Below are positions 1 through 41,171 of a DNA stretch of 41,171 nucleotides, piece after piece. Below the pieces are notes generated by a model, which was given only the letters and a program-made list of their open reading frames with translations, was not told the DNA's origin and did no database searches. This DNA is from Rhizobiaceae bacterium (GTDB lineage Bacteria; Pseudomonadota; Alphaproteobacteria; Rhizobiales; Rhizobiaceae). The translations under genes and the position numbers were made by a program. The first letter of the stretch is position 1, and every line of letters starts with the position of its first letter. Location: contig JAHBYV010000024.1 of the NCBI GenBank assembly GCA_019635795.1, forward strand, positions 1 through 41,171, in the 5' to 3' direction.

Positions 1-2393
1 CCGGTGTCGATTGCGGCTTCTTCGAAAGGCACGTACCAAAAAGGCAATGGGTCCATATAGGTTTCAACCCTCGCCCGGTCAGCTTCCGGTGGCTGAATTG
101 CGCCGTGCCCCCGCGCTGCCAACCGGAACTTTTGCAACGGCTCCGAGTAAATCTGGAAAACGATCGGTTGAGCGTCGGGCACGAAACCTACGCTTGCCGC
201 GTAATCGAGATAGGAGCGGTTTGCCATCTTGTAGTAGCGCTGGTCAGGTGCCAGTTCATGATGCCAGAAGCCGCCATTCTCGATGTACCGCTTTAGCTGG
301 TCGGGATTGCTCTCTCCTTTGCCGTCGGATTTTCCGTCAGCTCCGCGCCAGCCGGCAAGGGGACCGATACCGGGGGAGCGTTCATGGTTCACAATATAAT
401 CTGCGTAGTCAGCGTATTTCGCTGAGCCGTCTTCATTCACAAAGCCCGGCAAAGATAATCTCGCACCCAGATCAATCAAAACGCTTTGAAACGCGCGAAC
501 ATCCCGGTCCGGTTCAACAACGGGATGACGGATTGCATCTCCTGGACCGTCTGCATGCCCTATCGGGCGATCCAGTATGCTGATGCAATCATATCGCTCC
601 AGATATGTTGTGTCAGGCAAAACCAGATCGGCAAACGGCACCGTTTCCGAATAATAGGCGTCCGAATAGATGATGAACGGAATTTTATAGTCGCCGGTCG
701 CCGTCTTGTCTGTAAGCATCGTGATCGTGTCGACAGTGTTCATCGACGAGTTCCAGGCCATATTGGCCATGTACATAAACAACGTATCAATCGGATAGGG
801 ATCGCCTGCCCACGCATTGCGAATGACGGTGTGCATCAGTCCATGCGCGGAAAGCGGCGCCTCCCATGTGAATGCCTTGTCGATCCGCACGGCAGTACCG
901 CTCGCGTCAACGAGCAGGTCCTCCGGCCCATCCACGAAACCTAGCGGCATCCCGGCCAAGGGTGTCATCGGCTTGCCGCCATCCTTGCCGGCGGGTTTGG
1001 GACCCGGCGGAATAGGCTTCGGGTAAGGCGCCTTGAACCGGAAGCCTCCGGGAACCTCTACAGTGCCAAGCAAAAGTTGAAGAAGGTGAATTGCCCTACA
1101 GGTGTGAAATCCGTTGGAATGAGCTGAAATCCCTCGCATGGCGTGCATCGCTACGGGACGGCCTTTGATTGTTTTGTGCTGCCGTCCAGCCCAATCGGTC
1201 CACTCGACCTGCAATTCGATTGTCTCTTCGAACGCAACCCGAGCAAGTTCAAAGGCAATCCGCTTGATCGTTGCTTCGCTTACACCGCACCGCTCTGCCA
1301 CCGCTCGCGGGGCATAACTATCATCGAGATAGCGTTGAGCCATCAATTGGAAAACCGGTGTGCAACGCCGGCCTTCGACAACATATTCGCCAGTCATGGC
1401 AAGATTGGCATTCGGGCTAAGTGCATCAACCGCGCTGCTCGAGGTTTTATCCCATGCCAGCGGCTTTCCGCTGCCGTTTCGCACAAACAGACCGTCGTCC
1501 GGCGCTCCGGGCTCCTGTATTACCAGTACCGGTCCGTTTGTGTATCTCTGAACATATTCGAGGTCGACTTTTCCGGCCTTGAGTAGCTCGTGGACAAGTG
1601 CAAGCACGAACAGACCGTCCGTGCCGGGACGAATGCCGATCCAATCATCCGCGATTGCATTGTACCCTGTCCGGCAAGGGTTCACGGAAACGACTTTCGC
1701 GCCGCGCGCCTTCAGCTTGCCAAGACCGATCTTTATCGGATTGGAATCATGGTCCTCGGCTACGCCGAATATCATGAAGTACTTGGTATGGTCCCAATCC
1801 GGTTCGCCAAACTCCCAAAAGGAACCTCCGAGCGTGTAAAGACCGCCCGCGGCCATATTGACCGAACAGAAGCCACCATGCGCGGCGAAGTTCGGAGTGC
1901 CGAACTTTGACGCCCACCAGCCTGTCAATGATTGCGATTGATCTCGCCCGGTAAAGAAAGCAAGCCGCTTGGGGTCTGTCGCGCGAATATGCGCAAGCCG
2001 TTCCGTTGCAATCGATAGGGCTTCCTCCCATTCAATCTCGCGGAACTCGCCCGATCCCCGCTCTCCGGTACGCAGTAGCGGCTTTTTCAATCTGGCAGGA
2101 CTGTAGTGCTGCATTATGCCAGCGCTGCCCTTGCCGCAGAGAACTCCACGATTAACCGGATGATCCTTGTTGCCATTTATGTAGCGAACCATGCCGTCGG
2201 ATATGTGGACGTCAATGCCACATCGGCAAGCGCACATGTAGCAGGTAGTCTTTGCGACGCGGTCCGAGACTTTCGGCGATGTCTCTACGCCGTCGCCCTC
2301 CAGCGGCGCTGCGCTGACAGAAAGCGCTCGCTGAGAAGGGGAGGAATTGGCACCTCTGACGTTGTCAGCTGCTACGTTTTTTTGAGTGCTCAT
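1..2393 (-). CDS. molybdopterin oxidoreductase, SoeA-like catalytic subunit (C-terminus beyond left edge)
   Basis: An uninterrupted minus-strand frame of 797 codons runs from ATG at 2393 off the left edge. After about 48 residues there is a [4Fe-4S] site, C51-x2-C54-x3-C58-x27-C86, followed by motifs typical of bis-MGD enzymes of the DMSO reductase superfamily (DHPVNRGVLCGKG, then QHYSPAR). C176, in GGFCSVNMA, is the likely Mo or W ligand, as in polysulfide and thiosulfate reductases and SoeA-type sulfite dehydrogenases. No Tat signal is seen, so a cytoplasmic location, as for SoeA, is likely. Electron-transfer (4Fe-4S) and membrane-anchor subunits would be expected downstream, outside the window. 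It is divergent from the Pot-type operon. The family call is firm. The sulfite dehydrogenase call is a resemblance from memory, and other CISM-type substrates are possible. Confidence 0.85.
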   Translation of the reverse strand, partial: MSTQKNVAADNVRGANSSPSQRALSVSAAPLEGDGVETSPKVSDRVAKTTCYMCACRCGIDVHISDGMVRYINGNKDHPVNRGVLCGKGSAGIMQHYSPARLKKPLLRTGERGSGEFREIEWEEALSIATERLAHIRATDPKRLAFFTGRDQSQSLTGWWASKFGTPNFAAHGGFCSVNMAAGGLYTLGGSFWEFGEPDWDHTKYFMIFGVAEDHDSNPIKIGLGKLKARGAKVVSVNPCRTGYNAIADDWIGIRPGTDGLFVLALVHELLKAGKVDLEYVQRYTNGPVLVIQEPGAPDDGLFVRNGSGKPLAWDKTSSSAVDALSPNANLAMTGEYVVEGRRCTPVFQLMAQRYLDDSYAPRAVAERCGVSEATIKRIAFELARVAFEETIELQVEWTDWAGRQHKTIKGRPVAMHAMRGISAHSNGFHTCRAIHLLQLLLGTVEVPGGFRFKAPYPKPIPPGPKPAGKDGGKPMTPLAGMPLGFVDGPEDLLVDASGTAVRIDKAFTWEAPLSAHGLMHTVIRNAWAGDPYPIDTLFMYMANMAWNSSMNTVDTITMLTDKTATGDYKIPFIIYSDAYYSETVPFADLVLPDTTYLERYDCISILDRPIGHADGPGDAIRHPVVEPDRDVRAFQSVLIDLGARLSLPGFVNEDGSAKYADYADYIVNHERSPGIGPLAGWRGADGKSDGKGESNPDQLKRYIENGGFWHHELAPDQRYYKMANRSYLDYAASVGFVPDAQPIVFQIYSEPLQKFRLAARGHGAIQPPEADRARVETYMDPLPFWYVPFEEAAIDT

Positions 2394-2529
2394 TCTTGAT
2401 AGTTGCCTTCGCCTGCGTCTTCGGGCCGGGTCCACGCATGTAGTGTCGTTCCGGCCGATAGCCGTCACGCGAAAAAAGATCACGGATTCCCAGAACCAGC
2501 CGTTTGAGCCGAACTTTGAGGTTAGCCAT
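2365..2529 (-). CDS. small basic protein, 54 aa, unknown function
   Basis: A short minus-strand ORF from ATG at 2529 to TGA at 2365 overlaps the first 29 bases of the molybdoenzyme gene in another frame. The product is strongly basic, rich in Lys and Arg: it starts MANLKVRLKRLVLG, has a YRPERHYMRGPGP segment in the middle and ends in KKRSS. Codons favour G or C at the third position like the neighbours, and the overlap would allow translational coupling. No signal peptide or membrane segment is evident. An AGGGGGTG stretch lies about 20 bases upstream, too far to be a convincing ribosome site. I do not recognise the family. It could be an accessory protein for the molybdoenzyme or a chance ORF. 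Confidence 0.45.
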   Translation of the reverse strand: MANLKVRLKRLVLGIRDLFSRDGYRPERHYMRGPGPKTQAKATIKNEHSKKRSS

Positions 2530-2540
2530 CGAAATTGCTT

Positions 2541-2557
2541 ACAGCACCCCCTGCTGT
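2541..2557. repeat. inverted repeat ACAGCA-N5-TGCTGT
   Basis: Perfect 6-bp arms flank a CCCCC spacer, 12 bases upstream of the small minus-strand ORF. On the plus strand the dyad is followed by TTTT. It could be an operator for the molybdoenzyme operon or a small hairpin. No partner site was found. Confidence 0.35.
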
Positions 2558-2615
2558 TTTGAGTAATAGTGGGTGCAGAAATCTGGCGTGTCTAATGTCT
2601 TCTATATGTTAAAAT

Positions 2616-2640
2616 GATCGATTTTATTTCTTAATCGTTC
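2616..2640. promoter_or_regulatory. AT-rich dyad in the divergent intergenic region
   Basis: GATCGATT and AATCGTTC, 8-bp arms with one mismatch, flank a 9-base AT-rich spacer. They lie in the stretch between the molybdoenzyme and the binding protein gene (2530-2896), which otherwise holds no convincing gene. The site could bind a regulator such as the TetR protein encoded at 11035. This is inference from position only. Confidence 0.3.
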
Positions 2641-2838
2641 AGTATCCATCCAACGTCAGCCGACGCCACCCAAAGAACTCTCTGAATACTAGTTCCTGGA
2701 ACGAGCTGACGCTGGAACAACAAAAATCAAATCAAAGTGGCGGGCGATCATAAGAGCTGCGGCAGCGAACGCATCAAAATCCAATCTTGATGCTTCAGTC
2801 GTTTCGAAGCTCGCAAAGGCACACACAATGCAAACGGG

Positions 2839-2892
2839 TTGACCACCCTCAAACATGATGCTATCGATCGATCGATAACAATTCAGGAGGGG
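2839..2892 (+). promoter_or_regulatory. promoter, palindromic operator and ribosome site of the Pot-type operon
   Basis: TTGACC at 2839 and TATCGA at 2862 are separated by 17 bases and could be -35 and -10 elements. A perfect 16-base palindrome, TATCGATCGATCGATA, spans 2862-2877 and so would cover the -10 and start point. A strong Shine-Dalgarno sequence, AGGAGGGG, follows at 2885-2892, and ATG is at 2897. The arrangement suits repression by a dimeric regulator, and the TetR gene at 11035 in the same operon is the natural candidate. The -10 match is poor (3 of 6), so the promoter call is tentative; the palindrome and ribosome site are plain. Confidence 0.5.
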
Positions 2893-2896
2893 ATAA

Positions 2897-3982
2897 ATGA
2901 GCATGAAATTCGGTTGTTCTCTGCGCCTTTGCGCATCAGCTTTCGCCATCATCGCCTCCACAGGCATCTCTGCTGCCCAGTCCGCCGCGGGCAAGTGCCA
3001 CCCGGACGGAGGGCCGGTGGAAGGTCAGGTGGTTTTCAATTCGAGCGGCGGCACGTATGGAGAAAACATCGAGCGTATTTTCTTCAGCAAGTTCAAAGAA
3101 GAATGCGGCGTTGAAGTTCTTCACGTCACAGACGCTCGAACCTATGCGCAGCTCCAGCAGTTCGTGACTTCTGGCAATCTTCCCTGGGATATTGGAGGTA
3201 CGCGTCTGGATCAGGAATTTCCGCTCGGTATTGCGGATGGTCTGTTCCATCGCCTGCCTGACGGCTTCTGGTCATCCATCGAAGCTGACATGGCTTCCGG
3301 CTCAGTGAATGAATACGGCGCTTGGGCAACTCCATATTCCGACGTTCTTGTCTATTCCACCGAAACATTCCCCAATGGAATGTCATCCTGGGCTGACTTC
3401 TGGGACGTCGAAAAGTTCCCGGGTGCACGAACGATGCAGAACGGCCCCGCGAGTCTCGTGATGGCACTTCTGGCCGACGGCGTTCCTGCTTCGGAAATTT
3501 ATCCTCTCGATCTGGACCGCGCCTTTAAGAAAATGGACGAAATCCGTCCGCATATCCGCAGTTTCTGGACCGCCGGAGATCAATCCGTTCAAGGCATTGT
3601 GAATGGGGAATTCGTTGCCGGCACAGCCTGGAACGGACGCGTCTATTCGGCGGCCAAGGCTGGCAAGCCTGTAGGTGCTGCTTGGGATGGCGCACTGCTG
3701 CGCATATCCTGGAATTTCATCCTGAAAGGTGCCCCGAACACTCGCAATGCAGAAGCCCTGCTCTATTTCATGCAGCGACCCGAGCTTCAGGCCGAGCTGG
3801 CAAAGGCCTCGGGCTATGCAGGCGGAGCCAACATTACCCCATACATTGACGAAACGCTTGCGTCGTCTCTCGCCACAAGCGCGAGCCACGTAGAGGTGGC
3901 TTCCAAAGTCGATGCGGAATGGTGGGCCAAAAACAATTCAGACGTCCAGGCAAAATGGGACGCCTGGATGGCAAAGCAATAG
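2897..3982 (+). CDS. ABC transporter periplasmic substrate-binding protein (PotD-like)
   Basis: A 361-aa secreted binding protein with a Sec signal peptide (MSMKFGCSLRL, a hydrophobic stretch, probable cleavage after ISA near residue 26). The mature part has the SBP_bac_8/PotD-like pattern: GQVVFNSSGGTYGENI near the start, a central ADFWDVEKFPG segment typical of this class, and a WNGRVYSA segment in the second lobe. C34 and C70 could form a disulfide in the periplasm. It heads the operon and is followed by an enoyl-CoA hydratase, two permeases and an ATPase of the same importer class (polyamine, opine, phosphonate, thiamine or iron type). The acyl-CoA ligase in the operon suggests a carboxylic acid ligand rather than a polyamine. 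The ligand is unknown. Confidence 0.85.
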   Translation: MSMKFGCSLRLCASAFAIIASTGISAAQSAAGKCHPDGGPVEGQVVFNSSGGTYGENIERIFFSKFKEECGVEVLHVTDARTYAQLQQFVTSGNLPWDIGGTRLDQEFPLGIADGLFHRLPDGFWSSIEADMASGSVNEYGAWATPYSDVLVYSTETFPNGMSSWADFWDVEKFPGARTMQNGPASLVMALLADGVPASEIYPLDLDRAFKKMDEIRPHIRSFWTAGDQSVQGIVNGEFVAGTAWNGRVYSAAKAGKPVGAAWDGALLRISWNFILKGAPNTRNAEALLYFMQRPELQAELAKASGYAGGANITPYIDETLASSLATSASHVEVASKVDAEWWAKNNSDVQAKWDAWMAKQ

Positions 3983-3998
3983 CGAAGGAGAAGCCTGA

Positions 3999-4793
3999 AT
4001 GGCTGGTCTGATTACAGTCGAAGAGCGTGATGGCGTTCATCTGATCGGTTTCAACGATCCGGAACATTTGAATGCCTTCTCAATGCCCCTTCTTGAGGAG
4101 TTGCATTCTGTTCTACAGAAAACCGCTGCCGAGGGGGCTACTCGCTACATATTTTTTGGGCACGGCCGTTCATTCTCTTCCGGCGCGCACATGCCGGACT
4201 ATCTGGAAACATTGAACAACATTGCCGCAAACAATGCTGGCCGGTTCCATGAGTCCGAGCGCAAAATCATTGACATGGTGCGGATCTTACGCAGACCCTC
4301 CACCTTCTCCATCGCCGCGGTTCATGGTTGGGCTGTCGGCATGGGTATGGAAATTGCGGTAGCGTGCGATTTCATCGTTGGCACACCCGAGACCAAGTTC
4401 TGGTTGCCGGAAACTGCAGTTGGATGGAACGCAGGCATGGCGCTGACAACGCGTCTCCAACGTGCCGTTGGTGCGGGGTGGGCGCGGCGACTAATGCTTC
4501 TCGGAGACAAGGTCACCGGCGAGGAAGCTGAAAGAATCGGTCTGGTGGCCCGCCTCGCGCCAAGCGAAGGCGTGATCGATGCCGCACTCGAGTTGATGGG
4601 CACGATTACCGGGCAGTCGCCTCTGGCAGTCCGCTATGAAAAGCTTCTGATCGACATGCTTGCAAATCTCTCCGAAGAGCAAGCGATGGAGATGGAGATA
4701 ATCACCGGGTACTGGTTGGGACATACCCACGATGTTCGGGAGGCTGCACAAGCTTTTGTGGACAAGCGCCCGCCTGCCTTCAAGGGCTGCTGA
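3999..4793 (+). CDS. enoyl-CoA hydratase/isomerase family protein
   Basis: A 264-aa crotonase-fold protein with a good ribosome site (GAAGGAG) before ATG 3999. The first oxyanion-hole segment reads GRSFSSGAHM (residues 57-65), the second GWAVGMGMEIAVACD (110-124). E118 and E138 (in WLPETAVGW) align with the two catalytic glutamates of true hydratases, so hydratase activity on a CoA thioester is plausible. Length is normal for the family. It sits between the binding protein and the permeases, an unusual place that ties it to the imported compound. It probably acts on the thioester made by the ligase at 6563. Isomerase or hydrolase activity cannot be excluded. Confidence 0.85.
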   Translation: MAGLITVEERDGVHLIGFNDPEHLNAFSMPLLEELHSVLQKTAAEGATRYIFFGHGRSFSSGAHMPDYLETLNNIAANNAGRFHESERKIIDMVRILRRPSTFSIAAVHGWAVGMGMEIAVACDFIVGTPETKFWLPETAVGWNAGMALTTRLQRAVGAGWARRLMLLGDKVTGEEAERIGLVARLAPSEGVIDAALELMGTITGQSPLAVRYEKLLIDMLANLSEEQAMEMEIITGYWLGHTHDVREAAQAFVDKRPPAFKGC

Positions 4794-4803
4794 CCGAAGC
4801 CGC

Positions 4804-4828
4804 GAGCCGGCACACAATGTGTCGGCTC
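4804..4828 (+). ncRNA. intercistronic stem-loop (mRNA processing or stability element)
   Basis: GAGCCGGCACA and TGTGTCGGCTC form an 11-bp stem with one G-U pair and a CAA loop, between the hydratase stop and the permease start. No T-run follows, so a full terminator is unlikely. Such a hairpin can protect the upstream binding protein mRNA and lower expression of the membrane genes. This is inference from position. Confidence 0.55.
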
Positions 4829-4860
4829 AAACACCCGTGTCGTCCCCCAGGAGTCGCTGC

Positions 4861-5754
4861 ATGATCCGGGAGAACAGTCCCGCACCATCCGATCTGTCTC
4901 ACGCGTTAACGCGTCAAGCAGTCATTGGGTTACTTCTTGTCCTGCCTGCGATATTTCTGGTCGTAAGCATCGTTGTGGTGCCGACTCTTTACGCGCTTCT
5001 CGCCTCGCTGAAAAATAACGGCGAATGGACACTTGCCAATTACCTGACGCTTTTCACGACGCCGCCATACCCAAATGTGATTGCCAACACGATGTGGATT
5101 TCATTGATCGTGACGGCCGCAACCATGCTGTTGTCGATACCCTTGGCGATGTTCCTGTCAGTACAACCAGCCCGATCGGCGACACTCGTGCTCGTGCTGA
5201 TTTCGGCGTCCCTATGGATCTCTGTTCTTGTTAAGATCTATGCGTGGCAAGTTCTGCTTGCCCGCAACGGGCCGCTCAACGCACTTCTGGTTGAGGCCGG
5301 TCTGGTTTCGGCTCCTGTGCCATTTCTCTATAGCAGGGCACCTGTCGTGCTCAGCATGATCCAGTTTCTTGTCCCTTATGCAACGATGATGATGTACGCG
5401 AGTATGCGCCGCGTGGACTGGGACCTGATAACAGCAGCGCGTTCGCTTGGCGGGCAAATCTGGTTTGTTGCCGCAGAGGTCTATTGGCCACAGATCAGGT
5501 TCTCCGTGGTCACAGCGGCGCTTGTAGTATTTATGCTGGCAACAAGTTTCTACGTCGCGCCGGCACTGTTGGGCGGCCCGGGTGACACCATGATCGGAAT
5601 GCAGATGCATTCCGACCTTGTTAACAGGCACGATAGCGGGATGGCAGCGACTGCAGGTGTTGCGCTTTCGGCAATCCTTCTGGGTGTATCCTGGGTTGCT
5701 TTGAAAATGGCGGGCGTATCATTTACCCGAGCTGCCGGAGCTTTGAGCCGATGA
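4861..5754 (+). CDS. ABC transporter permease (PotB-like)
   Basis: A 297-aa inner-membrane permease. I place the start at ATG 4861 because CAGGAG lies just upstream and the longer in-frame extension from 4732 would overlap the hydratase. About six hydrophobic segments are visible, the first at residues 20-45. The EAA loop that docks to the ATPase is DLITAARSLGGQIWF, followed by PQI, in the last third. It belongs to the binding-protein-dependent transport family of PotB/PotC type and pairs with the next gene, to which it is coupled by an ATGA overlap. Substrate unknown. Confidence 0.85.
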   Translation: MIRENSPAPSDLSHALTRQAVIGLLLVLPAIFLVVSIVVVPTLYALLASLKNNGEWTLANYLTLFTTPPYPNVIANTMWISLIVTAATMLLSIPLAMFLSVQPARSATLVLVLISASLWISVLVKIYAWQVLLARNGPLNALLVEAGLVSAPVPFLYSRAPVVLSMIQFLVPYATMMMYASMRRVDWDLITAARSLGGQIWFVAAEVYWPQIRFSVVTAALVVFMLATSFYVAPALLGGPGDTMIGMQMHSDLVNRHDSGMAATAGVALSAILLGVSWVALKMAGVSFTRAAGALSR

Positions 5755-6563
5755 GGAATTTTCGCACTCTCGGTATTTTCGGCTGGATATACACTTGGCT
5801 TATCGTACTATTCGTGCTGGCACCTGTTATAATCATGGTACCGGCGAGCTTCGGTGCATCTGACGTGCTGGAGTTCCCCCCATCGGAATACTCGTTGCGC
5901 TGGTATCAACAGGTACTCACCGAGCGCCAGTGGGTGGCTTCCGCCATGTTGTCGGGACGTATCGCATTGTTGGCCGCAGCCATAGCGACGATTTCAGGAC
6001 TGATGGTAGCAATTCTGCATCTGCTGGTTCGCCCGGTCGGCGCGCAGATGAGAGCATTCCTCATGCTGCCAATTGTTGCTCCGAATATTGTCCTCGCAAC
6101 AGGCCTGTTTTCGATCCTGTTGCTGACGCGCCAGCTTGGGAGCCCGCTGGTTCTCGCAATAGCGCACGCCTCTCTCGCGTTGCCATTGACCATGATCGTT
6201 CTGGTCAATGCGACCAATTCGATCGACCCGCTGCTCTGGACCGCAGCCAGAACACTTGGTGCCCCGTGGTGGACGGCATTCGGTAGAGTCATCCTGCCGC
6301 TCATGATCACCAGCACTGTGGTTGGTTTCGTTCTGGCTCTTATCGTGTCGTGGGACGAAGTCACATTTGCGATCTTTATCGGCCCGTCACTCAACCCGAC
6401 CCTGCCAGCGAGAATGTTCTACTATTTGCGCGAGCTGATAACTCCCGCGCTGACTGCAGTCGCGACCCTGCTTGTGCTGGCAACAATCGCGGGAGCCCTG
6501 ATCGTAGGGTTCGCCCGCAGGCTTGGAAGCATCCCTGCCGGGAATACAGGAGACAACTCATAA
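5751..6563 (+). CDS. ABC transporter permease (PotC-like)
   Basis: A 270-aa inner-membrane permease whose ATG overlaps the previous stop (ATGA at 5751-5754). Hydrophobic segments start at about residue 10, and the EAA loop reads DPLLWTAARTLGAPWWTAF followed by ILPLM. N-terminal features (YTWLIVLFVLAPVIIM, then FPPSEYSLRWY) are typical of PotC-like proteins. It forms the heterodimeric pore with the 4861 permease, driven by the ATPase at 9922. Its stop overlaps the start of the ligase gene by one base (TAATG), so uptake and CoA activation are translationally linked. Confidence 0.85.
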   Translation: MRNFRTLGIFGWIYTWLIVLFVLAPVIIMVPASFGASDVLEFPPSEYSLRWYQQVLTERQWVASAMLSGRIALLAAAIATISGLMVAILHLLVRPVGAQMRAFLMLPIVAPNIVLATGLFSILLLTRQLGSPLVLAIAHASLALPLTMIVLVNATNSIDPLLWTAARTLGAPWWTAFGRVILPLMITSTVVGFVLALIVSWDEVTFAIFIGPSLNPTLPARMFYYLRELITPALTAVATLLVLATIAGALIVGFARRLGSIPAGNTGDNS

Positions 6564-8110
6564 TGTATGGAAGGGATGCCCCGAGCCTCGGACAGGTACT
6601 TGCGCGCGCCGCCGTCGAGCGCCCTGAAATGCCGTTCCTCTCCGATACATTCGGCACGACACTCAACTTCGTCGAATTTGAACGAATTGTCTGCCAGGCC
6701 GCCGGATGGTTGCAGGAAATCGGCGTCGGGAACGGGGATCGGGTCTGCTCGATAGCCTCGAACAGCATCTCATGGTTTGCGCTCACATTCGGCGCGTGGC
6801 GGTTGGGCGCAACAGTGGTTCCCCTGAACCACGAGTTGCGTGGCCGTATGTTGGCCGCGATGATCGTTGATTCTGATAGCACCGCGATATTCGCGGATGA
6901 TGATGGCGATAAGGCCCTGCAATCAATAGACTCATCAAATTCTCCACCGCGCGACAAAGTATTCGCGCTGCACAAACTGCGCGAACATCAGGGGCCTGGG
7001 GTCCCACCCGGAGAATTCGATCCCGAAGCTCCCGCATTGATCCTCTTCAGTTCGGGGACCACCGGGGTGTCCAAGGGTTGCGTACTGTCACATGAATATC
7101 TGACATGGTGCGGAGAGGAGTTTTCTCGCGCCGGAGACCTCACGCCAGCCGACTCCGTATTCACATCAGGGCCGTTCTTCCACATCAACGCTTGGTGGGC
7201 ATTTGCCGGTTCGATTGTGACCGGCATTCACCACACGTTTGACGTGCGCTTTTCAGCGTCACATTTCTGGGAACGCGCTGCCAAGGCAGAAGCAACCATA
7301 TTTGACTATGTCGGCGTGATGATCTCGATCCTGCTGCGCAGAACCGAGCCACTTCCTGCAGAACTCAAACTGCGAGCCGGACTTGGCGGCGCTGCACGAC
7401 CTGACGAGATTGAGCTCTTCCGGCAACGCTTCGGAATAGCTTTGCTCGAATGCTACGGACTGACAGAGTGTTGCCTTCCCATATTTCAGCGCGAGTCTGA
7501 ATTCCGTCCTGGCTCCATCGGCAAGGCCTCAGAATATTTCGATGCCAGGCTGGTCGACAGCGAAAGGAACGAAGTGCCCGATGGACAGCTTGGTGAGTTG
7601 TGGTTGAAGCCACTCCAGCGCAGAGTAATATTTTCGGGGTATTTTCAACGCGATAACCTGACCAGCGCTGCCTTTGACGGACCCTGGTTCAAAACCGGAG
7701 ACATATGCCGGCGCGACCGTGAAGGCTACTATTACTATGTCGACCGCAAACGCCACTTCATTCGGCGGCGCGGCGAGAACATCAGCCCGTTTGAAGTGGA
7801 AGGAACGATCTTCGAGCACCCGGACGTGGCAAATTGCGCGATTATCGGTGTGCCTGCGGAAATAGGTGATGAGGATGTGCTGCTTGCAGTGCAGCCGCGG
7901 ACTGGCTCGACCATAAATCCAACAGAGCTCTTCTATTGGTGTGCGGATAGATTGGCCGCCCATCTTGTCCCCAGATACATACGCGTAATGGAGCTTCCAC
8001 TGACACCTAGTGAAAGGGTGGAGAAGCAAAAGCTCCGAGACGAAGGGGTCACTCCCGATACTTTTGATGCCGAACAGTCCGGGCTTTCCGCCCGGCACAG
8101 AAAGAGCTGA
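6563..8110 (+). CDS. AMP-forming acyl-CoA ligase (CaiC-like)
   Basis: A 515-aa ANL-superfamily enzyme that would activate a carboxylic acid to its CoA thioester through an acyl-adenylate. ATG 6563 overlaps the permease stop; a longer in-frame extension starting at 6350 would lie within the permease gene. The phosphate loop is FSSGTTGVSKG, the adenosine motif ECYGLTE, and the hinge region GYYYYVDRKRHFIRRRGENISPFEVE. Near the C-terminus the usual TGK segment of motif A10 reads PSERVEK, so the catalytic lysine position carries arginine. This may mark a subfamily or low adenylation activity. The position beside the importer implies the imported molecule, or a product of it, is the acid. Substrate unknown. 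Confidence 0.85.
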   Translation: MYGRDAPSLGQVLARAAVERPEMPFLSDTFGTTLNFVEFERIVCQAAGWLQEIGVGNGDRVCSIASNSISWFALTFGAWRLGATVVPLNHELRGRMLAAMIVDSDSTAIFADDDGDKALQSIDSSNSPPRDKVFALHKLREHQGPGVPPGEFDPEAPALILFSSGTTGVSKGCVLSHEYLTWCGEEFSRAGDLTPADSVFTSGPFFHINAWWAFAGSIVTGIHHTFDVRFSASHFWERAAKAEATIFDYVGVMISILLRRTEPLPAELKLRAGLGGAARPDEIELFRQRFGIALLECYGLTECCLPIFQRESEFRPGSIGKASEYFDARLVDSERNEVPDGQLGELWLKPLQRRVIFSGYFQRDNLTSAAFDGPWFKTGDICRRDREGYYYYVDRKRHFIRRRGENISPFEVEGTIFEHPDVANCAIIGVPAEIGDEDVLLAVQPRTGSTINPTELFYWCADRLAAHLVPRYIRVMELPLTPSERVEKQKLRDEGVTPDTFDAEQSGLSARHRKS

Positions 8111-8117
8111 GGCTGAT

Positions 8118-9149
8118 ATGCTTGCTGTCGGAATGCGCGAGGTCAACCAACCTGAACTCATTGAGCTTCCCGAACCGCCAATGCCATCCACCGATGAGCT
8201 TCTCATTGATATGGAAATGGTCGCCCTGTCGATTGCCGAAGTGCGCGCAGTAAGAGGTGACAGGTTTCGGCATTTTGGGCAGAAGATTGATCCCTCCGAT
8301 CCGTTCATATTCGGATTTGCGGGCGTGGGCAGGATTCGAAAGTCGGGTTCCCCAAGTTTCGCGGAAGGCGGACGTGTCATCCTTTCCGGACTCGTCAGTT
8401 GTGGGAAATGTTCCCACTGCAAACGCGGTCTTGAAAATCACTGCGAGCAAATGCGGCTTGCTGGTATCGATGTTGGTTGCCCGGGCTATGGGCGCGGTCA
8501 GGTGCTTGTTCCAGCCCGATTGGCGCACCGTATCCCTGATACCTTCAGCCCCGAAAAAGCATGTGTCGTCTCTGAAGTAGCGACCGGTGTTCATGCGCTC
8601 CGGCGCGGACGGCTAAAGGCTGGCGAAAGTCTCGGAGTAATCGGCTCTGGCCGACATGGCAGGCAAGTTATCCGGCTCGCCCGCAGGATGGGGTGTCGGG
8701 TCGTCGCCATCGATCCGCAGGAAAGTTCGCGAGAACTCGCCTTGCTTGCGGGGGCTCATGAAGCCATTGGTCCGGCATCTGCCTCCGGGCTCGATCTCGA
8801 CTGCGCAATTCATGCCAATTCCGACGAAAGCTCTCTCGCACTGGCCTGTAATGTTACGGGTCCACAAGGACGGGTAATCCTCCTCGGTACCCCTGCCGGC
8901 AAGGACGTCGAATTGCCTGACCCCTACGCGCTTGTTTCATTACCTGAGCGCGAGCTGATCGGGACTGACAGCAAAACAGCAGAGGGGTTCCGGGTGGCAA
9001 TCGAGATCATGTCCACTGGTGAGGAAAATTGGGAAGTCTGGAACCCCCGTCGGGTTCCAATTCAGGAGGCACCGCAAGCGCTCAAGACCGCAGCGCAGTC
9101 CTGGCCACCGTCACATGATCTTTTCATAGACCTTTCGGGGAGCCGCTGA
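8118..9149 (+). CDS. zinc-type MDR (alcohol dehydrogenase-like) protein without the usual catalytic cysteine
   Basis: A 343-aa medium-chain dehydrogenase/reductase. I choose ATG 8118, just after the ligase stop; an earlier in-frame ATG at 8010 lies inside the ligase gene. The structural zinc knuckle is perfect, C95-x2-C98-x2-C101-x7-C109. The catalytic-zinc cysteine usually near residue 40 is absent (the segment reads ALSIAEVRAVRG), and no GHE motif is seen; FGFAGVGR stands there instead. The nucleotide site is altered but present: GVIGSGRHGRQVIRLARR, followed by VVAIDP. It is probably an NAD(P)-dependent oxidoreductase or relative with atypical chemistry. A TGATG overlap couples it to the next gene, a shorter MDR relative. 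Confidence 0.75.
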   Translation: MLAVGMREVNQPELIELPEPPMPSTDELLIDMEMVALSIAEVRAVRGDRFRHFGQKIDPSDPFIFGFAGVGRIRKSGSPSFAEGGRVILSGLVSCGKCSHCKRGLENHCEQMRLAGIDVGCPGYGRGQVLVPARLAHRIPDTFSPEKACVVSEVATGVHALRRGRLKAGESLGVIGSGRHGRQVIRLARRMGCRVVAIDPQESSRELALLAGAHEAIGPASASGLDLDCAIHANSDESSLALACNVTGPQGRVILLGTPAGKDVELPDPYALVSLPERELIGTDSKTAEGFRVAIEIMSTGEENWEVWNPRRVPIQEAPQALKTAAQSWPPSHDLFIDLSGSR

Positions 9150-9919
9150 TGCCCAACCATCTCGACAACGGTTCTGACATGCCTACCGTTCATCTTGCGT
9201 GGGCCTCGTCAAACGCAGCGACAGGTTCCCTGCCTGACGGTTCGCGTGTGCTGGTCCTCTCTGAAGCCGGCTGCGGCCGGTGCAACACATGCCAGCTTCG
9301 CGGCGACAATTTCTGCGCCTCACCTGTATTGGCAGGCAAGGACTGGACAGCGACAATAGACGTTGAACGCGCCCTTGTATTGCCACTCCCACCCCAGATA
9401 GCTGACGAGCGCGCCGTTCTTATTCCCTTCGTCGCCCGCATAACAAGAGCCTTGCGACGGTCCGCCGAGCAAGGCGAAGGACCTGTGGGGATCATCGCGG
9501 AGACCGAACTACATCCCCTGGCAGTGAAGCTCGGAGCGCATACAGGAATTGAGATTACAACCGTTCACGCGGCTGGCGAACTGAACCGCGCATTGCATCT
9601 GTCGTCTCAGCCACGGTCAATGGAACAGGCGCTTCTCGCGATAGGACGGATGGGATTTGTATTTACCTCAAGCCTGGGCGAACCTGCTTCGGCCCTCATT
9701 CCTGAATACTATCACCATATGATCGTCAAGGAGAGCGCCATAGTCGGCACTGGCCGGCCATCGCGCAAAGACGTTCTGGATGCCGTTGAATTTCTTGCGC
9801 GCGGACTGGTCGATCAGGAACTCGTTGCCTGCACCGCGATGCAGGACGCCACAAGCTCGAAGATCGCAGCGCAGAACCACCCAGCAAGCTTTCCTGTTTC
9901 GGTCACGAGATTGAGTTGA
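9149..9919 (+). CDS. truncated MDR-like protein keeping only the structural zinc knuckle
   Basis: A 256-aa protein, about 90 residues shorter than the upstream MDR. It starts with an ATG overlapping the previous stop. Near the N-terminus C42-x2-C45-x2-C48-x7-C56 repeats exactly the structural zinc spacing of alcohol dehydrogenases, but most of the GroES-like domain before it is missing. In the Rossmann region the glycine motif is lost (GIIAETELHPLAVKLGA). The C-terminal half still resembles MDR proteins (VGTGRPSRKDVLDAVEFLARG). The frame is intact and coupled on both sides, so it is expressed rather than decayed. It may be a non-catalytic partner of the 8118 product. This role is inference. 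Confidence 0.65.
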   Translation: MPNHLDNGSDMPTVHLAWASSNAATGSLPDGSRVLVLSEAGCGRCNTCQLRGDNFCASPVLAGKDWTATIDVERALVLPLPPQIADERAVLIPFVARITRALRRSAEQGEGPVGIIAETELHPLAVKLGAHTGIEITTVHAAGELNRALHLSSQPRSMEQALLAIGRMGFVFTSSLGEPASALIPEYYHHMIVKESAIVGTGRPSRKDVLDAVEFLARGLVDQELVACTAMQDATSSKIAAQNHPASFPVSVTRLS

Positions 9920-9921
9920 AT

Positions 9922-11031
9922 ATGACGGATCAAGCAATTTCCACATCGCCGCCCAAGCCCGCGCTGGAGCTTATCGGCGTAAGCAAATCTTATGGCGCGG
10001 TGGAAGCGCTGGCTCCGACTGACGTAACGGTTGGCGACCATGAGTTCGTAACGCTTTTGGGGCCAAGCGGCTCTGGCAAGTCCACATTGCTTTCGATTGC
10101 CGCAGGGATCACATCACCAACTACAGGCAAGGTTTATTTTCGCGGGCGGGATGTAACGAACGACGCAATCCATCAACGTGGCGTTGGAATGGTGTTCCAG
10201 CGTTATACGCTGTTCCCCAACAAGACTGTTGCGGAAAACGTGGCGTTTCCACTTCGCGTGCGCAAGATGTCTGCAGGGGACATAAAGCGCAAGGTGGCAG
10301 AGTATCTCGACCTTGTGTCGCTAAGTGCGCAAGCAAATAGATACCCGTCCGAAATTTCAGGTGGACAAGCACAGCGCGTCGCACTCGCTCGCGCATTGGT
10401 ATTTGAACCCGCGCTCCTTCTCATGGACGAGCCGCTGGGCGCATTGGACCGGCGGTTAAGGCAGGATTTGCAGGCCGAGATCAAACGCATCCAGCAGGCA
10501 ACTAAGGTGCCAACTTTGTATGTCACACACGATCAGGAAGAGGCGATGAACCTGTCAGATCGTATCATACTCGTGCGCGAGGGGCGAATAGCTGCAGCCG
10601 GACGCCCAGGAACTGTATACCAGAATCCAAGCTCAATCTGGGATGCGGCCTTCCTCGGCGACGTTAATAGTCAGCCGGTCGCGGAGATGACCGCACTTGA
10701 AGGAAATATGGTGCACGTAACCACTGCCTCAGGGGACGTACTCAAGGCACGCGCGCCTGCAAGGCCACAGGATGAGTCGGTGTATCATGTTGTCGTCCGT
10801 CCGGAGATGTGCTTAGTGTCGCGTGTGCCACCCGGCAAGGCTGGGAACGTGTTCGCAGGCAAAGTGAAATCTGTAGCGCATCTCGGCATGTTTCAACGTT
10901 TAACGGTTGAACTGGAAAGCGGCTGGATAATCGAGATTGCCGAGCTCGGGCACAATGAGAGTGTCGCGATAGGAGAAACTGTATTTTGTTCTTACGACGC
11001 GACTTCAGCCTTGGTCGTACCTGAGCGTTAA
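9922..11031 (+). CDS. ABC transporter ATP-binding protein (PotA-like)
   Basis: A 369-aa ATPase of the polyamine/sugar importer class. Counting from ATG 9922: Walker A GPSGSGKST at 47-55, Q-loop in VFQRYTLFP near 93, signature ISGGQ at 145-149, Walker B LLLMDEP at 165-171 and H-loop H203. A C-terminal TOBE-like regulatory domain follows from about residue 240. A TTG at 9916 would give two more residues and a TTGA overlap with the previous stop; both starts are possible and no strong ribosome site decides. It energises the permeases at 4861 and 5751, although five genes away from them. Confidence 0.87.
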   Translation: MTDQAISTSPPKPALELIGVSKSYGAVEALAPTDVTVGDHEFVTLLGPSGSGKSTLLSIAAGITSPTTGKVYFRGRDVTNDAIHQRGVGMVFQRYTLFPNKTVAENVAFPLRVRKMSAGDIKRKVAEYLDLVSLSAQANRYPSEISGGQAQRVALARALVFEPALLLMDEPLGALDRRLRQDLQAEIKRIQQATKVPTLYVTHDQEEAMNLSDRIILVREGRIAAAGRPGTVYQNPSSIWDAAFLGDVNSQPVAEMTALEGNMVHVTTASGDVLKARAPARPQDESVYHVVVRPEMCLVSRVPPGKAGNVFAGKVKSVAHLGMFQRLTVELESGWIIEIAELGHNESVAIGETVFCSYDATSALVVPER

Positions 11032-11034
11032 ATC

Positions 11035-11745
11035 ATGGAAGAAACAGCCGAAAATATCGGTGCGGATGTTCGAATAATGCGCGCCGCGGTGCGCCTTTTT
11101 GCCCGAAACGGTTTTCAAGCCGTAGGGATAAGGGAACTCGCGAAAGAAGCTGGGCTGTCGTCGGCTGCGCTTTACCATTACATGGGAACAAAAAATGATC
11201 TGCTTTTTCAGATCATGATGGAGGCGCTTCAGGCCTGGTACGAAGTCACGCTCGCAGCCTGTGAGGCCGAGACGGGCGCACCCGAAAAGCTGTGCGCGTT
11301 TGTCCGCTCCCACGTCATCAGTTCAGGACGTTTTCCCCTCGAATCGGTTGTTATCGATACCGAAATACGTTCGCTCAAGGGCGATCAGCGTTCAAATGTC
11401 GTGGCGCTGCGCGACCAGTATGAGGGATTGCTTGATCGTATCATTCAGCAAGGGATCGAAGAGGGTAATTTCAGCACCGGCGATCCGAAATTGGTGAGCC
11501 TTGGTCTGCTTGAAATGTGCAACGGTCTTAGCCGCTGGTACCGCCCCGAGGGCCGATCAACGCTGGAGGATATCGCCGATGGTTTCGCCGACATCGCTCT
11601 GGCTGCTGTCAACGCGAAGCGCGACGGTGTTCCCCTTCGGCTGAATTCGCTCAAAGTGAAACCAGCTTCGAATATCAACCATCAGGTCAGCGAGCGAGCA
11701 TCTCGGGTCGCTTTCCTGGCACACACAGGGAAAGCGGAAAAATGA
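11035..11745 (+). CDS. TetR/AcrR family transcriptional regulator
   Basis: A 236-aa regulator. The N-terminal helix-turn-helix covers about residues 13-60, with the typical AVRLFARNGFQAVGIRELAKEAGLSSAALYHYMGTKNDLL order. The C-terminal part is helical and would bind a ligand, often a CoA ester in operons of this kind. It begins three bases after the ATPase stop and is coupled to the next gene by an ATGA overlap, so it is made with the operon it probably controls. The palindrome at 2862-2877 is a candidate operator. Confidence 0.88.
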   Translation: MEETAENIGADVRIMRAAVRLFARNGFQAVGIRELAKEAGLSSAALYHYMGTKNDLLFQIMMEALQAWYEVTLAACEAETGAPEKLCAFVRSHVISSGRFPLESVVIDTEIRSLKGDQRSNVVALRDQYEGLLDRIIQQGIEEGNFSTGDPKLVSLGLLEMCNGLSRWYRPEGRSTLEDIADGFADIALAAVNAKRDGVPLRLNSLKVKPASNINHQVSERASRVAFLAHTGKAEK

Positions 11746-12065
11746 TCGTGCGTCTTTGGCGGGGATACACCAAAGCTTCGAATGCAGCGGCTTACGAGGC
11801 TCATGTCGCAACGCAGCGGCCAAAGATTGCCGCATCAAAGGGTTACGGTGGTCTGACACTGATGCGGCGGGACGCTGGAAGCGAAGTGGAGTTCGTAACT
11901 CTCACATTCTTTGAGACTATGGACGACGTGAAGGCATTTGCAGGCGAGGACATTACCAAAGCGGTCATCCCTGGTTCGCTAAGCAGCCTGATTGAACATG
12001 CAGCCGATGAAGTGGAACATTACGAGGTATCCTCGACGGATATGATCGTCCATTCTCTGGCTTGA
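11742..12065 (+). CDS. antibiotic biosynthesis monooxygenase (ABM) domain protein
   Basis: A 107-aa single-domain protein of the dimeric alpha-beta barrel class. It begins MIVRLWRGYTKASNAAAYEAHV and has a central GGLTLMRRD strand and FVTLTFFETMDDVKAFAGED segment, as in small ABM/EthD-like proteins. Such proteins act as cofactor-free oxygenases, isomerases or heme-degrading enzymes, or have unknown roles. It is the last gene of the operon, coupled to the TetR gene. A role in modifying the imported substrate is plausible; no catalytic residue can be assigned. Confidence 0.7.
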   Translation: MIVRLWRGYTKASNAAAYEAHVATQRPKIAASKGYGGLTLMRRDAGSEVEFVTLTFFETMDDVKAFAGEDITKAVIPGSLSSLIEHAADEVEHYEVSSTDMIVHSLA

Positions 12066-12070
12066 TGGCA

Positions 12071-12117
12071 GCGCGTGCCCTTGGGGGAACAATAGCAGTT
12101 CCCACACAGGGCAGCGC
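12071..12117. terminator. nested stem-loop between convergent operons
   Basis: An outer stem GCGC(G)TGCCCT/AGGGCAGCGC (10 bp, one bulge) encloses an inner stem GGGAAC/GTTCCC with a 7-base loop. It fills most of the 63-base gap between the converging ABM gene and nucleoside hydrolase gene. No T-run follows on either strand, so if it ends transcription it does so as a non-canonical or bidirectional element. Confidence 0.5.
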
Positions 12118-12128
12118 CTGCAAACACC

Positions 12129-13052
12129 TCAGCGCAAAAGGTCGAACATCAGCTTGAAGAAGCGATCAGCATCGACCTCATACGCGATCCTGGCGTTGTC
12201 CTTCTCACCCCGCTCGCCCCAATAGTCAGCGACCGTAGCACCGAAAGCATAAGTTCCGCCCAAATCCACCCCGATATGGGCCGGTCGGGTGCGGATCAGC
12301 GTCGGATCAATAGCGACGGCCAGCGCAAGCGGGTCGTGCATCGCACCGCCCACACCCATGGAATTGCGGTGCAGTTTTTCATAGAAGAGCAGCCAGTCGT
12401 TCACCAGCTTGCCCAGCGGCGTGTCGATGGTGGCCAACTCGGCATACTGTTCCTTTTCCACCAACACTTGCATGGTGACGTCCAAACCGACCATCACGAT
12501 GTCAATGCCGCTATCCAGCACAATCTTCAGCGCCTCGGGGTCGCAGAATGCGTTGAACTCCGTAGGCGTTATGATCTCGCTCTTGCGGAAGAAGACGCCG
12601 CCCATCCAGATCAACTGCTTGATCTTGGGCAATATGTCACGATGCTTGAGAATAAGCAGGCCGATGTTGCAAAGCGGCCCGGTCGCAACAACAGTGAGCG
12701 GTTCGGGATGTTCCCGTAGTTTGCGCGCGAGGAAATCCACCGCATGTTCCTTGACAGGCTCAATCGTTGGCTGCGGTAGATAGGGCGAGCCTTCCAGACC
12801 ACTTGGCCCATCAGCAGTGCCCAAAACAAGCGGTCGCGCCAGCGGTCTGTAACAGCCCTGCGCCACCGGCACATTAGCAGCACCAATATACTCAAGGATT
12901 CGCAGCGCATTGCTGGTGGTTTTATCGAGTTCGGCGTTGCCACAAGTGGTCGTCACGCCCAGAAGCTCGATATCAGGCGAGCGATGCGCCATGACGAGGG
13001 CGATCGCATCATCATGACCGGGGTCGCAGTCGAACAGGATTGGTGTAGGCAT
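12129..13052 (-). CDS. nucleoside hydrolase, canonical type
   Basis: A 307-aa inosine/uridine-preferring nucleoside hydrolase homologue. It cleaves the N-glycosidic bond of ribonucleosides to base and ribose in the cytoplasm. The calcium and catalytic cluster FDCDPGHDDA is at residues 7-16 (consensus DxDPGxDDA), and the distal MHDPLA motif is intact. Normal length. It is the last gene of the minus-strand nucleoside importer operon, two bases after the second hydrolase, so it acts on what the importer brings in. Base specificity cannot be read from the sequence. Confidence 0.9.
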   Translation of the reverse strand: MPTPILFDCDPGHDDAIALVMAHRSPDIELLGVTTTCGNAELDKTTSNALRILEYIGAANVPVAQGCYRPLARPLVLGTADGPSGLEGSPYLPQPTIEPVKEHAVDFLARKLREHPEPLTVVATGPLCNIGLLILKHRDILPKIKQLIWMGGVFFRKSEIITPTEFNAFCDPEALKIVLDSGIDIVMVGLDVTMQVLVEKEQYAELATIDTPLGKLVNDWLLFYEKLHRNSMGVGGAMHDPLALAVAIDPTLIRTRPAHIGVDLGGTYAFGATVADYWGERGEKDNARIAYEVDADRFFKLMFDLLR

Positions 13053-13054
13053 GA

Positions 13055-14068
13055 TCAGTTTCCCCGTTCGTAGCGCGCCATTGTTTCCTTGAACATTCGA
13101 AGGAAGCGCTTGCCATCAATTGTTTGCGCGATGCGTGTTGTCTTCGACCCGCCACCCGGCAGAAGCTGCCGTCCGCGATGAGCGACGGTCTGCCCGCGCG
13201 CAACACCCTTTTCGATAACCACATCTGCAAACAGCGGCTCAGTGGTCGTAACGAGGTCTGGAGCGATGGCGAGCGCAACCGTGATCACGTCGTCCATCGG
13301 GAAGCCTACGAGATCGAAGAATTCGCGCCAAATATCGATGTAGATCGGAAAGGAGTCGGCGATCATATCGACCACCGCATTCGCCTTCGACGCGGTAACC
13401 ATGTCGAAAATATCGTCACGCGTCATCATGGAGTCAGCGCATCTGTTATCCTCGCACACATCAAGCGGCACGAGGATCTTGTTCACGTCCGCATTCAGGA
13501 CAATCCGCGCCGCCTCCGGGTCTGCCCAGATATTATATTCTGACAGCGGGGTAATGTTGCCCGGGGTAATGAAATTGCCGCCCAGCACCAGCATGTCCTT
13601 AAGCGCACCGGCAAGCCTTGGTTCTTGCAAGAATGCGAGCGCCGCGTTGGTGCATGGACCCGTCGTGACCAGTGTGATTTCTCCGGGGTTGTCGAGCACG
13701 AGCCGAATGATTGCATCGACAGCATGTTCCGCGTTCGCCGGACGCTTTGGTTGCGGCGCGGGCGGGTTGAACTTCTTCAGCCGGTCGCCGAAGCGTGCAA
13801 CGAGCCTTTTCTCAAAATGGACCGGCGCTTCCATATCCTCTTTCGAGTTTCCAACAATCGGACGCCATGCACCTGCGTAGACAGGAATGTCGTCGCGACC
13901 GGCCAGCGTAAGCGTGTTGAGCACAACGTTAGTCACCTGCTCGATTGGTCCAGCGGCACCCGTGACAGTGGTAACTGCTTCGAGTTTGAGATCAGGATGG
14001 GCAGCGGCAAATAACACCGCAAGAATGTCGTCGCCCGCTGAATCGACGTCGAGAATAATACGTTGCAT
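13055..14068 (-). CDS. nucleoside hydrolase family protein, divergent motifs
   Basis: A 337-aa member of the nucleoside hydrolase family, next to the canonical one. The N-terminal cluster reads LDVDSAGDDI: the aspartates are kept, but PG is replaced by SA. The distal HDP motif reads MDD, losing the histidine that acts on the leaving base in canonical enzymes. A conserved TTGPCTNAALAF segment and an ILGGN-like LVLGGNFITPGN segment confirm the fold. It probably hydrolyses a different N-ribosyl compound from its neighbour. It lies 5 bases downstream of the permease gene. Confidence 0.82.
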   Translation of the reverse strand: MQRIILDVDSAGDDILAVLFAAAHPDLKLEAVTTVTGAAGPIEQVTNVVLNTLTLAGRDDIPVYAGAWRPIVGNSKEDMEAPVHFEKRLVARFGDRLKKFNPPAPQPKRPANAEHAVDAIIRLVLDNPGEITLVTTGPCTNAALAFLQEPRLAGALKDMLVLGGNFITPGNITPLSEYNIWADPEAARIVLNADVNKILVPLDVCEDNRCADSMMTRDDIFDMVTASKANAVVDMIADSFPIYIDIWREFFDLVGFPMDDVITVALAIAPDLVTTTEPLFADVVIEKGVARGQTVAHRGRQLLPGGGSKTTRIAQTIDGKRFLRMFKETMARYERGN

Positions 14069-14073
14069 GATTG

Positions 14074-15060
14074 TTATCTTGAACCCTCTGTGGGACGGGA
14101 GTCAGGTGTTTCCGCGCGCAGGAAGCGCCGCATGGAGTCGGCAGTTTCGCGGATCAGTTTTGGCCGCGCGGCGTAGGACAGTGCGAACAGAGCCGTCAGA
14201 GCCACCAGATATGGCACCGCCAAAATGAGGTATGACGGATAGCCGAATGTCTGGAGACGCAGCGAAAACGCATCGGCAAGGCCAAACAACAAGCAGCCCG
14301 CAAGCACCCGCAACGGATCGCCATTTGAGAAGATCAGGATGGCAACTGCCATGAACCCGCGTCCCGATGACATGTTTTCCGTAAACATGGTGATGTAGCC
14401 GAGCGACAGATGCGCGCCAGCAAGACCGGCAAATAATCCGCACAGCAGCGAAGCAATGTAGCGTATTCGGGTTATGGAAATGCCCAGCGCTTCGGCAGCT
14501 TCCGGCTTTTCACCCACAACGCGAATGTAAAGGCCAAGCCGCGTGCGCTTATAGAAAAGTACAAACAACGGAACTGACAGAAACGCGATATAGACGAGCG
14601 GAGTGTAGCCCGAGACCAACGGAGCCCAGGAACCCAACAGCTCCCTTGCATAGGGAATCTGGATCTTGGGTAGCCCGACAATCCCCTGACCGACAATAGA
14701 ACCACGCGTGCCGAAGATCGCCTTCATCAGAGAAATGGTCATGCCACCTGCAAGGATGTTCAGCGCCAGGCCGACCACCACTTCATTTGCCCGAAAAGTC
14801 ACGACCAGCAGGGCAAAAACATAGGCGAACACCAGCGCTGCGGCCACGCCGCACAACACACCACCCCATGCAGATCCGGTCCAGATCGAACCGAGTACTG
14901 CGAAGAACGCTCCGGCCAACATCTGCCCTTCCAGCCCGATGTTGAAAATGCCGGCCTTGGTTGTGAAGCTGCCGCCCAAGGCCACAAGCAGAATCGGTGC
15001 CGTCGTTCGCAGCGTTGCGACGATAAGCGCGACATTGATGAGACTTGTCAGAACTTCCAT
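14074..15060 (-). CDS. ABC transporter permease, nucleoside (BMP) type, second subunit
   Basis: A 328-aa inner-membrane permease of the BPD_transp_2 family, NupQ/YufQ-like. Many hydrophobic segments are seen. A GGSFTTKAGIFNIGLEGQMLAGAFFAV stretch near the N-terminus, typical of nucleoside importers of this class, is clear. Its start overlaps the end of the partner permease by 13 bases. It works with the double ATPase and the BMP binding protein. Confidence 0.87.
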   Translation of the reverse strand: MEVLTSLINVALIVATLRTTAPILLVALGGSFTTKAGIFNIGLEGQMLAGAFFAVLGSIWTGSAWGGVLCGVAAALVFAYVFALLVVTFRANEVVVGLALNILAGGMTISLMKAIFGTRGSIVGQGIVGLPKIQIPYARELLGSWAPLVSGYTPLVYIAFLSVPLFVLFYKRTRLGLYIRVVGEKPEAAEALGISITRIRYIASLLCGLFAGLAGAHLSLGYITMFTENMSSGRGFMAVAILIFSNGDPLRVLAGCLLFGLADAFSLRLQTFGYPSYLILAVPYLVALTALFALSYAARPKLIRETADSMRRFLRAETPDSRPTEGSR

Positions 15061-16088
15061 CTGCGCTCCCCGCCTTGCGCATCTCCACGCCGCCGAACAA
15101 GAAACTGTGCCGAAACGCTAAGGATGATGAATGCCTGAATGACAGTGATAATCTCGCGCGAGGCCGAGGTATCCGTTTCCAGCAAGAGTGAACCAGACCG
15201 AAGCGCACCAAAGAAAAGCGCCGTCGCGATTGTCCCGATAGGTGAGCCGTTTGCCAGCAGGGCCGCGATCAATCCGTCAAAGCCGAAGCCCGGCGCGAAC
15301 CCCTCCATGAAACGGTGATGCACTCCCAGAGTCTCGACGCCACCCGCAAGGCCGCCGACGGCCCCTGAAGCGATAAGCACCCAGAAACCGCGCTTGCGGA
15401 TATTGACCCCGCCGTACTCCGCGAATTTGGGTGCCGATCCTGTCATCGAAATGGCATACCCGCCGGGCGTATTGCGGAAATACCACGCAGCGCCGACTGC
15501 AAGCGCCAGACCGATAAGCAAACCCCAGTTCAGCCGCGAAAAATCGAAAAGTTCCGGCAAATAGGCCGAGCTTGCTATTGGAGGCGTTTCTGACCAGCCA
15601 CCGGGCCGTTTGAACAGGAAAATCGTGAAATAGGATGTAAACAGAACCGCCACGTAGTTGGACAGAATTGTCGAGACAACTTCATTGGCGTTGAAGCGCA
15701 CGCGAAACCAAGCCGGGATTGCCACCCACGCAGCACCAGCGCATATCGCAGCAATAAGCCCGGCTAGCATATGAATGCCTGGCGGCATGGGCAGCGCAAA
15801 TCCCACCAGCGCCGCCGCGAAGCCACCCATAAAAAGTTGCCCCTCGACACCGACATTGAACATGCCGCCACGCAGCGCAATGCACGCCGCAACACCCGTT
15901 ATGAGAATTGGGGTTGTCTGCAATAGCGTGCCCGCAATTCTTGTAACGTCGCCAAAAGCTCCGCGCATCAATGTGGAGAAAACGCGGATCGGGCTTTCAT
16001 CGATCAGAAGAATGACGATCGAGCCCAGCGCAAGCGCAAACGCCACAGCTATGACCTGCCCAAGGATAGTGCGCATAAGCGGGCTCAT
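15048..16088 (-). CDS. ABC transporter permease, nucleoside (BMP) type, first subunit
   Basis: A 346-aa inner-membrane permease of the BPD_transp_2 family, NupP/YufP-like. The signature region ALRGGMFNVGVEGQLFMGGF lies about residues 70-90, and FNANEVVSTILSNYVA follows in the next third; both are typical of purine-nucleoside-type importers. An ATGA overlap couples it to the ATPase gene, and it overlaps the second permease by 13 bases. Confidence 0.87.
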   Translation of the reverse strand: MSPLMRTILGQVIAVAFALALGSIVILLIDESPIRVFSTLMRGAFGDVTRIAGTLLQTTPILITGVAACIALRGGMFNVGVEGQLFMGGFAAALVGFALPMPPGIHMLAGLIAAICAGAAWVAIPAWFRVRFNANEVVSTILSNYVAVLFTSYFTIFLFKRPGGWSETPPIASSAYLPELFDFSRLNWGLLIGLALAVGAAWYFRNTPGGYAISMTGSAPKFAEYGGVNIRKRGFWVLIASGAVGGLAGGVETLGVHHRFMEGFAPGFGFDGLIAALLANGSPIGTIATALFFGALRSGSLLLETDTSASREIITVIQAFIILSVSAQFLVRRRGDAQGGERRWKF

Positions 16089-17644
16089 GCTGCGTGCTCC
16101 GCCTGTTCGGGCGATACCCCGGCCATCATCAGGCCAACCTGATCCTCATCAGCATTTTCGCCATCGACTGTGCCCATGATCCGACCGTTAAACATCACCA
16201 GCAGTCGGTCTGCCAACTTGAGCAATTCATCGAGCTGGACGGAGATCAGAAGTATTGCCACGCCGTTGGCACGTTGCCGCATAATTTCGTCGTGGATCGC
16301 CTCTTGCGCTCCAATATCGACACCGCGCGTCGGCTGATCGATCAGGAGGAAGGAAGCTTCGTTCGTGAATTCCCGTGCGAGAACAACTTTCTGGATGTTG
16401 CCACCTGACAGACGGCGAACCGTATCGTTCGGCCCGCGCGCGCGTATATCGAACCGCTCAATCAGCCCTATCGATTCCCTTGCAGCGGCCTTCCAATCCA
16501 ACAGACCTCTACGCTTCCACGGCGCGCGATCCTGACGCCCCATCATGAGATTGGACGCAATTGAGGCATTTCCATCGACGCCGCGCGTCATGCGGTCACC
16601 GGGTACGTGAGCCAGCCCGGCGGCGCGCACCTCCGCAGGCGACAAGGTCAGAATATCACGGCCGTTCAGAACAGCCGTTCCGTGGCTGGGCGGGCGCAGG
16701 CCTGAGAGGACTTCCGCAAGCTCGGTCTGTCCATTGCCAGCCACACCGGCAATTCCGACGATTTCACCCGCGCGCACCTCAAACGAAACATCGCGCAATG
16801 CTGGGTGACGTCGATCATCGCGCGCCCAAAGACCTTCAACCTGAAGTACCGTCTTTCCATCTGTGCGCGGGCGGGTCGGGCGCTCGAAACTGACATCGCG
16901 GTCGACCATCAACCGCACCATTTCAGCCTTGTTCAACTCTGCGGTCGGCCGCGTTGCGACCGCCTTGCCGCGACGCAAAACCGTAACGGTATCGGAAACC
17001 TCAATCACCTCTTCAAGGTGGTGTGAGATGAAAATCACCGTCATCCCACCTTCCGCAAAGCTGCGCATGGTCGCAAACAGCTCGCGGCTTTCCTGCGGTG
17101 TCAAAACGGCGGTTGGCTCGTCGAGAATTACTGTGCGCGCGCCGCGAACAAGAACCTTCAATATTTCAATGCGTTGCTCAATCCCAACTGAAAGAAGCGC
17201 GACGCGTTCCGTGGCGTCAACCGCAAGGCCGAAACGTTTTGACAATTCGGTTGTTCGCTCTTCCTGTGCCTGATGATCAATCAAGCCGTTGCGCCGAATT
17301 TCCATGCCCAGGAAGACGTTCTCGGCAACAGTGAGTGAGGGGACGAGCTTGAAATGCTGGTGGACCATGCCCAACCCCAGCTTAATGGCAACCGAAGGAT
17401 CGTCCATAACAACAGGCGAACCGTTCAGCCTGATCTCGCCCTCATCGGGCTGGAGCAAGCCGAACAATATGTTCATGAGCGTCGTCTTGCCCGCTCCGTT
17501 TTCACCAACGATTGCGTGAATCTCGCCCCGGCGCACGCGCAGGTCGATCTTGTCGTTGGCGGTGAAAGTGCCAAACCGCTTGGTGATGCCTATAAGCTCA
17601 ACGGCATAGTCGGCAGCGGTGGAAGAGGCCGTATCCGGTTCCAC
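16085..17644 (-). CDS. ABC transporter double ATP-binding protein, nucleoside type
   Basis: A 519-aa ATPase with two nucleotide-binding domains, NupO/YufO-like. Domain 1 has Walker A GENGAGKTT (48-56), a signature-like LLSVGIEQR and Walker B VILDEPTAVL. Domain 2 has a degenerate Walker A (GVAGNGQTEL), a good signature LSGGNIQK and LLIDQPTRGVD. This asymmetry is normal for the RbsA-like class. The start is GTG at 17644, with AAGGA 8 bases upstream; no better ATG exists. It powers the two permeases that follow. Confidence 0.9.
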   Translation of the reverse strand: MEPDTASSTAADYAVELIGITKRFGTFTANDKIDLRVRRGEIHAIVGENGAGKTTLMNILFGLLQPDEGEIRLNGSPVVMDDPSVAIKLGLGMVHQHFKLVPSLTVAENVFLGMEIRRNGLIDHQAQEERTTELSKRFGLAVDATERVALLSVGIEQRIEILKVLVRGARTVILDEPTAVLTPQESRELFATMRSFAEGGMTVIFISHHLEEVIEVSDTVTVLRRGKAVATRPTAELNKAEMVRLMVDRDVSFERPTRPRTDGKTVLQVEGLWARDDRRHPALRDVSFEVRAGEIVGIAGVAGNGQTELAEVLSGLRPPSHGTAVLNGRDILTLSPAEVRAAGLAHVPGDRMTRGVDGNASIASNLMMGRQDRAPWKRRGLLDWKAAARESIGLIERFDIRARGPNDTVRRLSGGNIQKVVLAREFTNEASFLLIDQPTRGVDIGAQEAIHDEIMRQRANGVAILLISVQLDELLKLADRLLVMFNGRIMGTVDGENADEDQVGLMMAGVSPEQAEHAA

Positions 17645-17666
17645 AAGACTATCCTTGGATCAGGAA

Positions 17667-17691
17667 GCGCCGGCGAAGAATCCGCCGGCGC
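17667..17691 (-). ncRNA. intercistronic stem-loop after the binding protein gene
   Basis: GCGCCGGCG and CGCCGGCGC form a perfect 9-bp G/C stem with a 7-base loop, in the 63-base gap between the BMP binding protein stop and the GTG of the ATPase gene. There is no T-run. It probably stabilises the upstream message or attenuates readthrough, giving more binding protein than membrane components. Confidence 0.6.
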
Positions 17692-17707
17692 ATGATTGGG
17701 AAGTGCG

Positions 17708-18712
17708 TTATTTCGCCCTATCGATCTTGATCGAGCCGTCGATAACGCCCTTCTTCAGCTCATCAACCTTTGCGGTGACGTCGGCAGGAATTTCAGATGC
17801 GATGTCATCGCAAACCTTGAACTCAACACCACCGGAGGCAAGATCGAAGGTTCGGGTTCCGGGCGTGACCTTACGACCCTCAACCTCATCCTTGATAAGC
17901 GTGTAAACGGCAACATCGCCACGCTTGAGCATCGAACCAAGAACGTTACCCGGAGCGGTCCCGCACATATCTATATCAACACCAATCGAGTATTTATCGG
18001 CTGCGGCACTCGCCTGCATAACGCCTTCGCCTGTCGGCCCGGCAACATTGTAAACAATGTCCGTGCCCTGACCATAAAGGGCCATAGCAAGTTCACTGCC
18101 TTTGGCAGGATCGTCGAACGTGCCCGCGAACACAGAATTCACCTTCACGTCGGGCGCCGCAGCCTTCGCACCCTGCTCGTAACCGCCAAGGAAGTTACGG
18201 ATCACCGGAATGTCGCGGCCGCCGACAAAGCCAATTGCCTTGCCATCACCCATTTTCGGGAATGCCGAACCCTTGTCGGCAATCATCCCGGCCAGCGCAC
18301 CAGCGATATAAGACCCCTGCTCTTCTGCAAAGTTTGCATAAATCATGTTGGGGCTGTCGAGCACGCCATCGATGAACACAAAGCGTTGATCAGGATAGGC
18401 CGCACTTGCTTTGGTCAGCGCGTCGACGAGCTCCCAGCCCATAACAAAAATGAGATCGTACTGCTTGTCCTTCGCGAGGTTAGCGAACTGTTCCTCGTAG
18501 TCCAAAGCTCGGTTACCTGTATCGACCAGCTTGAGATCAATGCCGAACTCATCCTTCGCCTTGTTCAAGCCATTGACAATTGAAACTCCGAAACCCTGTG
18601 CGAAGTAGCCGGAAATGGCGGCAACTGACACTTTATCCTGCGCTGACGCGCTCGCAACCGTCGCGAGAAGTGCAACGCTTGCGAAAAGACCTTTTGTAAA
18701 GTTCCCGATCAT
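17708..18712 (-). CDS. BMP family ABC transporter substrate-binding protein (nucleoside type)
   Basis: A 334-aa basic-membrane-protein (PnrA/NupN-like) binding protein. A Sec signal peptide ends near ASASA at residue 24; no lipobox cysteine is present, so it is a soluble periplasmic protein, as expected in a Gram-negative. The family pattern is clear: SGYFAQGFGVSIVNGLNKA, then VFIDGVLDSPNMIYANFAEEQGSYIAGALAG split over residues 110-145, GFVGGRDIPVI, and VYNVAGPTGEGV. Known relatives bind purine or other nucleosides. The two nucleoside hydrolases in the operon agree with that. It has its own strong promoter. Confidence 0.9.
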   Translation of the reverse strand: MIGNFTKGLFASVALLATVASASAQDKVSVAAISGYFAQGFGVSIVNGLNKAKDEFGIDLKLVDTGNRALDYEEQFANLAKDKQYDLIFVMGWELVDALTKASAAYPDQRFVFIDGVLDSPNMIYANFAEEQGSYIAGALAGMIADKGSAFPKMGDGKAIGFVGGRDIPVIRNFLGGYEQGAKAAAPDVKVNSVFAGTFDDPAKGSELAMALYGQGTDIVYNVAGPTGEGVMQASAAADKYSIGVDIDMCGTAPGNVLGSMLKRGDVAVYTLIKDEVEGRKVTPGTRTFDLASGGVEFKVCDDIASEIPADVTAKVDELKKGVIDGSIKIDRAK

Positions 18713-18771
18713 AAAGGCACCCCTTGTTTGTTATTGGCATGTCAGTCGGCAACCGCACCGAACTGCTGACG

Positions 18772-18818
18772 TTTGTTTGTAGTCAAACAAATTATGTGCG
18801 GATTTGTAATGCTGTCAA
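18772..18818 (-). promoter_or_regulatory. promoter and operator of the nucleoside importer operon
   Basis: Reading the minus strand, TTGACA (18818-18813) and CATAAT (18796-18791) are spaced by 16 bases, a near-consensus sigma-70 promoter. A near-perfect operator, TTTGTTTG-N4-CAAACAAA, occupies 18772-18791, touching the -10 and covering the start point. Its core GTTTG-N4-CAAAC recurs at three other promoters in the window. Repression by a dimeric regulator, probably the MarR protein at 27396, is inferred. Confidence 0.75.
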
Positions 18819-18888
18819 TCATATCAACATCCCAAGCGAGCATCTTTCTTGTGATATACCCGCTTAGATTGCGTCGGATGTTCAGGTT

Positions 18889-19473
18889 TCAGATAAGCCC
18901 ATCCTCCCCCTTGACGTCCTGCTTGAGCAGACCGCCCACGCGCGGCAAAGGACGACCTGAATCCGTCACTCCCACAGCTACAACGATCTCATCGGCCCTT
19001 GGCGCATCCGGAATTCGCACCTCTATACCGTCGAAATGGCTGCGCACCTTGGCCGCGTCTTTATGACCAAGTGGGAGATCGAAGGGCGACCCCGGCGCGC
19101 AACGCTTTTTGGACGAGGGAATCAATGCCGCGCCCTTACCCAGCAATCGTCTGACCGGAGCACCGAGCCGCGGATGCATCAGCGCCGCCCCATGCTCAAG
19201 TTCACCATCCTCGCCAATAGCTGCGGCCTTTCCGAAGCTTTCGACTTTATCACCTGGAATCCCAAGCGCCTCAATGGCCCGAGCGGTCAACAACTCCCCC
19301 AATTCCTCACCGATTTCCATCAGAGGGGTCAAATCCTCAACATACTTCCCGGCAAATGGATTGGAGATAACGGCAGCAGATACCGCGCGGCGGGTCGCTG
19401 GCGACACGGCCTGTCCTGCCTCCGTATGCGTCTCCTCGACGAATGTCAGAATGCGACGGATCGAAGCTTTCAT
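18889..19473 (-). CDS. AA_synth (PF06684-like) family protein, copy B
   Basis: A 194-aa protein of the so-called amino acid synthesis family, whose function is not established. Motifs shared with the upstream paralogue: NPFAGKYVED near residue 40, GELEHGA near 90, PSSKK near 120, VRSHFDGIEV near 150 and GEDGL at the C-terminus. No signal peptide or membrane segment. It is coupled by ATGA to copy A, suggesting a hetero-oligomer or successive steps. Its context between a nucleoside importer and an amide-type importer suggests a role in nitrogen-compound breakdown. Confidence 0.75.
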   Translation of the reverse strand: MKASIRRILTFVEETHTEAGQAVSPATRRAVSAAVISNPFAGKYVEDLTPLMEIGEELGELLTARAIEALGIPGDKVESFGKAAAIGEDGELEHGAALMHPRLGAPVRRLLGKGAALIPSSKKRCAPGSPFDLPLGHKDAAKVRSHFDGIEVRIPDAPRADEIVVAVGVTDSGRPLPRVGGLLKQDVKGEDGLI

Positions 19474-20060
19474 CTCAATCCATCCTTTCCGGAAATCTGC
19501 GAAGCTTCGAGGCCACCGGAACGCGAATGGATACGCGGACCTGTTGTCATGGCGAGCACAAGCATGAGTTCTCCTGCGCGCGGACCATCTGCAACGCCAA
19601 CTTCGATGGCGTCAAAGTGGCTACGCACATACGACGCATTTGTATGTGTGATCGGAATGTCGATCCTCGTGCCCGGACCGCCAACTTTCTTGGTAGACGG
19701 CACGATGGCGCGGCTGCGTTCAGCGCCGAGCAAATCACGCATGGCATAGCCGCCCGGATTGTGCCAAAGCGCGCCGTGCTCAAGCTCGCCGGCTGTTCCA
19801 ACGACAGCGCCTTTTCCGTAACCCTCAATCTTGCTGGCATCTCCACCAAGCGCATCGAGCAGCTTACGCGCCATCTTCGCACCAAGTGGTTTCAGATCCT
19901 CCATGAAGGGCTGAATGTCTTCAACATACCGACCGGCAAACGGGTTTGTGATTATCGCGATAACCGCCCCCCGGCGAACAGGTATGTCCGCACGAGGGCC
20001 GCCCTCATGAAAAACCTCCTCAACCTGAACCTGCATCTTTCTGACATCGACCTCGGGCAT
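19470..20060 (-). CDS. AA_synth (PF06684-like) family protein, copy A
   Basis: A 196-aa paralogue of the downstream gene. Shared motifs are NPFAGRYVED, GELEHGAL, PSTKK and VRSHFDAIEV, the last followed by DGPRAGE. A good ribosome site (GGAGG) precedes ATG at 20060. The stop overlaps the start of copy B. The family has known structures but I know of no proven reaction. Divergent from the Tat-exported binding protein gene, sharing the 316-base intergenic region. Confidence 0.75.
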   Translation of the reverse strand: MPEVDVRKMQVQVEEVFHEGGPRADIPVRRGAVIAIITNPFAGRYVEDIQPFMEDLKPLGAKMARKLLDALGGDASKIEGYGKGAVVGTAGELEHGALWHNPGGYAMRDLLGAERSRAIVPSTKKVGGPGTRIDIPITHTNASYVRSHFDAIEVGVADGPRAGELMLVLAMTTGPRIHSRSGGLEASQISGKDGLR

Positions 20061-20075
20061 CTTCCGCCTCCATAA

Positions 20076-20104
20076 ATTTTACCAGTTCATATGATTGGTA
20101 ACAA
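20076..20104 (-). promoter_or_regulatory. dyad and possible promoter before the AA_synth pair
   Basis: TTACCA-N11-TGGTAA spans 20079-20101. On the minus strand TTGTTA (20104-20099) and TAAAAT (20081-20076) are 17 bases apart and resemble -35 and -10, so the dyad would fill the promoter. The start point would then fall within the ribosome site, which is a difficulty. The rest of 20105-20279 shows nothing convincing. The dyad is plain; the promoter is uncertain. Confidence 0.35.
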
Positions 20105-20279
20105 TCTGCACGTCGATTGCAAGTGCCTGTTGGGGTGAGGGATCGCGGTTCATAGGCGAAATTCGGCCCGCGCCGGACATTATATGCTCAAGTTTGCGGC
20201 ATGAGCGTTGCATTTTTTCATCAATCCAACACCTCTCTGCATATTGATAAGGCTTTTTGCGAGGACCATCAAAAATGTA

Positions 20280-20307
20280 TTGACTGTTTGTATTCACATG
20301 AAATGAT
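20280..20307 (+). promoter_or_regulatory. promoter with GTTTG operator variant for the amide-type importer
   Basis: TTGACT (20280-20285) and AATGAT (20302-20307), spaced 16 bases, are candidate -35 and -10 elements. GTTTGTATTCA at 20286-20296 fills the spacer. The same 11 bases occur inverted before the amidase gene (26684-26694) and match the operator core at 18772-18791. The start codon is 70 bases downstream. Confidence 0.6.
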
Positions 20308-20376
20308 CTTACACGCCTCGCTTGCACTGCGGGCCTCCACAGCACGTGGCAGAAACAGGGACCAGAGGGATATGCT

Positions 20377-21591
20377 ATGACCGATTTCTCAAAAGCACTA
20401 TTTGGTGGCCGCGCCACACGTCGGCGTTTTCTGGGCGGCCTTGGCGCTGCTGCATTAACGCCTATTGCGGCGACCCTCGGCGCGCCGAGTATTGCACGCG
20501 CGCAGGGCGCACCGTTCAAGCTTGGCGTTCTGCTGCCCTTCTCCGGCGGTCTGGAGCTATTCGCCGAGCAAGGTATGCAGGGCATTCAAATGGCGGTCGA
20601 TGAATACAATGCCGATGGCGGCGTGTTGGGTCGACAGATTGAAATCGTGCAGGCCGATGACAAGACCGACCCGCGCACTGCCGTTGAACGCGCGACCCAG
20701 CTTATTCGCCGCGATCAGGTCAACGCAATCGTGGGTCCGGTGACCAGCGCCAATCGCGACGCCATAAAATCCACGATCGAACGCGGCGAGACGCCTCTGC
20801 TTTACGCAACCGATTATGAAGGCGGCGTGTGCAGCCCATGGATCGCCTGCTATTCGGCGGTGCCAGCGCACTTTGTCGAACCATTGATTCCGTTCCTGCT
20901 CGAAGCCAAGGGCGCAAAGAACATCTATCTGTTTGGTGCGGATTACACGTGGCCCCAGAAGATGAACGCGGCAATCCGGGCCAAGATAGAGGCGAGTGGC
21001 GCAAAGGTAGCCGGAGAAGAATATACGCCCTTTGGAACAAAGGATTTTGCGCCGACCCTACGCAAGATCGAAGAATCGGGCGCTGACTTCATCATTCTCA
21101 CTCTGCCGGGCGCTGATGGCGTGACCTTCGTCAAGCAGATGGCGAGCTCCGGCCTGAAGGACAAGATCGGCATCTCCTTCCTTGGTTTCAACGAGAACTA
21201 CCTGCCAGGCTTCAGCGGCTCAGAGGCAGAAGGCATTATCGCTCCGCTCCCGTTCATGCAAACGCTGGACAGGCCGGAAGCGAAGGAGTTCGTCGCCAAG
21301 CAGCTCGCCAAATATGGTGAGAAGGCGCGCGTCACGTACTACGCAGACTCTCATTACAATCTGACGCGGTTCTATCTCAACGCCGTGAAGAAGGCCGGAA
21401 CGGACGACAAGAAAGCAATTATGGAAGCTCTGCCTGGCCAAACGCTGATGTCCGGCAATGGTGAAGTGACGCTGCGCGCAGAAGACCGCCATGTCGATCT
21501 CAACATCCTTATTGCTTCAGTGAAGGATGGCGGGCTGTCCATGGAAAAGTACATTGGGAAGGTAAACGCTCCCAACCAGTGCTCATTGTAG
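20377..21591 (+). CDS. ABC transporter substrate-binding protein, urea/amide/branched-chain type, Tat-exported
   Basis: A 404-aa Peripla_BP_5/6-type binding protein. The N-terminus has a twin-arginine signal (TRRRFLGG at residues 14-21, a hydrophobic stretch, cleavage after ARA near 43), so it is exported folded. Mature-region motifs include LGVLLPFSGGLELFAEQG, DEYNADGGVLGRQIEIV and VGPVTSAN, the pattern of UrtA, AmiC and LivJ relatives. The closest look is to short-chain amide or urea binders. It heads a complete importer operon. In context the ligand may be an amide, lactam or N-heterocycle; that is inference. Confidence 0.87.
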   Translation: MTDFSKALFGGRATRRRFLGGLGAAALTPIAATLGAPSIARAQGAPFKLGVLLPFSGGLELFAEQGMQGIQMAVDEYNADGGVLGRQIEIVQADDKTDPRTAVERATQLIRRDQVNAIVGPVTSANRDAIKSTIERGETPLLYATDYEGGVCSPWIACYSAVPAHFVEPLIPFLLEAKGAKNIYLFGADYTWPQKMNAAIRAKIEASGAKVAGEEYTPFGTKDFAPTLRKIEESGADFIILTLPGADGVTFVKQMASSGLKDKIGISFLGFNENYLPGFSGSEAEGIIAPLPFMQTLDRPEAKEFVAKQLAKYGEKARVTYYADSHYNLTRFYLNAVKKAGTDDKKAIMEALPGQTLMSGNGEVTLRAEDRHVDLNILIASVKDGGLSMEKYIGKVNAPNQCSL

Positions 21592-21607
21592 GTTCGACGG
21601 CTTATCC

Positions 21608-22351
21608 ATGTTCCTGACAGTCAGGGAACTCAAGAAGAGCTTCGGCGGCATTCATGCCTTGCAGGGCGTCAGCTTCAAGCTGGACGCCGCCGAGATCAAG
21701 TGCATTATCGGGCCTAATGGTTGCGGCAAGAGCACCCTGTTCAACATACTGACAGGGGTGCTCGCGCCCGACAGCGGCACAGCGCATCTTGATGGAACGC
21801 AGATAAGCGGCCTTCCGGCGCATCGCGTCAGCCGACTGGGGATCGGACGCAAGTTCCAGGTCCCCGGCGTGCTGTCGGATCTGACAGTCATGGAGCATAT
21901 GGAAATTGCTTTGGCTGCGCGTGATACAGATGGCCTGTTGTTGCGTACGCTGGGATGGCGCGGCGGACGCGCCGCAATCCTGAAGCAACTGGAGACTGCC
22001 GGGCTTACCGACTATGCTGGACAGATTGCATCGCAATTGCCGCATGGCATCAAGCAACGGCTTGAAATTCTTATGCTCGTGGCACGCGGCGCACGCCTTC
22101 TGCTGCTGGACGAACCCACTGCGGGCATGACGGCAGCGGAGACGCAAGCCACAATTGATCTCATCCGCCGGATTAACAAGGAAACCGGCATGGCGATTCT
22201 GGTGATCGAGCACGACATGGCGTTTGTTCGCAACCTGTCATGCCCTCTCATCGTCATGATGCGTGGTCAGGTGATACGCGAAGGCAGCTATGACGAAGTG
22301 AGGGCCGATCCTCAGGTCCGCGCCGCCTATCTTGGAGATCACCATGCTTGA
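21608..22351 (+). CDS. ABC transporter ATP-binding protein (LivG/UrtD-like)
   Basis: A 247-aa ATPase. Walker A GPNGCGKS is at residues 35-42. The signature region reads LPHGIKQRLEI, the usual variant in LivG/UrtD proteins, followed by LLLLDEPTAGM. The C-terminal segment VIEHDMAFVRNLSCPLIVM is typical of UrtD/LivG. It overlaps the next ATPase gene by 8 bases. It forms the ATPase heterodimer of this branched-chain-type importer. Confidence 0.87.
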   Translation: MFLTVRELKKSFGGIHALQGVSFKLDAAEIKCIIGPNGCGKSTLFNILTGVLAPDSGTAHLDGTQISGLPAHRVSRLGIGRKFQVPGVLSDLTVMEHMEIALAARDTDGLLLRTLGWRGGRAAILKQLETAGLTDYAGQIASQLPHGIKQRLEILMLVARGARLLLLDEPTAGMTAAETQATIDLIRRINKETGMAILVIEHDMAFVRNLSCPLIVMMRGQVIREGSYDEVRADPQVRAAYLGDHHA

Positions 22352-23045
22352 GATTGAGGGCCTCATTTCCGGCTACGGCAAGGGCGCGTCAGTGCTGAAG
22401 GGCATAGACCTGAAAGCAGCAAAAGGCGACCGACTGGCCATTATGGGCCGGAACGGAATGGGCAAGACGCTTCTGGCCAAAACCATTATGGGTCTGGTAC
22501 GGCCTTCCGCCGGGAAGGTCAAATTCGACGGTATCGACATAACCGGCCAGCATGCCCACAGTGTTTCCAACATGGGCATGGCATACGTGCCGCAAGGCCG
22601 GGAGATTTTCGGCGATTTCACGGTGCTTGAAAATTTGCGAATGGGTGTAATCGGCAAGCCCGGCCTGACGCTTGACCTTGATCGGATTTATGGCTGGTTC
22701 CCAATCCTGAAGGAAAGAGAGCGCCAGCGAGCCGGAACCATGTCTGGCGGGCAGATGCAGCAGTTGGCGATTGGCAGAGCGCTGATTGGACGACCCAAGC
22801 TTTTGCTTCTCGACGAACCCTCTGAAGGCATCCAGCCAAGTATCGTCCATGAGATAGCGGAAAAATTACGTATGATTTGCGCCGAAGAAGGGCTGACGGT
22901 GATAGTGATCGAACAGAACTTCGATATGGTCGAGATACTTGCCGAACGCGTGGCCTTTATCGAGAATGGCAAGATTACCGGCGAGGTTCCGGTAGTGCAA
23001 CTTGCCGCTGATCCCGACCTCATTACCCGTCACATGGGGCTGTAA
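22344..23045 (+). CDS. ABC transporter ATP-binding protein (LivF/UrtE-like)
   Basis: A 233-aa ATPase. I choose ATG 22344 with GGAG just upstream; a TTG at 22332 would add four residues. Walker A GRNGMGKT is at 35-42, signature MSGGQMQQLAIGRAL, Walker B LLLLDEPSEGIQPSIV. The last pattern is typical of LivF/UrtE. Works with the 21608 product and the permeases that follow. Confidence 0.87.
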   Translation: MLEIEGLISGYGKGASVLKGIDLKAAKGDRLAIMGRNGMGKTLLAKTIMGLVRPSAGKVKFDGIDITGQHAHSVSNMGMAYVPQGREIFGDFTVLENLRMGVIGKPGLTLDLDRIYGWFPILKERERQRAGTMSGGQMQQLAIGRALIGRPKLLLLDEPSEGIQPSIVHEIAEKLRMICAEEGLTVIVIEQNFDMVEILAERVAFIENGKITGEVPVVQLAADPDLITRHMGL

Positions 23046-23048
23046 ACA

Positions 23049-23906
23049 ATGAGCGGATTTCTTCCCCTCGCGCTCGATGCGCTCAACTACACCTCAGTTC
23101 TTCTGCTGGTCTCCATTGGACTGGTGATCGTCTTCGGCATGATGCAGGTCATCAATCTTGCACATGGCGAATTCTTTCTTGTGGGCGCCTATGCGGTGCT
23201 TGTTTTGCAAGGGTTGGGTGTCCCGTTCTGGCTAACCCTGCCGCTTGCTTTCGCCGCGGGCGGGTTGCTGGGCCTGGTATGCGATGCCGCAATCCTGCGC
23301 TTCATCTATCACCGGCCCGCTGATACAATTCTGGCTACCTGGGGGCTTTCATTGGCAATCCGGCAAGCCATCGTGATTATCTTTGGACCCAGTTCCCAGC
23401 AGGTCGTCGCACCATTGACCGAGCCGGTTAATGTTTTCGGGATTTCCTATTCTTCATACCGGCTTGCCATCATCGCAATTGCGATTGCAGTTGCTGCGGT
23501 GGTCTTCGCTGTTCTTTACAAGACGGCTTTTGGTCTGGCGGCCCGTGCAGCGATGGCAAACAGGCCTATGGCGCAATGTCTCGGAATCAACACGCGCAGG
23601 TTGGATCGTGTAACCTTCAGCCTCGGTGCCGCGCTGGCGGGGTTCTCCGGTGCCGTTATGGCTCCGCTTATGAGCGTTGACCCGCAAATGGGTATGGGCT
23701 TCGTGCTCCCTGCCTTCCTGTCCATTCTCGTGGGCGGTGTAGGCAGCCCAGCAGGGGCAATATGGGGGTCAGTCGTGATTGGCGGATCAACAACAGCCGC
23801 TGCCTCAATATGGACGCCTGTTATCGCGCAAATCATCGTGTTCTCGCTTTCAATCGCTATCATCCGCTTCCTTCCCGCCGGACTTTCGGGACTACGCCGC
23901 AAATGA
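23049..23906 (+). CDS. ABC transporter permease (LivH-like)
   Basis: A 285-aa inner-membrane permease. The hallmark MMQVINLAHGEFFLVGAYA stretch is near residue 35, and GVGSPAGAIWGSVVIGG lies in the C-terminal third, as in LivH/UrtB. About eight hydrophobic segments. Coupled by ATGA to the LivM-like gene. Confidence 0.87.
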   Translation: MSGFLPLALDALNYTSVLLLVSIGLVIVFGMMQVINLAHGEFFLVGAYAVLVLQGLGVPFWLTLPLAFAAGGLLGLVCDAAILRFIYHRPADTILATWGLSLAIRQAIVIIFGPSSQQVVAPLTEPVNVFGISYSSYRLAIIAIAIAVAAVVFAVLYKTAFGLAARAAMANRPMAQCLGINTRRLDRVTFSLGAALAGFSGAVMAPLMSVDPQMGMGFVLPAFLSILVGGVGSPAGAIWGSVVIGGSTTAAASIWTPVIAQIIVFSLSIAIIRFLPAGLSGLRRK

Positions 23907-24868
23907 GCTACCGTCTGCTTCTTACACTTGCGATCTGGCTTGTTCTGGGCCTCATGCCTTTGGCGCTGGGCAGCTGGGAACTGGCGATGTTCGGACAGTT
24001 GCTCGTCTACGGCATCGCGGCTGCGAGCCTTGCATTTATCTGGGGCGAAGTGGGTCTGGTTTGCTTTGGACAGGCCTTGTTCTTTGGTACTGGTGCCTAT
24101 GTCATGGCCCTCACATCCAAGGGCATGATACCGGGAATCCCGGATTCCGCCTGGCTCGGTCTTGTTCTGGGCATTATCGGCGGAGCATTGGCCGCGGCTA
24201 TCCTTGGTGGATTGCTGTTTTTCGGTGTTGGTTTGCGTTCGGCCTATTTCGGTATTGTGACCATCGCAGCCGCCGTGATTGGCGAGCGACTGGCGACGAA
24301 CTGGCGTTACATCGGTGGCTTCAACGGGTTGCTGGACGTTCCTCCGCTGCCCCTTCCGGGCGGCACTGATAGTGCTGATCCGCTTATGGGCTATTTGCTC
24401 GTGCTTTCCTTCGCCTTTCTGAGCTGGCTGCTGTTGCTCGCACTCCAACGTGCACCGTTCGGCACTGTTCTGCGCGGCATACGTTGCGACGAACGGCGCA
24501 TGTTGAGCCTCGGCTTTTCCGTACCGGTCTATAAGCTTGTTGCGCTAGCTGTTTCAGGTGGGGTTGCTGGACTGGCAGGTGCGCTGTTCGCAATCCAGTT
24601 CTCGTTTGTTTCTCCAGCAGTCATCGGCCTGGCGCTCTCTACCGAGATTCTGATCTGGGCAGCGGTTGGCGGCAAAGCGGTGCTCATGGCTGCCTTCATC
24701 GGCGCACTTGGTGTGAAGTGGGTTGAAGGCGCGCTTTCGGAAAGTATCGGCGCTTATTGGCTGCTCGTAATCGGCCTCGCTTTTGTTGCGGTCATTGTTA
24801 TCTTCCCGCACGGATTGCTGGGGCGGCTTCTCGATACTGGTTTACCGAAAAGACTGCGCCGCCCCTAG
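23903..24868 (+). CDS. ABC transporter permease (LivM-like)
   Basis: A 321-aa inner-membrane permease. The true start is ATG 23903, in an ATGA overlap with the LivH-like stop; a longer in-frame extension to 23762 would lie inside that gene. Motifs: FIWGEVGLVCFGQALFFGTGAY near residue 45 and SGGVAGLAGALFAIQFSFVSP in the second half, typical of LivM/UrtC. It ends 5 bases before the converging SDR gene, with no terminator visible. Confidence 0.87.
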   Translation: MSYRLLLTLAIWLVLGLMPLALGSWELAMFGQLLVYGIAAASLAFIWGEVGLVCFGQALFFGTGAYVMALTSKGMIPGIPDSAWLGLVLGIIGGALAAAILGGLLFFGVGLRSAYFGIVTIAAAVIGERLATNWRYIGGFNGLLDVPPLPLPGGTDSADPLMGYLLVLSFAFLSWLLLLALQRAPFGTVLRGIRCDERRMLSLGFSVPVYKLVALAVSGGVAGLAGALFAIQFSFVSPAVIGLALSTEILIWAAVGGKAVLMAAFIGALGVKWVEGALSESIGAYWLLVIGLAFVAVIVIFPHGLLGRLLDTGLPKRLRRP

Positions 24869-24873
24869 ACCGT

Positions 24874-25695
24874 TCAGCGCTCGCCGGGCTTGCCTTTCAG
24901 GTGCCACGGGAAGGTATGCGTTGCAGGCGCGTTGGCCCACGATTGCAAGGTTTGGCCACCATCGATGAGCCAATCGACTCCGGTGATGTGCTGCGCTTCT
25001 TCTGAGGCAAGAAATGCTACAGCCGCCGCAACATCTTCCGGCTGGCCGATGCGACGCAATGGAATACGGTCAGCAAACCGCCTCACGCTTTCAATGTGGG
25101 CCTGTTTGTCAGCCGCGGGCACGCCCAGCGATGTTTCGATAACGCCGGGACAAATCGCATTCACCCGTATGCCATACCCTGCGAGATCGAGAGCTGCCGA
25201 GCGTGTCAGGCCGGTAACGGCGTGCTTGCTGGCGAGATAGCCGGGACTGGCGGACAACACATCCCAGCCGCCCATTGACGAGCCCATATTGACGATAGCG
25301 CCACCTTTCCCCTCGGCGATCATGGCGCGGGCAGCAGCACGCAGAACGACAAACTGGCTGCGCAAATTGGTGCGGATGACATGATCCCATTCCTGCGGGT
25401 CCAGTTCATGGATCGGCTTGACCGGTCCAGAGATCCCCGCATTGTTGAAAACGACATCAAGGCCACCGAAAGCCATCGCCGCCTCGACAGCGTATTGCGC
25501 GCCCCCATCCGACGCAACGTCGGAGCCAACGCCGATTGCATTGTCGAGCTTTGCTGCCATTTCACCCGCGCGCTCGGCATTCAGATCAGCAAGGACAAGC
25601 CGGGCACCTTCCTGAGAGAAACGTTGGGCGGCTGCCCAACCAATCGAACCGGCTCCACCTGTAACGAGGACCGTTTTCCCACTGAACCGCTGCAT
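24874..25695 (-). CDS. SDR family oxidoreductase
   Basis: A 273-aa classical short-chain dehydrogenase/reductase. The nucleotide motif TGGAGSIG is at residues 12-19, NNAG at 83-86, and the active site S139, Y152-x3-K156 (YLASK). D36 after the second strand (VLADLN) suggests NAD(H) preference. It would oxidise an alcohol or reduce a ketone. It is the second gene of a minus-strand pair with an epimerase-like gene, TAATG-coupled, whose promoter carries the shared operator. Sugar or ring-product oxidation fits the context. Confidence 0.87.
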   Translation of the reverse strand: MQRFSGKTVLVTGGAGSIGWAAAQRFSQEGARLVLADLNAERAGEMAAKLDNAIGVGSDVASDGGAQYAVEAAMAFGGLDVVFNNAGISGPVKPIHELDPQEWDHVIRTNLRSQFVVLRAAARAMIAEGKGGAIVNMGSSMGGWDVLSASPGYLASKHAVTGLTRSAALDLAGYGIRVNAICPGVIETSLGVPAADKQAHIESVRRFADRIPLRRIGQPEDVAAAVAFLASEEAQHITGVDWLIDGGQTLQSWANAPATHTFPWHLKGKPGER

Positions 25696-26549
25696 TACTT
25701 CTCTCCGCTTTCTGGATAATCGCGCCAGCTATGGCGTGGCTCAAAGCCAAGCTCACGCTTTGCCAGACTGGTGTCGATAAGGCTTGAATGGCCATCGATA
25801 TTCATCTTCATAGTAATTGGGCCATCGAAGGCTTCAGCTATCAGTTCGCGCGTGGGGGTTTCCGAATATGTATCGGCTGCTGAAAGGTAGCATCGCACGT
25901 GCCCATCACCTTCCCGGTTCAAAGCTCCGATGAACGCGGCGGCGGCATCGCGCGCGTCGAGATAGGCCCACAGATCGGCTCGTGCCTCTCGTGTCTTGCG
26001 GCGCAGGCCAATATCACGAGCGAAACTTTCCGGTGTCTGTATCCATGGCATACGCAGGCTGACCGCGCTGAAGAGCTTTTGCCGGACATAGGATTCCACC
26101 AGCTCTTCTCCCAGCCATTTCGTCGTGCCGTAAATATCCTGCGGCCCGACCGGATGGGATTCATCTATGGGCAGAAAACGGGGCACCGGGAAAACAGGAG
26201 CAAACGGATAGCCCAACACACTAAAGGAGGAGGCGTAGACAAATTTACCTGCACCGCACAGACGCGCGCCTTCAGTCGCGGCGTACATCGCGGCCATATT
26301 CACCCGGTAAACCTCTGCAGGCGCTGCCCCCGTCGGCCGGGGAATCGCTGCACAATGAACTATCGCATCAGCACCCGCAAACAGCTGGACGGCAATCCCC
26401 AGATCGGTAAGGTCAGCAGAAATGCGGGTCCAGTCCCCGGCATGTTGCGGCGCTCGATCTATGCCGGTGACACTGTACCCGGCGCGAACACACGCTTCCG
26501 CAACATGGTGGCCCAAAAGCCCGGCGGCTCCCGTCACGACAACCTTCAT
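25695..26549 (-). CDS. NAD-dependent epimerase/dehydratase family protein (extended SDR)
   Basis: A 284-aa extended SDR. I choose ATG 26549 with GGAGAAG upstream rather than the in-frame ATG at 26606; the protein then begins MKVVVTGAAGLLGHHVAE, with the nucleotide glycine motif at once. The active-site YGTTK is in the middle, and D31 (GIDRAP) suggests NAD. Relatives include sugar epimerases and uronate dehydrogenases. A uronate or sugar acid role would suit ribose-like products but is a guess. It starts the minus-strand pair with the SDR gene. Confidence 0.82.
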   Translation of the reverse strand: MKVVVTGAAGLLGHHVAEACVRAGYSVTGIDRAPQHAGDWTRISADLTDLGIAVQLFAGADAIVHCAAIPRPTGAAPAEVYRVNMAAMYAATEGARLCGAGKFVYASSFSVLGYPFAPVFPVPRFLPIDESHPVGPQDIYGTTKWLGEELVESYVRQKLFSAVSLRMPWIQTPESFARDIGLRRKTREARADLWAYLDARDAAAAFIGALNREGDGHVRCYLSAADTYSETPTRELIAEAFDGPITMKMNIDGHSSLIDTSLAKRELGFEPRHSWRDYPESGEK

Positions 26550-26580
26550 CTCGCTTCTCCGCTGATGCATCTGCAAACTT

Positions 26581-26613
26581 GTTTGATATCCAACGATATG
26601 GCGCATACCTCAA
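26581..26613 (-). promoter_or_regulatory. promoter and operator variant of the epimerase-SDR pair
   Basis: On the minus strand TTGAGG (26613-26608) and GATATC (26590-26585), spaced 17 bases, could be -35 and -10. The dyad GTTTG-ATAT-CCAAC (26581-26594) lies on the -10. It matches the GTTTG-N4-CAAAC core with one mismatch. The -10 match is weak, but the operator position is the same as at 18772. Confidence 0.5.
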
Positions 26614-26655
26614 GATCGAAATAGGGCAAATCAGCCATATAATGCACAAGTTCTC

Positions 26656-26694
26656 TTGACTTTGCACCGTCCGTCAATCCTTATGAATACAAAC
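26656..26694 (+). promoter_or_regulatory. promoter and operator variant of the amidase-MarR-enamidase operon
   Basis: TTGACT (26656-26661) is followed after 17 bases by CCTTAT (26679-26684). TGAATACAAAC at 26684-26694 is the exact inverse of GTTTGTATTCA at 20286-20296. With a start point near 26691, the upstream in-frame ATG at 26683 would not be in the message, which favours ATG 26719 for the first gene. If the MarR protein binds here it represses its own operon. Confidence 0.6.
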
Positions 26695-26718
26695 GATATG
26701 CACAAGGAAAATGGTCCC

Positions 26719-27357
26719 ATGGACGTCTTTTCATCACATCGTCAAGCGGGCGAAATCATCCTCGACCCATCGAAGACAGCCGTAATCGTAGTCGATATGA
26801 TAAATGAGTTCTGCAAGCCCGGCGGCCTGATGGTTCTGCCCGGCTACGAGAAGCTCGTACCGCAGCAATTACAGGTCATCGATGCAGCGCGCAAGAATGG
26901 CGTTCCGGTGATTTGGGTTCACGATGTGCATCGCTCCAATGTCCGGCAGGATCGCGAATGGCTGAAGCGCACTCCGCATTGCGTGGAGAAGACGTGGGGC
27001 GTCGAGATCATTGAGGATCTTGGCGCACGCGACGACGAAATACACGTCGACAAGCGGCGCTATTCTGCATTTTTCCAAACCGATCTGGACCTCACCCTGA
27101 AAGATTTGGGAGTGAACCAGATTGTTGTGTTTGGCGTCGTCACCAATATTTGCGTTCGTTCAACCGTGCATGACGCATTCTTCAACGGTTACGAGGTCGT
27201 GGTCCCGCAAGATTGCTGCGCGGCGACAGGGCCCCGTGAACAGGAAAGTTCGCTTTATGACATCGCGACGCATTTCGGGACTGTAAGCAACGCCGCCGCA
27301 GTGAGTGCCGCACTTGCTGGCGCGGGCGCGATCGAACCTATAGAGATCCCTGCCTGA
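26719..27357 (+). CDS. isochorismatase-family cysteine hydrolase (amidase)
   Basis: A 212-aa cysteine hydrolase. The start at ATG 26719 has AAGGAA 9 bases upstream; ATGs at 26683 and 26698 are alternatives. The catalytic triad of the family is visible: D26 (VVDMINEF), K112 (VDKRRYSAF) and C145 (GVVTNICVRST). Relatives include nicotinamidase, N-carbamoylsarcosine amidase, maleamate amidohydrolase and the ureidoacrylate hydrolase RutB. It probably hydrolyses an amide or ureido bond to release ammonia, downstream of ring opening. It begins an operon with a MarR regulator and an enamidase-like enzyme. Confidence 0.85.
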   Translation: MDVFSSHRQAGEIILDPSKTAVIVVDMINEFCKPGGLMVLPGYEKLVPQQLQVIDAARKNGVPVIWVHDVHRSNVRQDREWLKRTPHCVEKTWGVEIIEDLGARDDEIHVDKRRYSAFFQTDLDLTLKDLGVNQIVVFGVVTNICVRSTVHDAFFNGYEVVVPQDCCAATGPREQESSLYDIATHFGTVSNAAAVSAALAGAGAIEPIEIPA

Positions 27358-27395
27358 CAGAAGAGACTGCAATTCATGAAGTTTGGTGAGGGGAT

Positions 27396-27965
27396 ATGGC
27401 TGTAAAGAATGGCAAGGGCCGGAGCCGTAATATGGACGGCCTTTCGCGCGAGGAAGCGATCGTTCAGTTTGCCCATAGCGGCTACAATCTGGATGAGCAT
27501 CCAGCGCATCTTGTGCGGCGTGTTCATCAACGTGCTACGCAGCATTTTCAGCAGGTAATGGAGGGCGACAATATTTCGCCCACCCAGTTCGCTGCGCTGG
27601 CGACCATCCTCAAGAATGGCGCCATCTCACAGAATCATCTGGGACGCCTGACCTCGATGGACCCTTCAACAATATCTGTCGTGGTACGAAAGCTGCTGTC
27701 TGAAGGGCTTGTCATGCGGGTCAAGTCTGAATCCGATCAGCGCCTGACCATTCTGACCCTCTCCGAACGGGGACAAGCCTATACGCTTGAGCGGTTGAAG
27801 AAATCCGTAGAGGTCGGCAAGCGTCTGCTCGCTCCTCTGGCACCTGCTGAACAGGGTCTGTTGCTTTCGCTGCTCATACGTCTTTGCGACGATGTTCCTG
27901 CAGAAAATGCCAGTAGTTGGGATGAAGCGCCTGCACGTAACGGCGCTGTAGCTGCGACAGTCTAG
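27396..27965 (+). CDS. MarR family transcriptional regulator
   Basis: A 189-aa regulator with about 30 extra N-terminal residues. The winged helix is clear: SPTQFAALATILKNG near residue 65, a recognition region with MDPSTISVVVRKLLSEGLV near 90-108, and the wing KSESDQRLTILTLSERG. GAGGGGAT precedes ATG 27396. It is the only regulator gene in 12129-29170, so I infer it controls the four promoters with GTTTG-N4-CAAAC sites. MarR regulators of catabolic loci usually release DNA on binding the substrate or an early product. Confidence 0.88.
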   Translation: MAVKNGKGRSRNMDGLSREEAIVQFAHSGYNLDEHPAHLVRRVHQRATQHFQQVMEGDNISPTQFAALATILKNGAISQNHLGRLTSMDPSTISVVVRKLLSEGLVMRVKSESDQRLTILTLSERGQAYTLERLKKSVEVGKRLLAPLAPAEQGLLLSLLIRLCDDVPAENASSWDEAPARNGAVAATV

Positions 27966-27979
27966 GAAGGAGTAATACG

Positions 27980-29170
27980 ATGGCACATGAAGAAGCGCCT
28001 GCGTCCGCCAGTCAGCGGATCATTGTTCGCAATATCGGGCTTATGTTGAGCGGTGATCTCGAAAAGCCTGTTCTGGACGCCGACTCCATTCTGATTGAAG
28101 ATGGCATCATCCGCGCAGTCGGTCGTGCGGCCGATATGCCACCCCCCGAAAAGGACGATCGCGTTATTGACGCTGATGGCTGCGCCGTTTGTCCAGGATT
28201 GATTGACAATCACATGCACCCGGTCGCGGGCGACTGGACGCCGCGTCAGAATCAAATCGGATGGATGGAAAGCTGCGTCCATGGCGGTGTGACCACGCTT
28301 ATTTCTGCGGGCGAGGCGCATTATCCAAACCGGCCCCGCGATGTTGTGGGCGTGAAAGCGCTGGCGATTGCTGCCCAACGCAGCTTCTCCGGTTTTCGCC
28401 CGCTTGGCATGAAGATCATTGCAGGTGCGCCTGTGCTCGAACCCGGTCTTACCGAGAATGACTTCAAGGAACTTGCAGATGCTGGCGTAACATTGGTTGG
28501 TGAAGTCGGCCTTGGCCGAATCAAGGACGGCCCGACGGGTCGGATGATGATCGGATGGTCGCGTAAATATGGCATGACCTCCATGACCCATACAGGCGGG
28601 CCTTCCATCCCGGGTTCGGGGCGTATCGGCGCGGACGTCGTTCTCGAAGTGGATGCAGACGTCGTGGCTCACGTGAACGGCGGCCCAACGGCGCTGCCGG
28701 ACGACGAGCTCCGCCGCATTTGTGAAGAAGGCACTCGCGCGCTCGAAATCGTTCATAACGGCAATCTGCGGTCCGGTTTGATGGTGCTTGAACTAGCCAA
28801 TGAGCGGAACGAACTTCACCGTATGTTGCTAGGCACAGATGCACCTGCCGGTTCAGGCGTTCAACCGCTGGGCATTTTGCGAACGATTGCACATCTGGCG
28901 TCTCTCACTGATGTGGCACCGGAACTCATTTTCTGCTTTGCAACAGGTAACGTCGCACGTGTTCGCAACCTCGCAGACCGTGGGGTGATTGAACCCGGAC
29001 GCGCCGCCGATCTGGTGTTCCTTGATGCTGCTGAAGCCAGCGCCGGAGATGATGTTCTGGATTGCCTGCGCGAAGGAAATCTTCCGGGAATTGGAATGGT
29101 CATGATTGACGGAGTTGTGCGCACCGGGCGCAGCCGCAACACTCCCCCTGCACGTCGAGTGCCAAAATAA
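27980..29170 (+). CDS. enamidase-like metal-dependent amidohydrolase
   Basis: A 396-aa amidohydrolase-superfamily enzyme. The bimetal site is complete: H78-x-H80 (DNHMHP), E175 (GEVGLG), H204 (THTGG), H231 (HVNGG) and D287 (GTDAP). The order, spacing and surrounding segments (GGVTTLISAG, SIPGSG, RNTPPARR near the end) closely match, from memory, the enamidase of Eubacterium barkeri, which opens 1,4,5,6-tetrahydro-6-oxonicotinate to 2-formylglutarate and ammonia. By homology it should hydrolyse a cyclic enamide or lactam. No nicotinate hydroxylase or 6-hydroxynicotinate reductase gene is in the window, so the exact substrate is open. Good ribosome site (AAGGAG). Confidence 0.82.
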   Translation: MAHEEAPASASQRIIVRNIGLMLSGDLEKPVLDADSILIEDGIIRAVGRAADMPPPEKDDRVIDADGCAVCPGLIDNHMHPVAGDWTPRQNQIGWMESCVHGGVTTLISAGEAHYPNRPRDVVGVKALAIAAQRSFSGFRPLGMKIIAGAPVLEPGLTENDFKELADAGVTLVGEVGLGRIKDGPTGRMMIGWSRKYGMTSMTHTGGPSIPGSGRIGADVVLEVDADVVAHVNGGPTALPDDELRRICEEGTRALEIVHNGNLRSGLMVLELANERNELHRMLLGTDAPAGSGVQPLGILRTIAHLASLTDVAPELIFCFATGNVARVRNLADRGVIEPGRAADLVFLDAAEASAGDDVLDCLREGNLPGIGMVMIDGVVRTGRSRNTPPARRVPK

Positions 29171-29194
29171 GTTGCAGACCTTCTCCTACTGGGA

Positions 29195-29218
29195 CGACCG
29201 GCTTTTTATAGCCGGTCG
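29195..29218 (+). terminator. stem-loop after the enamidase-like gene
   Basis: CGACCGGCT and AGCCGGTCG form a perfect 9-bp stem with a T-rich 6-base loop, 24 bases after the stop. No T-run follows, so termination is likely only in part or factor-assisted. It marks the end of the block 7 operon. Confidence 0.55.
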
Positions 29219-29369
29219 CATCCGTGATACAGTCGCATTTCTGAATTTTCCGAACACGCGCAAGGCCACGATTTTAAATCGAATCAGCCTATAGTTGCAG
29301 CACCGCAAGAGCGCCACACATGTGAGCCCACCACTAGATAACAACAGCTTTTTTGCCCAGATACGGCGC

Positions 29370-29398
29370 TTGTAATTCACATACTAGGCATATAGTAT
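29370..29398 (+). promoter_or_regulatory. promoter with ATACTA-N6-TAGTAT dyad for the second acyl-CoA/ABC operon
   Basis: TTGTAA (29370-29375) and TAGTAT (29393-29398) are exactly 17 bases apart and match -35 and -10 at 4 of 6 positions each. ATACTA (29381-29386) and TAGTAT form a perfect 6-bp dyad, so a bound repressor would block the -10. A related dyad, TAGTAT-N3-ATACCA, lies upstream of the TetR gene at 38852. Control of block 8 by that TetR protein is inferred. Confidence 0.5.
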
Positions 29399-29776
29399 CC
29401 GCGCCGCAGAGTGGATTTTCTGCACGGCTTGGAGGAACTACGCCAACGGTGAAATTTGGAACCGGCCTGACATCGGTAAGGATGTTCAGTGCGGAACAAT
29501 TCACGGATGGCATACTCCATCCCGGAATGCTGCCCGTCGCGGTGACGAGCAGCATTGGAGGAAAGTCAGGGAGGTTGGCGTGTCGGGATTACATGGCCAT
29601 GAGAGTGCGCTGGCGGGCGTGCACCATGCATCCATGTGTTGGACCTGCCACGTGAAGCCTCAAATGAGCCTGTCACAAAAAGCGCTTCAGGTTGGGGTCT
29701 GAACTCTAACCAACATCAACAACGGTTTCCCTTGGTGGAGGGATGCCACTCAGGAATGTCTTTGCGGAGGAGTCAT
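29399..29776 (+). other. 378-base stretch without a recognisable gene (long leader)
   Basis: Between the candidate promoter and the ligase start I see no convincing gene. One plus-strand frame stays open for about 95 codons to a TGA at 29699 and contains a CWTCH sequence (29637-29651), but it has no start codon and no ribosome site. It could be an untranslated leader or a decayed gene. Confidence 0.4.
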
Positions 29777-31399
29777 TTGCCGGAGTCACTTTCTAACCCC
29801 GAACGGCTGAAAGCCAGCGTCGCGGACATCATTACACGCAATGCAGAACTGTATCCCGATCGCGTCGCAATTGACGATTTGCTGTCCGGACGGCGCTTGA
29901 CCTATGCCGAGTTGCAGTCACGCATCATTCGACTTGCGCGCGGCTTTTCGAAGCTGGGGATCGGTAAGGGCGACATCGTCGCCGTCATGCTTTGGAACGA
30001 GCACGCCATCGTCGAAACCATGATGGCGTGCGCGCATTTGGGAGCAGTGTTCGCACCCCTCAATGTTCGGTGGATTGCAGAAGAAGTTGCAGAATATGCA
30101 AACTATCACGAGTGCAAGGCTGTTGTGACACGCGAAGATTTCGCCGAGCGTTTCAGTGCTGTGGATGCACCGGTCAGGGTTATCTGCGGAAAGAAGGATG
30201 GCTGGCACGGTTTTGAAGATCTCATCGCGTCCAACGAAGACACTCCGCTGCCCGCTATAAGTTCTATGGAAGAACCCTTCCGGCTGATTTCAACCGGTGG
30301 CACGACGGGCATGAGCAAAGGCGTGGTGCACAGCCATGTCGGGACGTACTTTACCGTTCTCTCCAATATTGCGGAGTTTGGCCTCCGCCGTTTCTGGAGC
30401 ACGATAATGATCGCTCCGGCATATCATGGTGCCGGGACGGATTGGGGAATGCTGCCTGTGCTTTGGCGCGGCGGAACTGTGGTTTTTCCGGCAGACGTTT
30501 CCTTCAATCCGCACAAATTCATCGCCGAGATAAGGTCCAGGAATATAGAGTTCCTTCTTCTCGTGCCTGCGGTCATCGATGCCATGTACCGGGTATGGGA
30601 CGGCGTGCCGATGGACTCTCCGCGTACGGTTATTTCGACGTCGGCACCAACGCCACCGGCCTTGCGAAAAAAACTCGCCGAAATGTTCCCGCGCTCCGAC
30701 CTGCTGGCAGGCGCGGGAATCAGCGAGAGCGTAAATATGATCATACAGAGTCCGGGAGACTTCCTGGACTTCCCGTTCAGCGCCGGACAGGCCCATCTCG
30801 ATACACGATTGCTCATTGTCGATGAGCAGGACCAGTCTGTCCCGCGCGGCACACCTGGCCAGATCATACTTCGAGGCTTCAATACGGCCTTGTTGTACCA
30901 CAAGAACGAGACGGCCGGTGCCGCCACATGGCGCCAGAGACAAGGGGATCCGGAAGGCTTGTACTGGTGCTTCACGGGCGACATCGGAGTCATGGATGCA
31001 GATGGTCGGGTTTCGATTGTCGATCGCTCCAAAGACATTATCCTGACTGGCGGTGAAACTGTTCCTTCGGTCGAGATTGAGACGGTCTATTTCGACAATC
31101 CGGATGTTGCCGAGTGTGCGGCAATCGGTTTGCCCGACGAACGTTGGGGCGAAGTCATAACGCTGGTCGTCGTCAAGCGTAACGCACAACGGGCGGATCA
31201 CGAACTGGCCGAGGAGCTGTTCAGGTACGGGCGTGAGAAGCTCTCAGGCTACAAGATCCCGAAGCAGCTTGCCTTCATCGACGCTCTGCCGAGAAGCCAT
31301 TTTGGCAAGGTTCTCAAGCGCGATTTGAGAACAGCAAGCTTTTCAATGCTTTATCGACCTTTCCGGGCGGAAGAGCCGGGGAAGGAGAAAATCGCGTAA
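29777..31399 (+). CDS. AMP-forming acyl-CoA ligase
   Basis: A 540-aa ANL-superfamily ligase. I place the start at TTG 29777, because GGAGGAG lies 4 bases upstream and about 20 residues then precede the first conserved segment (ELYPDRVAI). ATG 29756 (547 aa) is the alternative. The phosphate loop is STGGTTGMSKG, the hinge VDRSKDIILTGGE, and the catalytic lysine is in SHFGKVLKRDLR, canonical. It would convert an imported carboxylic acid to its CoA thioester. It opens the operon with a branched-chain-type importer, hydratase and acyl-CoA dehydrogenase. Confidence 0.87.
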   Translation: MPESLSNPERLKASVADIITRNAELYPDRVAIDDLLSGRRLTYAELQSRIIRLARGFSKLGIGKGDIVAVMLWNEHAIVETMMACAHLGAVFAPLNVRWIAEEVAEYANYHECKAVVTREDFAERFSAVDAPVRVICGKKDGWHGFEDLIASNEDTPLPAISSMEEPFRLISTGGTTGMSKGVVHSHVGTYFTVLSNIAEFGLRRFWSTIMIAPAYHGAGTDWGMLPVLWRGGTVVFPADVSFNPHKFIAEIRSRNIEFLLLVPAVIDAMYRVWDGVPMDSPRTVISTSAPTPPALRKKLAEMFPRSDLLAGAGISESVNMIIQSPGDFLDFPFSAGQAHLDTRLLIVDEQDQSVPRGTPGQIILRGFNTALLYHKNETAGAATWRQRQGDPEGLYWCFTGDIGVMDADGRVSIVDRSKDIILTGGETVPSVEIETVYFDNPDVAECAAIGLPDERWGEVITLVVVKRNAQRADHELAEELFRYGREKLSGYKIPKQLAFIDALPRSHFGKVLKRDLRTASFSMLYRPFRAEEPGKEKIA

Positions 31400-31409
31400 G
31401 CGCAAACGG

Positions 31410-31429
31410 TTTCGCACTGACCTGCGAAA
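31410..31429 (+). ncRNA. small intercistronic stem-loop
   Basis: TTTCGCA and TGCGAAA, 7-bp arms with a 6-base loop, lie between the ligase stop and the binding protein gene. There is no T-run. It may separate expression of the two genes; weak evidence. Confidence 0.35.
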
Positions 31430-31470
31430 GCAACTGCAAAAAATCCAGTCATTTCCAATGGGAGTAAGAA

Positions 31471-32670
31471 ATGCCGATTTCCAGATTATTCCGCGCCGCC
31501 GCTTTGGCGACGGCGGTTTTGGGCGCAGGCCCAGCCCTGAGTGCAGACAATTACAAGATTGGCTACCTGGTCGATTCTTCCGGTCCCGCTCAAGGCATTT
31601 TCAACCCCACCCTTGAGGGCTTCAAGCTCTACATTGACAAGGTGAATGCAGAAGGCGGCGTTCATGGTCGCCAGATTGAAATCCTCTCGCGTGACGTGCA
31701 GATCGATCCTCAGCGGTCTGTCCTTGCAGCGCAGGAGCTGATTGCTGAAGGCGCAATCTCGCTTGCAGGACTTACCCTGACCAGCACCCACATGCCGGTT
31801 TACACTGCGGTATCACGGCAGAATGTTCCGATCGTTGCAGGCTTCCCTGCAAATGTCGGCGCGATTCTTCCGCCAAAAGCGAGCAAGGGCTTCTACGGCG
31901 TCGGACTAGCCTTCGAAATTACCGGTGAAGTTGGTGGACAGTTGGCCAAGACCGCCGTTCCTGACGGAAAGAAGTTCCTGTGCGCAGTGTTTGAAAGCCC
32001 AGGTGGGTTTGTTGCTTGCGAATCCGCAATGGCTGGGGCACTGGCTGCGGGCTTTGAATCCGCCGAAATGGTGACGTTCCCCGTTGCGCAGCGCGATTTC
32101 AGAGCAATCGGCGAGCGCATCGCCCAGATGAAGCCTGATGTAGTCGTCACGATCATTGGCCGCGGTCGCACCAAGTCGTTCGTCCCGGCATTGGCACAAG
32201 CGGGATACGAAGGCGCACTGCTTTCCATGGAATGCGGTACGGGCGATGACGAGCTTATCGAAGTTGCAGAAGCTGCCCCAAAAATCGATGTATTCAGCTA
32301 TTCGCGCTATGTCGGCAAAGATCAGGGTTCCGGCGAACAGTATGACGCCCTTGTAAAAGCGGCTGAAGCGGCTGGCATCAACCCGCTTGCGTTCCATTCG
32401 GGCGGCTGGGTTCTTGCGATGGTTCTGACCGATGCGCTGGAGCGCTGCGGACCAGATTGCACGCCTGAAAAGCTCGACGGAGCTCTGGAGCAAACTTCGC
32501 TCGATACAGGCGGCCTGACTGGCGCACCGGTAAAGTTCACCAGCACGGACCACTACGGCCCAACCGCATCGATCTTGCTGCACTACAATCGCGAGACCAA
32601 GAAACTTGATCGTATTGGCGACTGGCTGCAAAGCGACAGCACGCCAAAACATTACTCGATGAAGCGCTGA
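31471..32670 (+). CDS. ABC transporter substrate-binding protein (LivJ-like)
   Basis: A 399-aa Peripla_BP_6-type binding protein. A Sec signal peptide ends after ALSA at about residue 24. The mature part begins DNYKIGYLVDSSGPAQGI and has FKLYIDKVNAEGGVHGRQIEI, characteristic of branched-chain amino acid and aromatic acid binders. GGGAG precedes ATG 31471. The neighbouring ligase, hydratase and dehydrogenase suggest the ligand is an organic acid rather than an amino acid. A stem-loop follows the gene. Confidence 0.88.
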   Translation: MPISRLFRAAALATAVLGAGPALSADNYKIGYLVDSSGPAQGIFNPTLEGFKLYIDKVNAEGGVHGRQIEILSRDVQIDPQRSVLAAQELIAEGAISLAGLTLTSTHMPVYTAVSRQNVPIVAGFPANVGAILPPKASKGFYGVGLAFEITGEVGGQLAKTAVPDGKKFLCAVFESPGGFVACESAMAGALAAGFESAEMVTFPVAQRDFRAIGERIAQMKPDVVVTIIGRGRTKSFVPALAQAGYEGALLSMECGTGDDELIEVAEAAPKIDVFSYSRYVGKDQGSGEQYDALVKAAEAAGINPLAFHSGGWVLAMVLTDALERCGPDCTPEKLDGALEQTSLDTGGLTGAPVKFTSTDHYGPTASILLHYNRETKKLDRIGDWLQSDSTPKHYSMKR

Positions 32671-32679
32671 CGCATTGCG

Positions 32680-32708
32680 ATCCCGGCGGCCTGTCCGGCT
32701 GCCGGGAT
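32680..32708 (+). ncRNA. intercistronic stem-loop after the binding protein gene
   Basis: ATCCCGGC and GCCGGGAT form a perfect 8-bp stem with a 13-base loop, 9 bases after the binding protein stop. There is no T-run. Same position as the hairpin after the BMP gene, so it probably lets the binding protein be made in excess over the permeases. Confidence 0.6.
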
Positions 32709-32726
32709 TGTTGACCGGAGAGTACC

Positions 32727-33602
32727 ATGAACTGGCAATCGTTCATCTTTTCGACACTCGGAACAGCGGGCGTTTACGCAACCATCGCCTTGGGCGTCGT
32801 TCTGGTTTATCGCACCAACAAGGTTTTGCCCTTCCACGTTGGCGCATTGGCAATGCTAAGCGCCTACGTGATGTCCGACTTCTGGACAGCACAGACCCAG
32901 ACCGCGAGCGCACTTCTCATGGCCTTGGCAACCGTGGCGGTTCTTTGTGCCGGATTCGGTTACGTTATGCACCTGCTGGTGGACCGCTTCGGTGCAAGAT
33001 ACGGGCATTTCGTTGGCACCGTAATCACGATTGCTGCCACCACTTTTCTGGGTGGCGTGATGAGCCTTTTCTGGCAGGGCGACGTTCGACGCATATCGTT
33101 CGTCGAGGGGAACGTAACCCTGTTCGGCACGCAGTATCCGGCTGATGGCCTTCTGGTTATCGCGGTCTCGGCGGCAATTATAGTTGGCGTACTGCTCGCC
33201 ATGCGTGTCACATCGATTGGCGTACAAATGCAGGCAGTTGCGGCGAATGCGCGACTGGCCCAGCTCCGCTCGATACCGGTACGTACTGTCCTGTTGATCG
33301 TATGGATCGGATCAAGCCTTCTTGCCGCAGCAGGCGGAATTTTCATGGCCACTCTGTCTTCCGTGTCGCTGGAAGGTTCCGCCATTGGCGTGAGCGCCAT
33401 CGTGGCAGCGGTGATTGGCGGCCTTTACAGTATGCCGGGAGCGGTTATCGGCGCGATCTTGCTTGCAGTCGGCGAAAGCGTTGTCACGCAATTTGCAAAT
33501 CCCCGGTACAGCCAGGTCGTGCCCATTCTGATGCTGGTTGTCCTTCTCGCCATCCGTCCTTCGGGCCTCAGCGGCAGTGCCGAGCGCATTGGCCGTGTGT
33601 AA
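32727..33602 (+). CDS. ABC transporter permease (LivH-like)
   Basis: A 291-aa inner-membrane permease. The LivH pattern is less strict than in the 23049 gene: VLVYRTNKVLPFHVGALAMLSAY (in place of the usual NLAHG segment) near residue 25, and GGLYSMPGAVIGAILLAVGE in the C-terminal third. GGAG lies 6 bases before ATG 32727. Partner of the LivM-like product at 33635. Confidence 0.85.
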   Translation: MNWQSFIFSTLGTAGVYATIALGVVLVYRTNKVLPFHVGALAMLSAYVMSDFWTAQTQTASALLMALATVAVLCAGFGYVMHLLVDRFGARYGHFVGTVITIAATTFLGGVMSLFWQGDVRRISFVEGNVTLFGTQYPADGLLVIAVSAAIIVGVLLAMRVTSIGVQMQAVAANARLAQLRSIPVRTVLLIVWIGSSLLAAAGGIFMATLSSVSLEGSAIGVSAIVAAVIGGLYSMPGAVIGAILLAVGESVVTQFANPRYSQVVPILMLVVLLAIRPSGLSGSAERIGRV

Positions 33603-33634
33603 CCAGAACCCCATTGCAGCCGGGTGATAAGTTC

Positions 33635-34654
33635 ATGACAATTTCAAGCACATTGAGGACAGATCCGCCTGCCCCCACAGCGATGTGGAAAACAGGCTGG
33701 TTCTCTGCAGGATGGAAGCTGATTGTGCTGGTGGCGATAGCAGCCTGCGCGCCGCTGGTTCTAGGCTCATTCGGAATGCGTGTGGCCAATCTTGGCCTCA
33801 TAATGGGTGTTTCGGCCATGGCGCTGACTGTGCTGCTCGGCCATGCAGGACTGCTCTCGCTCGGACATGCCGCATTCATGGCAATCGGAGCTTTCACGGC
33901 AGGCGTTCTGGCAACCAACTATGCAGTCGGATTCTTGCCATCATTGCTTGCCGCCGGCTTTGCAGGTGCAATTGTAGGTGTCGCCGTTGCGTTGGTAACG
34001 GTGCGTGCCTACGGCCTCTACCTTGCAATCGGAACCTTTGCACTCCAGTACGTCGTGGAGCTTCTTCTTACCGACGTCGAGGTGAAGCTCACATATGCCG
34101 TGGGCATGATAATGCCGATCCCGAGCATTTTCGGCTTCGAGCTCGATTCCGATACCCGCTGGTGGTTCTTCAACCTCACATGCGCATTGATAATCTATCT
34201 GGGAATACGATGGATATTGAGCGGACACATTGCACGGGCATGGATCAGCAGCCGCGATAATCCGACCGTAACGACGACACTCGGCATCTCACTGCTGCGC
34301 TGCCGCGTGAGCGTGTTCGCCCTGACCTCCTTCGTAGCTGGTCTGGCCGGTGCCTTGCATGGATATTACGGAAGCATCGTGCAGATCACCAATTATCCGC
34401 TGCATCTGTCTATCGTCTACGTGACCATCGTTGTGCTCGGTGGCCTTGGCAACATGCTTGGGGCAGTCGCCGCCGCATATGTCATTTTGTTGCTGCCACA
34501 CATGCTCGAAAAATTGCTCGCAGTTTTCGGCGTCGATGTGATGAGCGGCGGAACTGCCATGGAGGGCATAGCTCTCGGCACTGTTCTCGTGCTCGCTCTC
34601 CTCAAGGCTCCCCAACAAACAATCGCCCGCTTGAGGAGGCTCGTAAATGTCTGA
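33635..34654 (+). CDS. ABC transporter permease (LivM-like)
   Basis: A 339-aa inner-membrane permease. ATG 33635 is the sensible start, 32 bases after the LivH-like stop; a longer in-frame extension lies inside that gene. LLGHAGLLSLGHAAFMAIGAF near residue 65 and FVAGLAGALHGYYGSIV in the second half are LivM hallmarks. It overlaps the next ATPase gene by 8 bases. Confidence 0.87.
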   Translation: MTISSTLRTDPPAPTAMWKTGWFSAGWKLIVLVAIAACAPLVLGSFGMRVANLGLIMGVSAMALTVLLGHAGLLSLGHAAFMAIGAFTAGVLATNYAVGFLPSLLAAGFAGAIVGVAVALVTVRAYGLYLAIGTFALQYVVELLLTDVEVKLTYAVGMIMPIPSIFGFELDSDTRWWFFNLTCALIIYLGIRWILSGHIARAWISSRDNPTVTTTLGISLLRCRVSVFALTSFVAGLAGALHGYYGSIVQITNYPLHLSIVYVTIVVLGGLGNMLGAVAAAYVILLLPHMLEKLLAVFGVDVMSGGTAMEGIALGTVLVLALLKAPQQTIARLRRLVNV

Positions 34655-35402
34655 GACGGGCAACAGGCTTTCCATTAAAAATCTCAAGGTGAGCTTCGGC
34701 AACACCGTCGCTGTGCATGATGTGTCGCTTGATCTTGCGAGCGGCGCGTCCGTGGCTCTGGTTGGCAGCAATGGCGCAGGCAAAAGCACAACTTTGCTTG
34801 CTGTCGCCGGAGGCCTGGATATAGGCGCAACTACCAATGGAACCATACTTCTAGACGGAGCGCCTGCCGCGTCACGCAGCAAGGATATCTCTCTTGTTCC
34901 CGAACAGGAGAAGGTATTCATGACGCTGACAGTGGAAGATAACCTCAAATGCGTCTCCACGTATCGCAACGCCTCTGATCTGGGCATACCGGATGTTCTG
35001 GGCTGGTTTCCTCGACTTGCTGAGCGACGTTCGACCCTGGCAGGAAACCTCTCCGGCGGCGAACAGCAAATGCTGGCAATCGGAATGGCACTGATAGGCT
35101 CTCCACGCCTTCTCTTGCTTGATGAACCAACGCTTGGACTGGCAGTGCCAATCATCGAGCAGTTGTGTGAAACTCTCGCGAGGATCCGCAAGGAGATTTC
35201 GCTGACCGTTCTGGTCGCGGAAGCAGATTCGCATTGGCTCCCGCATCTGGCAGACAGCGCTTACGTTATCCAGCGCGGTCGCATCATTGCGTACATTCCC
35301 TCCGACCTTGGAAAACACGAAGCGGAGATTGGCGACATTCTGCTCGGCATCGCGCCCAGGAATGCATCAAATGACAGCTCTGTTTCGGAGGCGAAGGCAT
35401 GA
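34647..35402 (+). CDS. ABC transporter ATP-binding protein (LivF-like)
   Basis: A 251-aa ATPase. Walker A GSNGAGKST is at 40-48, signature LSGGEQQMLAIGMAL, Walker B LLLLDEPTLGLAVPII, the LivF pattern. Here LivF precedes LivG, reversed from the 21608-22344 pair. ATGA overlap with the next gene. Confidence 0.87.
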   Translation: MSETGNRLSIKNLKVSFGNTVAVHDVSLDLASGASVALVGSNGAGKSTTLLAVAGGLDIGATTNGTILLDGAPAASRSKDISLVPEQEKVFMTLTVEDNLKCVSTYRNASDLGIPDVLGWFPRLAERRSTLAGNLSGGEQQMLAIGMALIGSPRLLLLDEPTLGLAVPIIEQLCETLARIRKEISLTVLVAEADSHWLPHLADSAYVIQRGRIIAYIPSDLGKHEAEIGDILLGIAPRNASNDSSVSEAKA

Positions 35403-36178
35403 GCGAAGGCAAGCCGCTTATCGAGATTGCCAACCTGAGCCTGAGCTTTGGTGGCCTTACCGTTTTGAAGGACATCAACCTGTCGATCAACGCGGGCGAG
35501 GTTTTGTGCCTTCTGGGACCGAATGGTGCCGGCAAGACAGCACTGGTCAATTGCATAACAGGTGTCTACGCGCCTGATCCCAGCGCCCGCATTCTTGTTG
35601 AAGGCCAGCCCATCCATTCTGTACCAGGCCATGAGCGCCGCAAGATGGGCATATCCCGGACCTTTCAACACGTTCATCTGGTGCAGGAGCTTTCCGGCCT
35701 TGAGAACACTTTGCTGGGTCTGGCCCCCGAGTTTTCATACGGTTTGATGCGCTATCTCGCCCTGCCGTTCGGTGCGCGCCGAGAGGCTGTTGCTATGAAG
35801 GAAAAGGCGGAAGCGATGTTGCAGCGCTGCGGCGCGTGGGATTATCGCGACACGCCCGCATCGGCCATGCCTCTTGGCATTCGTCGGCGTGTAGACCTTG
35901 CCCGGGCGCTGGTGAGTTCGCCGCGCATCCTGCTGCTGGACGAGCCTGCCTCCGGTCTCACCCATGACGAACGTGATCTTATCGCAGAGCTCCTTGAAAT
36001 CGCGCAGGCACAGGAGAAGTTGGCTGTGATCTGGATCGAACACGATCTCGATCTTGTGCTGGCTTCCGCTGACCGCGCGGCGATCCTTCATCATGGTCAA
36101 CTTGTGCGACTGGAAGCGATTGAGCCAACGCCCGAAAGCCGCAACCGCATTGTGCAGTCCTACATGACTGGCCAATAG
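35399..36178 (+). CDS. ABC transporter ATP-binding protein (LivG-like)
   Basis: A 259-aa ATPase. Walker A GPNGAGKT is at 40-47 and Walker B ILLLDEPASGL near 177-187. The signature is unusual: MPLGIRRRVDLARAL at 157-171 in place of LSxGxQQ. LivG proteins often vary here, so activity in the heterodimer with the LivF-like product is likely. RTFQHVHLVQELSGLEN carries the Q-loop. Confidence 0.85.
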   Translation: MSEGKPLIEIANLSLSFGGLTVLKDINLSINAGEVLCLLGPNGAGKTALVNCITGVYAPDPSARILVEGQPIHSVPGHERRKMGISRTFQHVHLVQELSGLENTLLGLAPEFSYGLMRYLALPFGARREAVAMKEKAEAMLQRCGAWDYRDTPASAMPLGIRRRVDLARALVSSPRILLLDEPASGLTHDERDLIAELLEIAQAQEKLAVIWIEHDLDLVLASADRAAILHHGQLVRLEAIEPTPESRNRIVQSYMTGQ

Positions 36179-36192
36179 CCAAGGAATAGAAA

Positions 36193-36975
36193 ATGCCAGA
36201 ATGCCTTGCTCTGAGCCGCAATGCTCAACACGTCGTGCATGTGCGCCTGAACAGGCCAGCCCGTCGCAATGCGCTGGACGCTGAGCTCATGGACGCAATC
36301 GCCGAAACCTTCAATGATCTTTCCGCCGACCCTGATGTGCGCGCAATTGTGCTGGGTGGCAGTGGCGGGCATTTCTGCTCTGGTGCTGACCTTCAATGGA
36401 TGGCGGGAAACGCTTCACAGATCGAGCGGGAAACAACCCGTCTGGCCACGGCAATGGAAGCTGTTTTGTCATGCAGCAAGCTGGTCATCGCCAAGGTAGA
36501 AGGCAGTGTTTTCGCGGGGGGACTTTCGCTGGTTGCGGCGGCTGATGTTGCTCTTTCCAGCAACGATGCGCGGTTTGCCCTGTCAGAAGTGCGTATAGGG
36601 CTGGCACCGGCACTCACGACACGCCTCCTGTTCGACAAAATTTCGCCCGGTGATCTTCGCTGGCTCGGTGCTACCGGTGCAATTATTGACGCACAGCGCG
36701 CATTGGCGATCGGTCTGGTTCACGCAATAGCAGATTCAGCTTCAGACCTGGACCTTCTCGTTGAGGACTATGTCTCCGGTGCCTTGAAAAGCTCGCCGCA
36801 GGCAATCGCCGACTTCAAGCAACTTATGCGCGAGCTGTTGGGGACCGGCAATTTGGCTCCCGGCACAATCGCCCATACCGCGTTTATGGAAGGTCGGCTT
36901 CGGCCAGCTGCCCTGTCGGGAATTTCAGCCATCCAGTCGCGCACAGCGCCGCCTTGGGTGCCTGATACAAACTGA
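36193..36975 (+). CDS. enoyl-CoA hydratase/isomerase family protein (AUH-like)
   Basis: A 260-aa crotonase-fold protein. Oxyanion-hole segments are GHFCSGADLQWM (59-70) and GSVFAGGLSLVAAADVAL (104-121). E132 (ALSEVRIGLAPA) aligns with the second catalytic glutamate, while the first position is S112. AUH and methylglutaconyl-CoA hydratase relatives also lack that first glutamate, so hydration of a branched enoyl-CoA is plausible. AAGGA lies upstream of ATG 36193. Between the importer and the acyl-CoA dehydrogenase genes. Confidence 0.85.
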   Translation: MPECLALSRNAQHVVHVRLNRPARRNALDAELMDAIAETFNDLSADPDVRAIVLGGSGGHFCSGADLQWMAGNASQIERETTRLATAMEAVLSCSKLVIAKVEGSVFAGGLSLVAAADVALSSNDARFALSEVRIGLAPALTTRLLFDKISPGDLRWLGATGAIIDAQRALAIGLVHAIADSASDLDLLVEDYVSGALKSSPQAIADFKQLMRELLGTGNLAPGTIAHTAFMEGRLRPAALSGISAIQSRTAPPWVPDTN

Positions 36976-37003
36976 ATCTACGCATTGAAATAAAGGAACC
37001 TTG

Positions 37004-38164
37004 ATGCTCACGGAATCGCAAAGAGAAATTCGCCAGCTTGCCGAAGAATATGCCGAGCGGGAAGTCCGGCCTTATGCCGACGAATGGGATAGAACCGCAA
37101 CTTTTCCCATGAAGGCTATTACGGCGATGGCCGAAGCTGGTCTTTTGGGCATGACCGCTGAGGAAGAGTGGGGTGGCGTCGGTGCTGATAGCGTTTCCGT
37201 TGCCCTGGCCGTAGAAGCAATCTCGAACGCTGACGCGACCGTCGCGCTCGTGCTTAGCATGGCGAACTCGCTTTCGGTCATGACGCTCATGAAGTACGGC
37301 ACCGCCAGCCAGCGCGAGCAATGGCTTCCTGCAATCGTCTCTGGCGAGGCAATCGCGAGCTTTGCGATATCGGAAGCCCATGCAGGCTCCAACCCCGTGA
37401 AGATGAAAACGCGCGCCGTCAAGGATGGCGATCGCTACATTGTTTCAGGCGAAAAATCATTCATTTCGCTGGGTTCAGTATCTCGCCTCTGCTTCCTGTT
37501 CGTGAAAACAGATCCGGACGCCGGTCCCAAAGGCATAAGCTGCTTCCTTGTCCCGACGGATACTCCGGGGTTCAAGGTTTTGCGCAGCGAAGACAAGCTT
37601 GGCATACGCGCTTCAGACACATGCCAGCTTGCATTTGAGGACATGGAGCTTCGCGCAGATCAGATGATCGGTCTGCCGGGCCAAGGATACCAGATTGCAC
37701 TTCATGGGCTTGGTGCCAGCCGCATCGGCGTTGCTGCGCAGGCGGTCGGTGTCGCCAACGCGGCGTATAAAGCAGCCGCCGCCTATGCGCGGGAGCGCGA
37801 AGCGTTTGATCGCAGATTGGTAGACCACCAAGGCATAGGCTTCAGGCTGGCGAATATGGCGATGGAAATTGCGGCGGCAAGACACATGACACTTCACGCG
37901 GCGCGACTGAAAGACAGCGGAGAGTCTTACTCAACGGCGTCGGCTATGGCCAAAACCTACGCTTCGGAAATGTGCGAACGGGTCTGCTCGTCTGCCATTC
38001 AGGTATTTGGAGCCAACGGGTATATGTCAGAGAATCCGGTCGGCAAATATTACCGCGACGCTCGCGTTTTCCAGATCTACGAAGGGACGACCGAAATCCA
38101 GCGCATGATCATCGCCCGCGCAATCGCGGACGACAAGCTGGATCGCGAAATGAACCCGCTGTAA
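37004..38164 (+). CDS. acyl-CoA dehydrogenase
   Basis: A 386-aa flavin-dependent acyl-CoA dehydrogenase. ATG 37004 follows AAGGAA; the TTG immediately before it is ignored. FAD and substrate segments: FAISEAHAGSNPVKMKTRA and VSGEKSFIS. The catalytic base is E360 in QIYEGTTEIQRMIIAR, the position used by short-chain and many medium-chain enzymes. It would introduce the alpha-beta double bond that the neighbouring hydratase then hydrates. Electrons would go to ETF. Last gene of the plus-strand operon. Confidence 0.9.
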   Translation: MLTESQREIRQLAEEYAEREVRPYADEWDRTATFPMKAITAMAEAGLLGMTAEEEWGGVGADSVSVALAVEAISNADATVALVLSMANSLSVMTLMKYGTASQREQWLPAIVSGEAIASFAISEAHAGSNPVKMKTRAVKDGDRYIVSGEKSFISLGSVSRLCFLFVKTDPDAGPKGISCFLVPTDTPGFKVLRSEDKLGIRASDTCQLAFEDMELRADQMIGLPGQGYQIALHGLGASRIGVAAQAVGVANAAYKAAAAYAREREAFDRRLVDHQGIGFRLANMAMEIAAARHMTLHAARLKDSGESYSTASAMAKTYASEMCERVCSSAIQVFGANGYMSENPVGKYYRDARVFQIYEGTTEIQRMIIARAIADDKLDREMNPL

Positions 38165-38171
38165 CCCGGGT

Positions 38172-38852
38172 TCAGGAATCTGCGGGGGGGCTGCTTATCA
38201 ACCCTTGCAAAAGCAGCGATCTCAACCCACGCGTGAGGGCCGGTCCGTCGATACGGTCCTCACGACGCATCCACTCAAGCAAGGTGCCATCCATCATTGC
38301 AATCAACATCGCGGCCTGTTCACGCGCCGGCGCTGCCTTGCGGATGACGCCCTGCCGATGACCATCCTCGATTATCCGGATAAGGGCCTCATAGACCCGA
38401 CCATACATCCGATCCAGATGCTGCTCGATGTCTGTGCCCGTGCCGTTGAATTCAAGTGACATGAGAATTGGAAGAAACATCGTGCTGCGTTGCTCAATGC
38501 CGATGCGCGACCAGTAGTGCAGGTAGTCAATGATCTTCTGATCCGGGGTCCGGTTCGGATCTTCCAGTCTGACAAGCAACGGTTCGAGCACACGTTCCTC
38601 AGCACGATCAATCAGCGCAATGAGGACACCAGACTTGTCCTTGAAGTGAAAATAGATTGCGCCCTTGGTCAAACCAGACTGCGAGGCAATGTCCTCAACC
38701 GTAGTTATGGCGTAGCCACGCGCGACAAAGAGCTCTTCCGATGCCTTGAGCAATGCTTCGCGGCTTCTCTCTCGCCGCACTTCATTGGGTATTCGCTTCG
38801 TAACTTTATTCGCCGTGCTGCGCTTGGCGTTCTTCGTCGAGCTTTCTGTCAT
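38172..38852 (-). CDS. TetR/AcrR family transcriptional regulator
   Basis: A 226-aa regulator with a basic N-terminal tail of about 25 residues. The helix-turn-helix covers about residues 30-75 (ASEELFVARGYAITTVEDI, then LTKGAIYFHFKDK). The C-terminal ligand domain is typical in length. It converges on the acyl-CoA dehydrogenase gene with only 7 bases between. Probably represses block 8 and perhaps the ligase genes of block 9, in response to a CoA ester; inferred from position. Confidence 0.87.
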   Translation of the reverse strand: MTESSTKNAKRSTANKVTKRIPNEVRRERSREALLKASEELFVARGYAITTVEDIASQSGLTKGAIYFHFKDKSGVLIALIDRAEERVLEPLLVRLEDPNRTPDQKIIDYLHYWSRIGIEQRSTMFLPILMSLEFNGTGTDIEQHLDRMYGRVYEALIRIIEDGHRQGVIRKAAPAREQAAMLIAMMDGTLLEWMRREDRIDGPALTRGLRSLLLQGLISSPPADS

Positions 38853-38910
38853 ACTCGTTCTATCATACCTAGGCCGTACTGAAATTCCCTATCACCAGAA
38901 TCCGACTGGT

Positions 38911-38925
38911 TAGTATGAAATACCA
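38911..38925. promoter_or_regulatory. TAGTAT-N3-ATACCA dyad upstream of the TetR gene
   Basis: A dyad with one mismatch, 59 bases upstream of the TetR start codon. The half-site TAGTAT is the same as in the dyad at 29381-29398. It may be an autoregulatory operator. The rest of 38853-39087 shows nothing else convincing. Confidence 0.35.
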
Positions 38926-39061
38926 TATATGCCCTGCCAGAGTTTGGCAAAGCGACACACGGATACGAATAGGTATCTCCACCGATTTGTGGAACAAGAG
39001 TTTACAGCTTCGCCTTAGCCGAGTTCATTGTATCCGAATTCGATCGGCTTTTGCAATTTCA

Positions 39062-39080
39062 ATCCTTGGCCGCGAAGGAT
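39062..39080 (-). terminator. weak stem-loop after the ligase gene
   Basis: ATCCTT and AAGGAT, 6-bp arms with a 7-base loop, lie 8 bases beyond the ligase stop on the minus strand. No T-run follows. A weak or non-functional terminator. Confidence 0.25.
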
Positions 39081-39087
39081 GACGCCC

Positions 39088-40659
39088 TTATCGGGCGGTC
39101 CTTTGGCTGACCTCAGGCCAGAAATTGCAGGCTTGCGTAATTCCGCGCTTGCGGAGCTCTGCCTTTTGCACCTTTCCAGTGCCCGTTTTCGGCAGTGAGT
39201 CGACCAGCTCAAATATGCGCGGCACAGCAAATCGTGGCAGCTGCTTCACGAAGTAGTCGAATGCTCCTTGCGGATCGAAGCTTTCAGAAGCCACCATAAC
39301 TGCCATGATTTCTTGCTCTCCTTCTGTGAAAGGCGAGGGCACACCAATCACAGCGACCTCGTTCACTCCTTCGATCTGCAACAATACTTGCTCCACTTCA
39401 TATGTGGAGATGTTCTCGCCGCGCCGGCGCACACAATCCTTCACGCGGTCAACAAAGTAATAGAAGCCGTTTTCATCAGCACGCATTACATCGCCTGTGT
39501 GGAACCACAGATTACGCCAGGCGGCAACGGTCGCCTCCGGTCGCCGGAAGTATCCCGCCATGAAGCCAAACGGGTTACGCGGCCTGACAACCAGCTCACC
39601 GACGGAGCCCACCGGAACCGGGAGATCGGTATCAAAGTCAACAATCGCAACTTCAAAGCTATCTTCAAGCAAGCGCCCGCATGAACCTGCAGGTCCGCTT
39701 CCGTCGACAGGCATGTAGAATGGGCTGGTGATTTCGGTCATGCCATAAAGCTCGACCAGACGCAGGCCGTAGCGCTTCTCAAATCGTTCGCGCAATGACT
39801 GCGGAATCGGCGCAGCAACGATATTCCGGAGGTTATTTTCCGCATCAGCCGCAGTTTCCGGTTGAGCAAACAGAAACTCCGTCATGCTGCCGAGCATGTT
39901 GGTGACCGTTGCCTTGCTGCGCTGGACATCGCCGAGCCACGAGCTGGCGCTGAAATGCCGCCTGAAAGTGAACGGGCAGCCCACGATGAGGCTCGCAAAT
40001 AGCTGAAGCGTCAAACCGTTGAGGTGAAACATGGGCAAGGTGCAATAGATCGAATCTTCGTTCGTCAGGCGAAGCTGCTGCACATAGTGGATTGCGCTCT
40101 GATAAAGGTGTTCGTGCGGGAGCATCACGCCCTTGGATGGCCCGGTCGTTCCCGATGTATAAAGGATCGCCGCTACATCACTCATGGCTATATGTGGTTC
40201 TTCAAAGGAATGGTCGCTGCCAGATTTCAGGAAATCTTCTAACGTCTCAAACCCTTCTCCATCCGTGTCGATGGTGATGATGCGCGATACCGCTGGAACC
40301 TCTGCGGCAATGTCCTTAAAGCGCGCAGCGCTCTGTGCATCGGCAAACAGAATATTGGAATCAGCGTCCCGGCAAACATGCGACAGCATGGCACCAGCAA
40401 GTGCAGCATTGACCGGCACCGCAACACAGCCCGCACGCAGGACGCCGAGAATGACCCCAATGAACTCGATTGAGTTGCCCGCATTTATAAGAATTCTGCT
40501 CCCTGCTACGAACCCGTTCGCGGCGAGCGCAGATGCAACCAATGTCGCTCGACTATCGATTTCGGCATAGGTTGCGGCACGTCCATCAACGTCAGAAATC
40601 CAGTTGGTGGTGCCTTCGGTAGATGCACGATGGCGCAGATATTGCGAGAATGTCTTCAT
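39088..40659 (-). CDS. AMP-forming acyl-CoA ligase
   Basis: A 523-aa ANL-superfamily ligase. Phosphate loop YTSGTTGPSKG, adenosine motif ELYGMTE, hinge VDRVKDCVRRRGENIS and canonical A10 lysine in KTGTGKVQKAELR. It resembles the 6563 ligase in the hinge (RRRGENIS), unlike the 29777 ligase, but keeps the lysine the former lacks. It is downstream of a hydratase gene and upstream of the TetR gene on the same strand. It activates an unknown carboxylic acid. Confidence 0.88.
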   Translation of the reverse strand: MKTFSQYLRHRASTEGTTNWISDVDGRAATYAEIDSRATLVASALAANGFVAGSRILINAGNSIEFIGVILGVLRAGCVAVPVNAALAGAMLSHVCRDADSNILFADAQSAARFKDIAAEVPAVSRIITIDTDGEGFETLEDFLKSGSDHSFEEPHIAMSDVAAILYTSGTTGPSKGVMLPHEHLYQSAIHYVQQLRLTNEDSIYCTLPMFHLNGLTLQLFASLIVGCPFTFRRHFSASSWLGDVQRSKATVTNMLGSMTEFLFAQPETAADAENNLRNIVAAPIPQSLRERFEKRYGLRLVELYGMTEITSPFYMPVDGSGPAGSCGRLLEDSFEVAIVDFDTDLPVPVGSVGELVVRPRNPFGFMAGYFRRPEATVAAWRNLWFHTGDVMRADENGFYYFVDRVKDCVRRRGENISTYEVEQVLLQIEGVNEVAVIGVPSPFTEGEQEIMAVMVASESFDPQGAFDYFVKQLPRFAVPRIFELVDSLPKTGTGKVQKAELRKRGITQACNFWPEVSQRTAR

Positions 40660-40704
40660 GTAGTAGGCAAACCTTGGAAAGTGAAAATTCCTGACAGTTT
40701 CCTG

Positions 40705-41171
40705 TCACGAGCGCGGAAGAAATTGGGGCGATCGCTTGTCCCTGAAAGCGAGCATCCCTTCTTTCGCATCGGGGTGCGTGGTTTCGTAAGTTCCGCAGTA
40801 ATCTATCTCCAGCTTCAGGCCATCGGAGATCGAACCCTTCAGCCCCTCATTGACGAGATACTTTGCGCCCTTGCGTCCGGCGAAACTCAATCTGGAAAGG
40901 CTTTGAACTGTCTCCTGTACGGCCTTATCCAGCTCTCCTGCCGGCACGCACCGGTTTATCAGACCGAAATCGAGCGCCTCCTGAGTAGAAACAAATCGAC
41001 CTGACAAGATCATATCCTTGGCTCGCCTCACACCGATCATCCGAGGCAGGCGCTGGCTGCTTCCTCCACCAGGTATTTGCCCAAAATTGAGATGGCCGTC
41101 GGAAAAACGTGCGCTTTCATCTGCGATGCACAGGTCGCAAGCCAACATCATTTCAAGGCCGCCAGCCACGC
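40705..41171 (-). CDS. enoyl-CoA hydratase/isomerase family protein (N-terminus beyond right edge)
   Basis: The C-terminal 155 or so residues of a crotonase-fold protein, entering from the right edge. The second oxyanion-hole segment AGGLEMMLACDL keeps the first catalytic glutamate. The second position reads SDGHLNFGQIPGGG, with histidine in place of the usual glutamate, so simple hydration may not be its reaction. The GTG at 41169 is an internal valine codon, not a start. The ligase gene follows after 45 bases, probably in one operon. Confidence 0.85.
   Translation of the reverse strand, partial: VAGGLEMMLACDLCIADESARFSDGHLNFGQIPGGGSSQRLPRMIGVRRAKDMILSGRFVSTQEALDFGLINRCVPAGELDKAVQETVQSLSRLSFAGRKGAKYLVNEGLKGSISDGLKLEIDYCGTYETTHPDAKEGMLAFRDKRSPQFLPRS

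Follow-up and report, generated by a model that had tools for sequence, protein, structure and literature searches.

We lean towards the view that a cluster at positions 12129..29170 of a rhizobial contig is a catabolic module under MarR control, through which amidated nicotinamide-type compounds with an N-linked sugar (here ribose) enter nicotinate breakdown at its enamidase branch; it appears to form a side entrance, so far undescribed, to a known route. The window, which is the whole stretch of DNA analysed, is contig JAHBYV010000024.1 of a Rhizobiaceae bacterium (assembly GCA_019635795.1, positions 1-41,171, forward strand). In the proposed pathway, a BMP-type importer would take up the riboside, and a short-chain dehydrogenase (SDR) and an epimerase-type dehydrogenase would convert the ring to the 6-oxo-1,4,5,6-tetrahydro (lactam) state. 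The N-riboside bond would be cut by the nucleoside hydrolases NH1 and NH2, the carboxamide would be removed by a RutB-like amidase, and the lactam would be opened by the enamidase homologue, giving 2-formylglutarate and ammonia. The 2-formylglutarate would be handled by the pair of AA_synth proteins, most likely by decarboxylation toward glutarate, which would be converted to glutaryl-CoA. We infer every substrate, the order of the steps, the role of the SDR and epimerase and the AA_synth reaction; the SDR and epimerase could act on the released sugar instead of the ring. The features are as follows.

12129..13052, minus strand: nucleoside hydrolase NH1 (PF01156, 304.8 bits), DxDxxxDD intact, nearest solved structure RihA
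13055..14068, minus strand: divergent nucleoside hydrolase NH2 with DVDSAGDD (PF01156, 245 bits)
14074..15060, minus strand: BMP-type importer permease 2 (PF02653); B6-permease model below cut-off
15048..16088, minus strand: BMP-type importer permease 1 (PF02653)
16085..17644, minus strand: BMP-type importer ATPase (PF00005 in two stretches; NF047930 467.2 vs 670)
17708..18712, minus strand: BMP (PnrA-like) substrate-binding protein (PF02608, 180 bits)
18770..18791, minus strand: predicted operator before the BMP binding protein, 26.1 bits, the top match of the window
18889..19473, minus strand: AAs1, AA_synth (PF06684, 239.6 bits), enamidase-linked clade in the tree, closest solved structure 2qtp
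19470..20060, minus strand: AAs2, AA_synth (PF06684, 233.1 bits), second clade in the tree, closest solved structure 3byq
20086..20107, plus strand: predicted operator on the AAs2 side, 15.7 bits
20281..20302, minus strand: predicted operator on the importer side, 13.7 bits
20377..21591, plus strand: UrtA-like, Tat-type substrate-binding protein (PF13458, 293.7 bits)
21608..22351, plus strand: UrtA-like importer ATPase a (PF00005)
22332..23045, plus strand: UrtA-like importer ATPase b (PF00005)
23049..23906, plus strand: UrtA-like importer permease, LivH type (PF02653)
23762..24868, plus strand: UrtA-like importer permease, LivM type (PF02653 from residue 77; true start probably ~23900)
24874..25695, minus strand: SDR dehydrogenase, glucose 1-dehydrogenase subfamily (PF13561; NF005559 221.1, cut-off 215)
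25695..26606, minus strand: epimerase/dehydratase-type Rossmann protein (PF01370, 92.8 bits); true start may be inside the ORF
26578..26599, plus strand: predicted operator on the epimerase side, within the epimerase ORF as called, 17.7 bits
26678..26699, plus strand: predicted operator on the amidase side, 12.6 bits
26719..27357, plus strand: isochorismatase-type amidase, RutB-like, not a nicotinamidase (PF00857, 165.8 bits; 3hb7 and RutB nearest)
27396..27965, plus strand: MarR regulator (PF01047), presumed owner of the operators
27980..29170, plus strand: enamidase homologue (373.5 bits to 2vun, residues 13-395)

Every family named in the earlier note was confirmed at its place by Pfam and NCBIfam. 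The nucleoside hydrolases are both IU_nuc_hydro proteins, the BMP importer is PnrA-like and comes with two permeases and an ATPase, and the second importer is of the UrtA/Peripla_BP_6 type; the two AA_synth proteins, the SDR, the epimerase-type Rossmann protein, the isochorismatase-type hydrolase and the full-length enamidase homologue complete the set. As a correction, the MarR regulator (27396-27965) sits within the cluster. For the amidase, ATG 26719 is a more probable start than TTG 26656. The flanking operons (~2897-12065 and 29636-38164) were considered as members of the unit and rejected, as they were not kept as adjoining blocks in the compared loci.

Conservation in other genomes was examined in 31 unique loci carrying the RutB-like amidase, of which 14 entered via enamidase searches and 17 via the amidase alone (contig ends truncate L085, L088 and L095). 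The enamidase was present in 31 loci, AAs1, AAs2 and the MarR regulator in 30 each, the epimerase in 29 and the SDR in 28, while the BMP binding protein was found in 23 and NH1 and NH2 in 21 each. Because all loci found by the amidase-only search of the order also hold the enamidase within the 20-kb stretch (18/18, or 17/17 minus one duplicate genome), the co-occurrence goes beyond chance. In three loci (L209, L215 and L225), no glycoside-splitting genes accompany the amidase and enamidase in the stretches taken. It had been asked whether the genes of the cluster lie scattered and independent in other genomes; this holds for the Tat-type UrtA-like importer, found in 4 of the 31 loci, and not for the core genes. 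The Tat-type importer is thus an exchangeable add-on outside the conserved core, and the data support the core genes as one conserved, co-regulated unit.

Co-regulation, suspected earlier, was supported by operator-like sites common to the cluster promoters. The window was scanned with a matrix learned from 12 other loci, and the five top matches lay at the five cluster promoters. Sites of at least 20 bits were found in 16 of 17 non-training loci (duplicate dropped). Since the best scores in 20 Markov shuffles of the window ranged from 5.6 to 17.9, four of the five matches do not reach significance by their scores, and the evidence lies in their position; the promoter stretches behind the 1.6% figure were set after the hits were known, and one overlaps an ORF by 67 bases. 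Best scores in 24 comparison loci spanned -1.0 to 21.1; 11 of them exceeded 12 and 2 exceeded 20. Many of these loci are of the nicotinate type with a related palindrome (nicotinate-type loci score up to 23.0 bits), and the matrix therefore does not single out this cluster. We infer that the MarR protein binds these sites.

The enamidase homologue matches the Eubacterium barkeri enamidase 2vun over its full length, and H78, H80, E175, H204, H231 and D287, which we take to be the (binuclear) metal-site positions of the amidohydrolase fold, are all kept. The likeness to the nicotinate fermentation of E. barkeri lies in this enzyme, whereas the window cluster has glycoside hydrolases, amide hydrolases and AA_synth proteins. 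The E. barkeri fermentation continues in a later branch. The identity of 57-65% to the compared nicotinate-type enamidases leaves room for an enzyme shifted to another cyclic enamide, with a substrate that is not derived from nicotinate. We consider this highly improbable: the alignment contains many invariant stretches, the amidase module is joined to more than one nicotinate-type enamidase lineage (in a quick tree with many weak forks), and five variants of the cluster carry succinate-glutarate CoA-transferase-like and glutaryl-CoA-dehydrogenase-type proteins between AAs1 and MarR. Because the enamidase and AA_synth proteins have kin in nicotinate clusters and these five variants hold glutarate genes, the heterocycle is very probably of the nicotinate type, as judged from gene relationships. 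A point against the proposed pathway is that genes to oxidise glutarate semialdehyde or to activate glutarate are absent from the window. A glutaryl-CoA-dehydrogenase-type gene of the same genome lies on contig C4 (77%), and the best CoA-transferase match in its surrounding 15 kb was 33%.

Both AA_synth proteins exceed the PF06684 gathering score of 27 bits. In the trees they are, like the enamidase, close relatives of those in nicotinate clusters, with the AA_synth bootstrap not settled and a support of only 89/60 for the 46-row AAs1 fork. The same AA_synth families stand in nicotinate blocks beside a molybdenum hydroxylase, a 6-hydroxynicotinate-reductase-type (HNR-type) protein and a nicotinamidase. 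Among 56 loci, the enamidase occurred in 12 (including two loci of the present cluster kind), hydantoinase A/B in 14 and both in 0, and this comparison suggests that nicotinate clusters open the ring with either the enamidase or an ATP-dependent hydantoinase-type enzyme. Trigonelline degradation, the breakdown of an N-substituted nicotinate, uses ring-opening enzymes unlike those of the window and resembles it in having an AA_synth-type protein, TgnF being likened by description. PMC7913881 describes TgnF as homologous to a DUF1185 protein. If the proposed reaction holds, the AA_synth family, solved in structure but without an assigned function, would gain a concrete, testable reaction.

On the uptake and cleavage side, both nucleoside hydrolases reach the Pfam gathering score and carry DxDxxxDD, presumably the motif of IU nucleoside hydrolases. 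NH1 matches the solved RihA 3g5i with 230 bits and is 76-90% identical to its counterparts in 20 other loci. These enzymes and the BMP importer might serve ordinary pyrimidine nucleosides, the cluster being a mixed nitrogen-scavenging regulon with common regulation only; NH1 is nearest to RihA, and the nearest named relative of the amidase is RutB of uracil breakdown. However, no equivalog cut-off was reached: NH1 and NH2 scored 272.7 and 149.3 against 433 for RihA, and the amidase scored 117.1 against 377.95 for RutB. The window shares the isochorismatase-fold amidase with the Rut pyrimidine pathway but has no RutA-type gene, and the amidase score is far under the RutB cut-off. Moreover, a search of 101 genomes, this one included, found NH2 (E <= 1e-40) in 3 and the BMP binding protein (E <= 1e-60) in 3, always together with the cluster and its enamidase, and the enamidase and AA_synth proteins have their kin in nicotinate clusters. 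We therefore believe that the pyrimidine explanation is very unlikely.

The amidase was ruled out as a nicotinamidase (59.2 against the PncA cut-off of 174), the true nicotinamidase being encoded on contig C30. Because its nearest kin are RutB and unnamed hydrolases, a carboxamide substrate is a guess. Import of B6 or urea was likewise rejected: the four subunits of the BMP importer missed the B6-type equivalog cut-offs (145.7/465, 131.6/400, 467.2/670 and 49.7/400), and the UrtA-like protein, whose N-terminal RRRFLGG stretch we take to be a Tat motif, scored 230.6 against 492.75 for UrtA.

It had been stated that the nicotinate hydroxylase and reductase are missing here. This stands for the window, where neither nicotinate hydroxylase nor 6-hydroxynicotinate reductase is among the families, but not for the genome, since contig C30 carries a molybdenum hydroxylase, an HNR-type protein and a true nicotinamidase (252 bits to 2wt9). 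The HNR-type protein has no Pfam or NCBIfam match and was named from its cluster context and from PMC3511419. According to that paper, the nicotinate route of Azorhizobium and Bradyrhizobiaceae SG-6C passes through glutarate; among the loci examined here, that cluster shares with the window a homologous enamidase, an ABC importer, AA_synth and related operator-like sites, whereas the window has no hydroxylase or reductase and has the BMP importer, nucleoside hydrolases, RutB-like amidase, SDR and epimerase. PMC9304392 and PMC7356986 served as background only.

The C30 block raises another explanation, in which nicotinamide riboside is split into nicotinamide and ribose, the nicotinamide is broken down by nicotinamidase, nicotinate hydroxylase and 6-hydroxynicotinate reductase of the classic route, encoded elsewhere, and the window adds only uptake, riboside cleavage and the last hydrolases. 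The C30 block lacks hydantoinase A/B and AA_synth, unlike those of G001 and G002 of the same genus, so the window enzymes would complete it, and an HNR-type protein occurs in this genome and in 15 of 29 core-bearing genomes. In the other 14, a search at E <= 1e-10 gave no HNR match. Among these are two single-contig genomes, G294, which has nucleoside hydrolases, and G460, which lacks them; nine of the 14 have nucleoside hydrolases. This indicates that the core does not need HNR, and it weakens the idea that the cluster is just an accessory to the classic route. In addition, HNR and a close HyuB occur in 8 of the 12 core genomes searched for HyuB, where a second ring opener would be unneeded (HyuB of G103 is in two fragments, and HyuB within the HNR stretch was seen only in G052 and G101), and G156 has a second enamidase in its own HNR block. 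We regard this explanation as doubtful, although a link to the classic route may exist in the 15 HNR-bearing genomes, and the nicotinate route that is split in this genome, with its other part on contig C30, is probably also completed by the window enamidase and AA_synth proteins.

Within the proposed side entrance, an unlikely but far-reaching version is a glycoside-first, reductase-free breakdown of nicotinamide. The N-linked sugar would allow ordinary NAD(P)-dependent dehydrogenases to reduce the ring, or the substrate would already be a reduced, hydrated nicotinamide riboside (e.g. an NAD(P)HX-derived nucleoside); the SDR and epimerase would oxidise the 6-hydroxy form to the lactam, and the sugar, amide and ring would then be split. 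In its favour, the SDR was kept in all 14 core genomes without HNR and was missing only at one contig-end locus and two loci of HNR-bearing genomes. However, 12 of the 15 HNR-bearing genomes also have the SDR, so it is no strict substitute for HNR. If this version were true, molybdenum hydroxylase and 6-hydroxynicotinate reductase would both be replaced, and AA_synth (PF06684) would be the missing 2-formylglutarate decarboxylase.

Glycoside cleavage and ring opening, as proposed in the earlier note, held up as the best reading, with amide hydrolysis joined to the enamidase and with putative substrates. The claim that the combination is undescribed is also supported: among the papers listed by our literature searches, none has such a gene combination. 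If real, the side entrance would give soil and plant-associated bacteria a further way into nicotinamide glycosides derived from NAD or from plants, and it would explain how the ring can be opened in the absence of the known reductase, and perhaps of the hydroxylase too. In 16 loci the core stands with a Gfo/Idh/MocA dehydrogenase and an AP_endonuc_2 TIM barrel, together with a carbohydrate-type importer; 4 of these loci have no nucleoside hydrolase in the stretch taken and carry glycoside-oxidising genes in its place. In our reading, one core thus appears to be served by two ways of splitting a glycoside.

The cluster studied here occupies 12129-29170 of the window and comprises the following genes:

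First part of 12129-29170, minus strand: nucleoside hydrolases NH1 and NH2, a BMP-type (PnrA-like) importer and two AA_synth proteins (PF06684; AAs1 and AAs2), in that order
Within 12129-29170, after the AA_synth genes, plus strand: UrtA-like importer
Within 12129-29170, after the UrtA-like importer, minus strand: SDR and epimerase-type protein
Last part of 12129-29170, plus strand: RutB-like isochorismatase-type amidase, MarR regulator and enamidase homologue

By sequence comparison, the alignment with 2vun, the Eubacterium barkeri enamidase structure, spans residues 13-395 of the window enamidase. The nearest solved structures of the AA_synth proteins are 2qtp (SPO0826) and 3byq (BB2672), hexamers with conserved histidines; in the accessible part of PMC2954203, the role put forward for them is a broad one in amino-acid metabolism. 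The genome comprises 3.26 Mb in 30 contigs. Two catabolic operons flank the cluster (2897-12065 and 29636-38164), with acyl-CoA ligases, enoyl-CoA hydratases, an acyl-CoA dehydrogenase, importers, and TetR regulators, and they are not retained next to it in the loci compared.

The cluster is a conserved unit. Its core was present in L081-L090, ten of the best 80 loci that an enamidase-alignment scan returned among 560 relatives, and in L100, as far as the contigs reach. The relatives G052 and G011 (the genome of L090) carry it, and L095 holds part of it only. A search with the amidase alone (E <= 1e-60) found 19 of the 397 genomes of the order, namely the own genome and 18 others, and the enamidase lay inside the 20-kb stretch taken in 18/18 of those others. 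Loci with the amidase were counted by identity thresholds; side stretches were added for some, G317 was left out as the same genome as L089, and contig ends cut L085, L088, and L095. Over the 31 unique loci, the enamidase was found in 31, AAs1, AAs2, and MarR in 30 each, the epimerase in 29, and the SDR in 28, which bears out the co-occurrence that the earlier note had proposed to look for. The BMP binding protein was found in 23, NH1 and NH2 in 21 each, a carbohydrate-type binding protein with a Gfo/Idh protein in 16, glutarate genes in five, and the UrtA-like importer in four. The UrtA-like importer, once assigned to the set, is thus outside the conserved core. At the thresholds used, NH2 and BMP orthologues occurred only in the three cluster-bearing genomes of 101 (own and relatives).

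The cluster looks co-regulated through shared predicted operators, as had been suspected from the sequence. Twelve other loci contributed 24 intergenic stretches with 51 sites, from which a 22-base matrix (consensus TTTGTATGACCATCAACAATTT) was derived. Its five top matches in the 41-kb window lay at the promoters of the BMP protein (26.1), epimerase (17.7), AAs2 (15.7), UrtA-like importer (13.7), and amidase (12.6), and the sixth-ranked score was 6.9; promoter stretches, delimited after the matches were known, make up 1.6% of the window. Because the top scores in 20 Markov shuffles of the window ranged from 5.6 to 17.9, the evidence for the four weaker operators is their position, not their score. 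Sites of at least 20 bits were found in 16 of 17 loci outside the training set (L223, a duplicate of a training locus, was left out), compared with 2 of 24 comparison loci. With the same matrix, L225 had no site above 11 bits. Given the match at its promoter, the UrtA-like importer, though unconserved, probably belongs to the regulon here. A related palindrome occurs in nicotinate-type loci, often directly 5' of enamidase or reductase genes.

A 497-aa protein (cluster 3) was found in 55 of 120 clustered loci, and its neighbours were an enamidase or hydantoinase A/B, a UPF0280 protein, molybdenum hydroxylase subunits, a Liv-type importer, and AA_synth. According to PMC3511419, a homologue (42%) of an E. 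barkeri protein belongs to the nicotinate clusters described in Azorhizobium, Bradyrhizobium, Rhodopseudomonas, and strain SG-6C. From this description and from context, we regarded the 497-aa protein as a putative 6-hydroxynicotinate-reductase-type (HNR-type) protein. Its sequence is strongly conserved (L144 11380-12873 and orthologues), no Pfam or NCBIfam model matches it, and a UPF0280/ApbE-like protein (L114 17270-18187 and relatives) is its near-constant neighbour. Among 56 loci, 12 had the enamidase as ring opener, 14 had hydantoinase A/B, and none had both; AA_synth was seen in eight of the former and 12 of the latter. Both ring openers occur at separate places within one genome, for example in G052, G064, and G080. 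An enamidase of at least 44% or a hydantoinase B (HyuB) of at least 70% was present in 31 of 33 relatives with HNR; G091 has HNR without either at these thresholds, and G026 stood outside the comparison. In many nicotinate blocks (L029 5097-8854 and relatives), hydantoinase A/B appears to take the enamidase's place as ring opener, a non-orthologous exchange.

The earlier note had stated that no nicotinate hydroxylase or reductase is here. This holds for the window cluster, but homologues lie on another contig (C30) of the same genome. The C30 nicotinate block (L165, L166; around 62000-70200, flanked by siroheme/sulfite reductase genes on one side and an S1-domain, rpsA-like gene on the other) contains a nicotinamidase (252 bits to the nicotinamidase structure 2wt9), a molybdenum hydroxylase (58% to reference), the HNR-type protein (66-69%), UPF0280, a MarR protein, and a ferredoxin-reductase-like protein. 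The top two operator matches around it (16.9 and 14.8) lie at the block's own gene starts. Hydantoinase A/B and AA_synth are missing from this block but present in the congeneric genomes G001 and G002, and no AA_synth genes other than the window's two were found in the own genome. Therefore, the window enzymes may complete the C30 route too.

Judged from gene content, the core does not require the HNR reductase. HNR was present in 15 of 29 unique core genomes (L087 and L100 are outside the 29) and was not found at E <= 1e-10 in 14, two of which, G294 and G460, consist of a single contig. Of these 14, nine have nucleoside hydrolases; in G313, G389, G437, G449, and G460, none were seen in the stretch taken. 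The SDR is kept in 14/14; it is missing only from the contig-cut L095 and from two loci in HNR-bearing genomes, L215 and L225. HNR and SDR occur together in 12 genomes. Besides HNR, a close HyuB (at least 85%) was found in eight of 12 core genomes searched (G052, G101, G103 as fragments, and G104-G108), the own genome (G000), G011, G102, and G110 had distant HyuB only, and G156 has a second enamidase within its HNR block. These absences of HNR and these second ring openers in HNR genomes make a substrate of its own most likely for the core. In G330 (L215 and L226 3243-8789), a hydroxylase, the HNR-type protein, and UPF0280 adjoin the amidase, enamidase, AA_synth pair, and UrtA-like importer, and neither SDR nor nucleoside hydrolases were seen in this stretch.

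In an AA_synth tree of 117 rows, whose sampling was biased since many loci were picked via the enamidase, the AAs1 fork (46 rows, support 89/60) came entirely from genomes with enamidase, and all 12 hydantoinase-type rows fell outside it. The better supported fork enclosing it adds two distant rows, one from G066, a genome without a close enamidase. In both clades, AA_synth copies of window-like clusters are neighbours of nicotinate-type ones. A quick enamidase tree (70 rows, low support at several forks) requires four label changes for the amidase-linked loci, and well supported branches force three of these. This suggests that the amidase module was combined with at least two lineages of nicotinate-type enamidase.

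The cluster represents a genuine variant form of nicotinate-type catabolism, and we regard this overall reading as moderately secure, a grade that leaves out the chemistry ahead of the lactam. The gene combination was not found described in the literature searched, which covered few subscription papers, and to that extent the earlier claim of no described pathway stands. Nucleoside hydrolases occur in 21 of the 31 unique loci; 16 loci have the carbohydrate-type binding protein with permeases, an AP_endonuc_2 TIM barrel, and a Gfo/Idh/MocA dehydrogenase. The pairing of these last two occurs in the oxidative cleavage of glycosides. L208, L210, L212, and L213 have the Gfo/Idh set, and nucleoside hydrolases were not seen in the stretches taken there; L209, L215, and L225 are exceptions in which neither system was seen. 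Because two unlike glycoside-splitting systems share one amidase-enamidase-AA_synth core, the genes point to N-glycosides as substrates. The N-riboside cleavage and lactam opening proposed before agree with this reading.

Five loci (L208, L209, L210, L212, and L213) encode two extra proteins. One closely resembles succinate-glutarate CoA-transferase (597 bits, short of its cut-off, 750), and the other is an acyl-CoA dehydrogenase with 770 bits to 4w9u, itself named acyl-CoA dehydrogenase only, and at most 618 bits to glutaryl-CoA dehydrogenases. From these CoA-transferase-like and glutaryl-CoA-dehydrogenase-type genes, the carbon probably ends as glutarate. In Azorhizobium, the product of ring opening is reportedly decarboxylated and then oxidised to glutarate, which enters a CoA transfer (Kitts et al. 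1992). To our knowledge, no enzyme has been assigned to that decarboxylation. TgnF ties AA_synth to trigonelline breakdown in the accessible part of PMC7913881. Because AA_synth is found with either ring opener and has this link, we consider it a candidate for the decarboxylation after ring opening. In the proposed route, an N-glycoside would be split, the amidase, enamidase, and AA_synth steps would follow, and the carbon would pass to glutarate.

A second enamidase subfamily (L070, L071, and L072 in G064, G080, and G097) is 44-46% identical. Lys replaces Glu175 in it and, in one member, Gln replaces His78; an HpaB-type flavin monooxygenase adjoins the enamidase in two of the three loci.
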